The notes below the pieces were generated by a model. It saw only the letters and a list, made by a program, of their open reading frames with translations, did no database searches and had not been told where the DNA came from. A DNA stretch of 64,000 nt, taken from positions 744,001 through 808,000 of the forward strand of contig CANXME010002160.1 in NCBI GenBank assembly GCA_948144175.1, in the 5' to 3' direction. How positions within the stretch are numbered: the stretch's first letter is position 1; each line of letters starts with the position of its first letter. The DNA comes from Closterium sp. NIES-65. Its lineage: Eukaryota; Streptophyta; Zygnematophyceae; Desmidiales; Closteriaceae. The position numbers were made by a program, and so were the translations under genes. Shown here in pieces: positions 1 to 64,000 of the stretch.

Positions 1-1200
1 GCTGGCTGTCGTGGACATTGACTTGTGCGGGCCAGTTCGGGTGCCAGCGAAGGATGGCAGCTTGTACTTCCTGCTGCTGAAGGATCGCCATACTCGATTT
101 GTATGGGCAATGCCGGTCGCTAAGAAGAGCGACGTGCTGCGGGAGTTCTAGCGGTGGCTGGTGCTGGTGGAACGGAAGACGAAGAAGTCGGTGCTATCGC
201 TTCGCTCCGATGGAGGAGGGGAGTTCCTCGAGAAGGCGTTCACCGACTTCGTCGACGGGAAGGGCATCGTCCACGACCTAACGTGCCCCTACACTCCGCA
301 GCAGAATGGCATGGCTGGGCGGGAGATGCGCACGGTCGTCGAGTCCGTGCGGACGATGCTGCTGCACATGGAAGTACAGCACCATTGGTGGCACCTTGCT
401 CTACGACAAGCTGTTGGGTGCGCAACTGCTTGGAGCGGTCGACGACGCCACCGGGGACGACTCCTTACCAGCTGCTGACTAGGAAGAAGCCCGGCCTTAC
501 ACTGGCGCGGGTGTGGGGCTGCATGGTGCAGTTCATGGTTCCCGAGCAGCATCGCGGTGGGAAGCTGGCGCCGAAGATTTACTGGGGGCTTCACCTGGGT
601 GTGTCGTCGGAGAACAAGGGCTGGGAGGTGCTCGAGCTGACCGAAAACAAGGTGGTCACGTCGGTCGAGGTGATCTTCTACGAGACGCTGTCGCTGGAGG
701 TGTGGAAGGCGAAGTATGGGCCGGCGTCAGGGCGGACACAGGCGCACCCGCCGACGGACACCTCGACGGCGACGGTTCCGTTGCTCGCCGACGTCGACGA
801 GCCTGCTGATGAGGATGTTGTGGAGGTTCTTCCCCCTCCCCCTGCTCTTGCTCCTCCGTTCCCCGATGCAGATCGGCCTGTGTCAACCACCGACGATGAG
901 GGGAGCCTTGAGGCGTCGCCTGTGGCGCCGGCCCGTGGCATCGCCGGCGGTCGACAAGGCGCCAAGCTCATCGACTAGGATGGGAAGCCGTCCACGACAG
1001 GGGAGCACCAGACAGGGGAGCCGGTCGAACAAGAGGCAACAATAGGGGTACATTTGACAGGGGAGCTTCAAAGTCAGCATGGTAGCTGTCGAAGTCAGTA
1101 GCAGACGAGCAGCCGGTCGAAGGGTCGAAGCAACTGGTCGACGACGAGGACGTCGACGAGGAAGGGGAGCAGTCAGCGGGTGAGGAGTCCACCGACAGCG
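1..1200 (+). pseudogene. Copia A-family integrase remnant
   Basis: Ty1/copia pol remnant entering from the left edge. Translation shows the integrase start (IDLCGPVRVPAKDGSLYFLL), the catalytic-core motif LRSDGGGEFL, the CPYTPQQNGMA block and the WGCMVQF block. It is closely related to the copia A integrase at 15480-16250. An in-frame TAG at 149-151 stands where copia A has CAG (GluPheGln), and the frame shifts again near 410-470 (the block from RKKPGL onward is in another frame). The stretch 970-1200 holds the poorly conserved linker between integrase and RT. It is non-functional on sequence evidence; family assignment is firm from side-by-side motif comparison inside this window. Confidence 0.85.
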
Positions 1201-1202
1201 AT

Positions 1203-2339
1203 GTGGTGGAAGTGCCGATCACGAAGCCTGAGCTGCGACGCACAGGTCGAGCTCGACGGCCATCGGAGCGGCTGAGCTTCCACGCCTGCCTACTGCTAGC
1301 TGCCTTCACCACGGTGTTCGACGAGGTCGACAACGACCTGTTGTATGACGGCCCCGAGGAGGATGAAGACCTGCCGGAGCTCGACCCTGACGTGCATGCC
1401 GACCTTGAACACCGCTGGGACATCGCCACGATGACGGTGAAGGAGGCGGTGTCGAGCTGGAAGGGGGAGGCGGTGAAGGCCGCCATGGAAGAAGAGATCC
1501 GCAGCCTCATCGGTATGGGGACTTGGGAGCTGGTCGAAAGCCCACGCGGGGTGAACATCATGAAGAACCGGTGGGTGCTGATGACCAAGTACCGCATCGA
1601 TGACACCGTCGAGCGCGAGAAGGCGAGGCTGGTCGTGAAGGGCTTCACGCAGGTGTACGGTGCCGAATACGACGAGACGTACTCGCCGGTGAGTAGCTAC
1701 GTCACGCTGAGGATCTTCCTCAGTATTGTCGCCGTCCTCGACCTCCACGTGATCCAGTCGGACTTTCTTGTCCTGCGTCTGCACTCTGACAGAGGTGGTG
1801 AGTTCTCCTCATACCTCTTTGCAGCCTTCTGTGCGGAGCAAGGCATCCGCCAGATGTTCACGCTTCTGGCCTCTCCGCAACAGAATAGGGTTGCTGGGCG
1901 CCGCATTGGCTTAGTCATGGAGGTCCCTCATACCTCCATGATCCATGCAGCTGCCCCCCATTTTCTGTGGCCGTTTGCGGTCCGGTACGCCGCGCATCAG
2001 CTCAACCTCTGGCCCCGTGTCTCCTTGCCGGAGACCTCGCCCACACTGCTGTGGACAGGGAAGGTTGGCGATGCGTCGCGTTTCCGGGTCTGGGGTGCTC
2101 GTGCCTTGGTCTGCGATACCACCGCATACAAGCTCTCCCCTCGCGCCATTCCCCGCGTCTTCCTTCGCTTTGTCCCTGACGCGCCTAGCTGGCAGTTTTA
2201 CAACCCCGCCTCGTGCCGTGTCTTTCCATCTCAGGACGTCACCTTTGACAAGTCAGTTCCCTTTTTATGTCTCTTTCCGTACCGCACTCCTCCTCCCCCC
2301 CCCCCCCCCCCCCCCGCCGCTCTTTCTCGCCCCAGGTAG
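1203..2339 (+). pseudogene. Chimeric ORF: copia A-type RT N-terminus fused to copia B-type integrase
   Basis: A 378-codon open frame made of two retroelement pieces. Residues ~1-186 match the copia A linker and RT start (TWELVESPRGVNIMKNRW, KARLVVKGFTQVYGAEYDE, YVTLRIFLSIVAVLDL). At about nucleotide 1760 it switches in frame to a copia B-type integrase (LRLHSDRGGEFSS, FTLLASPQQNRVAGRR, HAAAPHFLWPFAVRYAAHQL, LLWTGKVGDASRFRVWG, SQDVTFDKSVPF). It ends in a poly-Pro run encoded by a poly-C tract (about 2286-2314). The domain order RT then IN is the reverse of normal copia. RT lacks its YVDD half. Best explained by deletion or template switching between two element families; an expressed chimera is not supported. 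Confidence 0.8.
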
Positions 2340-2527
2340 ACCCCCTCCCCGCGCCAGGTCCTGCTCCTTCAACAATGGTGTTGGCCCACTTCAACCACCT
2401 TCTTTGTCCCCCGAATATATTCAAATTCGCTCTCGAACCTCTCTTGTTGTTCACCCTGCTACCCATGCTCACTAGCACCGTAGAGCATGCTGATTGTGTA
2501 CCCAATCTCAAAGGCTCCATTTTATGA
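2340..2527. other. Non-coding remainder after chimeric retroelement
   Basis: Pyrimidine-rich sequence downstream of the chimeric ORF that no longer follows the copia B reading frame. No gene, RNA or recognisable repeat was found. Confidence 0.4.
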
Positions 2528-2840
2528 TGTGTAAGGGACTCCCTCAGTTTAGAATGCCTTGAATATGGCACTATACTATGTAACGGACTCTCTTCCTTTA
2601 AGACGCCTCGAAGTTAGCTCCGTGTTCTTAAAGAGCGTTTTTCCTTAAACGCGCCTCACACGTTGTTCCATGCTATTGCAAGGTACTTCAAGGGTGGCCC
2701 AAACGTTGCTCCACGTGATGTAGGGACTTTGAGCCTCAAACGAGGCACCATACTATGTAACAAATTCCCTTTTTTTGAAAAGCCTCACACGTAGCTGCAT
2801 GTTGTGTAAGGGCCTCCCTTCTTACTAAACTCATGTGAGC
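2528..2840. repeat. Degenerate ~50-bp tandem repeat
   Basis: Six to seven diverged units recur, each with a GTAAGGG/GTAACGG-type start, a CTCCCTT-like stretch and a GCCTCACACGTAGCTCC-like core (starts near 2529, 2578, 2700, 2757 and 2808). Unit boundaries are approximate. The stretch 2841-2980 that follows shows nothing recognisable. Confidence 0.5.
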
Positions 2841-2980
2841 AGTGGGCTTGACCTACGAGATCCTGCGGCCTGTGTGTTTAGCAGCCGATAACACATGGTG
2901 CTATTGAATTCACTTTGGTTCATGTGCCGCTCCTTGCCCTACTCTCATAAGCTGACGAACATGTAGCAGGATGAGCAAGG

Positions 2981-3064
2981 GAACTCACAGGGTCGTCAGG
3001 CACTCACAGGGACGTCAGGAACTCACAGGGACGTCAGGAACTCACAGGGACGTGAGGAACTCAA
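2981..3064. repeat. ~19-bp tandem repeat that copies an exon 5' splice site
   Basis: About four units of AACTCACAGGGACGTCAGG. On the minus strand each unit reads CCCT|GTGAGTT, the exact exon/intron junction of the LRR exon ending at 3046, so the donor site is reiterated downstream of the real one. Confidence 0.7.
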
Positions 3065-5612
3065 GGGCCCAAATGCCGCGAGGAACAACGCCATTGAAAT
3101 GGTTGTAAGAAACGTTGCTGTTGGCACAGGTAAACCACATGGGAAAGGATGGAGAAGGATAGGATGTTAAATCTGGCACAAAGAGCCATTAACTCAATCT
3201 TGACGACAAATGTTGTGGATAGAACCACTTACAGGGTTTCAAAAAAATAGGAGTTAGCTAAATCTGGTGGCAGGGGTCCCGTGAAATTGTTGTGTGAGAG
3301 ATTGCTGCACCCAATGGAGGGTATGCTTGGATGGAATGAAGGGAGACGACTGCACGCAAAAGAAAACAGGTCGTTGCCATGTGTATGCATGGCACAGGTA
3401 CATGATTGGGAGGGAAGACTTCTGTGAAACATGGTGAGATCAGGATCGCATTACATTTCTGCAATGTCTTCCTCATTCAAGAAAACGGAGGGGAAGGGTC
3501 CAGTGAAGCTGTTGTTAGACACGTCACCGTGGTGAAAAGGGCAAATGTAAAATAACAGAATGATATAAATGAGCTACCATACAATCTTAATTAGCCATTT
3601 CGTGGTTGAGGCTTGAAATCTCAGAAAACACAAGAGAGGAGACTCCATTGTCTCTACCGATCGCTGATCAATCGAGTGTTGCAACATGGAAATACAGAGA
3701 ACCAAACACAAGTTCATAGCCCAATGTTTTAAACCATATTGTTTAAAACAACTATGGGATCAACTCTTGCATTCAAGTTCCATAAGAAACGTACAGAACA
3801 TAGAACGTTTTGCCGGGATAGGACGGAAATGGTCCTGAGAAGTTGCATGATCCGGCATATCTTAGGTTTGGGGTATGCGAAGGAGAGTGGACAAGCCAGT
3901 AAAGGGAGGAAATGAAAGGAGACAACAGTAGACTTTGGGATGAGGCAAGTGAGGGACAACAGTAGACAGCTGTGACTTGAAAACAAGACTTCAAAACAAT
4001 CCTGGTTGAACCACTGCCGAGCCGATTCTTATAGATTCTGGAGTGCCACTGCTTACAGTATTATTCCAAGAAGCCACGATTGTGTGAAAAGCTTATCCAA
4101 GCCTTCTGACAGAGGATTGTGGCTGAGGTCTCTGTGGAGGGCATGAGAGGTGGTTAGCATGGCATGCACACACTGGCGATGAAGGCACAAGTGGAAAGGA
4201 AGGGGCATGCAATGGTGGATGGAAGGGCAGGACGAGCTTGGTCACTGTAATGGATGTGGGCGAGTGAGAGACATTCAAAGACAGCGATAGGAACTGGGTG
4301 TGGAAAAGAGAGAGGGTCAGAAAGGGAGTACAAGAGATCATATGAGACATTAAGCCTATTGTGATTCAGAAATGAGGGTGGGGCTTATCATGAGCAAGTA
4401 CATGCATATACATGCAAGTCCATGCTTGATAGGGCGGGTGGAGTGGAGGTGCACCATACGCTTTGGATGGACCCTATTGCATCAGCAATGTCAACAGCCG
4501 GCCTTGATGCCATAGTGAGCCAACGACTGACTGCAGCAGCTCAAGGACCAGCAGTGCTTGAAGCAGTTACTGGCGGCCATGGTGACTGGCATGCCCCCTT
4601 TTAACATGCCACCAGCCCGTCAATGTGGGTCAAATGATGCAGGCTAGGGAACGGGATAGTTGCTGCAACCTCCAATGGGCCACGTCTGTCTGAACCCCCT
4701 CGCCCTTACTTCAGAAGGCCCTTGGAGACAAGAATCAACCAATCTTGTGTTTGTTGTGGTAGTAGAGTGGAGGGCTCATTCTTCCTTGCCACCCATCTCC
4801 ATTTTCCTCAGGGCCTGCTTGCGTGGTGTATCCACTGGTTGGGCTTCAGTAGCAATTGTCCCTTCACTTGCGCATGACCTAGAGTAGAGGTAGCTGCTTC
4901 ACAACTCACATTTTATACACGGTATTGAAGAGGAAAGATAGCTCCGAGTCGTTGTGGCCCAGGTTGCTGAGAATAATTAGTTGGGAAAGAAATCAGTTAA
5001 CAGAATGCATTTCGGCACTCAGGGGTCACCATGTTCTGATGGATGCCACGGAAAGCTGATATGCAGAAAGCTTTCATATGATCTGGTAATGTAAAATTAG
5101 GATATTGCTAAATTGCTAAAATTAGGAACACAATGGAACGCAGGTGAGAAATGAGTATGCAGTGTTTCACGCAGCGATAGGCTCCAATCATAACTAGGAT
5201 TGAGCCTGTGAGTTGATGCGACTTGAGTCAACTAATGTGACTTGCAGTGCAAGTCATATATGAAAGTGAATCAAGCGCCTGAATCAAGTGGCTGGATCAA
5301 AACATGTAAGTCTTAACTGGTGCCCTTGCAAGCGAGGGAGTCGTGGAGCAGATGGGGCCAGTAAAAATGTTGCCACTGCGGTAATCTCACCAATATTGGA
5401 GACTAGGCGGTACAGCCGCTGGCACATGAGGGTTGACTCCTTGTGCATTCGTCGCCAAGAGAGTGGTGAATTCGTGTGCTGCCCGTCCCCTCTCCCCCTC
5501 TGCCCTGCTTTCTCCCTAACTCCCTGTCGCTAGCTCACGCCCCCGTGATATCAATCCACTCAAGACTCACATATCAGTAGGAATGATGGTGAGGTGATTG
5601 TGGGAGAGGTCT
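3046..5612 (-). CDS. LRR gene, minus strand: downstream block of seven exons
   Basis: Seven short LRR exons on the minus strand, each entered with one base and left with two bases of a codon (phase 2). In transcript order: 5571-5612 (DLSHNHLTIIPTD), 4910-4966 (NLGHNDSELSFLF), 4057-4131 (DLSHNPLSEGLDKL), 3795-3860 (CNFSGPFPSYPG), 3455-3526 (DVSNNSFTGPFPSVF), 3233-3304 (NLSHNNFTGPLPPDL), 3046-3117 (NVSYNHFNGVVPRGIW). Donors are GTGAGT, GTGAGT, GTAAGC, GTACGT, GTAATG, GTAAGT and GTGAGT. Acceptors are CAG, except AAG at 3860 and a non-canonical CGG before 3526. Junction codons are all Leu or Ile and there is no stop. It continues the gene that begins at 43755. No transmembrane or kinase segment is visible; the 3' end lies left of 3046 or is lost. 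Known: such LRRs form ligand-binding ectodomains of plant receptor-like proteins and kinases. Function here is unknown. Confidence 0.75.
4132..4909 (-). other. Intron of minus-strand LRR gene
   Basis: Sequence between the exons at 4057-4131 and 4910-4966. Open frames at 4422-4604 and 4660-4887 on the plus strand show no family motif. Nothing else was recognised. Confidence 0.5.
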
Positions 5613-5947
5613 CTGCAGAATGGACGGGGTGTGAAGGAGAGGAGTAGACATGCACGCTGAGGTAGGAGCGAGAATGCGTGAGTGCCACATGCTTGGTAGC
5701 TGGGCGGTTAGGAACAGCTCCGATCCGGAGGAGCACGAGGCAGGGCTGTGAAAGAAAAGGCGCACGAGGCATCATCATGACAATGTGGTGTCTGGGAAGA
5801 CTGAATGGGTCTTCTCAGAACATGCTAGGGCGACAGTATGATCCATGCCCTTCTTGAGCTATCAAGAACAACGCAACACAGTGGCTTGCCATGTAACCGA
5901 ACCACAAATGCACAACTGAAGCAGCAGCAACAGCAAGGGCTCGGGCG
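5613..5947 (-). other. Intron sequence next to the copia C insertion
   Basis: Intron upstream (on the minus strand) of the exon 5571-5612, ending at the copia C LTR. No gene found. Confidence 0.5.
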
Positions 5948-6236
5948 TGTCACAACTTAAGCTTACAACTGATGCATTTGTGATCAGCTTGAAGCTCTTT
6001 AAGTACATCCAAGATGAGCAAGCGATAAATGGGGAGGGGAATCGGGGGCAATCTCTAAAATTGGGGGCAATCCCAACACAATCTCCAATTGGTGGGTTGG
6101 AGATTGCTTGGAGATGACATATGGGTTTGGTTGAGATGTAGGTGTACACCCAACCAAACACAAAGTGCATACTACACAATGCTAGGATATAGAAAGCGCA
6201 CAATACAATGTGTGAGACTGAGGGCCAACACTAACA
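5948..6236 (-). repeat. Copia C 3' LTR
   Basis: 289 bp, colinear with 26751-27040 with scattered substitutions. Both copies contain the block TAGGTGTACACCCAACCAA. Confidence 0.9.
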
Positions 6237-6249
6237 CCCCTCCATAGAC

Positions 6250-6734
6250 TTCAATCGAACTCAGGGCAGAGAAGGCGGAGCACAGAGCCCCATGGCGCCA
6301 AGGAGATGGTGGTGAGGGACTTTCCCAAGGGGCTTGGTGAACAAATCATCCAAGTTGCAATCAGATGCAACGTACTCCACGTTTAACTGCTCCCGCTGGA
6401 CAAGGTCACGGATGAAGAAGTGCCGGAGTTCGATGTGCTTGGTGCGAGTGTGAAAAAAGGGTCTTGGGAGAGGTGGATGGTGCTTTTGTTGTCACACCAG
6501 AGAGTGGGGGTGGGCTGAGGGTAGCCAAGCTCTTGGAGGAGGAAGGTGAGCCAATGGGCCTATTGAAAAGCCATGGTGTCAGCATAGAGCTCTGCCTCAC
6601 ATGAGGAGAGGGAGACTGCAGATGACCTGGTGGAGCGCCAACTGACAATTTCGCTTCCAAGGGTAAAGCAATAGCCCTGAGAGGGAGCGTCGGCCGGTCT
6701 GCTCATCAGCTTAAGCGTCGATCAGTGTAGCGAA
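6250..6734 (-). pseudogene. Copia C RNase H
   Basis: Minus-strand translation gives GSEIVSWRSTRSSAVSLSSC, then CEAELYADTMAFQ followed by a stop, then LWCDNKSTIHLSQDP, HTRTKHIELRHFFIRD and YVASDCNLDDLFTKPLGK. These are the standard copia RNase H blocks ending just before the polypurine tract and 3' LTR. At least one in-frame stop and two frameshifts disrupt it. The segment joining RT to RNase H is shortened to a stub next to the LINE insertion. Confidence 0.8.
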
Positions 6735-6745
6735 AGAGGACACTG

Positions 6746-7825
6746 TGTTTTTTTCGTTTTTTTTTTTTTATGCAATGAAAAACTATGAAAACGTACAGAG
6801 CATTGGCAGTCCTAACTGTGTTCTTAGGGAAACGCCGCAGCACTGAGTACAGCGGGTTCCCTTCAGCGAGCCTATGGTAGTTGATGCGTCAGCTTCGGGT
6901 TATCCCATATAGAGCTGAATCTGCTCTTCCACGTCAGCGGCGCTGCCTTGCTGCAGATTCGTCTCATCACCGCTGCCCCGTCAGCTTCCAGAAACTCCCA
7001 CTCGCTGCTGCCACCCGTTGTGCTCCGCTTTCTTGCAGCCACTTGTCTAGCCAAACAGTAGACTCTCGCATGCACGACAAACTTGACCACCACCTGCCCA
7101 GCACTCGCTTCGGTTGAAACTTGATGTCCCGATTTGTCGCGTCACATCTTGCCAGCCACACCCGATGAAGCGTGGTGGAGATGAAAGAGCTCTTCGGAAA
7201 TCTTGACCATGTACTCCTCTGCATGAAAAGCAAATTCTCGAGCCCTTGCCAGCCGTGCTATGGATTCATCGCGGCCAAACCATTCCTCAGAAACCTCAAT
7301 ACCTTATGAATCGTCGGGCAGCCGAGCAGGCTGTGCTCCGGTGTCCCTTCCCCTTTGTAGTGCAGGCAAACCACTTTGATCCTTAAGAAGAAAAGGAGTT
7401 CTCCCACCTGCAGGTTTCTACAGTGAAGCCGCAAAAAGTATTTCTCTTGCCGAGCAGGTGTGGCGAGAGAGAGCCCCTCTCCTTGATGACCCTCTTCCAC
7501 TCGATGACTCTCACGACCCCAATCCACCTACGTTGCTCCGTCACAGTGCCTGCCGAGCTAACGAGGGTTTTCCTGATCTCTCTCAGTGGCATCATCTTCT
7601 CTCCTTTGCACAGCTTTGACTGGAGAAGTTTGGTTCGCACTTCGCCCATCGGCCCCAGCACCTTGGGATGCCAGCGGCACCCCACTTTGAAGGCCAAAAT
7701 TGACTGCCAGATTATTCCCTTCGCGCGTCGTGAAAGTACCATCACTGCTTACCGCACACAGCCACCCCACTATCTTGTCCCCTTCCACGCCGCTGACCTT
7801 CCATGTCGTGTGACTTGCAGGCGAG
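6746..7825 (-). mobile_element. 5'-truncated LINE insertion with poly(A) and 11-bp TSD
   Basis: Sequence interrupting copia C RT. Flanked by an 11-bp direct repeat AGAGGACACTG (6735-6745 and 7826-7836). The minus-strand 3' end is A-rich (plus-strand T runs at about 6748-6770). Minus-strand frames at 7258-7788 read CLHYKGEGTPEHSLLGCP, which resembles the zinc-binding region at the C-terminus of plant L1-type reverse transcriptases (known family feature; match by eye). Several frameshifts make it non-coding. No apurinic endonuclease or RT core is present, consistent with 5' truncation during target-primed reverse transcription. Confidence 0.75.
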
Positions 7826-7836
7826 AGAGGACACTG

Positions 7837-9417
7837 ATAGGATGTGCCAGGTCAGGCCGGGTGCACATCATGGCGTACATGAGGGACCCAACAATCTCCA
7901 GGTATGGCTCAGAGCAGGCCTCTAGTGTGGGTACAGCTGGGGCTGTAAGGAGGTGTTGCAGCGGCAGCGGGGTGGCAACAGGCGTGCACAGCTCCATCTC
8001 AAACCGCTTCAGCACATTGTTGATGTAAAACTCTTGGGAGAGTGAGATCGTGCGAGCGTGGCGATCACGAGCGATCTCCATCCCCAGGTAGTGCTTAAGG
8101 TCAGGTCTTTCATCAAGAGAGCCTTGCACGGGGCCTCCTGGACATGGGTCATCTGGACCGAGTCCTTCACAACGAGGATGAAGTCATCGACGTAGACAAG
8201 GATGTAGAATGCCTCAGAGTGACGGCGAATGAAGAGAGTCGGGTCAGCAGACGATGGGTGAAAGTCCAATGAGAGAAGGACTTCTTTCGCTTTGTTGTGC
8301 CATTTACGAAGGGCTTACTTGCGCTTGTAAACAGGGCGATTCATGGTCCAGACAGTGTTGGGAGAGAACTCTCTTGGAAAGCCTTCAGGTCGATCCATGA
8401 ACACTGTCTCCTGAGGTGTCTTTGCATGAAGGTCGATGAGGCGTCCATGGATTTGATCTCGAGATCTTCTCGCCCGGCTACATCCAAGAGCGTGCGAATG
8501 GTGGGTAGTTTGGATGTGGGAGAGAATATCTTGAAGAAGTCAAAGTACTGCTGCTGAGTGAATCCCTTGGCCACATAGCGCGCTTTGAACAACGGGGCTT
8601 CGTCCGGAAGTTGTTTCACTCAAAACAGCCACTTGCCCCCAACGATGTTAACTCCTAGAGGTAGATTTTCGTCGTCAAAAGAGTGGTTGCAAGTGAAGGC
8701 TTCACACTCAACTTCCATGGCAGCACGCCCCTCGGCAGCATGGGGACCCGAGAGAGCCTTTTGGACGGTGAGAGGGATAGGGATGGTCGGGTTCTCCGAG
8801 AAGTTGAGTGAGGGTGATATAGTGATATCGGGAAAAATGTGTGAGGGCTGGGGAATGACTGCATGAAGATCACACATCTCCGCACGCCTATCTTCCAGAA
8901 GGGTAGAGGGCACATCCCCCCTGGCAGGAGGAGTCGGAGTGATTACTGGCACAAGTGCCAATGGAGGAGCAGGCCCATGCGATCGAGTGCCATGAACTCC
9001 CAGAGAAGAGGGTGGAGCAGGTGGTGTGGGAGGGGTTGGTTTGAAAGGCTTGGGCGGATGGATTGGCCGACGCTGGTACGTGATCAGGTCGCTCGGCAGT
9101 GGAGGGGCGGGTTCCTGAGTGGAAGAGGGAACGGGGGGAAGAGGTGGGGCTGGGGGGTTCGACCGCCGATGGTATCTGATTGGTGCCCTAGGAGGTGGCA
9201 GCGCAGTTGGCAGAGTGGGAGACGGGGGAGATGGAGGAGCAGCTGCCGAGGACATCGGTGAGGTCGGGTTAGAGACCTCAGACCGGGATGGTGCGATGGC
9301 AGGAGAGGTTGGGGATGAGGAAGCTGGTGCGGGTGGAAGTTCAGGAAGAGCATCAAAGTCAGCCCACACGAGCGAGAGCAATTCGGACGGAGGATCCCCC
9401 CCCCCCCCCCCCCCCAA
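7837..9417 (-). pseudogene. Copia C linker and reverse transcriptase
   Basis: In minus-strand order: a Pro/Ser-rich linker (9417 to ~8800), MEVECEAFTCNHSFDDENLP and LGVNIVGGKWLF (8620-8720), FKARYVAKGFTQQQYFDFF (8619-8341), ADPTLFIRRHSEAFYILVYV then DDFILVV (8269-8180, the catalytic YVDD motif), KHYLGMEIARDRHARTISLS (8129-) and MMCTRPDLAHPISVLS (~7845). It lies in at least four pieces separated by stops or frameshifts. It is cut by the LINE at 7825. A long poly-C tract (plus strand, about 9399-9416) sits at the integrase/RT linker. Confidence 0.85.
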
Positions 9418-9501
9418 GAGGTGGAGTAGAAGGGGCGGGTCTCATCAAAGACAACGTCGCGACTCTGGACTAACTGTTGCGTGGAGGGGTTGAGGAAGTA
9501 G

Positions 9502-10391
9502 TCAGGGGAATCGGCGTTGTGCCCAAGATAGATAGATGCATGTTTGAGTCTTGGGGCCGAGTTTGCCGCCTAGCTGCCGCCAAGCCTGAGGGTTGAGGAG
9601 GACATAGGCGGTGCACCCCCAAACACGAAGGGGACGAGCAGTGGATGTTTTCCCGAGCCAGAGGGTGGTGGGAGTGGTGTCGGGAAGAAGCGGGTGGGGG
9701 TAAAGGTTGTGGAGGAGGGCGGCATGGTAAAGGGCATACCCCCACAGTGAGAGTGGTGCGTCGGAGTGACTGAGGCGGCGGCGAACGATCTGCACCAATG
9801 TGTGATTGCGGATCTCTACTATGTTGTTCTGGTGCGGGCTGTCAGGAAGGGTGAAGTTTTGCAGGATGCCTTTTGTGGAGCAAAAGGCTTTAAGTTTGTC
9901 GTTGCAAAATTCACCACCACCATCCGAATGGAGGCGCTTGACCTTGCGGCCATAGCTGGTCTGTGCCTGATTCACCCACGCCATGATGGCCTTTGCAGCC
10001 TTAGCTTTAGTGTGGAGAACGTGCACTGAGACATACGGAAGCGGTCATCAGCTATTGAAAGGAAATAACGAAGGCCGCCTCGTGCGGGAACAGGGGCAGG
10101 GCCCCTTACGTCCATGTCCACTTGGTCCAGTGGGGCTGCTGCAACTAAGGGTGAGGAAGGGAGCGGCTGTTGGAGCAGTTTGCTCTTGGTGCAATCAAGG
10201 CACGAGGGAGCGGGGGAGTCAGGTGGTGGGGGAAGTGAGACTGGTAGGCCAAAAAGTAGTTTCTTGAAGGCCATTTCAGCAAGTGTACGGAAGTTTGGGT
10301 GCCCGAGCCGATGGCGGTAGAGGAAGGTCGGACTAGCAAAATTGCGGCACGAGCATGGCGTGATGTCAGCCTGTGCTTGGGTGGTGGACAC
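9502..10391 (-). pseudogene. Copia C pre-integrase zinc domain and integrase
   Basis: Minus strand. The frame 10391-9972 carries the HHCC-like pre-integrase region (YRHRLGHPNFRTLAEMAF, then CLDCTKSK) and the integrase start (DQVDMDVRGPAPV). After a frameshift, 10026-9502 carries KRLHSDGGGEFCND, FTLPDSPHQNNIVEIRNHTL and LRVWGCTAYVLL. A catalytic Asp and the DGGGEF block remain readable, but the frame is broken, so an active protein is unlikely. Confidence 0.85.
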
Positions 10392-10877
10392 CTATGGGAT
10401 AGGTACACGCAACGTGTAGAGACCGCTACTGTTGAGGGTAAAGCGAGATAAGACCTTGTTGGTGAGAGGGTCAATGATGTCACAATAGTCCTTGAATTCC
10501 GATGTTATGGTGCGGAGCCCAACCTTCTGAAGTTCTTGTTGACCAATAAATTGTGGCGCGATGAGGGCACGCACATCCCAATGACAGTGCCAGATGGGAA
10601 GGTGGGGCATGGGACAGTGGACGAACCCTTGGCAAAAGTGGTGAAGCTTGAATCAGCTTCAGAGAGGAATGGGTGAAGAGTAGGGTTTGAAGGAGAGTGT
10701 CCCCTTGAGCACTGTGTGAGTGGCCCCGGTATCGAGTGTGAATTCTATGTATTGTGGTGCTTGTGATGAGCCGATTTACTGGGAGGTTGCTTCTTCAATC
10801 ATGGCAGTGCCAGGGAATAGCAGGTTGCTACGCACATCAGCAGGAGCACTATCACTAGCACCAGAAGAAGCGAGGTC
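10392..10877 (-). pseudogene. Copia C protease region
   Basis: Minus-strand translation near 10710-10760 reads APQYIEFTLDTGATHTVLKG, the aspartic-protease DTGA motif of copia elements. It is followed by the poorly conserved protease/integrase linker (10610-10392). The frame changes within the segment. Confidence 0.7.
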
Positions 10878-11725
10878 CTAGACCTCAACTAGGTTGGCCT
10901 TACGAGGGCGCATCCAGTTCGGCGGTTCTTGTCCACTCGGTTCGGTGGTTCTTGTCCACTCTTGGCAACGTAGGTGCATGGAGGGAAGCGGTTGCGCTGG
11001 AAGGGTGCCGAGGCGACACTTGCTTGAGGCACGGGAGCACAGAGGGCGTAGGCCTTGGCTTGAGTCGTGGAATCTATCTCCGCAGAGGAGGGCGGAAGAG
11101 ACCTTAGCAAAACAGAGGTCTTCCGCCGAGAGTGTGAGGAGCATCTTCCTCGTGACTTCATATGCCGAGGTGAGACCAACAAGAAGGGCGGCTGCAGGAA
11201 CTTGTTCGGGGAAGATTATATCCAGCTCCTTGAGTTCGCCATGAATGATATGCACCTTGGCAATGTAGTCAGTCATTTCCGAGCAATCCTCAAAGCGGAC
11301 CTGGAACATGCTGGGGATGGGAATGGCAATTCCGACCGCCGTCTTGCTCATGAACCGATCCTGAAGATCCTTCCAAATGGCGTTGGAGGTGGGGTAGTTG
11401 TGGAACGTGTTGACAAGTTTGGGAGGGGTGGAGGCGATGAAGACGCAGATGATAGCCGCATCGGTCTTCTCCCATTTCTGGTACTTTTCAACATCTTCCT
11501 CGTACGCCCTGGTGTCAGGATCACTTGCAGGTTCAGTCGGCTCACTAGGGAGAAGGTGTTCCTTTGGCACGGTTGAGAAGGACGTCCTTGAGGTCCAGCT
11601 CCCTGCACGTCATGACTCAGGAGGTGCTTGTCAGCCCCGTAGCTCCATGCCTTGAAGTTGGAGCTAGTGCCGTCATCTTCAAGGCAGAGTGGGGTGATGG
11701 GGTTGGCAATGGTGGACGAGGACAA
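10878..11725 (-). pseudogene. Copia C Gag
   Basis: Two overlapping minus-strand frames. 11725-~11600 gives MSSSTIANPITPLCLEDDGT and NFKAWSYGADKHLLSHDV. 11570-10878 gives YQKWEKTDAAIICVFIAS, WKDLQDRFMSK, FEDCSEMTDYIAKVH, ELDIIFPEQVPAAALLVGL. The order and motifs match the copia-type Gag (UBN2) family. A frameshift near 11600 separates them. Gag normally ends with a zinc knuckle, which is not evident. Confidence 0.75.
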
Positions 11726-12035
11726 GGCCGTGATGAAGGCCCCTTTGTGTCTCGCGCAAAGCGACGCTCTTAAGTCACCGATTTCGAAATCTGACGCACC
11801 TGAAGTGCAAAAATCTTCAATGTCGGTCGCTTCACAATAACTCGTAGAAGGATACTCATGGCCGCCATCATTAGGTTAAATCGGCCGATTCTCGTACTGT
11901 TAACCCTATTCCCACACACCCCCCCACACACCACCCTCAGCTTCGCGGCTACGATGCTACACGGCTGCTCGGCTTCGCTACTACACGGCTGCTCGGGTGC
12001 GGTGTTGCACCTGTTCAGCTACATGAAGAGGGGAT
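11726..12035 (-). other. Copia C 5' leader (part adjoining gag)
   Basis: Untranslated leader between copia C gag and the copia A insertion point. It holds no gene. The last five bases, GGGAT, are the left copy of the copia A TSD. Confidence 0.6.
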
Positions 12036-13241
12036 TGTCAACGGGAGTTGTTGTTGGCCACGTCCTCACTTGGGCGGACCCGACTACGTGGTCAAGTGTA
12101 CGAGAGATACACCCGACTTGCAGCAGTGGGCGACTTGGGAAGCCGGCGGCCGACTTCAACTGGTGGTCGGCGATGTGGCATGTCAACCTGAAAGTCGGCG
12201 CCGACTTGCAAGGTCACCGACTTGCAAGGTCACCGACTTGCAAGGTCACCGACTTGCAAGGTCGCCGACTTGCAAGGTCGCCGACTTGCAAGGTCGCCGA
12301 CTTGCAAGGTCGCCGACTTGCAAGGTCGCCGACTTGCAAGGTCGCCGACTTGCAAGGTCGCCGACTTGCAAGGTCGCCGACTTGCAAGGTCGCCGACTTG
12401 CAAGGTCGCCGACTTGCAAGGTCGCCGACTTGCAACGTCGCCGACTTGCAACGTCGCCGACTTGGGAGGTCGCCGACTTGGTGACGCCGACTTCTGGTAG
12501 CCGACTTGGGTGGTCGGCTGACGAATGGGCTGGTCGACGTGGAGCTGATCGACCAGGAGTGACGTCGGCCTGGAGCTGGTCGACCAGGGGTGTGGTCGAC
12601 CTGGTGAGGTCGAATGGAGGTGGCCGTCGACTTTGGAGGTCGACGGGCATATACAGGAGCACCTGGTCGACGTGGTTGCCCGGTCGACCAGGTTACCTGG
12701 GTGACGAGATTCTGCGGAGGAGTGCGACGGTCGCCCAGGCAAAGTTGGCGAGTCCGACCTCGGCGGTGGTATCCCGAGGTCGACATGGCGGATCAGGTGG
12801 AGTCACCAGCACGAGGATGACTTGGTGGGTGCGTTTTGCAGGTGACGAGGCTCAGCCCGCCAATCCTCTCCAAGCACCTGCGAAGCGGGTGCGCTGCTGT
12901 TCTGCGGGAGCAATGCTGGCACGCCGTCAACCTGCGACGTTGGCACGCCGTCGACCTTGCACTGCTGGAGCGCGGTCGACCAAGTCATGCTGGAACGCGG
13001 TCGACCATGCTGCGCTGGCAGTCGACCGACCTGAATGCTAGCTCTGATGTAGTCTTGCCATGCCAACTTCGTTGTACCATTGTTGTCAACCTTTCTTAGT
13101 GAAACCCTTGCCAACTTGCCCCGTGAACTAGCAAGCAGTGTGTGCACTAGGAAAACAACTAAGGACCAACGAACGCAAAGATCACACGAGCACCCGTGCC
13201 TAGCCCGTAGTCTAGATCCCGTTGTAGTTGTTATCTCCGCA
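12036..13241 (+). repeat. Copia A 5' LTR
   Basis: 1206 bp. Contains a 16-bp minisatellite and a dense run of palindromic GGTCGACC-like motifs (12530-12680). It is 48 bp longer than the 3' LTR, equal to three 16-bp units. Open frames across it (12070-13041 and others) come from the repeat and are not genes. Confidence 0.92.
12201..12475. repeat. 16-bp minisatellite inside copia A 5' LTR
   Basis: About 17 units of CCGACTTGCAAGGTCG with an A/G variant (GGTCACC or GGTCGCC) and later AACGTCG and GGAGGTCG variants. The same array is present with about 14 units in the 3' LTR. Confidence 0.93.
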
Positions 13242-13258
13242 TGGTGCGGTGAGCGTGG
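13242..13258 (+). other. Copia A primer-binding site
   Basis: TGGTGCGGTGAGCG directly after the LTR-terminal CA. TGG complements a tRNA CCA end. The cognate tRNA was not identified. Confidence 0.55.
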
Positions 13259-13619
13259 ACGGCACACGACTTACCTTTCAGTCAGGTCGACGTAGAGGTC
13301 ACATACCTAAGTTGTTCGTAGGCCGGCAGCCGTGCAGTCACTAGCGTGCGAGTAGGTGACGCCAAGGGAATGGAGACCCTGGAAGCACAGCTGGAGGACG
13401 CGAGGATACGCCATGGGGCCCAGGAGTATGGAACGATTCCTTGGGCGGTTGTGGAGGCTGGCATTCGCACCATATGGGCGACGTTGCACCCTTCTCAACC
13501 TGTGTCTCCTCGACCGGTGAACACAGAGGGCGGCGTCGACATGGGCGTCAACGTTGGTGGTGAACAGGTCGGCAGCAGTGCGGGAGGCACGTCGAGGTAG
13601 AGAGGTGTGATACACGCCG

Positions 13620-14546
13620 ATGAAGTCGGCGGCGTTCAGGCGCGAGGGATGCGGTCGACGGCGGCTGCAGGGCGACGTCGGAGGTCGACGAAGCGGATTG
13701 TCGCCGATGTCGGCGACCCAGGTGACGGCGGGGGGGATAGCACCGAGCTACGGCTACTTCAAGTTTACGCCGGACAAGATCTTGGTCACCCCGCCGTTCG
13801 TTGGTCCACAAGACATTCTCACCTGGAAGGAGGCCATCGAGCCTCAGCTGGAGATGGCCGGGCTGATTAGCTTTGCTCGAGGCACCGTGGCGACGCCGGA
13901 CGACCCCGACATGCATACTGAGTTTCGCGCCGTGCAGCTATTGACCTTCACGGCCATCTCGCGGTGCTGCTCGCCGGGCGTGCAGATCGCCTTGAAGTGG
14001 TGCCGAGAGTACCTCGACGCCAGCCACCAGGCGTGGCACTTCATCAAGTCGACCTACCAAGTCACCGACGACTTGTTCATCGCCCAGCTGGAGGGACAAC
14101 TGACGCACCAGCGTATGGGCGACGAGGAGACAGCGGCTGACTACTGCAATCGGGCCCGGCAAATACTCGCCACCATAAGGATGGCCGGCGCGCAATACTC
14201 GACGGCGTCGTACGTCACCCACATCATGCAGGGACTCTCGAGCAGCTACAACCTGCTGAAGCGGCTGTCCATGGCGCCGAGCACGAGGGCGACGCTCAAC
14301 GAGGACAACTTGACCTCGTACATCCTGCAGGACGAGGCGATGCAGGAGGCAGAGCGGTCACAGGAGCTCTTGGCGCAGGCCAACTTCGTCGCCCCAGCAA
14401 AGCAAGGAGGTCGACCGGGGCAGCGCGGACAGTCGGGCGGCAGTAGTAGCAGTGGGTGGAAGCCGGCCAAGGAGGTCGACAAGAAGAAGTCGACCAAGGA
14501 TAGCGGCCGAGGAGGAGGAGGTCGACGTCGCGAGAGCTGGCTGTGA
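13620..14546 (+). CDS. Copia A Gag
   Basis: A 308-codon frame with the copia-type Gag order: FKFTPDKILVTPPFVGPQD, LTWKEAIEPQLEMAGLI, HQAWHFIKSTYQV, AQLEGQLTHQRMGDEETAAD, ASYVTHIMQGLSSSYNLL. The natural start is probably the internal Met near 13710. It ends at TGA (14544-14546) in a basic Gly/Arg-rich tail, and the reading frame continues afterwards (GDPDHLSFECPDRSD). The stop therefore looks like a CGA-to-TGA change inside one Gag-Pol frame. Gag packages element RNA into cytoplasmic virus-like particles (family knowledge). Confidence 0.8.
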   Translation: MKSAAFRREGCGRRRLQGDVGGRRSGLSPMSATQVTAGGIAPSYGYFKFTPDKILVTPPFVGPQDILTWKEAIEPQLEMAGLISFARGTVATPDDPDMHTEFRAVQLLTFTAISRCCSPGVQIALKWCREYLDASHQAWHFIKSTYQVTDDLFIAQLEGQLTHQRMGDEETAADYCNRARQILATIRMAGAQYSTASYVTHIMQGLSSSYNLLKRLSMAPSTRATLNEDNLTSYILQDEAMQEAERSQELLAQANFVAPAKQGGRPGQRGQSGGSSSSGWKPAKEVDKKKSTKDSGRGGGGRRRESWL

Positions 14547-15242
14547 GGCGACCCCGACCACCTCTCCTTCGAGTGCCCCGACCGCAGTGACTCCGACGAC
14601 GACGACGCCAAGGGTGGTCGCGGGAGGTCAGACAGTCGTCATCCTCGAAGAGGAGGGAACAAGCCACGCAAGGAGACGAAGTCGACCAAGTCGACCTCGG
14701 CGAAGGACGCCGACTTCTCTGCTGGCCGCAAGGCGCGGGACGACAAGACGGTGTCGTGCTCGCTGGTCGGCGTCGTGGAGCCGACCGTCTCGCTGGCGCC
14801 GGAGGCCGGAGAGGACTTTCAGGCGGTGGCGGCACCTGTGCAGGCAAACCCGGCAGTGGTTCTACTCGACAGCGGCTGCTCCCATCACCTGATGGGGACG
14901 AAGAAAGTCTTCGTCGACCTGCAGCCGAGCGGCTCCATCAAGCACGTGCGCGGCTTCAATGGGGCGCTGCAGGACGTCCAGGGCCGCGGCACAGTCGCGC
15001 TGCAAGGGGAGGCCGGAAAGCAGGTGCTCATCCCCGACGTGCTGTACGTCCCGGGTGTGCGGGCAAACCTGTTGTCGTCCGGCCAGCTGAAGGAACATGG
15101 CGTGAAGCGGCAGGAGGACGGCGACGGGATGCCGCTTGTCTCAGCAACGGGAGAGGTGCTAGGTCAGGCGACGTACTCCGGGCGTGTCCTCTGCACCGAC
15201 TTGCGTCCCTGCTCAACGAGGTCGACGTCGACCACGCCGTAG
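14547..15242 (+). pseudogene. Copia A protease region
   Basis: The frame continues from Gag past its TGA. VVLLDSGCSHHLMG carries the aspartic-protease active site (DSG), followed by LIPDVLYVPGVRANLLSSGQ, the conserved protease/pre-integrase junction. It ends at TAG (15240-15242). Confidence 0.8.
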
Positions 15243-16708
15243 GTTGTGGCCCTGCGGGCGATCGTCTCGAAGACGAAGTCGACGCCAGACAGGATGCATG
15301 CAAGGCTTGCACACGTCGGCATGGACACCATCAGGAGCTCGGCGAAGAACGAGGTCGCCATTGGGCTGGACCTCAAGTCGGCAACGGAAGCCGACTCAGC
15401 GTGTGTCTCATGCGTCAGCGGGAAGCTGGCCCGGCGCACCTTCCCCGACCAAGGCTCCGACGCCGACGACGTGCTGGCCGTCGTGCACATCGACTTGTGC
15501 GGGTCATTCCGTGTGGCTGCCAAGGACGGCAGCTTGTACTTCCTGCTGCTCAAAGACTGAAAGACCCGCTTCGTGTGGGTGAGGCCGGTCGCCAAGAAGT
15601 CAGATGTGCTGCTGGAGTTCCAGAAGTGGCTCGTGTTGGTGGAGAGGCAGACGAAGAAGTCGGTGCTGATGTTACGCTCGGACCGAGGAGGGGAGTTCCT
15701 CGGGAAGAAGTTCACCGACTTCGTGGATGGCAAGGGGATCGTCCACGACCTTGCCTGCCCGTATACCCCACAGCAGAACGGCATGGCGGAGCGGGAGATG
15801 AGGACGATGGTGGAGTCGGTGCGAACGATGCTACTGCACATGGGCGTGCAGCACCACTGGTGGCACCTCGCTCTGCGGTAGGCTGTCTGGATCCGCAACT
15901 GCCTTGAGAGGTCGACGCTGCCGTCGGGGACGACGCTGTACCAGCTGCTAACCGGGCAGAAGCCCGACTTGTCGCTGGCCCGGGTGTGGGGCTGCATGGC
16001 GCAGTTCCATGTCCCCGAGCAACAGCGTGGTGGGAAGCTGAAGCCGAAGGCCCGGTGGGGCCTTCACCTCGGCGTGTCGGCGGAGAGCAAGGGCTGGGAG
16101 CTCCTCGACATCGACGCCAACCGGGTGGTCACCACGTCAGACGTGGTGTTTTACGAGGATCTTTCGCTGGAGGTGTGGAAGTCGGAGCACGGGACGGCGT
16201 CAGGTTGGACGCCAACCACCGAGCCGTCCGACTTCTCGACGGCGACGTTGCCTCTACTCGCCGAGGTCGGTGAGCTTGCTGGTGAGGACGTCGAGGTCGT
16301 CCGTCCTCCTTCCCCTCCCCCTACGATCCCTGCCCCTCCCCTCGTGGCCGACCTATACGGGCTAACTCCTATGTCGGCCTCCGGTGATGAGGGGAGTAGT
16401 GGGACGTCGCCTTCAGTGCCGGTCAAGGGCATCGCCGGTGGCCGACGTGTTGAGCGGCAAGTCGACGTGGGAGCGCAGGTCGAGGAGGAGCAATCGACTT
16501 GGGTGAAGCCAACGAAAAAGCCACCAGTAGGGCAGCAGCCGACAGGGGAGCAGGCAGCGGTGACGCCGACCATGGAGCAGTCGGCAACCACGCAGTCAGC
16601 AGAAGAGCCGACTACAAGAAGAGGTCGACCAGGAAGTCGACCGAGGTGCAGCAGGACGACGGGGGCGGCGAAGCCGATGGTTAAGGGGAGAAGTCCACCG
16701 ACAGCGAC
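15243..16708 (+). pseudogene. Copia A pre-integrase, integrase and linker
   Basis: ARLAHVGMDTIRSSAKN and CVSCVSGKLAR (zinc-binding pre-integrase), VVHIDLCGSFRVAAKDGSLY (first catalytic Asp), a TGA at 15558-15560, LRSDRGGEFLGKKF, CPYTPQQNGMAEREM (core with the conserved Glu), a TAG at 15879-15881, LARVWGCMAQFHVPEQ and WGLHLGVSAESKGWELLD. An acidic Pro/Ser-rich linker follows to 16708. The two stops remove function, but every block of the D,D,E integrase is present. Confidence 0.88.
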
Positions 16709-17610
16709 GTGGTGGAGGTTCGGCCTGAACCCCGGAAGTCAGGCCGACTTCGGAGGCCGCCCGACTTTTTCGTCCCCGCTGCCTTCACCACGGTGTACGA
16801 CGTGGACGATGACGACCTAGCGTATGACGACGCCGAGGATGATGAGGAGTTTCCGGAGCTCGACCCTGACATGCATGCCGACCCCGAACACCGTTGGGAC
16901 ATCTCAACAATGACGGTGAAGGAGGCGTTGGCGAGCTGGAAGGGCCCGGCGGTAAAGGCCGCCATGGAGGAGATCCGCAGCCTCATCAACATGGGCACTT
17001 GGCAGCTGGTCGAACGCCCGCCGGGAGCGAACATCATGAAGAACCGGTGGGTGTTGACGACGAAGTACCACGTCGACGACACCGTCGAGCGCGAGAAGGC
17101 GAGGCTGGTCGTGAAGGACTTCACCCAGATGTATGGTGCCGACTACGACGAGACGTTTGCGCTGGTGGGTAGCTACGTCACGCTGAGGATCTTCCTCAGC
17201 ATCGTCGCCGTCCTCAACCTCAACCTGATGCAGCTCGACATGAAGAACACCTTCTTGCAGAGCAAGCTCGACAGGGTGCTCTACATGTCCCAGCCGGACT
17301 ACTTCAACAACGGAACTGGCCTGGTGTGCAAGCTGCTGAGGAGCCTGTACGGGCTGAAGCAGTCGCCGCTGCTATGGTACTTGGCGCTCAACGACGTGCT
17401 GGTCGACGCAAGGTGGAGGAAGAGCCAGGTCGACGAGGCTCTCTACTTCAAGGCCGGCAACGCCGGAGTGGCATGCTGGGTGTTGGTCTATGTCGACGAC
17501 CTGCTCGCCGCCAGCAGCAGCACCGAGATGCTGAAGGAGCTGAAGGAGCTGCTAGAGTCCGCCTTCGAGCTGCGTGAGATCTCGACGGTGCAGAAGCACC
17601 TCGGGCTAGA
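16709..17610 (+). pseudogene. Copia A reverse transcriptase (5' part)
   Basis: Open frame with HRWDISTMTVKEALASWKGP, GTWQLVERPPGANIMKNRW, KARLVVKDFTQMYGADYDET, MQLDMKNTFLQSKLDRVLY, LRSLYGLKQSPLLWYLALN and WVLVYVDDLLAASSST (YVDD catalytic motif), ending HLGL at the hAT-like insertion. Joining 17610 to 24189 (dropping one TSD copy) reads HLGLEIVRDRSAGK without a frame change, which proves the insertion point. Confidence 0.9.
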
Positions 17611-17784
17611 TAGGCATGATCATTAGGCCCGACCCGACCCGACCCGACCCGACCCGACTTGGGCGGGCCAGCCGGGTTCCGGGTCGGGTCGGGTCGGGTC
17701 GGAACTTCAAAAAATCCTGGCCCGACCCGGGTATCGGGTGCCGGGTCAGGCGTGACCCGCCCCCGGGTCGGGTCGGGTAGGGGC

Positions 17785-18200
17785 TATCACAGAATCTATT
17801 GGTAATAACAATATATTCAGTTACGTACGCTAGTATGGTGTAGAGTGGTGTACAAGTGGGTTATGTAACATTGCCAAGGGGGGTTGTTAGGGTCCAGGGG
17901 AGTAACGCGAAGTTGGTAGCAGTGGGAATTGCGAAGTGCAGTAAGAGGAGCTCAGGGAGCCTCGAGGGACAGGAAATCGGCATTGGCCAATCCAAGGCCT
18001 CGGCGACTCGAACCTAACCCAGTCTGTTGAGCAAATCACGACTTGGGAAGGACAATAAGTAGCCTAGCCTAGCAAAGACAAATCCGTTCTCTCGTTTGTT
18101 TGCCTAAATTAGTGGATTTACGTTGCCGTTCTAACGCTACAGCAGCTAGGTGACTAGGCCACTAAGGGCAGCCATCGAGTGGGAGCCAGAATCTTTCACA
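17785..18200 (+). repeat. LTR (left copy) of gag-only retroelement
   Basis: About 414 bp, nearly identical to 22857-23270, starting (T)RTCACAGAATCTATTGG and ending GAGCCAGAATCTTTC. Similarity stops exactly after TCTTTC on the right and at the hAT GC repeats on the left. Confidence 0.85.
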
Positions 18201-18501
18201 AACGAGAGAAGGAAGATCGGGCAGAATGGACTGCCACGAGCTGCGCTGGCAGCAGGTAAACTCGCGTCGGGAATTTTCGCCGTCGCGGAGGTTGCGCTCA
18301 CTGGAGCGCGGGAGATCGCGGACGCGTTCGCCACGGAGGGCAGCGTACCGCATGGATCTGGTGTCTGACGGACGTCGAGAATGAGGCGAGGACAATCTGC
18401 ACGCGGGATCGAAGCCCAGGCCTCACCCGTCCAGCAGCGGCCCTTGGAATCTGGCGCGTGGCCAGCAAGGAGAGGGTGGCAGGCGTCGCGACGACGCAGA
18501 T

Positions 18502-20715
18502 GTGGTGGACTCGTCGGATTCGGCAAGCAAGGCCGACGGCAAGGAGGAAGCAGACGAGATCCTGATGGCGCGGGATGGTAAGAAGGACGACGTCGCGGAA
18601 CAAGAGCGCGGCCAATGGAGCAAAGACGCAGGCAAAGATGGCTCGCTGGTAGGGATGCGCGGAGGGTGCGCGAAACAGCGCGGGAGCGCGGATACAGGTC
18701 TCTCGGCGGACGAATTACGTGAGAGCAGCGCGGAGGCAAATCGCGCGCCAGGGGAGGTGCGCGGGAGTGGCGCAAGGCGCCAGGGGAGCAGCGCGGAGGC
18801 AGTTCGCGCGCCAGGGGAGGTGCGCGGGAGTGGCGCAAGGCGCCAGGGGAGCAGCGCGGAGGCAGTTCGCGCGCCAGGGGAGGTGCGCGGGAGTGGCGCA
18901 AGGCGCCAGGGGAGCAGCGCGGAGGCAGTTCGCGCGCCAGGGGAGGTGCGCGGGAGTGGCGCAAGGCGCCGCAAGAGCAAGGAGAATGACCGCGCGACAG
19001 GGCGCATGCGTGGGGAAGGCGGACCGCCGGAGCCACAGCCGGAAACCGAGAGGAGGCGTATGGAGATGGGAGCTCGACGATCGCCAGAGCCGTGGGACGA
19101 GGAAGAGGATAGACGGGAGCTGCGAAGGCGGAATGCACTACCATGGGAGGTACCTGAGGAGGAAACCAGGGGGAAGGTGGAAAAAGAGGAGCTAAGAAGG
19201 AGAAATGACGAGCAATACAGAAGGAGGGAGAGGTCGCCTGAAGGGAAGACAGGAAGTGAGAAAGAGGAGTATGAGCGAGGGAAACCAGCGGGTCGAAAGG
19301 GACCTGATGCATGGGAGCGAGAGAGGGTGTATCAGGAGAACTTGCCTGAGAAGAAAGAAGGGCGATGGGAGGAATCAGAAAAGCGGAGGGAGGCTTATGA
19401 GGGTGAGCGAGGAAGGAGTCCACTGGGGCCGAGGAGGCCATGGCAATCAAAGGAAGCTAGAGCAGCCCGGGAGGGGCTAGAGAGAGTGTTGTACGGGACG
19501 AGCTCGGGGAGAAGAAAGGAGCAGCGTAGACGGCGAGAGTTGACGCCTGAGCATGACAAGGAAAACGAGGAAGGAGAGTGTGGCAGACCTGCACGCTACG
19601 GATTTGGCCGAAGGGAGAAGCCATGGGAAGAATATTCCCCTGAAAAGAGAGAGAGTCCGGGGAGGGAATCAGAGGGATATAGGGAGACTCGTGAGAGAGA
19701 GCGGGGAAAGAGCCCAAGTCAGAGCTGGCAGGGAAGGCCACAGCAGTCATGGTTGGGCGCGGGAGGAGCCAGGGCAGCCAGGGAAGGAATCTATCGAGTG
19801 CTGTATGGGACAAAGTCAAGGAGCAGGGAGTCGAGGGAAAGGAGAGGAGAGAGTAGCAGGAGGAATGAGATCTCAGGGACTTGGGAGATGGGAAGGTGGA
19901 GTGTGCAGGCCCCACCTCAGGTGGAGGTGCCGGTGCGCTTTACGGGGGGAGCAGGATCTGGAAGCAACCTGAAGAATTACCTGATGCAGATCGCTAATGT
20001 GAAGTACCGCTGCGATAGAAGCGGGATGGACCCGATAGAGTTTTTCTTAAGCCTACCGAGTACGTTGGGGGGCGAAGCTGAAACGCTGTACCGAATGAAG
20101 ATGCAGGAGTGGCTGAGGCGGGCAGAGGAGGATGGAGATGATCCCACGACGCTGTTCCTAGAGCGGCTGAGAAAGCAGTTTCCAGGGCACACGGCCGACC
20201 GTATCCGAGAGTTTCAGGAGTTTAAGCGGGGTAAGGCAGAGTCACTACTCACATACTTTGGGAGGCTCACCAACCTAGCAGAGGATGTGGCCTGCACGGA
20301 CAGCAGCATGTTGATTAGCAAGTTCTTGGGGGGTTTAGATGTAGGACTGAGTGGAGGGCTGAGAATGAGAGTGTATGAGTTGGGAGCTGAAGCAACATTG
20401 GAGGAGGTGTTTGAACTGGCGGAGAAAGTGGAGCTTGCGCAGAGGCGGTACGAGGCATACCTGCCAAGGGCTTCAGATAAAGGGCGGCCCAGCTGGGCTG
20501 CAGCAATGATAACCGAGGACGAGGATAAGGAGGAGCAGTGGCAGGAGAGGCGAGCAGATACACGCACGTGCCACAGGTGCGGGCAGCAGGGGCATATCAG
20601 GAGGGAGTGCAGGAACTGTGATGTGTGCGGAAGATCGGGGCACCGCCAAAGGGACTGCCCAGATGCACCAATCTGTGCGTTGTGTAGAAAAAAGGGGCAT
20701 AAGGCCAGGGACTGA
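18502..20715 (+). CDS. Gypsy-type Gag of a pol-less LTR retroelement
   Basis: A 737-codon frame. Residues ~1-160 carry a 21-residue repeat, and ~160-480 a highly charged Arg/Glu-rich region. Residues ~480-640 form a retrotransposon Gag domain (VEVPVRFTGGAGSGSNLKNY, AETLYRMKMQEWLRRAEEDG, FLERLRKQFPGHTADRI, LLTYFGRLTNLAEDVACTD). The C-terminus has three zinc knuckles: CHRCGQQGHIRREC, CDVCGRSGHRQRDC and CALCRKKGHKARD, with the stop TGA exactly where the last Cys of the third CX2CX4HX4C motif should be. The next ORF continues in the same frame. No protease, integrase or RT follows, so mobilisation would need another element's Pol. The start could also be a later Met. Confidence 0.85.
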   Translation: MVDSSDSASKADGKEEADEILMARDGKKDDVAEQERGQWSKDAGKDGSLVGMRGGCAKQRGSADTGLSADELRESSAEANRAPGEVRGSGARRQGSSAEAVRAPGEVRGSGARRQGSSAEAVRAPGEVRGSGARRQGSSAEAVRAPGEVRGSGARRRKSKENDRATGRMRGEGGPPEPQPETERRRMEMGARRSPEPWDEEEDRRELRRRNALPWEVPEEETRGKVEKEELRRRNDEQYRRRERSPEGKTGSEKEEYERGKPAGRKGPDAWERERVYQENLPEKKEGRWEESEKRREAYEGERGRSPLGPRRPWQSKEARAAREGLERVLYGTSSGRRKEQRRRRELTPEHDKENEEGECGRPARYGFGRREKPWEEYSPEKRESPGRESEGYRETRERERGKSPSQSWQGRPQQSWLGAGGARAAREGIYRVLYGTKSRSRESRERRGESSRRNEISGTWEMGRWSVQAPPQVEVPVRFTGGAGSGSNLKNYLMQIANVKYRCDRSGMDPIEFFLSLPSTLGGEAETLYRMKMQEWLRRAEEDGDDPTTLFLERLRKQFPGHTADRIREFQEFKRGKAESLLTYFGRLTNLAEDVACTDSSMLISKFLGGLDVGLSGGLRMRVYELGAEATLEEVFELAEKVELAQRRYEAYLPRASDKGRPSWAAAMITEDEDKEEQWQERRADTRTCHRCGQQGHIRRECRNCDVCGRSGHRQRDCPDAPICALCRKKGHKARD
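18720..18975 (+). repeat. 63-bp coding repeat in gag
   Basis: Four near-identical 63-bp units encoding SSAEAVRAPGEVRGSGARRQ plus Gly. Period divisible by three, so the gag frame is kept. Confidence 0.92.
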
Positions 20716-20727
20716 CATGATAAAATA

Positions 20728-21495
20728 ATGGAGGCAAGGAGATCACCCGAGGAGATTGAGGGACAAATCGAACAATTGCGAGCCCAGCTGCAGGCGCTGG
20801 GAGAAAGAACTCAGGGGCAAGCGGGGTTGTACGCGGAGGAGGAAGAGGAGCAGGAGCCAGAACACTCCTGTGCGGTGCTGCGTAGCCATGCAGAAATGCG
20901 GCTACGCAGTGGGGGCAGGGACGGACGAAGGAAGCAAGTGAGTAAGGTGGGGGCATGGGCGTGTATGTTAGTAACGCCAGCAGCAGCAGGAGCAGAGGAG
21001 CGGGACGAGCCGGCGGGGGCAAAAGCGTGTGTAGTAGCAGCGGCGGAAGCGGAAGGGAAGAACGAGAAGGTGGGGGCATGGGCGGATGAACCAGAAGTGG
21101 CAGGGACAGAAGGGAAGAACGAGAATGTAGGGGCATGGGCGGATGAACCAGAAGCAGCAGGCACGGAAGGGAAGGACGAGAAGGTGGGGGCATGGGCAGC
21201 AGCAGAAGGGGAAGACAGGGACGAGAAGAAGGGGGCAGGGGCGTGTGGACTGGTAGCAGCCGGCGCGGAAGGGAAGAACGCGCAGGTGGGGGCAGGAGCA
21301 TGTGTAACAGCAGCAGCGAAGGCAGAGGAAAAGGAAGAGCAGGTGGGGGCGGGAGCATGTGTACCTGCAGTAGCAGAGGCAGAAGGGAAGGACGAGAAGG
21401 TGGGGGCACGGTCGTGTGTACTAAAGGCAGAGAAGCAAGTGCAGAGAAGTAGGATGGCGAAGCAGCATGTGAGAAAGCTGAGGAGTGTAGAATGA
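20728..21495 (+). CDS. Second ORF of gag-only retroelement, Ala/Glu-rich repeat protein
   Basis: A 255-codon frame of unknown function. It lies in the same frame as gag, 12 nt after the gag TGA, so readthrough would give one ~1000-residue product. The N-terminus looks like a coiled coil (IEGQIEQLRAQLQALGER). The body is a degenerate ~20-25-residue repeat around EGKNEKVGAWADEPE and VGAGAC. The tail is basic (SRMAKQHVRKLRSVE). It does not look like protease, RT or envelope. It could be a degraded Gag-like appendage or an element-specific factor. No homologue recognised. Confidence 0.55.
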   Translation: MEARRSPEEIEGQIEQLRAQLQALGERTQGQAGLYAEEEEEQEPEHSCAVLRSHAEMRLRSGGRDGRRKQVSKVGAWACMLVTPAAAGAEERDEPAGAKACVVAAAEAEGKNEKVGAWADEPEVAGTEGKNENVGAWADEPEAAGTEGKDEKVGAWAAAEGEDRDEKKGAGACGLVAAGAEGKNAQVGAGACVTAAAKAEEKEEQVGAGACVPAVAEAEGKDEKVGARSCVLKAEKQVQRSRMAKQHVRKLRSVE

Positions 21496-22733
21496 GGATC
21501 GGTGAACTTGAGGCACAATGAGAGAAGAACAATATATCCTTAGTAGGAAGATGGTACAAGCCTGAAAGGCTAGAGCAATGTCCTTTCCAAGGATGAGTTC
21601 TAGAGAAGTGGAAAGCCACATTTATGTGGCTGAACTCTTGAGGCTAGCTGCAGCACCTCAAAGCTGAGGGCAGGGCTAGCCAACCTTGCCAAGCTAGCAA
21701 TTGAGGCCACATGTTGCACATGTGGGCCAGGCTGGAACAACAGCCTACATGGCAGCATGTGGCACACCATAGGAGCCAACAAGGTGAGTATGGGATGGGT
21801 GGACAGATGGCAATGCCAACTGTGACCACACTTCACTGTGGGTGAGTGTGGTGGAGTGTGGGAGTGTCATGTTCGGCATAATGAGAAGAGAAGGTGCTGC
21901 CGATGAGAGTTGAACCCGCGACCACTAAGACCAAAGGTACCCACTGGGACATTCTTGCTTCCACAACAAGGAGGAACACCCACAGCTGCCGGGGGAGGAA
22001 AAGGGTGAAAGAAGCCATGAGAAGAGCTGAGATGGGTGTGAGGAGCATGCAAGTAGAGATGACGTGCGACTGGGGGCAAGGAGACCTACGGATAGGAGGA
22101 TGGGAAGGTCCAGTGTGGGACGAAGCGCAGGAGCAGGAGGAAGCAGAGAGTGAGAGCAAGGAAGTGGGGACATGGGAGTGCCGGCCTGCGGGGGAAGAGG
22201 TAGGGCATACAATGGGAGTTGCGATGAGTCAGGAAGGAAAAGAGGCCGTGAAGACAGTAAGGTGGAGTACGCGAGGAATATGAGCAGATGAGCTGATGCA
22301 GCCAGCAACACAGGTGCTGCCAGGACCGGCAGGAATGAAAGGGGCTGAGAAATGGGTGGCCTGGAAGGGGGCCAAGGCAGCAGGCCACCTGAGGGGAGTG
22401 CAAACGGCAGCAGAAAAGGACCTGCATACAGTGCAGACGGGGAATGCGTGCGAGTATGAGCAGCGACAGCAGCAGAGCAACAGAAGGACGTAGAAAGTGG
22501 TATTGGTGGGAGGAGAAGACCAAGGTGAAGGAGGAGACCCGAGATGTGGAGCGGGGAAGAGTGCAAGAGAAGATGCAAGCAGGGCAAGGGGTAGGAGTGT
22601 TGGTGCTGGAGAAGGAGACAGGAGAGCAGACAGTGAACCGCCAGACCCACACGGCAGGGGTGCAGAGCCATCCTCAGCTTGGAGGTCCTGTGACTCAGGC
22701 CCGAGCAGCTCGAGCACGAGCACAGGAGGGGGC
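21496..22733 (+). other. Internal untranslated region of gag-only retroelement
   Basis: Purine-rich sequence between ORF2 and the right LTR. Short open frames (21894-22283, 22296-22493, 22497-22784) show no family motif. Probably non-coding or decayed. Confidence 0.5.
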
Positions 22734-22855
22734 AGGTACTGGCTGAGGACAAGGGGAGGGATTAAGAACAGAAAAGGGGCATGAATGAAGGTAAGAAGAG
22801 AAGAGAGCAGAGACATGAGAGAAGGAAGCAGGAGGAGGAACACTGGTTTCCGACA
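22734..22855 (+). repeat. ~120-bp direct repeat X, copy 1 (before right LTR)
   Basis: Starts GGTACTGGCTGAGGACAAGG and ends GGTTTCCGACAG, directly upstream of the right LTR. Repeated almost exactly at 23273-23394. Confidence 0.9.
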
Positions 22856-22856
22856 G

Positions 22857-23270
22857 CTGTCACAGAATCTATTGGTAAGAACAATATATTCAGTTACGTA
22901 CGCTAGTATAGTGTAGAGTGGTGTACAAGTGGGTTATGTAACATTCCCAAGGGGGGTTGTTAGGGTCCAGGGGAGTAACGCGAAGTTGGTAGCAGTGGGA
23001 ATTGCGAAGTGCAGTAAGAGGAGCTCAGGGAGCCTCGAGGGACAGGAAATCGGCATTGGCCAATCCAAGGCCTCGGCGACTCGAACCTAACCCAGTCTGT
23101 CGAGCAAATCACGACTTGAGAAGGACAATAAGTAGCCTAGCCTAGCACAGACAAATCCGTTCTCTCGTTTGTTTGCCTAAAATAGTGGATTTACGTTGCC
23201 GTTCTAACGCTACAGCAGCTAGGTGACTAGGCCACTAAGGGCAGCCATCGTGTGGGAGCCAGAATCTTTC
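22857..23270 (+). repeat. LTR (right copy) of gag-only retroelement
   Basis: Matches 17785-18200 with a handful of substitutions. Begins TGTCACAGAATC. Followed directly by direct repeat X copy 2 rather than by hAT sequence. Confidence 0.88.
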
Positions 23271-23272
23271 TG

Positions 23273-23394
23273 GTACTGGCTGAGGACAAGGGGAGGGATT
23301 AAGAACAGAAAAGGGGCATGAATGAAGGTAAGAAGAGAAGAGAGAAGAGACATGAGAGAAGGAAGCAGGAGGAGGAACACTGGTTTCCGACAGG
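23273..23394 (+). repeat. ~120-bp direct repeat X, copy 2 (after right LTR)
   Basis: Duplicate of 22734-22855 placed between the right LTR and the hAT subterminal GGGTCGGG repeats. Absent at the left end of the retroelement. Confidence 0.9.
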
Positions 23395-24180
23395 GCCGGG
23401 TCGGGTCGGGTCGGGCCAGGACCCCATATGCTGGGTAAGAGGTTCCTAAGTTGGAAAAAACGCTAGTTTCAAGTTGCGTATTGAGTTTATACGCATCTAG
23501 AATTCGTACGCTGCGGATATTTCTAAAATTCGCCAAATTTGGCTCCGGCTGACCGGAAACAAAAAAAATCAGATGAGTTCGCGATCTGGCGAACTCAAAT
23601 TTGAGTCTAGAAATTCAGATCTGAGTTCGCGCGTTGCTAAAGCAACTTCAGATCTGAATTTCGAGATTGTTGGTGGATCATTCCCTCTTATCCACCGCTC
23701 ACAACCCACCTTCACCCCATCCAATTTGTTGCCAACTTCTACGAGAATCACTCAATGTCAGGCCGCTTTTCCCTTCAATAATCTTTGCGTTCGATTTCTT
23801 CCTCTTCACTTTGACGATGACCTACTACAGCAGCAGTTAGGTAATGGATTACTACAGCAGCTCCGGTCTAGGGTTTAGACATTGACTTCGCGATCTGCTT
23901 TAGTGCAACTTGTCGAGGGAATGTCAATGTCGAGGGAACAAACAAACCCTAGACATTGACTTCGCGATCTGCAACTTGTCGAGGGAGGAATAGTCGGGTT
24001 GGGCCAAATACTCGACCCGACTTAGGGCGCGGTACCCGAAACCGGGTCGGGTACGACTTCGGGTCTAAATCTGACCCGACCCGACCCGACCCGGTTTCAG
24101 GTGTCGGGTCGACCCGACCTGGCCGGGTCAGCGCTTCAAAATGCCTGACCCGACCCGCCGGGGCAGGATGATCATGCCTA
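23395..24180. other. Right end of the hAT-like element
   Basis: Holds subterminal GGGTCGGGTC repeats on both sides of an A/T-richer core. The core contains a perfect 15-bp inverted repeat (arms GAAATTCAGATCTGA and complement, about 23608-23665) and a direct duplication of ACATTGACTTCGCGATCTGC (about 23878 and 23955). No transposase coding sequence. Confidence 0.65.
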
Positions 24181-24188
24181 GGGCTAGA

Positions 24189-25076
24189 GATCGTCCGCGA
24201 CAGGTCGGCGGGGAAGCTGTGGCTGCACCAGCAGGGCTATGCCGACAAGCTGCGTAGGCGCTTCATCGACGAGGAGAAGACCGGGCGCACCCCGAAGACA
24301 ACGATCTCGGTCGACGCCTACGCCGAGCTCACCTTCGACGACAAGGAGGCATAGGAGCGACAGGAGGAGGAGTACCAGCAGAAGGTCGGCTCGCTGCAGT
24401 TCGCGGCGACGACGAAGAGGCCGGATATCGCCTTTGCCTACAGCAAGCTGGGGAGCGGCCTCACGGTGAGGAGCGACCAGCACTGGCGCGAGGTCGACCG
24501 CTGCCTCGCCTACCTCACCAACACGCGTGACACCGCCCTGGAGTTCGGCGGTGGACCTGAGTCGCTGGAGCTAGTCGGCTACGTGGACGCCGACGACGCC
24601 GGTAACAAGTAGAGCAGGACGAGCACAGGCGGATACGTGTTCGTCTACGGAGGGGCCGCAGTCTCCTGGTCGAGCCAGCTCATCAAGTGCGCGACATTGT
24701 CGTCGACTGAGTCGGAGTACGTGGCAGCCACCGAAGCCGGCAAGGAGGGACGCCGACTTCGCTTCCTCCTTGCAGAGTTCCGGTAGCTGGATGCCGGGAA
24801 GCCAACCATCCTTCAGGTGGACAACAAGTCGGCCATCACGGTCACCGAGGACATGGGGTTGATGGGCAGCCTCAAGCACATGGAGCGGCGAAAGGCCTGG
24901 CTGCAGCACATGGTGAGGCGCGGGAAGTTCTCGCTGAGGTACATCCCAACCACCGAGCAGCCGGCCGACTTCCTGACAAAGGCGCTGCACTATCCGGCTT
25001 CCAGCCGGTGCTCCGTCGCCATTGGCCAGGTGCGCTTGGCCGACGTGGGCGACGAAGGTGACGATGTGCAGCAGTA
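24189..25076 (+). pseudogene. Copia A RT (3' part) and RNase H
   Basis: Resumes RT after the hAT-like insertion: EIVRDRSAGKLWLHQQGYAD, then RNase H blocks LVGYVDADDAGNK, TSTGGYVFVYGGAAVSWSSQ, SSTESEYVAATEAGKE, ILQVDNKSAITVTEDMG and YIPTTEQPADFLTKAL. Three in-frame TAG codons (24352-24354, 24610-24612, 24784-24786) occur where related elements would have Gln. Ends just before the polypurine tract. Confidence 0.88.
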
Positions 25077-25205
25077 GGTGCCATGCCCTCTTGCATGGCT
25101 GGTGCGGTGGACGACGTGCTGTGTGTTGGGTGCACGTCGACGAGCTATTCTTCGAGCAGTGAGGCCGTGTGGGCTAGGGACCCAAGCGTGAACGCGGCAG
25201 GGGAG

Positions 25206-26363
25206 TGTCAACGGGAGTTGTTGTTGGCCACGTCCTCGCTTGGGCGGAGCCGACTACGTGCTCAGGTATACGAGAGATACAGCCGACTTGCAGCAGTGGG
25301 CGACTTGGGAAGCCGGCGGCCGACTTCAACTGGTGGTCGGCGATGTGGCACGTCGACCTGGAAGTCGGCGCCGACTTGCAAGGTCACCGACTTGCAAGGT
25401 CACCGACTTGCAAGGTCACCGACTTGCAAGATCGCCGACTTGCAAGGTCGCCGACTTGCAAGGTCGCCGACTTGCAAGGTCACCGACTTGCAAGGTCGCC
25501 GACTTGCAAGGTCGCCGACTTGCAAGGTCGCCGACTTGCAAGGTCGCCGACTTGCAACGTCGCCGACTTGCAACGTCGCCGACTTGGGAGGTCGCCGACT
25601 TGGTGACGCCGACTTCTGGTAGCCGACTTGGGTGGTCGGCTGACGACTGGGCTGGTCGACGTGGAGCTGGTCGACCAGGAGTGACTTCGACCTGGAGCTG
25701 GTCGACCAGGGGTGTGGTCGACCTGGTGAGGTCGAATGGAGGTGGCCGTCGACTTTGGAGGTCGACGGGCATATACAGGAGCAACTGGTCGACGTGGTTG
25801 CCCGGTCGACCAGGTTACCTGGGTGACGAGATTCTGCAGAGGAGTGCGACGGTCGCCCAGGCAAAGTTGGCGAGTCCGACCTCGGCGGTGGTATCCCAAG
25901 GTCGACATTGGCGGATCAGGTGGAGTCATCAGCACAGGATGACTTGGTGTGTGCGTTGTGCAGGTGACGAGGCTCAGCCCGCCAATCCTCTGCGAGCACC
26001 TGCGAAGCGGGTGCGCTGCTGTTCTGCGGGAGCAATGCTGGCACGCCGTCAACCTGCGACGTTGGCACGCCGTCGACCTTGCACTGCTGGAGCGCGGTCG
26101 ACCAAGTCATGCTGGAACGCGGTCGACCATGCTGCGCTGGCAGTCGACTGACCTGAATGCTAGCTCTGATGTAGTCTTGCCATGCCAACTTCGTTGTACC
26201 ATTGTTGTCAACCTTTCTTAGTGAAACCCTTGCCAACTTGCCCCGTGAACTAGCAAGCACTGTGTGCACTAGGAAAACGACTAAGGACCAACGAACGCAG
26301 AGATCACACGAGCACCCGTGCCTAGCCCGTAGTCTAGCTCCCGTTGTAGTTGTTATCTCCGCA
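25206..26363 (+). repeat. Copia A 3' LTR
   Basis: 1158 bp, colinear with 12036-13241 with a few percent divergence and three fewer 16-bp minisatellite units (array at about 25371-25604). Confidence 0.92.
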
Positions 26364-26750
26364 GGGATGGGGGTAGAAGCGCCGTCGCGGGGCAACGGGC
26401 GGCAGCCCGAAGGTGACGCTGCAGGGCGATTGGCGACGGGCGGCGCCCCGACGAGAAGATGTAGAGCGACGGGCGGCGGCCCGACGAGAATCTGCAGGGC
26501 GACGGGCAGCGGCCCGATGAGGAGGAGAAATGAAGCGACGATGTTTGACGAAGAAGTGTGATTGGTTAAAGCGCCGACGATGCGCTTATCAGAGAAGTTG
26601 TAGAAGTCGTCGAGAATGACGGAAAAATGTCGCGGGAGGAATTTCGGCCACGGATGTTGCGAATCACCGGCGACGGGATTGAAGGCGGCTATAGCGAGGT
26701 TTCCGGGATGAGGATCCGTAGAGATAAGAGGATCACGATCCGCGTGACCA
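26364..26750 (-). other. Copia C 5' leader next to its primer-binding site
   Basis: Copia C sequence between the copia A TSD and the copia C 5' LTR. It includes a short GCGACGGGCGGC-type repeat (about 26385-26525). No ORF of interest. The LTR-adjacent minus-strand TGGTCACGCGG is the likely primer-binding site. Confidence 0.6.
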
Positions 26751-27040
26751 TGTGACAACTTAAGCTTACAACTAACGCATTAGTTATCAGCTTGAAGCTC
26801 TTTAAGTGCTTCCAAGATGGGCAAGCAATAGATGGGGAGGGGAATCGGGGGAAAGCTTTTGGGATTGGGGGTAATCCCAAGACAATCTCCAATAGGTGGG
26901 TTGAAGATTGCTTGGAGCTTACATTTAGGTTTGGTTGGGATGTAGGTGTACACCCAACCAAGCACAAAGTGCATACTACACTATGCTAGGATATAGAAAG
27001 TGCACACTACTATGTGTGAGATTGAGGGCTAACACTAACA
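26751..27040 (-). repeat. Copia C 5' LTR
   Basis: 290 bp, the older of the LTR pairs in the window by its divergence from 5948-6236. Confidence 0.9.
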
Positions 27041-27238
27041 GGGGGGGCTGAAGGGTTGTCTGCTCTCCAGAAAGCTGCCAGACGCGGAAGCACCATATGA
27101 CATCATATGTTACCAGAAGACTCCGCCACCTGATTCCGTTTGGTTAAAACTTAGCATGCAACTTGCATCACAGAGGTGCTTTTGCAATCCAAGCCACTCA
27201 TATGTGCACGCGAGGCGAGGGGGGGCTTGAAGACCCAC

Positions 27239-27304
27239 AAGGTTTGGAGGGTTGTGTCAAAGATGGTAGGAACGGCGCCGGTGAGATTGTTGTGGGAGAG
27301 CCCC
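27239..27304 (-). CDS. LRR gene, minus strand: isolated exon between two TE nests
   Basis: A 66-nt exon with CAG acceptor and GTGGGT donor, phase 2 on both sides. It encodes GLSHNNLTGAVPTIFDTTLQ. Joining it to 38040-38111 upstream and 5571-5612 downstream keeps the frame and gives Leu at both junctions. It lies on a 399-bp island of gene sequence between copia C (ends 27040) and the hAT element (starts 27440). The whole island shows no other exon. Confidence 0.72.
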
Positions 27305-27743
27305 CTGTATTGTGTGGAGGCAAGGGCGTGTGGGGAGGGGCTGAGGTATGCATGTGTGTGTTTATTGATACAAACGGAGCAAAGCAGTGACTCTATGGGT
27401 CATTCGCTTAGAGCGAAGATTTGCACGTGCAAGTGCAGGCTAAGTTGGAATATACGCTTAGGGGCCTTAGCGTTCAGCGTTTGAACGCTAGCGTGTATAC
27501 GCAATACGCGAAACGCTAGCGAATACGCTATACGCAACCCAAATTTTTTTTGGGGCAGCCCGCCCGACCCAAAAAATTTCAAACACACCAAAAGATGCGG
27601 AATGGCACGGCGAGTGATTCTGCGACGTCAGATTACACGTCCGAGATCTAGGGTTGCGGGAAATTGGATTCATGTCCTGGTGTCGCGATTTCACTTTCAC
27701 ATGTTGCACGTTGACATATTGATGGTCACGTACATCGAGTCGC

Positions 27744-30050
27744 ATGTGCATGTTTGAACTTTTCTATCCCAACACGTTACCGCATTCAAACCCACAACAT
27801 TCATTCAGTCCAACCCTTCCGACCCAATCCCCCGCCACTCGTCATGCTATTTATCAACTCGTCAGAATGTCCATCCCATTCAGTAATCCTCTCCCGCTAC
27901 CAACAACTAGCCTCAGTGCGATGTCATCCAGCAGTCCGCCTCTCACGCCGCATTCCGATCAGTCTGTGGAGAGTTCTATCCCTCGTCCAGAAGGGACCAG
28001 AGAGTACCTTCCCGACGTAGTCCACGACGTCTTCAAGCACTTCAGTATCATCAAGCGCGAAGAGGGCAAGGCACAGCAGTACGAGTGCAAGTACTGCTTC
28101 AAGGTCTTTTCAGGTGCCGCCATCCGATGCGCTCAGCACCTTAGCTCATGGAAGAAGATGAAGCGCCGCGAGGTGGCGCTTTGCGGGAAGGCACCTGCTG
28201 ATGTTCGCCTCGAGATCCGCAAGAAGTACGAGGCGCAGGCTGCTGCGAAAGAAGAGAAACAGCGAGCGGTGTTGGCTGCTATAGCGTCGGTCAAAGCCGG
28301 TGGCAAACGGGCCCGCATGACCGACTACCTCGAGGGCGACGCTGCTGCGGCAAAAAGTGAAGCACATGAAGGTCTTGCGCTCATGATTGCCGCATGTCGC
28401 CTCCCGGGGAACCTGGTCGAACATCCGCTCTTCGTCAACTCTATGCACCTGGTCGCCCGCGCCGTGAAGGGCTACCTTCCGCCACGTCGCAAGTACATCG
28501 GAGGTGCCGGACTGCTCGCTTGCCGCAAGGGTATTGAGAACGGCTTGATGGGGATCAAGGCTAGCTGGAAGAAGACAGGTGTTACCATCGCGTCCGACAT
28601 GATGACAGACAAGTGTGGCAGGTCGCAGGCGAATGTCCTCCTCGTCAACGACGCGGGCGCTGTCCTGAAGGAGTGTGTGGACTGCAACATGGAGAAGAAA
28701 ACAGGGGGGTACATCGCGGGGATACTGAAACCCGTCGTGGAGGAAGTCGGACCCGAGAACGTCGTCGCGTTCTGTATGGACGGGGGTTCCAACTACGCGT
28801 CAGCGTGCCGGAAACTGATTAAGATGTGGCCCCACATTCATCAGGTTCCATGTGCCACCCACGTCATGGACCTGATGATGGAGGACGTGGGAAAAATGGG
28901 GTGGGCAAAAAAGGTGGTTGACCGTGGCGGTGAGATGAGCTCCTTCACCCGCAACCACCATTGGACGCGCGGTTACTTGCGGGACCGTAAGTTGGTGGAG
29001 GGGAAGGTGTTGCAGCCGTTGAAACCCGCGGGGACCCGCTTTGGGACCCAATACATTGCTATCTCCCGTCTCTGTCAGCTTCGCCCCACCCTTACGCAGA
29101 TGGTCGTCAGTGACGAGTGGAAGGTGTGGGCAGCTGGATCGCGCAAGGAGGTTGCAAAGAAGTTCGCCGCGCAGGTACTCGACACGGCGTGGTGGAAAAC
29201 TGCCGAGTTTTTCACCAAGCTGATGCAGCTCCCTTTCAAGGCGATGCGCATGACTGACGGGGAGGCAAAAGGGATGATGCGCAGGATCTATGACGTGATG
29301 CTTCAACTCACGGAGGACGTTGAGGCTCTCGTGGACGCGGATGAGGAGCAGTTGTGCATCAGCGATAAGAAGCAGATCTGCCGCATCCTCAAAGACCGGT
29401 GGGACGAGAGCCTCGCGTGCGCCATGCACGTGGCAAGCCGCATCCTCAACCCCGCGAACCAGGAAGAGGACATTTTCGGCGGCGACGCCGAATGCACGCG
29501 TGTCTTCAAGGCGTTTCTTCACCAGCATGCGGAGTTCCTTGTCGGCCACGACGGGAAGGGGAGGGATGCGGCCTGCGATTACTTGGTTGAGCTGGGGGAC
29601 GGGCTGAGGGATTTCCTGGACATGAAGGGTAGTTTCGGGATGGCAGAGGCTGTGGCACAAAGGGAGATGGTGAAGGCGGGAAAATACAGCATGGTGAAGT
29701 GGTGGCAGTGGAACGGAACAGATGCCCCTCGCCTTGCGTCCCTCGCCATCCGGATTCTCTCGCAGCCCGTCTCGGCTTCACCCTGTGAGCGTGGCTGGTC
29801 ATCGTGGGAGTCCGTCCACACTGCCCGCAGGAACCGCTTAGGATCTGCCAAGTGTGCGGATTTGGTGTTTGTTGCGCACAACTGGAACGCTGTGCGCAAC
29901 TGGCACACGCGCAAGGATGTGATGCCGAATGTTGTGTGTGGGAATGAGTTGGAGCACCCCATCCCCGAAGGTTACAATGTGCTGGATGAGCAGGAGGAGG
30001 AGGAGGAGGAGGAGGAGGGTGAGGATGAGGACGCTGGAGGACGAGTATGA
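27744..30050 (+). CDS. hAT-family transposase
   Basis: A 768-codon intact frame. A Ser/Pro-rich N-terminus is followed by a BED-like zinc finger (QYECKYCFKVFSGAAIRCAQ, residues ~112-135) and a basic linker. The DUF659-type region and RNase H-like core run through ~200-400 (ASWKKTGVTIASDMMTDKCG, ENVVAFCMDGGSNYASACRK, IHQVPCATHVMDLMMEDVGK). The C-terminal hAT dimerisation domain is near 690-735 (LASLAIRILSQPVSASPCER, SSWESVHTARRNRL), then an acidic Glu-rich tail. No stop or frameshift, so it could be active if transcribed; the true start may be the Met at residue ~42 or ~60. It catalyses cut-and-paste transposition in the nucleus. Copia B lies outside the ORF but disrupts the right terminus. 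Confidence 0.93.
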   Translation: MCMFELFYPNTLPHSNPQHSFSPTLPTQSPATRHAIYQLVRMSIPFSNPLPLPTTSLSAMSSSSPPLTPHSDQSVESSIPRPEGTREYLPDVVHDVFKHFSIIKREEGKAQQYECKYCFKVFSGAAIRCAQHLSSWKKMKRREVALCGKAPADVRLEIRKKYEAQAAAKEEKQRAVLAAIASVKAGGKRARMTDYLEGDAAAAKSEAHEGLALMIAACRLPGNLVEHPLFVNSMHLVARAVKGYLPPRRKYIGGAGLLACRKGIENGLMGIKASWKKTGVTIASDMMTDKCGRSQANVLLVNDAGAVLKECVDCNMEKKTGGYIAGILKPVVEEVGPENVVAFCMDGGSNYASACRKLIKMWPHIHQVPCATHVMDLMMEDVGKMGWAKKVVDRGGEMSSFTRNHHWTRGYLRDRKLVEGKVLQPLKPAGTRFGTQYIAISRLCQLRPTLTQMVVSDEWKVWAAGSRKEVAKKFAAQVLDTAWWKTAEFFTKLMQLPFKAMRMTDGEAKGMMRRIYDVMLQLTEDVEALVDADEEQLCISDKKQICRILKDRWDESLACAMHVASRILNPANQEEDIFGGDAECTRVFKAFLHQHAEFLVGHDGKGRDAACDYLVELGDGLRDFLDMKGSFGMAEAVAQREMVKAGKYSMVKWWQWNGTDAPRLASLAIRILSQPVSASPCERGWSSWESVHTARRNRLGSAKCADLVFVAHNWNAVRNWHTRKDVMPNVVCGNELEHPIPEGYNVLDEQEEEEEEEEGEDEDAGGRV

Positions 30051-30315
30051 GTAGAGGGTAACTAAGTGGGGGGGGGAGGAGGGTGGGTATAGTAGGGAGA
30101 GAGTAGTATGACTCGTAACTGGATTTGTATGGCATGGCTAATTTTAATATGGGGAAAAAAAAAAAACAGAAACACATCCCGCATGAAACCCCACTGGACC
30201 AAATCCCGGGAGGGGTTTTTTACCCTGCCCGGGAAACTTTTTTCCCTGCCAAGAAATGCGTATCCTGGATCTGACCACTCTAGCGTTCAGCGTTCACACG
30301 CTAGCGTTTATACGG

Positions 30316-30444
30316 TGTCAGATTTATATGACATAGTTGCTGTAGGCTATAGTGGGGTAGCACATATGGGGTACAGGGTCTCTAGGGTTGTATTTGTACC
30401 CAGTCTTTCCTTAGTCATTCTCATTCCTGCTTACTCATTTCACA
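30316..30444 (+). repeat. Copia B 5' LTR
   Basis: 129 bp, TGTCAGATTT...ATTTCACA, identical to 37604-37732 as read. Confidence 0.95.
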
Positions 30445-31541
30445 TGGTATAGAGCGGGTTCCCTGTGGAACTCTGCCTAGGGCCCACCGAAGCGCGCCCC
30501 GAGGCGCGCTCAACTTTTTTTTTCCGCTCTCGAGCGACCCTCCGTGTCGCCTCCCTCCCACACGCGGCCCAGCCGCCCGCTAAGTCGCGGCCCCAGCCGC
30601 CCGCTACGACGCGCCCCCCAGCCGCCTGCTCGACGCGGCCCCCAGCCGCCTGCTCGACGCGGCCCTGCCGCCCGCTACGCCGCGGCCGCCGCCCACTACG
30701 ATCGCGGCCCCGGCCGCCTGCTACGACCGCGGCCCCAGCCGCCTGTTCGACCGCGGCCCCGCCGCCCGCTCCTGTCGCGGCCCCGGCTGCCTGCTCGCAC
30801 GGCCTCGCCGCCCGCTACTACCGCGGCCCCAGCCGCCTGCTCGACCGCGGCCCCCCCAGCCGCCTGTTCGACCGCGGCCCCGCTGCCCGCTACTGTCGCG
30901 GCCCCGGCCGCCTGCTAGCGCGGCCTCGCCGCCCTCTACTACTGCGGCCCCGGCCGCCTGCTTGCACGGCCCCGCCGCCTGCTACGACCGCGGCGCCAGC
31001 CGCCTGTTCGACCGCGGCCCCGCCGCCTACTACCGTAGCGGCCCCGGCCGTCTTCTCGCGCGGCCCCGCCGCCCACCTACTACCGCGGCCCCAGCCGCCT
31101 GCTCGCACGGCCCCGCCGCCTGCTACGACCGCGGCCTCCCAGCCCACTAGGCTGCGGCCGCCGCCTGCTCAACCGCGGCTTCGCCGCCCACTACGCATCG
31201 GCCCCGCCGTCCACCTGTAGCGACTGTGCGGGCGGACCTCTGAGCAGCTGTGCCGCCGAGCCGCCCGGGAGCCGAGCAGCCCTGCAGCCGAGCCGCCCGG
31301 GAGCCGAGCCGCCCTGCACCCGAGCCGCCCTGTCGCCGAGCCGCCCGGGAGCCGAGCCGCCCTGCCCCCGAGCTGCCCTGCCGCCGAGCCGCCCGGGAGC
31401 CGAGCCGCTGTGCACCCGAGCCGCCCGGTCGCCGAGCTGCCTTTCTGTCGAGCTACGCGACCTGCCCTGCCTGGTGAGCACAGTCCCACTGTCACTGCGT
31501 GCTCTCCCCCCTACTGCTTGCACTGCTTCACAGTCGTCGCC
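30445..31541 (+). other. Copia B primer-binding site and GC-rich leader
   Basis: Starts with TGGTATAGAGCGGG (primer-binding site). The rest is a degenerate GC-rich tandem region: CCGCGGCCCC-type units at 30590-31200, then GCCGAGCCGCCCGGGA-type units at 31250-31450. Frames open through it (30465-31220 and others) encode only Pro/Ala/Arg repeats. Likely an untranslated leader. Confidence 0.7.
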
Positions 31542-32036
31542 ATGGCTACCCCTAATGTCCTAGCTTTTGACGCTGAGGGTCGCGCCATTGATTTTGAGGT
31601 CTGGCTAGACGACCTGCAGCTGTTCTTACAGTGCGACAGAGCTGACGACCTTTCTCTCTTTGACCTCACCTCTGGCGCCTCTCCTGCTCCTGCTACTGAT
31701 GCTGATCCCGCTGTCCGCTCTAAGTGGGCCACCCGCGATGCTGCTGCACGTCTTGCTGTGCGTCGCCACCTCCCTACCTCTGAGCGTGCGCACTTCAGTC
31801 AGTACAAGAGTGCTCAGACCTTGTACGACGCTGTAGTTGCGCGCTACTCCTCCCCTGCCACTGCTGCACTGAGCCGTCTCATGCTTCCCTACCTCTTTCC
31901 TGACCTCTCTGCCTTTCCCACTGTCGCTGACCTCACTACGCATCTCCGCACTAGTGACACTCGCTACCGCGCCGCCCTTCCTGCTGAGTTCTGCGCTAAG
32001 AACCCCCCCCCATGTACATCGCTCTCTACTACGTAG
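31542..32036 (+). CDS. Copia B Gag, N-terminal frame
   Basis: Starts at an ATG in a favourable context (GCCATGG). Carries FDAEGRAIDFEVWLDDLQLF, ARLAVRRHLPTSERAHFSQY, KSAQTLYDAVVARYSSPATA and the Gag tail up to AEFCAKN. It reads into a run of nine C (32003-32011) and then terminates at 32036. The correct continuation lies in another frame immediately after the C run (IALYYVVARLPDSLRVV), so one base is missing or extra there. Confidence 0.85.
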   Translation: MATPNVLAFDAEGRAIDFEVWLDDLQLFLQCDRADDLSLFDLTSGASPAPATDADPAVRSKWATRDAAARLAVRRHLPTSERAHFSQYKSAQTLYDAVVARYSSPATAALSRLMLPYLFPDLSAFPTVADLTTHLRTSDTRYRAALPAEFCAKNPPPCTSLSTT

Positions 32037-33901
32037 TCGCGCGCCTCCCTGACTCCCTTCGAGTCGTCAGGGACCACTTTCTCGCAGTCTGCCCCACCAC
32101 GCTCACCGTCGACCTCCTCGAGAAGGCCCTCCTCGCAGCGAAGAAGAGCATAGTCGCTGTAGGTGCTTCTCGTGGTGACCCTCGCACCCCCATCTTTGTG
32201 GGGTGCTCTCCTTCCCCCTTGCTGCCCTCTGTTGCCTCTGCTGCTGCTGCCGACCTGCTTGGTCTTGAGTCGGTCGGCGCGGCGTCTGCCCCTAGTGGGA
32301 GACGTCGCTCCAGCAAGGGCAAGGGGGGCAAGGGCGCGGGTGGGGCTGGAGGGGGCGGTGGCGGTGGCGGCAGTGGCGGCGGAGGGAGTGGGGGTGGCGG
32401 CGGGACTAGTGGCGGGGGTGGTGGTGGTGGTGGCAGCAGCGGCGGAGACAGTAGTGGTGGTGCCAGCGGTGGTGGTGGAGGCAGCGGCGGAGGTGGAGGC
32501 GGCGGAGGTGGAGGCGGTGGAGGCGGCGGCGGAGGAGGCAGTGGTGGTGGAGGGGGTGGAGCTGGTCGGGGTGGTACCAAGCAGCGTAGCGGCGGTGGTG
32601 GTGGCCAGCGCTCGCAGCGGCAGCAGCAGCAGCGCTCTCGGGACATCCCTTCGCCTCAGCAGCTTCGTGAGTGGTACGCTGGGCGTCAGAGGGGTGGGGG
32701 TACTGGTCCCTGCACCTACGTTCTTCGTTCCGGCGACCGCGCGGGTGAGCAGTGTGAGGGTGCCCACGCCACCCAGCGCTGCTTTGGCCGCTTGACGGAC
32801 GCCTGGCGTCAGCAGTTCCCTGGGGCTAGTGAGATCCCTCGCTGGGATGAGCTTCTCAGGGCTGGTGTAGCGATCTTTGATCTTGATTTTGATGCTATCC
32901 TTACTGCTATGTATGTTGTGGATTATAGTGAGGAGAATGAGGGTTACCGTTGTTTCCAGCCCGACCCGGGCATTGGTACTGCTGCGCTAGGTGCTTGTGA
33001 GGCTGCTGCTCTAGGTGCCAGTGCGTCTGCGCTCTCAGGTACTGGTGAGGCTGCGCTCTCAGGTACTGCGTCGTCCTCGTCCTCCCTCACTTTCACACTT
33101 GACTCCGGAGCTTCTCGCTCCTTCTTTCGAGACCGCACTACCCTTACGCCGCTCGGCCGGCCGGTTGCAGTCTCCCTTGCTGACCCCTCTGGAGGTCCTG
33201 TCCTGTCTCACTTCTCCACTGTCCTCCCGTGTCCGGCTGCCCCTTCGGGCACCCTGTCTGGTCTGTACCTTCCCTCGTTCTCCACGAACTTGGTGAGTGG
33301 AGCGGACCTGCAGGATGGGGGTGTTCACCAGTTCACTCCTGCGAGTCAGCGGGTGACCCACTGCACGGAGGCACGCACAGGCCGACACCTGGCCACGTTC
33401 TCGCGTCGGCCGGGGTCGAGTCTCTACACCCGGACCGTTGAGTCTCCTCCTGTCCCTGCGTCTGGTCAGGTGGCTGCGTCGGGTCAGGTCCTTGCTGCTG
33501 CGTCCCGGTCAGGTCCTGAGTCTGCCCCCTGTTCTTGTCGCCTCCTGTCTCACGAGACTCTCCTGTGGCACCACCGTCTTGGCCACCCCTCCTTGCCCCG
33601 TCTTCGGAGCATGGCTTCCCGTGTCCTTGTCTCTGGTCTTCCCCAGTCTCTCCCTCCTCTCCCCTCCGGGCCAGGACCTTCCTGTGTCCCCTGTGTCGAG
33701 GGTCGCCTCCGGGCTACTCCTCACTCCTCCCACTTCCCCCCGACAGAGGCTCCCCTGCAGACGCTTCACATGGATGTATGGGGCCCAGCCCCGTCCGTGG
33801 GCAGGGTTACGAGCGCTACTTCCTGTTGGTGGTTGACGACTACTCGCGTTACATCACAGTCCTCCCCTTGCGCAGCAAGGGTGAGGTCACTGAGGTACTG
33901 A
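32012..33901 (+). CDS. Copia B Gag C-terminus, protease and pre-integrase frame
   Basis: Continues Gag (LRVVRDHFLAVCPTTLTVDL), then a ~75-residue Gly-rich tract (32340-32580). A Cys/His cluster follows (GPCTYVLRSGDRAGEQCEGA then HATQRCFGRL) in place of a classic zinc knuckle. Next come the protease motif LTFTLDSGASRSFFRD and the pre-integrase zinc region LLWHHRLGHPSLPRLRSMAS with CVPCVEGRL. Productive homology ends at HMDVWGPAPSVG (near 33805). After that the frame is wrong (a base is missing near GTGGGCAGGG) and runs to 33901. Confidence 0.85.
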   Translation: MYIALYYVVARLPDSLRVVRDHFLAVCPTTLTVDLLEKALLAAKKSIVAVGASRGDPRTPIFVGCSPSPLLPSVASAAAADLLGLESVGAASAPSGRRRSSKGKGGKGAGGAGGGGGGGGSGGGGSGGGGGTSGGGGGGGGSSGGDSSGGASGGGGGSGGGGGGGGGGGGGGGGGGSGGGGGGAGRGGTKQRSGGGGGQRSQRQQQQRSRDIPSPQQLREWYAGRQRGGGTGPCTYVLRSGDRAGEQCEGAHATQRCFGRLTDAWRQQFPGASEIPRWDELLRAGVAIFDLDFDAILTAMYVVDYSEENEGYRCFQPDPGIGTAALGACEAAALGASASALSGTGEAALSGTASSSSSLTFTLDSGASRSFFRDRTTLTPLGRPVAVSLADPSGGPVLSHFSTVLPCPAAPSGTLSGLYLPSFSTNLVSGADLQDGGVHQFTPASQRVTHCTEARTGRHLATFSRRPGSSLYTRTVESPPVPASGQVAASGQVLAAASRSGPESAPCSCRLLSHETLLWHHRLGHPSLPRLRSMASRVLVSGLPQSLPPLPSGPGPSCVPCVEGRLRATPHSSHFPPTEAPLQTLHMDVWGPAPSVGRVTSATSCWWLTTTRVTSQSSPCAARVRSLRY

Positions 33902-35040
33902 TCGACTGGATCCGCGAGGCTCGTCTCCAGCTCAGGAGGAGCTTCGGCTCAAACTTTCCTGTTCTGCGTCTGCACTCGGACAGAGGCGGAGAGTTCTCTT
34001 CTCGACTTCTGCGAGACTACTGTCGTGCACGGGGGATCCGCCAGACCTTCACGCTTCCGGACTCACTACAGCAAAATGGGATTGCTGAGCGCCGCATTGG
34101 CATGGTCATGGATGTCGCTCGTACGTCCATGATGCATGCGGCTGCCCCCCATTTTCTGTGGCCGTTTGCAGTGAGGTACGCGGCGCATCAGCTCAACCTT
34201 CACCCCCGGGTCTCTCGGCCTGCGATGTCCCCAGCCTTGCTGTGGACGGGGAAGGTTGGCGATGCGTCTGTGTTCCGTGTCTGGGGATCTCGGGCGTTTG
34301 TCCGCGACTTGTCTGCGGACAAGCTGTCCCCTCGTGCTGCTCCCTGTGTCTTCCTTGGCTTCCCCACTGACGCCCCAGGGTGGCAGTTTTACCACCCCTC
34401 CTCTCGTCGTGTTCTGTCCTCCCAGGACGTCACGTTCGACGAGTCAGTCCCCTTCTACCGTCTCTTCCCCTACCGCACTCCTTCCCTCCCCCCTCCCCCG
34501 GACTTCCTTGTGCCGGTTCCCCCCCCGGTAGACCCCCTCCCCCCTCAGGTTCCTGCCCCCTCAGGTGTGTCCCAGGTAGACGCCGTTGACCCGGTCGAGG
34601 TTACTGGTGACTCTGGTGCTGCTGCGGGTGCTGAGCCTGGGGGTGCTTACTCTGGGGGTGCTGTGCGCGGGGGTGCTGAGCCTGGGGGTGCTACTGCTGG
34701 GGGTGCCGGGCCTGAGGGTGCTACTGCGGAGGGTGCGGAGCCTGGGGGTGCTGAGCCGGGGGGTGCTGTGCCTGGGGGTGCGGGGTCTGGGGGTGCTGGG
34801 TCGGGAGCTACTGAGCCTGGAGGTGCTGAGCTGGGAGCTGCTGAGCCTGGGGGTGCTGCGTCTGGAGCTGCTGAGCCTGGGGTTTCTCCTGCTGCTGCGT
34901 CTCGCCGCTGGAGACGTGCTGCTGAGTCTGGAGGTGCTGCTGGAGCTGGAGCTGGAGCTTCTTCGACCGTCGTGGGTGCGGGTGCTGCCGGTCCCGGAGC
35001 TGCTGGACCTGCGGGTCCTCCTGGAGCTGGAGCTGCTAGG
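33806..35040 (+). CDS. Copia B integrase frame
   Basis: Open frame continuing integrase after the 33805 frameshift: YERYFLLVVDDYSRYITVLP, LRLHSDRGGEFSSRLLRDYC, RQTFTLPDSLQQNGIAERRI (conserved Glu), AAPHFLWPFAVRYAAHQLNL, LLWTGKVGDASVFRVWGSRA and FYHPSSRRVLSSQDVTFDES. After the Pro-rich spacer, a 15-bp repeat (34620-34880; units like GGTGCTGAGCCTGGG) encodes Pro-Gly-Gly-Ala-Glu repeats. The frame leaves the pol frame near 35036-35045. Confidence 0.85.
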
Positions 35041-37397
35041 GCGCTGGTGCTGAACCTACTGCTGTTGGTCCTGCCACTGGAGGTGTGGGTGGCGCTGGTG
35101 CTGTCGCTGAGGGTGCTGGTGCAGACCCTGCTGCGTCTGGAGCTGCCGCGCGGCCTCGGCCATACTTCGTTCCGCTCTTGCAGCAGGTTCTTGGTCTTTC
35201 TCCTCCGGTAGAGGGTCCACCACCTGTCCAGTCGCAGTCCCTGCTGGAGCCTTCCTCTCCACTGCCTGCTCCCTCTCCTTACACTGGTCCTACTGGAGGT
35301 CCTGCTGAGCGTCGTGAGCCTGCGTCTCGTCCCGCGTCGCCTGTTCGTGCTGCTCGCGCTAGTGGTCGCAGTTCGCGTCAGCGTCCTCCTCCTGTCCCTG
35401 GCACGCACCGGATGTCTTTGCGTCCGTCCACTGCTCCTCTGCGTGCCCCTTTGCCTTCTCCTCCTGAGTCCTCTCTTCCTGCGCTTGCCGACCCTGAGTC
35501 GGACTCTCTTCGTGCTGCCAGTCCTACTGTCACGCGTCTGCTTGCTACTGTCGTCACTGACCCCTCTTTTGAGTCCACTGCTGCGTCTGCTCTAGTCGCT
35601 GAGCTCGTCGCCTTTGCTGCTTGCTGCCGTCTCGACTACGCTGCTAGTCTTGTTGCTGAGTCTGCGTCTGTCTGTCCTCCGTCCGTTGGGGGTGAGTGTG
35701 CTCTTAGCACGGACGTCCTAGAGGACAGGCAGGAGGAGTTACAGTGTCTAGCGGCTGCTTCACCTCATCTCGCGTCTGTACTGCTTGCCCCTGAGGGAGA
35801 CCCGGATGCACTAGACATCCCGACTCCGCGTTCTTACGCGGAGGCCGTAGAGGGTCCCTACTCCTCTCAGTGGCAGGCAGCTATGGATGCAGAGATGGCT
35901 TCCTGGAAGTCCACAGGCACCTACGTTGACGCGGTTCCCCCTCCTGGGGCGAACATCGTCAGTGGCATGTGGATCTTCAGGGTGAAGCGGCCGCCGGGCT
36001 CTCCACCTGTCTTCAAGGCACGGTACGTTGCTCGTGGCTTCAGTCAGCGGCAGGGAGTTGACTACTTTCAGACCTTCTCTCCCACCCCGAAGATGACTAC
36101 TCTTCGGGTGCTGCTGCACATAGCCGCTCAGCGCGACTACGAGCTTCACTCTCTCGACTTCAGCACTGCGTTCTTGCAGGGTAGCCTGCACGAGGAGATC
36201 TGGCTTCGCCGTCCACCTGGCTTCACTGGGACTTTCCCTCCTGGCACCCAGTGGAGCCTCCGACGGCCAGTCTACGGTCTCCGCCAGGCACCGCGTGAGT
36301 GGCACGACACACTGAGGACTACGCTTGCGGCTCTTGGGTTTGCTCCTTCTACTGCTGACCCGTCGCTGTTTCTTCGCACCGACACTTCCCTGCCGCCGTT
36401 CTACATCCTCGTGTACGTCGACGACTTGGTCTTTGCCACAGCAGACACTGCTGGACTCGCCTACGTGAAGTCCGAGCTGCTGAAGAGACACACGTGCACA
36501 GACCTGGGTGAACTGCGCAGCTACCTTGGCTTGCAGATCACTCGGGACAGAGCACGCCGCACCATTACCTTGACTCAGTCACACATGGTGCAGCAGGTCC
36601 TTCAGCGCTTCGGCTTCACGTACTCCTCGCCTCAGGCCACTCCTCTGCCTACTCGCCACTCACTCTCAGCTCTGCCTTCGGATGAGTCCGTAGAGTCGAG
36701 TGGTCCGTATGCAGAGCTTGTTGGCTGCCTCATGTACCTGATGACCTGCACACGACCTGACCTTGCATACCCTCTGAGCATTCTTGCACGCTATGTTGCT
36801 CCTGGGAGACACAGACCGGAGCACATGGCTGCAGCGAAGAGGGTATTGCGCTACCTGTGCAGTACGTCGGGCATGGGGCTAGTGCTTGGAGGGCGGAGTC
36901 CAGTGGTCCTTACCGGCCACGCGGACGCTTCTTGGGCTGACGACCAGGCTACGCAGCGGTCGTCACAGGGTTACACCTTCAGCCTTGGTTCCGGCTCTGT
37001 CTCGTGGCGGTCTACTCGCTCGTCTTCGGTTCTCGGCTCCAGTTGTGAGGCTGAGATCTACGCCGGGGCCATGGCTGCACAGGAGCTTCGCTGGCTCACC
37101 TACCTGCTGACTGACCTTGGAGAGCCGCCTCGTTCTCCTCCAGTGCTGTACGTAGACAACAAGGCTATGCTGGCCTTGTGTCGAGAGCAGCGCTTGGAGC
37201 ACAGAACGAAGCACATTGCTCTCCGCTACTTCCTTGCTCGTGAGCTGCAGCAGCGTGGTCAGTTGCGACTTGCGTACGTGGCCTCTGAGGCCAACACTGC
37301 TGATGTGTTCACCAAGGCACTCGCGCCTTGTGACCATCAGCGCTTTTGCACCCAGCTGGGTCTTGTGCCTGTCTTGCCTCACTTGCTCTCCTCTTGA
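35041..37397 (+). CDS. Copia B reverse transcriptase and RNase H frame
   Basis: An open frame of about 780 codons. It starts in the Gly/Ala linker, then has SYAEAVEGPYSSQWQAAMDA, FKARYVARGFSQRQGVDYFQ, FSTAFLQGSLHEEIWLRRPP, LRRPVYGLRQAPREWHDTLR, FYILVYVDDLVFATADTAG (YVDD motif), RSYLGLQITRDRARRTITLT, YLMTCTRPDLAYPLSILARY, then RNase H: LTGHADASWADDQATQRSSQ, SSSVLGSSCEAEIYAGAMAA, LYVDNKAMLALCREQ and YVASEANTADVFTKALAPCD. No stop inside. The enzyme copies element RNA to DNA in the cytoplasmic particle. Confidence 0.93.
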
Positions 37398-37603
37398 CTT
37401 CACTTGTACTGTGACATATATATATGCCTGCTCTTGTTTGTCTAGTTTTATATATATGTCTGTACTCCTGCATGTGAACTGGCCTCTGGCCCTACTCTTG
37501 TGCTCGGACTGTGTGGTGACTTTGTGATCCACCCTGAGCTTGCTTTGCTTTGCTTGAGTGGTCTTGTGACCCCTTGTTCTCCCCCACTTTGCCTATGGGG
37601 GTG

Positions 37604-37732
37604 TGTCAGATTTATATGACATAGTTGCTGTAGGCTATAGTGGGGTAGCACATATGGGGTACAGGGTCTCTAGGGTTGTATTTGTACCCAGTCTTTCCTT
37701 AGTCATTCTCATTCCTGCTTACTCATTTCACA
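37604..37732 (+). repeat. Copia B 3' LTR
   Basis: 129 bp, identical to the 5' LTR as read. Preceded by the G-rich polypurine-like TATGGGGGTG. Confidence 0.95.
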
Positions 37733-37783
37733 TACGGAACGCGTATATACGCCAAACGCGTTTATGCCAACCTAGGGTGCAGG

Positions 37784-38039
37784 GTTGGATTCGATTTGTA
37801 GAAAACGTTTTATTCTGTGAATATTTCAGGTGTCCTCCTTACCTTGTTGGTCCTCACATGACGTGTAAGTAAGAGGGGAGCAATAATCTCGCCGCCTTGT
37901 CCTCACAACCTGGCCCATTTGCGTATCTCGTGGTCTTGTCTTCCCATTTTCTAAGGCTACTGCATCTCCAATAGAGATATGTTGGGAGGAGGGGGAGTGC
38001 GAGGAAGGGAGGGAGCAGTGGGTGGAAAAGGAGGCGTAC
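37784..38039 (-). other. Intron of minus-strand LRR gene beside the hAT element
   Basis: Flanking intron sequence between the hAT TSD and the LRR exon 38040-38111. No other feature. Confidence 0.5.
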
Positions 38040-41000
38040 AGGTCAGCAAGGGCAATGAGGTCGGAGATGGTGGAGGGGATCGAGCCAGTGAAGCCATTCA
38101 GACCGGCCCGCCTGGAGGTGGAAAGGGAGGGGAGGGGAGATAGGAGGGGAGGGCGCAGTGACGGGTGGCGGGCAAAGAAGAGGGCAATGCAATGCAGACC
38201 ACTGAGCAATCTCAACAATGTGAAGAACGGACGGGCGGGGGAAAGCATTGGTGGCTGGTGGGCAATGTATGGCATGAATGTTTGTGGATGGTCGCCTGAG
38301 GCTGAGCATCTCAGACCAACACGGTGAGCTCAGCAGCTCGAGGTGTCAACCCAAGGCTGTGCGCTCATGACGCGATAAACGGCTCACAGAGTCTCCAGCC
38401 CTGTGAGCGCCATCCGTTCAACCGGGAACAAAGCAGAGCGGTGGACATTAAAATTGCCGGTGACATCCCTGCACGGCGGTCAAGGACAGGGGGATGGGGG
38501 ACGCTCCGATCGCTTGAAAGGCACAGCAGGCGAGCAGTGCGAAATCAATGTGCATCTCGACTCTATCCCTCTAGCCATCATGCACGGCCCTGGCCTGCCA
38601 TAGTCCATGCGTGGCACAGGGCAAAGGAGCATGGTACGGACCGGCAAGGACGATGCAGAGAGAAGCACTCCAATCAAATGAGGTAAAGCTTACTCACCTG
38701 GGGAGCTCTTCACGTGACATACCAAGCACTAGGAAGAAATGCTTTGGCAGCAAGCAAGTCAAGCAGAGAGTGAATGCGCATGTGGCAAGACTGCAGCGAG
38801 GTGCAGGTGGGTGGTGCGGGAAGCATTGATGAGAGGACACAGGCAGGGTGGGATGAGGGGGTTGTGGTGGCACGGCACTCACAGTGTAATGAGGTTGGGG
38901 AGCGATGTGATCCATCGTGGTAAGTGGGTGACGGAGAGGAACCTCAGGTCACTGCGAGAGAGGGAAGGAAGAGAGGAGGGAGAGAGAGTGTGGCACTGCC
39001 AAGACCCACTGCATGTTCAACCATGGAGATGACTAATGGTGGCTGATGGTCGGGGCTTGTTAGCGGTGGAAGCAATGGGAAACGCATCCGATTTCGCAAC
39101 GTATGGGCTGCTGAAAGAGGCTTGTGTTTGCTCCTTTTTGGGAGAGGTGAATTTGTTGGATTTGATTTGGTCATATGATACACTTATGCGATACAATGAT
39201 TCAACAAACAATCAAATGCCAAGAGTGTAAAGGCTGTGCTTGGGGGAGTACTTCTTAACCATTAACCACCATGCACAACCCATGGGAGAAAACAATACAG
39301 CAGCGTGCTCCCGACCAGGAAAAGGGGGCTTACATGGCTGTGATGTGAGTGAATTAAGGGCAGAGAGAGAGGAAGGGAGCTCTCCAGCCGTCAGGTTGAG
39401 AGTCATGAGAGCGCTGAGGGGAAGTGATTGAGTATGACGGGCAAAGAGGCGTGAGTGCAAGAGGGAGGATGAAAGACAATGGTGAAGTGGACTCGGGAAT
39501 GCTGGGGAGGAGAGAGAGAATGTGATTCCTGAGGTTCCCTGAACAATGTAGCTGGATTGTTTACTGAGCAATGAAGTGGACAAGGAGTGTTCAGAGCACG
39601 AAAAGAAGGTGGACAGGGATGAGAGAATGCAGGGGAAAGCGGGCAGGGATGAGTGAGGGGTAAGGAGAAGAGGGGCATACAGGTGCTGGAGGCGAGTGAG
39701 TGGGGCGAGAGAGGAGAGGTCTGCCATGGGGCCTTGCAGCACAGGAGTCTTATAGGTAGCTGTAATGGAGAGAACGCTGGTGTGAGGGAGGGCACACAGC
39801 AAAGCCAAGGGAGCACAGGGGAGGTCTGCCATGGGGCCTTGCAGCACAGGGGGCTTCATGTTATCCGTAATGGAGTGAATGCTGTGAGAGAGGGCGACAG
39901 CAAGGGGGAGAGAGGGCGACAGCAAGGGGGAGAGAGGGCGACAGCAAGGGGGAGAGAGGGCGACAGCAAGGGGGAGAGAGGGCGACAGCAAGGGGGAGAG
40001 AGGGCGACAGCAAGGGGGAGAGAGGGCGACAGCAAGGGGGAGAGAGGGCGACAGCAAGGGGGAGAGAGGGCGACAGCAAGGGGGAGAGAGGGCGACAGCA
40101 AGGGGGAGAGAGGGCGACAGCAAGGGGGAGAGAGGGCGACAGCAAGGGGGAGAGAGGGCGACAGCAAGGGGGAGAGAGGGCGACAGCAAGGGGGAGAGAG
40201 GGCGACAGCAAGGGGGAGAGAGGGCGACAGCAAGGGGGAGAGAGGGCGACAGCAAGGGGGAGAGAGGGCGACAGCAAGGGGGAGAGAGGGCGACAGCAAG
40301 GGGGAGAGAGGGCGACAGCAAGGGGGAGAGAGGGCGACAGCAAGGGGGAGAGAGGGCGACAGCAAGGGGGAGAGAGGGCGACAGCAAGGGGGAGAGAGGG
40401 CGACAGCAAGGGGGAGAGAGGGCGACGGCAAGGGGGAGAGAGGGCGACGGCAAGGGGGAGAGAGGGCGACAGCAAGGGGGAGAGAGGGCGACAGCAAGGG
40501 GGAGAGAGGGCGACAGCAAGGGGGAGAGAGGGCGACGGCAAGGGGGAGAGAGGGCGACAGCAAGGGGGAGAGAGGGCGACAGCAAGGGGGAGAGAGGGCG
40601 ACAGCAAGGGGGAGAGAGGGCGACAGCAAGGGGGAGAGAGGGCGACGGCAAGGGGGAGAGAGGGCGACAGCAAGGGGGAGAGAGGGCGACAGCAAGGGGG
40701 AGAGAGGGCGACAGCAAGGGGGAGAGAGGGCGACACCAAGGGGGAGAGAGGGCGACAGCAAGGGGGAGAGAGGGCGACAGCAAGGGGGAGGGAGGAGGAG
40801 GAGCGTGATGATTGTTTACCGTGGATGTGTTGGCACACAGCGTGAAACGGCACCACAGCAGGTTGGACCACACAGCTGGCATTGGCATATTAGCTACTCT
40901 GCTGCACTGCCCTGCTACGCATGGCTGCACACACTGATAGCCTTCCCTGCAGCTTCTGTATCTACGTGACAATGGCAAGTCTGTTGCAAGGATGTCATTC

Positions 41001-43755
41001 CTCCTGCAACGCATGCATCATGGCATGTACAATAGTTTGCACCAAGGCATGTACAATGGCATGCACCATGGCATGTACAATAGCATGCATCATGGCATGT
41101 ACAATAGCATGCATCATGGCATGAACAATAGCATGCATCATGGCATGTACAATAGCATGCACCATGGCATGTACAATAGCATGCATCATGGCATGTACAA
41201 TAGCATGCATCATGGCATGTACAATAGTTTGCACCATGGCATGTACAATAGCATGCACCATGGCATGTACAATAGCATGCACCATGGCATGTACAATAGC
41301 ATGCATCATGGCATGTACAATAGCATGCATCATGGCATGTACAATAGCATGCACCATGGCATGTACAGTAGCATGCATCATGGCATGAACAATAGCATGC
41401 ACCATGGCATGTACAGTAGCATGCATCATGGCATGTACAATAGCATGCCTCATGGCATGTACAATAGCATGCACCATGGCATGTACAATAGCATGCACCA
41501 TGGCATGTACAATAGTATGCACCATGGCATGTACAATAGCATGCACCATGGCATGTACAATAGCATGCACCATGCACCATGCACCATAGCATAGCATGCA
41601 GCAGCAGAAATCTAGACCCCATCATTCTTACTCTGGTGGCTTCTTGGTAACGAAATAAGCATCGACGACGATCAAATCAGGGTAGCCATTGTACTGAGAC
41701 CTTCCAATGGACCTGCATGGGGAGGCAGTGCAGAGGGTGGGAAAGGAAGCCAGGAAGGGAAAATACATGCACGCATCAGATTGTTGCGAACAGGAAGAAA
41801 GAGGAGCAGCAGTTGGGATGTGGAGCGAGCAATGTGCAACATGTCAACCCGGGATGCAAGCGATGCACGTGGCAGCAGGGCGGTGCAAAGAGGAGGATGA
41901 GGAGGAGGTTCAGGAAAGAGAGGATGGGAGGTACAGGTACTAGGTGAGTGCAGTGAGGCGTCTGAAGGTGGATGGGAGACTTCCAGTGAGGCCAGCAATG
42001 TCCGTTAGGTCACTGGCATGGCATGTGATGGAGATGACAAGGGGTTCACAAACAGATGAGGCTGAGTCTCCAACACTCCTAAACTGAAACGGAAGAGGTG
42101 AGTCGCTTCGAGCGGCTACTCGTTCTGAAATTAAACAAAACGGACAAACAAATTACAGGCATCCTTGTAATCTGAGCTGCCCCCCTCGCGAGCAAGACGA
42201 TGCGAAAATAAACCGAGCTGAGGCAGCAACTGCGAGTCATGGAAATGATGTCAGAGGTCCACTGGTGATCCCCGATCGATCCTAGGGAAGGGTTACAGGC
42301 ACGTTTGCCTGGGGGGTTATGGGCGCACTGACCCGCTACTGAAACAAGCCCTTTTATCCCAATGGTCTAGTGGTTGGGATTCTGAGATGGTATCCAGAGC
42401 GAAGGTCTCGGGTTCGAATCCCGGTGTATGCACTTCGGGCATCCCAGTGCGGGGGGGTGTCAGAGGTCCACTGGTGATCCCCGATCGATCCTAGGGAAGG
42501 GTTACAGGCACGTTTGCCTGGGGGGTTATGGGCGCACTGACCCGCTACTGAAACAAGCCCTTTTATCCCAATGGTCTAGTGGTTGGGATTCTGAGAAATG
42601 AAACCCCCTCTTACAGGTGCTGCAGATTCGTGGCATTGCCAATGGATTCAGGAATGGATCCACTTAATTCGGTGGCGTGCAAATCACTGTCATGGCATTG
42701 GCACGTGATTAAGGCAGGCAGGCCGACTTTGCATGAGAGAGAGTTAACACGGTGGGGACCGAATGAGTTAGAGTAAGGCATAGAGGGGGCTGGAAGGGCA
42801 GTTCAAGAGAGAGGAAACAGCAAGAGAGGTGAGTGAGACGGCACAAGGGTAGAGCAGAACAAAGGTGCGTACACAATTTCCAAGTGAGGCAACTGGCCAA
42901 GAAACTCCAGGCTTCCAGTGAAGGCACACCAAGGCATTTCCCTGCAGAGAGCCATGCAAGTGGGAAGGGTGGCTTTGAAAGAGGCGAACAACAAGATCAG
43001 TGAGCTTAGAAATCGTGCAAGGTGTCGCAGACATCGAAAAAAATCGCCAGCCAACGTTCTTTAGTCGTGGTTCAGTGCAACCTCAAGCACTCAATCTGAT
43101 GGCCCTTCAAGTACCCCTGCGGCCATTTCCTTACAAATGAACTGCAGCACTGACAGTTTCCGAAGCGCTTTGAGGGCTGTGATTGCTGACGGAACGACTC
43201 CATTTGGTATAGAGCGATCTTCCGGCTTCGACGTTTTGAACCTGCATCAATCAAAACCTTGACAAGTAAGTGGCTGGTCGCTCGGATGCCTGCCTGGTGG
43301 CATTGCAGCAGCAAGATCAGCAATGCCTGATCTGCACACCATGCAACGGCGTGCATGGTCATTTGAAAATAGGCAAGTTCACTCTACTATCTTTCCTGGT
43401 TGGTCCCACAACACAGCCACTCCGCCTTTGCAGGGCTGCTTTCTTCCATCATCCATCATGCCATCATCCATCATGCCATCATGCCATCATGCCATCATGC
43501 CAAACAAGCGTTCCTTCTGTGCAATGCTCTTCCATTCCCCTCTCTCCCCATCCTCACTTCCTCCTTCCTCCCTGCCTCGTGTCTCGTACTCATCCCAGAG
43601 CACACATGGAGGAGCTCACAGGGCGGTCACCATGCCGCGTGTGTTACATTCCAAATGACTGAACGAGTTGTCCTCCCATTCATCACAGAATACATCAGTC
43701 GAGCTGTACTGGGGCCATACACCCCATTCGATATTCAGGGCCAGCAGCGCTTGTA
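38040..43755 (-). CDS. LRR gene, minus strand: upstream block (LRR N-terminal domain plus nine LRR exons)
   Basis: Exons in transcript order: 43620-43755 (136 nt; LRR N-terminal cap QALLALNIEWGVW, CDEW, ECNTRGMVTA), 43155-43241 (GVVPSAITALKALRK), 42873-42941 (CAFTGSLEFLGQLPHLEI), 42615-42686 (ELSGSIPESIGNATNLQH), 41941-42012 (GLTGSLPSTFRRLTALT), 41632-41712 (IGRSQYNGYPDLIVVDAY), 39681-39776 ([20 protein letters not shown]), 38883-38951 (LRFLSVTHLPRWITSLPNLI), 38388-38468 (DVTGNFNVHRSALFPVERMA), 38040-38111 (GLNGFTGSIPSTISDLIALA). All have AG acceptors, GT donors and phase-2 borders; the cap exon starts in phase 1. Junction codons are Leu, Val or Asp, except 41941|41712, where TA+G makes a stop. 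No first exon with a signal peptide was found. Exon lengths and sequences parallel the plus-strand gene at 44857-49009. Likely a receptor-type LRR gene, possibly now a pseudogene. Confidence 0.8.
39334..39413 (-). pseudogene. Degenerate LRR exon with lost donor
   Basis: CAG acceptor at 39414-39416, then phase-2 LRR sequence ALMTLNLTAGELPSSLSALN. Where the donor should be (after 39348) the sequence is CACATC instead of GT. The next GTAAGC (before 39334) leaves the wrong phase. Skipping it keeps the gene frame intact. Confidence 0.55.
39810..39865 (-). repeat. Partial duplicate of the LRR exon 39681-39776
   Basis: Minus strand encodes [11 protein letters not shown], the same as the centre of the exon just downstream, with matching flanks. 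It has no usable splice sites. Confidence 0.65.
39885..40791. repeat. 22-bp minisatellite (about 41 units) in LRR-gene intron
   Basis: Tandem units starting CGACAGCAAGGG followed by GGAGAGAGGG, almost perfect. Variants: CGACGGC in four scattered units and CGACACC in one. The period is not a multiple of three and lacks stops, which creates long spurious frames on both strands. Confidence 0.96.
41011..41580. repeat. 24-bp minisatellite (about 24 units) in the same LRR-gene intron
   Basis: Units starting CATGGCATGTACAATAGC with ATGCAC or ATGCAT ends. Occasional TACAGTAGC and GAACAATAGC variants. Open on both strands because the period is a multiple of three. Confidence 0.95.
42249..42596 (+). 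repeat. 209-bp direct repeat with tRNA-like pol III boxes (possible SINE)
   Basis: A full unit (42249-42457) is followed directly by a truncated second copy (42458-42596), identical over 139 bp as read. The full unit ends with a tRNA-like segment (about 42352-42430) carrying a good A box TGGTCTAGTGG (42363-42373) and a perfect B box GGTTCGAATCC (42411-42421). The anticodon arm and acceptor stem do not fold properly, so it is not called as a tRNA gene. It lies in an intron of the minus-strand LRR gene. Confidence 0.7.
43436..43502. repeat. CCATCATG-type microsatellite in LRR-gene intron
   Basis: Short tandem CATCATCCATCATGC and CATCATGC units between the first two minus-strand LRR exons. Confidence 0.8.
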
Positions 43756-44856
43756 CTGGGGGCAGGTGGAGGGAGGTTGTTGGGGGGCGGAACGGCAAGA
43801 CGAACGGGATGACAATGGCTCGCCAACCGACCAACACTGTTGGGCGACTAGAAGTGGTCTCCTGGCAATCCATCTCTATGTGCCTATTTTCCGAGAAAGA
43901 TTAAGTGGCATTTGTGGCAACACGCATGGCAGAGCACGGCCCGTAATCAGAGGGATGGCGTGCTGCAGTCAGTACAAGAGAATAGCTGGGTTCATTGCGC
44001 TGCGCACATTCCAGTTTTTTTTGAAATATGTGGAAATGGTTGTTTGTGTGAGGGGGATGTGTCGCTATCAACAAAGGTGTTGAAATAAGTGCATGCTCAA
44101 CTTTTGCGTAGCATCCTGCTTCTTACCGGCAATCGTAACACGATCTCGGGTCATTCTTCGCCAAGAATGCCAAGACTCTTCGCTGTGGGCCGCCACCCCC
44201 TAATAAAATCACCATCCTAGTAAACTATTTGTACGCCCACTGCGGTTAACTTTGTTTCAACACGGTGCAGAGCGTTAAACGTCAAGAATACGTCCTGGAC
44301 CACGATACAAGAACTGTAAACCCATGAGAAAGTATGACCTAACGTCGCCCTAATGTTTGGGTTTATTGATCTTTTCCTTTCGGGTGGTGGTAGGTCATCC
44401 AAGTCAACAGCTTCCGTCATATCTGTTTAGGTGGGCGTCAGCTTGTTGGTGCACCTGAACAGAAATTCTGGGGAACAGCCCCGATAAGCATCCCCGCTCT
44501 GCGCAGCCCCCTCCCCCCCACCTTCCCTGTCCGGGTGCGGCGGGTCATACTTGCTCATAGTTAGTTTGACGCGGTTCAAAACGGTTAGCCACGTTTCGGG
44601 ACGGCCTTCGTTTTAACCGCTTCAGACCGCTTTTTAGAACCAAATTAACCTTTTGACTAATTGCATACCAACGAAAACCCGAAGACCCAACCCAACAACT
44701 AGTCAGTAGCAGTTGTAGGTCACACAAAAATTCCCTCTCCTCGTTACTTCTCCTTTCTCCCATCCTTCCCAGTCGCGACTCGCGGGATCCGCGACCAACG
44801 AGCAACTTTCGCACTGCAAAAACCTTCCTCTCGGCTTTCGCACTCCAGCATTGATC
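43756..44856. promoter_or_regulatory. Divergent intergenic region between the two LRR genes
   Basis: About 1.1 kb between the LRR cap exon on the minus strand and the ATG of the plus-strand gene. It should hold the plus-gene promoter and the missing first exon and promoter of the minus gene. No clear TATA box or signal-peptide exon on the minus strand was found. The stretch 44545-44700 is rich in AACCG/CGGTT-type motifs. Confidence 0.4.
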
Positions 44857-47800
44857 ATGTCGCGAAACTCGCCACTTACGATGGCCCCTCGCCACGCACA
44901 CCGCTATATGCGCTGCATCATGCTCCTGCTCCTCGTGCTTCTCTCTCCCTTCACAGCCAGTGGTACCACTGTCACTGCCGCTACCACCACCACCATTCTG
45001 CAAGGCGGCCGCACTAGCAGCATTCTCGCAACCAACGGCCCATCGCGCCGCGGCCCGTCGCGAGCTTCGCCGCCGCCGGCGGCGCTCGTCGCGGCGGGCC
45101 GTCGTCCGTCCTCCGCGCGTCGCCAACTAGAAGCCGCATCGACAGAACGAGACCAGGCGGAGCGCGTCAAGCTCGCGCCCTCACAGTGTGAGTCCGACTC
45201 AGCGACAGACAGCTACCCTCACGGCACTCCGACTCTGATAGTACCAGACCGTCTAATACGTGACGTACTATTGTTGAGCTACGGGCCTTTCGAGGCGTCT
45301 TAGGAGCCATCTCTATGGGCACAGCGCGTGTCAGATTCCAGCAGGCAGTTGGAGGGCCGAAACTGTCGCCTAAGCCTCGCAGTGTGAGGACGACTCATTA
45401 GCCCTTGCCAGCTCACCACGTGCGACCAGCTGCGGGGATACATGGGTAGCAGCTGTCCAGCACGGCGCTTTCGGCGTGTGCCGTTCCCTGCTTAAGCTCC
45501 TGCGTACCCTCAACTAAGAGCCACGTCTGTTTGTGGAGTGAAGTGATTCCATTCCAGCGAAACAAGGGGATGCAATGTCACGCAGCCCCAGTCGCACGGC
45601 TCAGTTGCCCAATGCATGAGCGTCCCACGCGGTGCTGCTGTTGCTGCCGCCTCCCAGACTCACCTCCCCTCCCCTCCTCCTTCGTTGCCCCCGTGCCTTC
45701 CCCGCACCCCTCCGGCGGGCCTGGCAGTGCAAGCGCTGCTGGCGCTGGAGCGGGAGTGGCAGGCGTGGGAGTGGGCGGAGGGGAACGGCCCGTCCGGCAA
45801 GGCGTGGTGGTGCGACGCGTGGAACAGCAACATCGACCTCAGCGTGACGTGTGACGCGCACGGCATGGTCACTGACTTGTGAGCCCTGCCTGCTCGCCCT
45901 GGGATGATGTTGTGCTCCCCGGCGCATGGGGAAGGGCGGGAGGGAGTGGTGGGGATGAAGGGATCGGGTTGTGATGCTCGTTTCTTCCTTGCAGTGTGCA
46001 AGAGCAATGTGGGTGGGGATGAAGGTGGGTCGGAAGATGCGGGATATGGAAGATAAAGGTGTGATGGGATGTTAGGGCAAGAGGTGGTGAATATATAGGT
46101 GTGGATATATTGGGTGAGGCCCCGGAGTGGTGCAAACCCGGGAGGTCCCATGTGTGTGTGTGCACTTGTTTGTGATGTGTCCACATGAGCGTGAAACCTT
46201 GCAAGCAACCTCAGGCAGAGTGCACGCGTGCATGCAGCTCTATCCGTTCCAAGTCTCCGTGCAACAGAAATCCCCTCCACCTGCTGCTGCCATGCCATGC
46301 CATGCCATGCAGGATCGGCGGGGATCCAGATGTACCGTTCGCGTTTGGGACATTGCCGTCGGACATCACAGCCTTCACCGCCCTCCACACCCTGTCAGTC
46401 ACTGCACACCCTGTCAGTCACTCCACACCGTGCCATCATGAGTCCTAAAGGCCGATGATGTGATCGAAGTCGGGGCTGTGCTGTTCCGGCAACCGCCTCC
46501 ATGCTTGTCCCCCCCTACCCCCCTGTTGACCATGCTGCGTGTGTGCTTGTTTACATCCTCCTCACCCTGCCTCCCTCGCCCCATATGGCATATTTTCATG
46601 CAGATATCACCATCCAAATGTCATGTTAGCTCACGCCATACCACACTCACTCACATACACATTCACACGTGCGCATACACGCAGTCACACACACACGCGC
46701 GCCCGCGCATGCACACACACACACAAACTCACTCACGCACGCACGCACGCATGTACGCACGCGCGCGCGCACACAAACACACACCATGAGCATGTTCATC
46801 GCAAAGCCAGCATGCCCTCTGCTTGCAGCGCATCCCTGGCACACGCAGGTCATCAGCTCTTCTCCTCGCTGCCTGCTGCCCGACCGCCCTCCCATCGCCC
46901 ACGCCTCCTCTGCAGGGACTTCCGGTGGTGGGGATTATCCGGCAACCTGGAAATGCTCGGCCACTTCCCCCGCCTGCAATACGTGTACGCTTCACCTCTC
47001 CTGCCTGCATCGTCGTCACCCTTTCTGCCCTCATTCATCCACTGAACTCGCTGTTTGTCTCAACTCACATTTGGTCTAAATCATACAGGGCCGTACCTCC
47101 TTTGCCTTCAGCCTCTGTTGTCCGCATTCATCCCTCCGGGTTTCACGGTCCACCCCTCCTCCGCCATGCTCTCACCCGCACTATCTCACATGCAGCCTCT
47201 ACCTACCCCACCCACCACCCCTCTCGCCCACCACGGACCATGGCAGAGACCTGCGCTTCACTGGATTTGAAGGGGAAATCCCTGCGTCCATCGGCAATGC
47301 CACCGCTCTCCAGCACCTGTGAGAGTGCTTTCAAGCCCTCACCCTGGATTGGTGGGGGTGAGGCTCAGCAGGGTTGCTGGCTGGGTGCGCGGAGGGGAGG
47401 GGAGGGGAGAATGACGGAGTTGGGCAGGGGGGTTTGGCAATGCGGATGTGACGAGAAGATCACGAGTGCACGTGGGGACGGACGTAATGAACTGGACTGC
47501 TCTCGCCTTCATGCCCACCTTTGCTTCTCCCACTGCCCTCTCTTGTACCGTGAGAACGGAAATTGCTCAATTTTTCCTAGCTTCACCCTAACACCCCCTC
47601 CCCCCTAGAAAGAAAAGAAAGGAAGATTGTGTCACACACATGTGTTTGTGTGCCTGCAATTGTTTACACACTGATGCATGTTCAAATTTGTGAGCTTCCG
47701 TCCCTGTGTGGTTGTGCATGCATGCTGATTCCTCCCTACCCCAGTGATTTATCAGGCATCAGCATCGCGGGACGGCTTCCCTCAACCTTCAGTCGCCTCA

Positions 47801-49009
47801 CTGCACTCACCTTCCTGTACCCCCGCACTCTCCCACCACCCGAACGATGCACATGCAAACACGTGTTGTAGTCGAGTAGTTGTTGCGTTTTTGGTCCGAT
47901 GATCCAATGTCGACAGCTACGAGTCAAGTCTCTCCACAGCGGGATCCTGCTGCCTGGAGCTAGTTTGCAAACAGTGATACGTTCGTTCGTGTGAAGGGAT
48001 GGTTCTAATGCACTGCACTGTGGGTGGCGCCAGGACGTCACACACATGCCTCTACCTCCTGAGTGGACTCAAAGGCAGCTCCTCTCCTGCACGCGCCTCC
48101 CTCCCTCGCGCACTGCAGGTCCGTTGGCGATCCAATGTACCTGTGGCCCGGGGACTACACATGGCTCAATGACTTCCAGCAAGATGACCCCACTGAGTGA
48201 GATGAGACTCACGGGCCACCTGCACCTCGCATTCCACTGCATTCCATGCCAGGGAACGGCATGCCATGGCATGCCATGGCATGGCGTGGCATGGCGTGGC
48301 ATGGCATGGCATGGCATGGCATGGCATGGCATGGCATGGCATGGCATGGCATGGCATGGCATGGCATGGCATGGCAGGCGTGATATGGTTTGGCATGGCA
48401 TGGCATGGCATGGCATGGCATGGCATGGCATGGCATGGCATGGCATGGCATGGCAATGCATGGCATGGCATGGCATGGCATGGCAATGCATGCACGCAGA
48501 CTGCTGCCTTTTCTCCTGTGGCGATGCTGCCCCTGCAGTCAGAGGAGGTCCCGTGCGCACGTGCTATCAGCTGACGCTGTGAGCGCACGCATGGTTTGTC
48601 ATGCCATGCATGCCATGCCACGGCATGCCCACTGCTGCTGCTGCTGCTCTGCTCCCTGCTGTGATTTCTGCTTCTGTGCCGCCCGATATACTTGTATTGT
48701 ATCCCCATTCCCGCCTGTTGCTCCTTTGAATGCCGTGCGCCGATGCAGTGCGTGCGCTGTCATTGCGGCTGCTGCACCCCTGCCTACCAGCCGTGTCACA
48801 CATACATGCAGCCTGCCACTTCTGGGTGCTGACGTCACAGTCCATCATGGCCCACGTGAAAATCACGCTCCTCTGTCACCCTTGGCTCTGCTGTGTGCCC
48901 TCCATCACACCAGCATTCTCTCCATTACAGCTACCTATAAGACTCCTGTGCTGCAAGGCCCCATGGCCGACCTCTCCTCTCTCGCCCCGCTCACTCGCCT
49001 CCAGCACCT
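44857..49009 (+). CDS. LRR gene, plus strand (signal peptide, LRR cap, LRR exons), 3' end beyond window
   Basis: Exons: 44857-45187 (ATG at 44857 or 44881; signal peptide [20 protein letters not shown], then Ser/Arg-rich; ends phase 1 at GTGAGT); 45728-45878 (cap [35 protein letters not shown]); 46313-46393 ([16 protein letters not shown]); 46916-46984 ([17 protein letters not shown]); 47247-47318 ([17 protein letters not shown]); 47745-47816 ([19 protein letters not shown]); 48119-48196 ([19 protein letters not shown]); 48914-49009 ([20 protein letters not shown]). All borders after the first are phase 2 with AG/GT sites, no stop, and Leu, Val or Asp at the joins. The product should be secreted or membrane-anchored outside the cell. 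No transmembrane or kinase part is reached, so receptor-like protein and receptor kinase cannot be told apart. After 49009 (donor GTATGC) the gene enters the 17-bp array. Confidence 0.8.
46641..46785. repeat. CA/CACG-rich microsatellite in plus LRR-gene intron
   Basis: Alternating purine-pyrimidine CACACA, CGCGCG and GCACGCACGC runs between the exons at 46393 and 46916. Confidence 0.85.
48260..48490. repeat. ATGGC pentanucleotide array in plus LRR-gene intron
   Basis: About 40 units of ATGGC with a GTGGC variant near the start, one interruption (48376-48391) and two AATGC units near the end. It lies between the exons at 48196 and 48914. Frames through it encode only a short Gly-Met-Ala-Trp-His repeat. 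Confidence 0.95.
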
Positions 49010-49080
49010 GTATGCCCCTCTTCCCCTCCCCCTTCACTCATCCCTCTCCGCCTTCCCCTCTCGCTCTGCCAACACTTGAC

Positions 49081-52000
49081 AAGCACACTGGCTTGGAAAG
49101 CACACTGCCTTGGGAAGCACACTAGCTCGGGAAGCACACTGCCTTGGGAAGCACACTGCCTTGGGAAGCACACTGGCTTGGGAAGCACACTGGCTTGGGA
49201 AGCACACTGGCTTGGAAAGCACACTGCCTTGGGAAGCACACTAGCTCGGGAAGCACACTGCCTTGGGAAGCACACTGCCTTGGGAAGCACACTGGCTTGG
49301 GAAGCACACTGGCTTGGGAAGCACACTGGCTTGGGAAGCACACTGGCTTGGGAAGCACACTGGCTTGGGAAGCACACTGGCTTGGGAAGAACACTGGCTT
49401 GGGAAGCACACTGACTTGGGAAGCACACTGGCTTGAGAAGCACACTGGCTTGGGAAGCACACTGGCTTGGGAAGCACACTGGCTTGGGAAGCACACTGGC
49501 TTGGGAAGCACACTGGCTTGGGAAGCACACTGGCTTGGGAAGCACACTGGCTTGGGAAGCACACTGGCTTGGGAAGCACACTGGCTTGGGAAGCACACTG
49601 GCTTGGGAAGCACACTGGCTTGGGAAGCACACTGGCTTGGGAAGCACACTGGCTTGAGAAGCACACTGGCTTGGGAAGCACACTGGCTTGGGAAGCACAC
49701 TGGCTTGGGAAGCACACTGGCTTGGGAAGCACACTGGCTTGGGAAGCACACTGGCTTGGGAAGCACACTGGCTTGGGAAGCACACTGGCTTGGGAAGCAC
49801 ACTGGCTTGGGAAGCACACTGGCTTGGGAAGCACACTGGCTTGGGAAGCACACTGGCTTGGGAAGCACACTGGCTTGGGAAGCACACTGCCTTGGGAAGC
49901 ACACTGCCTTGGGAAGCACACTGGCTTGGGAAGCACACTGGCTTGGGAAGCACACTGGCTTGGGAAGCACACTGCCTTGGGAAGCACACTGCCTTGGGAA
50001 GCACACTGGCTTGAGAAGCACACTTGCCTGGGAAGCACACTGGCTTGGGAAGCACACTGGCTTGGGAAGCACACTGGCTTGGGAAGCACACTGGCTTGGG
50101 AAGCACACTGGCTTGGGAAGCACACTGGCTTGGGAAGAACACTGGCTTGGGAAGCACACTGACTTGGGAAGCACACTGCCTTGGGAAGCACACTGGCTTG
50201 GGAAGCACACTGGCTTGGGAAGCACACTGGCTTGGGAAGCACACTGGCTTGGGAAGCACACTGGCTTGGGAAGCACACTGGCTTGAGAAGCACACTGGCT
50301 TGGGAAGCACACTGGCTTGGGAAGCACACTGGCTTGGGAAGCACACTGCCTTGGGAAGCACACTGCCTTGGGAAGCACACTGCCTTGGGAAGCACACTGC
50401 CTTGGGAAGCACACTGGCTTGAGACGCACACTGGCCTGGGAAGCACACTGGCTTGGGAAGCACACTGGCTTGGGAAGCACACTGGCTTGGGAAGCACACT
50501 GGCTTGGGAAGCACACTGGCTTGGGAAGCACACTGGCTTGGGAAGCACACTGGCTTGGGAAGCACACTGGCTTGGGAAGCACACTGGCTTGGGAAGCACA
50601 CTGGCTTGGGAAGCACACTGGCTTGGGAAGCACACTGGCTTGGGAAGCACACTGCCTTGGGAAGCACACTGCCTTGGGAAGCACACTGGCTTGAGAAGCA
50701 CACTGGCCTGGGAAGCACACTGGCTTGGGAAGCACACTGGCTTGGGAAGCACACTGGCTTGGGAAGCACACTGGCTTGGGAAGCACACTGGCTTGGGAAG
50801 CACACTGGCTTGGGAAGAACACTGGCTTGGGAAGCACACTGACTTGGGAAGCACACTGCCTTGGGAAGCACACTGGCTTGGGAAGCACACTGGCTTGGGA
50901 AGCACACTGGCTTGGAAAGCACACTGCCTTGGGAAGCACACTAGCTCGGGAAGCACACTGCCTTGGGAAGCACACTGCCTTGGGAAGCACACTGGCTTGG
51001 GAAGCACACTGGCTTGGGAAGCACACTGGCTTGGGAAGCACACTGGCTTGGGAAGCACACTGGCTTGGGAAGCACACTGGCTTGGGAAGAACACTGGCTT
51101 GGGAAGCACACTGACTTGGGAAGCACACTGGCTTGAGAAGCACACTGGCTTGGGAAGCACACTGGCTTGGGAAGCACACTGGCTTGGGAAGCACACTGGC
51201 TTGGGAAGCACACTGGCTTGGGAAGCACACTGGCTTGGGAAGCACACTGGCTTGGGAAGCACACTGGCTTGGGAAGCACACTGGCTTGGGAAGCACACTG
51301 GCTTGGGAAGCACACTGGCTTGGGAAGCACACTGGCTTGGGAAGCACACTGGCTTGAGAAGCACACTGGCTTGGGAAGCACACTGGCTTGGGAAGCACAC
51401 TGGCTTGGGAAGCACACTGGCTTGGGAAGCACACTGGCTTGGGAAGCACACTGGCTTGGGAAGCACACTGGCTTGGGAAGCACACTGGCTTGGGAAGCAC
51501 ACTGGCTTGGGAAGCACACTGGCTTGGGAAGCACACTGGCTTGGGAAGCACACTGGCTTGGGAAGCACACTGGCTTGGGAAGCACACTGGCTTGGGAAGC
51601 ACACTGCCTTGGGAAGCACACTGCCTTGGGAAGCACACTGGCTTGGGAAGCACACTGGCTTGGGAAGCACACTGGCTTGGGAAGCACACTGCCTTGGGAA
51701 GCACACTGCCTTGGGAAGCACACTGGCTTGAGAAGCACACTTGCCTGGGAAGCACACTGGCTTGGGAAGCACACTGGCTTGGGAAGCACACTGGCTTGGG
51801 AAGCACACTGGCTTGGGAAGCACACTGGCTTGGGAAGCACACTGGCTTGGGAAGAACACTGGCTTGGGAAGCACACTGACTTGGGAAGCACACTGCCTTG
51901 GGAAGCACACTGGCTTGGGAAGCACACTGGCTTGGGAAGCACACTGGCTTGGGAAGCACACTGGCTTGGGAAGCACACTGGCTTGGGAAGCACACTGGCT

Positions 52001-55000
52001 TGAGAAGCACACTGGCTTGGGAAGCACACTGGCTTGGGAAGCACACTGGCCTTGGGAAGCACACTGCCTTGGGAAGCACACTGCCTTGGGAAGCACACTG
52101 CCTTGGGAAGCACACTGGCTTGAGACGCACACTGGCCTGGGAAGCACACTGGCTTGGGAAGCACACTGGCTTGGGAAGCACACTGGCTTGGGAAGCACAC
52201 TGGCTTGGGAAGCACACTGGCTTGGGAAGCACACTGGCTTGGGAAGCACACTGGCTTGGGAAGCACACTGGCTTGGGAAGCACACTGGCTTGGGAAGCAC
52301 ACTGGCTTGGGAAGCACACTGGCTTGGGAAGCACACTGGCTTGGGAAGCACACTGGCTTGGGAAGCACACTGCCTTGGGAAGCACACTGCCTTGGGAAGC
52401 ACACTGGCTTGAGAAGCACACTGGCCTGGGAAGCACACTGGCTTGGGAAGCACACTGGCTTGGGAAGCACACTGGCTTGGGAAGCACACTGGCTTGGGAA
52501 GCACACTGGCTTGGGAAGCACACTGGCTTGGGAAGAACACTGGCTTGGGAAGCACACTGACTTGGGAAGCACACTGCCTTGGGAAGCACACTGGCTTGGG
52601 AAGCACACTGGCTTGGGAAGCACACTGGCTTGGGAAGCACACTGGCTTGGGAAGCACACTGGCTTGGGAAGCACACTGCCTTGGGAAGCACACTGCCTTG
52701 GGAAGCACACTGCCTTGGGAAGCACACTGGCTTGGGAAGCACACTGGCTTGGGAAGCACACTGCCTTGGGAAGCACACTGCCTTGGGAAGCACACTGCCT
52801 TGGGAAGCACACTGGCTTGGGAAGCACACTGGCTTGGGAAGCACACTGCCTTGGGAAGCACACTGGCTTGGGAAGCACACTGGCTTGGGAAGCACACTGC
52901 CTTGGGAAGCACACTGCCTTGGGAAGCACATTACCTTGGGAAACACACTGGCTTGGGAAGCACACTGGCTTGGGAAGCACACTGCCTTGGGAAGCACACT
53001 GGCTTGGGAAGCACACTGGCTTGGGAAGCACACTGGCTTGGGAAGCACACTGCCTTGGGAAGCACACTGCCTTGGGAAGCACACTGGCTTGGAAAGCACA
53101 CTGGCTTGGGAAGCACACTGGCTTTGGAAGCACACTGGCTTGGGAAGCACACTGACTTGGGAAGCACACTGCCTTGGGAAGCACACTGGCTTGGGAAGCA
53201 CACTGGCTTGGGAAGCACACTGGCTTGGGAAGCACACTGGCTTGGGAAGCACACTGGCTTGGGAAGCACACTGGCTTGAGAAGCACACTGGCTTGGGAAG
53301 CACACTGGCTTGGGAAGCACACTGGCTTGGGAAGCACACTGCCTTGGGAAGCACACTGCCTTGGGAAGCACACTGCCTTGGGAAGCACACTGCCTTGGGA
53401 AGCACACTGGCTTGAGACGCACACTGGCCTGGGAAGCACACTGGCTTGGGAAGCACACTGGCTTGGGAAGCACACTGGCTTGGGAAGCACACTGGATTGG
53501 GAAGCACACTGGCTTGGGAAGCACACTGGCTTGGGAAGCACACTGGCTTGGGAAGCACACTGGCTTGGGAAGCACACTGCCTTGGGAAGCACACTGCCTT
53601 GGGAAGCACACTGGCTTGGGAAGCACACTGGCTTGGGAAGCACACTGGCTTGGGAAGCACACTGCCTTGGGAAGCACACTGCCTTGGGAAGCACACTGCC
53701 TTGGGAAGCACACTGGCTTGGGAAGCACACTGGCTTGAGAAGCACACTGGCTTGGGGAGCACACTGGCTTGGGAAGCACACTGCCTTGGGAAGCACACTG
53801 CCTTGGGAAGCACACTGCCTTGGGAAGCACACTGCCTTGGGAAGCACATTACCTTGGGAAACACACTGGCTTGGGAAGCACACTGGCTTGGGAAGCACAC
53901 TGCCTTGGGAAGCACACTGCCTTGGGAAGCACACATGCTTGGGAAGCACACTGCCTTGGGAAGCACACTGCCTTGGGAAGCACACTGCCTTGGGAAGCAC
54001 ACTGGCTTGGGAAGCACACTGGCTTGGGAAGCACACTGGCTTGGGAAGCACACTGCCTTGGGAAGCACACTGCCTTGGGAAGCACACTGCCTTGGGAAGC
54101 ACACTGGCTTGGGAAGCACACTGGCTTGGGAAGCACACTGGCTTGGGAAGCACACTGCCTTGAGAAGCACACTGGCTTGGGAAGCACACTGGCTTGGGAA
54201 GCACACTGGCTTGAGAAGCACACTGGCTTGGGAAGCACACTGGCTTGGGAAGCACACTGGCTTGGGAAGCACACTGGCTTGGGAAGCACACTGCCTTGGG
54301 AAGCACACTGGCTTGGGAAGCACACTGGCTTGGGAAGCACACTGCCTTGGGAAGCACACTGCCTTGGGAAGCACACTGCCTTGGGAAGCACACTGCCTTG
54401 GGAAGCACACTGGCTTGGGAAGCACACTGGCTTGGGAAGCACACTGCCTTGGGAAGCACACTGCCTTGGGAAGCACACTGCCTTGGGAAGCACACTGGCT
54501 TGGGAAGCACACTGGCTTGGGAAGCACACTGCCTTGGGAAGCACACTGGCTTGGGAAGCACACTGGCTTGGGAAGCACACTGCCTTGGGAAGCACACTGC
54601 CTTGGGAAGCACATTACCTTGGGAAACACACTGGCTTGGGAAGCACACTGGCTTGGGAAGCACACTGCCTTGGGAAGCACACTGGCTTGGGAAGCACACT
54701 GGCTTGGGAAGCACACTGGCTTGGGAAGCACACTGGCTTGGGAAGCACACTGCCTTGGGAAGCACACTGGCTTGGGAAGCACACTGGCTTGGGAAGCACA
54801 CTGGCTTTGGAAGCACACTGCCTTGGGAAGCACACTGCCTTGGGAAGCACACTGCCTTGGGAAGCACACTGGCTTGGGAAGCACACTGGCTTGGGAAGCA
54901 CACTGGCTTGGGAAGCACACTGCCTTGAGAAGCACACTGGCTTGGGAAGCACACTGGCTTGGGAAGCACACTGGCTTGAGAAGCATACTGGCTTGGGAAG

Positions 55001-58000
55001 CACACTGGCTTGGGAAGCACACTGGCTTGGGAAGCACACTGGCTTGGGAAGCACACTGGCTTGGGAAGCACACTGCCTTGGGAAGCACACTGGCTTGGGA
55101 AGCACACTGCCTTGGGAAGCACACTGGCTTGGGAAGCACACTGGCTTGGGAAGCACACTGGCTTGGGAAGCACACTGGCTTGGGAAGCACACTGCCTTGG
55201 GAAGCACACTGCCTTGGGAAACACACTGCCTTGGGAAGCACACTGGCTTGGGAAGCACACTGGCTTGGGAAGCACACTGGCTTGGGAAGCACACTGCCTT
55301 TAGAAGCACACTGGCTTGGGAAGCACACTGGCTTGGGAAGCACACTGGCTTGAGAAGCACACTGGCTTGGGAAGCACACTGGCTTGGGAAGCACACTGGC
55401 TTGGGAAGCACACTGGCTTGGGAAGCACACTGGCTTGGGGAGCACACTGGCTTGGGAAGCACACTGGCTTGGGAAGCACACTGCCTTGGGAAGCACACTG
55501 CCTTGGGAAGCACACTGCCTTGGGAAGCACACTGGCTTGGGAAGCACACTGGCTTGGGAAGCACACTGCCTTGGGAAGCACACTGGCTTGGGAAGCACAC
55601 TGGCTTCGGAAGCACACTGGCTTGGGAAGCACACTGCCTTGGGAAGCACACTGCCTTGGGAAGCACACTGCCTTGGGAAGCACATTACCTTGGGAAACAC
55701 ACTGGCTTGGGAAGCACACTGGCTTGGGAAGCACACTGCCTTGGGAAGCACACTGGCTTGGGAAGCACACTGGCTTGGGAAGCACACTGGCTTGGGAAGC
55801 ACACTGCCTTGAGAAGCACACTGCCTTGGGAAGCACACTGGCTTGGGAAGCACACTGGCTTGGGAAGCACACTGGCTTGGGAAGCACACTGGCTTGGGAA
55901 GCACACTGCCTTGGGAAGCACACTGCCTTGGGAAGCACACTGGCTTGGGAAGCACACTGGCTTGGGAAGCACACTGGCTTGGGAAGCACACTGCCTTGAG
56001 AAGCACACTGGCTTGGGAAGCACACTGGCTTGGGAAGCACACTGGCTTGAGAAGCACACTGGCTTGGGAAGCACACTGGCTTGGGAAGCACACTGGCTTG
56101 GGAAGCACACTGGCTTGGGAAGCACACTGCCTTGGGAAGCACACTGGCTTGGGAAGCACACTGGCTTGGGAAGCACACTGCCTTGGGAAGCACACTGCCT
56201 TGGGAAGCACACTGCCTTGGGAAGCACACTGCCTTGGGAAGCACACTGGCTTGGGAAGCACACTGGCTTGGGAAGCACACTGGCTTGGGAAGCACACTGC
56301 CTTGAGAAGCACACTGGCTTGGGAAGCACACTGGCTTGGGAAGCACACTGGCTTGAGAAGCACACTGGCTTGGGAAGCACACTGGCTTGGGAAGCACACT
56401 GGCTTGGGAAGCACACTGGCTTGGGAAGCACACTGGCTTGGGAAGCACACTGGCTTGGGAAGCACACTGGCTTGGGAAGCACACTGGCTTGGGAAGCACA
56501 CTGCCTTGGGAAGCACACTGCCTTGGGAAGCACACTGGCTTGGGAAGCACACTGGCTTGGGAAGCACACTGCCTTGGGAAGCACACTGCCTTGGGAAGCA
56601 CACTGCCTTGGGAAGCACACTGGCTTGGGAAGCACACTGGCTTGAGAAGCACACTGGCTTCGGGAGCACACTGGCTTGGGAAGCACACTGCCTTGGGAAG
56701 CACACTGCCTTGGGAAGCACACTGCCTTGGGAAGCACACTTCCTTGGGAAGCACACTGGCTTGGGAAGCACACTGGCTTGGGAAGCACACTGCCTTGGGA
56801 AGCACACTGCCTTGGGAAGCACACTGGCTTGGGAAGCACACTGGCTTGGGAAGCACACTGCCTTGGGAAGCACACTGCCTTGGGAAGCACACTGCCTTGG
56901 GAAGCACATTACCTTGGGAAACACACTGGCTTGGGAAGCACACTGGCTTGGGAAGCACACTGCCTTGGGGAGCACACTGCCTTGGGAAGCACACTGGCTT
57001 GGGAAGCACACTGCCTTGGGAAGCACACTGCCTTGGGAAGCACACTGCCTTGGGAAGCACACTGGCTTGGGAAGCACACTGGCTTGGGAAGCACACTGGC
57101 TTGGGAAGCACACTGCCTTGGGAAGCACACTGCCTTGGGAAGCACACTGCCTTGGGAAGCACACTGGCTTGGGAAGCACACTGGCTTGGGAAGCACACTG
57201 GCTTGGGAAGCACACTGCCTTGAGAAGCACACTGGCTTGGGAAGCACACTGGCTTGGGAAGCACACTGGCTTGGGAAGCACACTGGCTTGAGAAGCACAC
57301 TGGCTTGGGAAGCACACTGGCTTGGGAAGCACACTGGCTTGGGAAGCACACTGGCTTGGGAAGCACACTGCCTTGGGAAGCACACTGGCTTGGGAAGCAC
57401 ACTGGCTTGGGAAGCACACTGCCTTGGGAAGCACACTGCCTTGGGAAGCACACTGCCTTGGGAAGCACACTGCCTTGGGAAGCACACTGGCTTGGGAAGC
57501 ACACTGGCTTGGGAAGCACACTGCCTTGGGAAGCACACTGCCTTGGGAAGCACACTGCCTTGGGAAGCACACTGGCTTGGGAAGCACACTGGCTTGGGAA
57601 GCACACTGCCTTGGGAAGCACACTGGCTTGGGAAGCACACTGGCTTGGGAAGCACACTGCCTTGGGAAGCACACTGCCTTGGGAAGCACATTACCTTGGG
57701 AAACACACTGGCTTGGGAAGCACACTGGCTTGGGAAGCACACTGCCTTGGGAAGCACACTGGCTTGGGAAGCACACTGGCTTGGGAAGCACACTGGCTTG
57801 GGAAGCACACTGCCTTGGGAAGCACACTGCCTTGGGAAGCACACTGCCTTGGGAAGCACACTGGCTTGGGAAGCACACTGGCTTTGGAAGCACACTGCCT
57901 TGGGAAGCACACTGCCTTGGGAAGCACACTGCCTTGGGAAGCACACTGGCTTGGGAAGCACACTGGCTTGGGAAGCACACTGGCTTGGGAAGCACACTGC

Positions 58001-61000
58001 CTTGAGAAGCACACTGGCTTGGGAAGCACACTGGCTTGGGAAGCACACTGGCTTGAGAAGCACACTGGCTTGGGAAGCACACTGGCTTGGGAAGCACACT
58101 GCCTTGGGAAGCACACTGCCTTGGGAAGCACACTGGCTTGGGAAGCACACTGCCTTGGGAAGCACACTGCCTTGGGAAGCACACTGCCTTGGGAAGCACA
58201 CTGGCTTGGGAAGCACACTGCCTTGGGAAGCACACTGGCTTGGGAAGCACACTGGCTTGGGAAGCACACTGCCTTGGGAAGCACACTGCCTTGGGAAGCA
58301 CACTGCCTTGGGAAGCACACTGGCTTGGGAAGCACACTGGCTTGGGAAGCACACTGGCTTGGGAAGCACACTGCCTTGAGAAGCACACTGGCTTGGGAAG
58401 CACACTGGCTTGGGAAGCACACTGGCTTGAGAAGCACACTGGCTTGGGAAGCACACTGGCTTGGGAAGCACACTGGCTTGGGAAGCACACTGGCTTGGGA
58501 AGCACACTGCCTTGGGAAGCACACTGGCTTGGGAAGCACACTGGCTTGGGAAGCACACTGCCTTGGGAAGCACACTGCCTTGGGAAGCACACTGCCTTGG
58601 GAAGCACACTGCCTTGGGAAGCACACTGGCTTGGGAAGCACACTGGCTTGGGAAGCACACTGCCTTGGGAAGCACACTGCCTTGGGAAGCACACTGCCTT
58701 GGGAAGCACACTGGCTTGGGAAGCACACTGGCTTGGGAAGCACACTGCCTTGGGAAGCACACTGGCTTGGGAAGCACACTGGCTTGGGAAGCACACTGCC
58801 TTGGGAAGCACACTGCCTTGGGAAGCACATTACCTTGGGAAACACACTGGCTTGGGAAGCACACTGGCTTGGGAAGCACACTGCCTTGGGAAGCACACTG
58901 GCTTGGGAAGCACACTGGCTTGGGAAGCACACTGGCTTGGGAAGCACACTGCCTTGGGAAGCACACTGCCTTGGGAAGCACACTGGCTTGGGAAGCACAC
59001 TGGCTTGGGAAGCACACTGGCTTTGGAAGCACACTGCCTTGGGAAGCACACTGCCTTGGGAAGCACACTGCCTTGGGAAGCACACTGGCTTGGGAAGCAC
59101 ACTGGCTTGGGAAGCACACTGGCTTGGGAAGCACACTGCCTTGAGAAGCACACTGGCTTGGGAAGCACACTGGCTTGGGAAGCACACTGGCTTGAGAAGC
59201 ACACTGCCTTGGGAAGCACACTGGCTTGGGAAGCACACTGGCTTGGGAAGCACACTGGCTTGGGAAGCACACTGGCTTGGGAAGCACACTGGCTTGGGAA
59301 GCACACTGGCTTGGGAAGCACACTGCCTTGGGAAGCACACTGGCTTGGGAAGCACACTGGCTTGGGAAGCACACTGGCTTGGGAAGCACACTGGCTTGGG
59401 AAGCACACTGCCTTGGGAAGCACACTGCCTTGGGAAGCACACTGCCTTGGGAAGCACACTGGCTTGGGAAGCACACTGGCTTGGGAAGCACACTGGCTTG
59501 GGAAGCACACTGCCTTTAGAAGCACACTGGCTTGGGAAGCACACTGGCTTGGGAAGCACACTGGCTTGAGAAGCACACTGGCTTGGGAAGCACACTGGCT
59601 TGGGAAGCACACTGGCTTGGGAAGCACACTGGCTTGGGAAGCACACTGGCTTGGGGAGCACACTGGCTTGGGAAGCACACTGGCTTGGGAAGCACACTGC
59701 CTTGGGAAGCACACTGCCTTGGGAAGCACACTGCCTTGGGAAGCACACTGGCTTGGGAAGCACACTGCCTTGGGAAGCACACTGCCTTGGGAAGCACACT
59801 GGCTTGGGAAGCACACTGGCTTGGGAAGCACACTGCCTTGGGAAGCACACTGCCTTGGGAAGCACACTGCCTTGGGAAGCACACTGGCTTGGGAAGCACA
59901 CTGGCTTGGGAAGCACACTGCCTTGGGAAGCACACTGGCTTGGGAAGCACACTGGCTTGGGAAGCACACTGCCTTGGGAAGCACACTGGCTTGGGAAGCA
60001 CACTGCCTTGGGAAGCACACTGGCTTGGGAAGCACACTGGCTTGGGAAGCACACTGCCTTGGGAAGCACACTGCCTTGGGAAGCACACTGCCTTGGGAAG
60101 CACACTGGCTTGGGAAGCACACTGGCTTGGGAAGCACACTGGCTTGGGAAGCACACTGCCTTGAGAAGCACACTGGCTTGGGAAGCACACTGGCTTGGGA
60201 AGCACACTGGCTTGAGAAGCACACTGGCTTGGGAAGCACACTGGCTTGGGAAGCACACTGGCTTGGGAAGCACACTGGCTTGGGAAGCACACTGCCTTGG
60301 GAAGCACACTGGCTTGGGAAGCACACTGGCTTGGGAAGCACACTGCCTTGGGAAGCACACTGCCTTGGGAAGCACACTGCCTTGGGAAGCACACTGCCTT
60401 GGGAAGCACACTGGCTTGGGAAGCACACTGGCTTGGGAAGCACACTGCCTTGGGAAGCACACTGCCTTGGGAAGCACACTGCCTTGGGAAGCACACTGGC
60501 TTGGGAAGCACACTGGCTTGGGAAGCACACTGCCTTGGGAAGCACACTGGCTTGGGAAGCACACTGGCTTGGGAAGCACACTGCCTTGGGAAGCACACTG
60601 CCTTGGGAAGCACATTACCTTGGGAAACACACTGGCTTGGGAAGCACACTGGCTTGGGAAGCACACTGCCTTGGGAAGCACACTGGCTTGGGAAGCACAC
60701 TGGCTTGGGAAGCACACTGGCTTGGGAAGCACACTGCCTTGGGAAGCACACTGCCTTGGGAAGCACACTGGCTTGGGAAGCACACTGGCTTGGGAAGCAC
60801 ACTGGCTTTGGAAGCACACTGCCTTGGGAAGCACACTGCCTTGGGAAGCACACTGCCTTGGGAAGCACACTGGCTTGGGAAGCACACTGGCTTGGGAAGC
60901 ACACTGGCTTGGGAAGCACACTGCCTTGAGAAGCACACTGGCTTGGGAAGCACACTGGCTTGGGAAGCACACTGGCTTGAGAAGCACACTGGCTTGGGAA

Positions 61001-64000
61001 GCACACTGGCTTGGGAAGCACACTGGCTTGGGAAGCACACTGGCTTGGGAAGCACACTGGCTTGGGAAGCACACTGCCTTGGGAAGCACACTGGCTTGGG
61101 AAGCACACTGCCTTGGGAAGCACACTGGCTTGGGAAGCACACTGGCTTGGGAAGCACACTGGCTTGGGAAGCACACTGGCTTGGGAAGCACACTGCCTTG
61201 GGAAGCACACTGCCTTGGGAAGCACACTGCCTTGGGAAGCACACTGGCTTGGGAAGCACACTGGCTTGGGAAGCACACTGGCTTGGGAAGCACACTGCCT
61301 TTAGAAGCACACTGGCTTGGGAAGCACACTGGCTTGGGAAGCACACTGGCTTGAGAAGCACACTGGCTTGGGAAGCACACTGCCTTGGGAAGCACACTGG
61401 CTTGGGAAGCACACTGGCTTGGGAAGCACACTGGCTTGGGAAGCACACTGCCTTGAGAAGCACACTGGCTTGGGAAGCACACTGGCTTGGGAAGCACACT
61501 GGCTTGAGAAGCACACTGCCTTGGGAAGCACACTGGCTTGGGAAGCACACTGGCTTGGGAAGCACACTGGCTTGGGAAGCACACTGCCTTTAGAAGCACA
61601 CTGGCTTGGGAAGCACACTGGCTTGGGAAGCACACTGGCTTGAGAAGCACACTGGCTTGGGAAGCACACTGGCTTGGGAAGCACACTGGCTTGGGAAGCA
61701 CACTGGCTTGGGAAGCACACTGGCTTGGGGAGCACACTGGCTTGGGAAGCACACTGGCTTGGGAAGCACACTGCCTTGGGAAGCACACTGCCTTGGGAAG
61801 CACACTGCCTTGGGAAGCACACTGGCTTGGGAAGCACACTGCCTTGGGAAGCACACTGCCTTGGGAAGCACACTGGCTTGGGAAGCACACTGGCTTGGGA
61901 AGCACACTGCCTTGGGAAGCACACTGCCTTGGGAAGCACACTGCCTTGGGAAGCACACTGGCTTGGGAAGCACACTGGCTTGGGAAGCACACTGCCTTGG
62001 GAAGCACACTGGCTTGGGAAGCACACTGGCTTGGGAAGCACACTGCCTTGGGAAGCACACTGGCTTGGGAAGCACACTGCCTTGGGAAGCACACTGGCTT
62101 GGGAAGCACACTGGCTTGGGAAGCACACTGCTTGGGAAGCACACTGCCTTGGGAAGCACACTGCCTTGGGAAGCACACTGGCTTGGGAAGCACACTGCCT
62201 TGGGAAGCACACTGCCTTGGGAAGCACACTGGCTTGGGAAGCACACTGCCTTGGGAAGCACACTGCCTTGGGAAGCACACTGCCTTGGGAAGCACACTGG
62301 CTTGGGAAGCACACTGGCTTGGGAAGCACACTGGCTTGGGAAGCACACTGGCTTGGGAAGCACACTGGCTTGGGAAGCACACTGCCTTGAGAAGCACACT
62401 GGCTTGGGAAGCACACTGGCTTGGGAAGCACACTGGCTTGAGAAGCACACTGGCTTGGGAAGCACACTGGCTTGGGAAGCACACTGGCTTGGGAAGCACA
62501 CTGGCTTGGGAAGCACACTGGCTTGGGAAGCACACTGCCTTGGGAAGCACACTGGCTTGGGAAGCACACTGCCTTGGGAAGCACACTGGCTTGGGAAGCA
62601 CACTGGCTTGGGAAGCACACTGGCTTGGGAAGCACACTGGCTTGGGAAGCACACTGCCTTGGGAAGCACACTGCCTTGGGAAGCACACTGCCTTGGGAAG
62701 CACACTGGCTTGGGAAGCACACTGGCTTGGGAAGCACACTGGCTTGGGAAGCACACTGCCTTTAGAAGCACACTGGCTTGGGAAGCACACTGGCTTGGGA
62801 AGCACACTGGCTTGAGAAGCACACTGGCTTGGGAAGCACACTGCCTTGGGAAGCACACTGGCTTGGGAAGCACACTGGCTTGGGAAGCACACTGGCTTGG
62901 GAAGCACACTGCCTTGAGAAGCACACTGGCTTGGGAAGCACACTGGCTTGGGAAGCACACTGGCTTGAGAAGCACACTGCCTTGGGAAGCACACTGGCTT
63001 GGGAAGCACACTGGCTTGGGAAGCACACTGGCTTGGGAAGCACACTGCCTTTAGAAGCACACTGGCTTGGGAAGCACACTGGCTTGGGAAGCACACTGGC
63101 TTGAGAAGCACACTGGCTTGGGAAGCACACTGGCTTGGGAAGCACACTGGCTTGGGAAGCACACTGGCTTGGGAAGCACACTGGCTTGGGGAGCACACTG
63201 GCTTGGGAAGCACACTGGCTTGGGAAGCACACTGCCTTGGGAAGCACACTGCCTTGGGAAGCACACTGCCTTGGGAAGCACACTGGCTTGGGAAGCACAC
63301 TGCCTTGGGAAGCACACTGCCTTGGGAAGCACACTGGCTTGGGAAGCACACTGGCTTGGGAAGCACACTGCCTTGGGAAGCACACTGCCTTGGGAAGCAC
63401 ACTGCCTTGGGAAGCACACTGGCTTGGGAAGCACACTGGCTTGGGAAGCACACTGCCTTGGGAAGCACACTGGCTTGGGAAGCACACTGGCTTGGGAAGC
63501 ACACTGCCTTGGGAAGCACACTGGCTTGGGAAGCACACTGCCTTGGGAAGCACACTGGCTTGGGAAGCACACTGGCTTGGGAAGCACACTGCCTTGGGAA
63601 GCACACTGCCTTGGGAAGCACACTGCCTTGGGAAGCACACTGGCTTGGGAAGCACACTGGCTTGGGAAGCACACTGGCTTGGGAAGCACACTGCCTTGAG
63701 AAGCACACTGGCTTGGGAAGCACACTGGCTTGGGAAGCACACTGGCTTGAGAAGCACACTGCCTTGGGAAGCACACTGGCTTGGGAAGCACACTGGCTTG
63801 GGAAGCACACTGGCTTGGGAAGCACACTGCCTTGGGAAGCACACTGGCTTGGGAAGCACACTGGCTTGGGAAGCACACTGCCTTGGGAAGCACACTGCCT
63901 TGGGAAGCACACTGCCTTGGGAAGCACACTGCCTTGGGAAGCACACTGGCTTGGGAAGCACACTGGCTTGGGAAGCACACTGCCTTGGGAAGCACACTGC
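49081..64000. repeat. Giant 17-bp minisatellite, runs off the window
   Basis: At least 14,920 bp, about 878 units of AAGCACACTGGCTTGGG. The main variant changes the centre to CTGCCTTGGG. Rarer units are TTGAGAAG, GGCTTTGG, CTAGCTCGGG, GAGACGCAC and CATTACC...AAACAC. Length is almost constant: only one 18-bp unit (near 52046) and one 16-bp unit (near 62125) were noticed. It starts 71 bp after the donor of the plus-strand LRR exon ending 49009. All long frames in this region on both strands (up to 3229 codons on the minus strand) are products of the repeat. Confidence 0.98.

Follow-up and report, generated by a model that had tools for sequence, protein, structure and literature searches.

A single LRR receptor-like gene with two transposon-filled introns in Closterium sp. 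NIES-65, probably inactivated recently

The window analyzed here, a stretch of 64,000 nucleotides of the Closterium sp. NIES-65 genome (contig CANXME010002160.1, positions 744,001–808,000), carries on its minus strand an LRR gene whose exons run from 43755 to 3046. Twenty candidate exons were found by reading, and 19 (E1–E6 and E8–E20) were kept after script checks of their borders and comparison with relatives, chiefly the predicted proteins P0009 (Closterium sp. Naga37s-1) and P0010 (Yama58-4). The series opens with a putative LRR N-terminal cap exon, E1 (43620–43755; QALLALNIEW..CDEW..C..GMVTA), in which 42 of 44 residues are identical to P0009. It continues with the LRR exons E2 (43155–43241; 87 nt, phase 2-2), E3 (42873–42941; 69 nt), E4 (42615–42686; 72 nt), and E5 (41941–42012), the non-LRR island exon E6 (41632–41712; 81 nt), the chimeric E8 (39681–39881), and the LRR exons E9 (39334–39413), E10 (38883–38951), E11 (38388–38468), and E12 (38040–38111). 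The LRR exon E13 (27239–27304; 66 nt) is flanked by both introns filled with mobile elements. Past the second of these lie a short LRR exon, E14 (5571–5612; 42 nt), at which the orthologous proteins have no extra residue, E15 (4910–4966; 57 nt), E16 (4057–4131; 75 nt, 25/25 residues identical to P0009), and E17 (3795–3860; 66 nt), followed by the LRR exons E18 (3455–3526), E19 (3233–3304), and E20 (3046–3117). The earlier note on this DNA had described 17 short LRR exons between 43755 and 3046; those exons and the span were found again, whereas the count rose to 19.

Exon borders follow AG/GT throughout, with the sole exception of E18, whose acceptor is GG. Seventeen of the 19 exons are symmetric (length divisible by 3), at 42–87 nt with E8 apart; the putative cap exon E1 and E9 are asymmetric. 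Ordinary introns measure 115 to 778 bp; the exceptions are the giant introns 12 and 13 and the E6–E8 intron, which is 1750 bp long and contains two minisatellites. A 184-nt candidate E7 (41003–40820) was dropped, as the orthologues pass directly from E6 to E8, and an initial E8 border at 39759 was discarded after the same comparison. The gene from E21 onward, including the C-terminal cap and membrane span, lies beyond the window; residues 477–499 of P0009, which follow E20, had no convincing match in positions 1–3045 (best E 0.22). A search of the 1.1 kb upstream of E1 (minus strand, 43756–44856) with the N-termini of eight relatives recognized no start or signal-peptide exon (best E 0.06). 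Since P0009 and P0010 likewise start at E1, the signal-peptide exon may lie elsewhere.

Head-to-head with this gene, the plus strand carries a paralogue (44857–49009), the orthologue of P0079, with a signal-peptide exon at 44857–45187 followed by LRR exons. Of the 311 residues of the deposited NIES-65 protein P0003, 310 are matched exactly by the plus strand, in eight pieces that follow in order, the last ending at 49076. By eye, P0079 combines a signal peptide and LRRs with a cysteine-rich cap and a short-tailed membrane span; the relatives of the minus-strand gene belong to the family of P0079. Ectopic conversion has copied sequence between the two neighbors: a 181-nt tract of the minus-strand gene (39631–39811) is 93% complementary to positions 48879–49059 of the plus-strand gene. 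This makes E8 chimeric: it starts orthologue-like and continues as a copy of E8 of the plus gene and its flanks, with the frame kept. The exon is open at 201 nt with its native acceptor, 39881, and at 96 nt with an alternative one, 39776. Comparison with the orthologues points to conversion from the plus to the minus gene.

Pfam analysis of E10–E20 revealed LRR_1 at 3.3e-21, and of E1–E5 LRR_1 at 21.1 bits (cut-off 20.6) and LRR_14 at 28.2 bits, under its cut-off of 40. The repeats are of the plant type (LxxNxLxGxIP). E1 aligns with the matching part of the relatives, and gave no Pfam LRRNT match at E<=0.1. No kinase was detected by Pfam in the five relatives scanned (P0009, P0010, P0013, P0032, and P0079). 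The AlphaFold model of P0009 forms one continuous LRR solenoid through both junctions that correspond to the giant introns (mean pLDDT 84.1, pTM 0.85), with weak stretches at residues 154–166 and 339–352; all of the PDB matches listed (50 of 983) are, going by title, plant LRR receptor ectodomains, and TM-scores range from 0.25 to 0.68 of the query. The minus-strand gene resembles plant LRR receptor-like proteins (P0079; the ectodomains of RXEG1, HAESA, ERL1, and MIK2) in its solenoid fold and LxGxIP repeats, and putatively in the cap-like E1 with its cysteines, but differs in that the window contains no recognized signal peptide, C-terminal cap, or membrane span for it. From these features, it probably encodes an extracellular LRR receptor-like protein.

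The earlier note had proposed that all these exons belong to a single gene, and the comparison with other strains bears this out. P0009 and P0010 are single predicted proteins that start at the identical E1 residue and are collinear with E1–E20, including the junctions over both element-filled introns, and each shows 89% overall identity to the NIES-65 read-through; in a search scored on E10–E20, P0009 was 93% identical across the full 248 residues and P0010 90%. The minus-strand gene is the orthologue of both. A tblastn search with P0009 against bases 1–49080 yielded 19 matches at E<1e-4, of which 17 were on the minus strand, in order, covering residues 1–476, and two belonged to the plus-strand paralogue. 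At this threshold 18 of the 19 exons were matched, and the 42-nt E14 only at E=0.002. Seven control sequences derived from this stretch (its complement, its reverse, and five shuffled versions) gave no match at E<1e-4, the complement and the reverse giving two matches each at E 0.5–0.7. The short E14 and E15 are common to all three strains; the P0009 and P0010 records differ from the NIES-65 gene in having neither stop nor frameshift and in having a native E8. Beyond E20, the 3' ends of P0009 and P0010 are unlike one another.

The same comparison bears on whether the locus is instead a string of two or three unrelated LRR gene remnants, seemingly continuous through a common exon phase. Phase and junction codons cannot separate one gene from several; however, in each of two other strains a single predicted protein follows all the exons in this order, short E14 and E15 included, which contradicts separate remnants unless both proteins, 'partial' predictions known here as proteins alone, are mis-joined. 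We regard that arrangement as very improbable. An orthologous locus in which the exons at 3–6 kb belong to a different gene had been named beforehand as grounds for abandoning the single gene; the predicted proteins, for their part, point the opposite way.

The argument originally offered for the single gene was a different one, based on junction phase. Its description was largely accurate: the rebuilt codon is L, I, V, or D at 17 of 18 junctions, and both junctions that it named across the giant introns, 38040 to 27304 and 27239 to 5612, are exact. The exceptional junction, E5 to E6, reads TAG, a stop, and the E9–E10 junction reads ATT yet is out of frame, E9 having 80 nt versus the 75 implied by the orthologous protein. 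The assumption that unrelated LRR fragments would match in phase about one time in three per junction was, however, rejected by counts of arbitrary donor and acceptor pairs (E9 excluded as donor, E1 as acceptor). Pairs within the minus gene restored L, I, V, or D in 255 of 307 cases (9 stops), plus-gene donors joined to minus-gene acceptors in 108 of 126 (0 stops), and minus-gene donors joined to plus-gene acceptors in 87 of 108 (4 stops). Nearly any such LRR exon therefore joins any other in frame, and phase plus rebuilt codon carry almost no information. Plant SERK genes, too, have one LRR per exon, in 72-bp exons of phase 2. Phase-2 LRR exons of 72 bp occur in quite different families according to PMC11378527, which describes symmetric exons of this kind with about one LRR each in brown algal ROCO genes and cites gonadotrophin receptors for one LRR per 72-bp, phase-2 exon. 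All three belong to other protein families, and the symmetric Closterium exons, E8 apart, differ from theirs in varying between 42 and 87 nt. A literature search combining LRR, single exons, intron phase, and receptor-like kinase found no paper. Phase agreement between LRR exons is thus no evidence for a single gene; the collinear orthologous proteins are.

The two giant introns now measure 10.7 kb (intron 12) and 21.6 kb (intron 13), and both are occupied by mobile elements. Intron 12 holds a hAT-type element on the plus strand (27434–37781, ends tentative) with a transposase ORF at 27723–30050 (DUF659 3.4e-32, Dimer_Tnp_hAT 6.5e-10). Its candidate terminal inverted repeat of 24 nt has 19 matches and a score of 23, where 200 shuffles reach 25, and no convincing 8-bp target duplication was found at the element. 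Nested inside is copia B (30316–37732, plus strand), with gag-pre-integrase, rve, SH3, and RVT_2 domains, TACGG on both sides, and LTRs identical over 129 sites; by its LTRs, this insertion is very young. Intron 13 holds copia A (5948–27040; LTRs 5948–6236 and 26751–27040) on the minus strand, in the gene's orientation. Its LTRs are 88.6% identical (33/289 sites differ, K2P 0.125), the most diverged among the dated elements, and its flanks, GGGCG and GGGGG, have one mismatch; gag scored above cut-off, rve and SH3 just under theirs, and the ORFs scanned gave no RVT_2 match. Copia C (12036–26363, plus strand) lies within copia A, with GGGAT on both sides, LTRs 97.6% identical (18/735 sites differ outside a minisatellite, 0.025), and matches to gag, SH3, and RVT_2 but not rve. 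Element D (17783–23270) in turn lies within copia C; it is bounded by 415-nt direct repeats that are 97.8% identical (9/415 sites differ, 0.022) and contains a zinc-knuckle ORF (18385–20715), and no target duplication was recognized. TG..CA LTRs with a 5-bp target duplication, the flanks being read by eye, were thus found in copia A (with one mismatch), B, and C. The five levels of mobile DNA reported earlier correspond to five elements, whose nests we confirmed, but nesting is three deep at most.

When the elements are subtracted, intron 12 shrinks to about 387 bp (with the hAT ends tentative) and intron 13 to about 533 bp. These sizes agree with the published NIES-65 mean of 485.4 bp (PMC10407611, table 1), a paper that describes this zygnematophyte by haploid-phase sequencing, with an 876-Mb assembly and 62.6% repeats, and that places the raw data in ENA under PRJEB57781. 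Two ordinary-sized introns would have grown to their present length in NIES-65: in intron 13, copia A would have come first, followed by copia C into A and D into C; in intron 12, the hAT-type element would have been entered by copia B very recently. Introns 12 and 13 are probably small in Naga37s-1 and Yama58-4. Because the insertions lie within introns, they could have left the spliced message as it was, and past splicing across both nests is likely. A few long, repeat-filled introns in an otherwise normal gene are also described for conifers and grapevine in PMC4108047; unlike those seed plants, Closterium is a unicellular zygnematophyte with a mean intron of 485 bp, and here the nest is dated by LTRs and constraint was measured after insertion. 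The phenomenon is known in kind, and its history is unusually clear and datable at this locus.

The copia A LTRs also served as a neutral clock, half of their divergence giving 0.062 substitutions per site since insertion. This estimate depends on one short LTR pair with possible LTR hypermutation, on an order of insertion and strain split that could be either way, and on other strains represented by proteins only. Simulation gave 17.7 expected amino-acid changes in the 145 codons of E14–E20 and 33.3 in the 281 codons of E1–E13 minus E8; scaled to the residues compared, 18.6 in 152 and 34.2 in 289, respectively. On the NIES-65 side, E14–E20 contained only 3 changes in 152 residues (P about 1e-5), one private and two where all three strains differ, whereas E1–E13 minus E8 contained 24 in 289 (P 0.04), of which 22 are private (P 0.02 for these alone) and two are at sites where all three strains differ. 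By this clock, E14–E20 have been spared until well after the copia A insertion, either by selection or by recent exchange between strains, and E1–E13 would have been spared weakly. Substitution stops were expected at only 0.7 and 1.2 in the two blocks, and their absence therefore says little. The gene thus seems to have kept working for a good while after the insertions, its exons downstream of copia A showing far fewer changes than neutral DNA would.

Strain lineages may have exchanged E14–E20 by a crossover in the element-filled intron 13, which is compatible with this history and would make the sparing of E14–E20 a mark of recent common ancestry and not of selection. Between NIES-65 and Naga37s-1, 46 of 293 residues of E1–E12 differ (42 of 267 when the converted E8 is omitted), as against 3 of 152 in E14–E20 (P 2e-6 with or without E8), whereas against the paralogue P0011 the two blocks diverge alike (78/250 and 56/151, P 0.23). 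For another strain, NIES-4550, hybrid ancestry has been published, as has recombination joining sequences of unlike origin (PMC10407611, section 8). However, the comparison is one of protein sequences, and E14–E20 are somewhat closer in the other strain pairs too (P 0.05 and 0.09), so that constraint may explain part of the difference. We consider such an exchange possible but less likely than not.

The earlier note held that the exons had stayed readable, which is true of 16 of the 19. E5 ends in ACCTAGTACCT/GTACCT versus ACCTTCCT/GTACCC in the plus-strand paralogue (slash, exon end), where the orthologues read TYL, and both neighboring GT donors yield an in-frame TAG at its 3' end; E9 is frameshifted at its end; and E18 has lost its AG acceptor. 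E2–E20 contain no interior stop, but the minus-strand exons taken together do not form an uninterrupted frame. These three defects make it most likely that the NIES-65 copy was recently inactivated by small lesions. The clock-based counts suggest that readability lasted well past the oldest insertion, yet not until today. NIES-65 has 27 private changes versus 21 and 18 in the other two strains, a difference that is not significant (P 0.38), and at paralogue-conserved sites the numbers are 7 for NIES-65, 6 for Naga37s-1, and 2 for Yama58-4. This hardly amounts to an excess, and loss of function would accordingly be recent or absent. Overall, we consider it probable that the locus is one LRR receptor-like gene, inflated by mobile elements and recently inactivated in NIES-65.

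Loss of function would be absent if splicing left out three single LRR exons, E5, E9, and E18, and the gene so produced a shorter in-frame LRR protein. Joining the exons minus E5 and E9 leaves a frame of 463 open codons, or 439 when E18 is omitted too; each of the three lesions sits at a splice junction or near one; E14–E20 changed little after copia A; and paralogues differ by whole repeats, P0011, P0012, and P0013 having an extra repeat between E12 and E13 that presumably corresponds to one exon. On the other hand, a positional test would need more than three lesions, the E9 lesion does not force skipping of E9, E21 onward lies beyond the window, and the upstream 1.1 kb gave no relative-like start exon with the eight queries (best E 0.06). 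A gene still functional in this way seems unlikely to us, and a recently inactivated copy remains the preferred reading.

Among the matches listed (120 of 1100; candidate lengths 0.55–1.75 times each query), no close NIES-65 record of the minus-strand gene appeared, the NIES-65 entries P0023, P0032, and P0044 being 37–41% identical. P0009 and P0010 are one-sequence clusters, so a NIES-65 member is not hidden there. In the published pipeline described in PMC10407611, introns of genome-guided transcripts could not exceed 10 kb; should the deposit derive from it, the absent record weighs little against the preferred reading, and such a limit in annotation could miss or split genes of this kind. 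Finally, E5 and E9 are symmetric in the orthologues, and the frame of 463 codons is open without them; these points allow the speculative and rather improbable view that a modular receptor gene, by shedding entire repeats, outlives both the invasion of its introns and minor lesions, still working across introns of 10 and 21 kb. If so, symmetric LRR cassette exons would turn damage close to splice sites such as that in E5, E9, and E18 into variation in repeat number, with the frame kept.

Comparison of the minus-strand LRR receptor-like gene with its orthologue in strain Naga37s-1 revealed a divergence of 16% in exons E1–E12 (43755–38040) and of 2% in E14–E20 (5612–3046), and this shift coincides with a TE-filled intron of the gene. 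An inverted tract of 181 nt with 93% identity was present once in each of the head-to-head paralogues (39631–39811 and 48879–49059). Since this match takes in an exon together with its intron flanks, and no second match of comparable kind between the two genes was found among those listed, the tract is ascribed to ectopic gene conversion.

Small repeats also occupied the minus-strand gene. The intron between E6 and E8 consisted largely of two minisatellites (22 bp × 41, 39886–40795; 24 bp × 23.5, 41011–41574), and the E4/E5 intron contained two identical direct repeats of 139 nt (42249–42387 and 42458–42596). E20 was overlapped at its 3' end by a 19-bp tandem repeat (2980–3067), which also took in the splice donor of this exon and multiplied it. 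Downstream of E20, a further copia fragment (1–2371, plus strand) gave SH3 and RVT_2 matches and resembled copia C of intron 13 (74% similarity) as well as copia B of intron 12 (77%), each along parts of its length; because of this position, the intron after E20 may be TE-filled as well.

The remainder of the window, from 49081 to 64000, was occupied by about 878 copies of a 17-bp satellite (plus strand; consensus AAGCACACTGGCTTGGG; 96% matches) beginning 71 bp past the last visible exon of the plus-strand paralogue. Its orthologue P0079 extends beyond that exon, and thus the satellite probably lies within an intron of this gene. P0003, the deposited NIES-65 model of the gene (44857–49009, plus strand), ends shortly before the satellite, and its exon borders differ from those conserved in P0079; the model looks mis-predicted.
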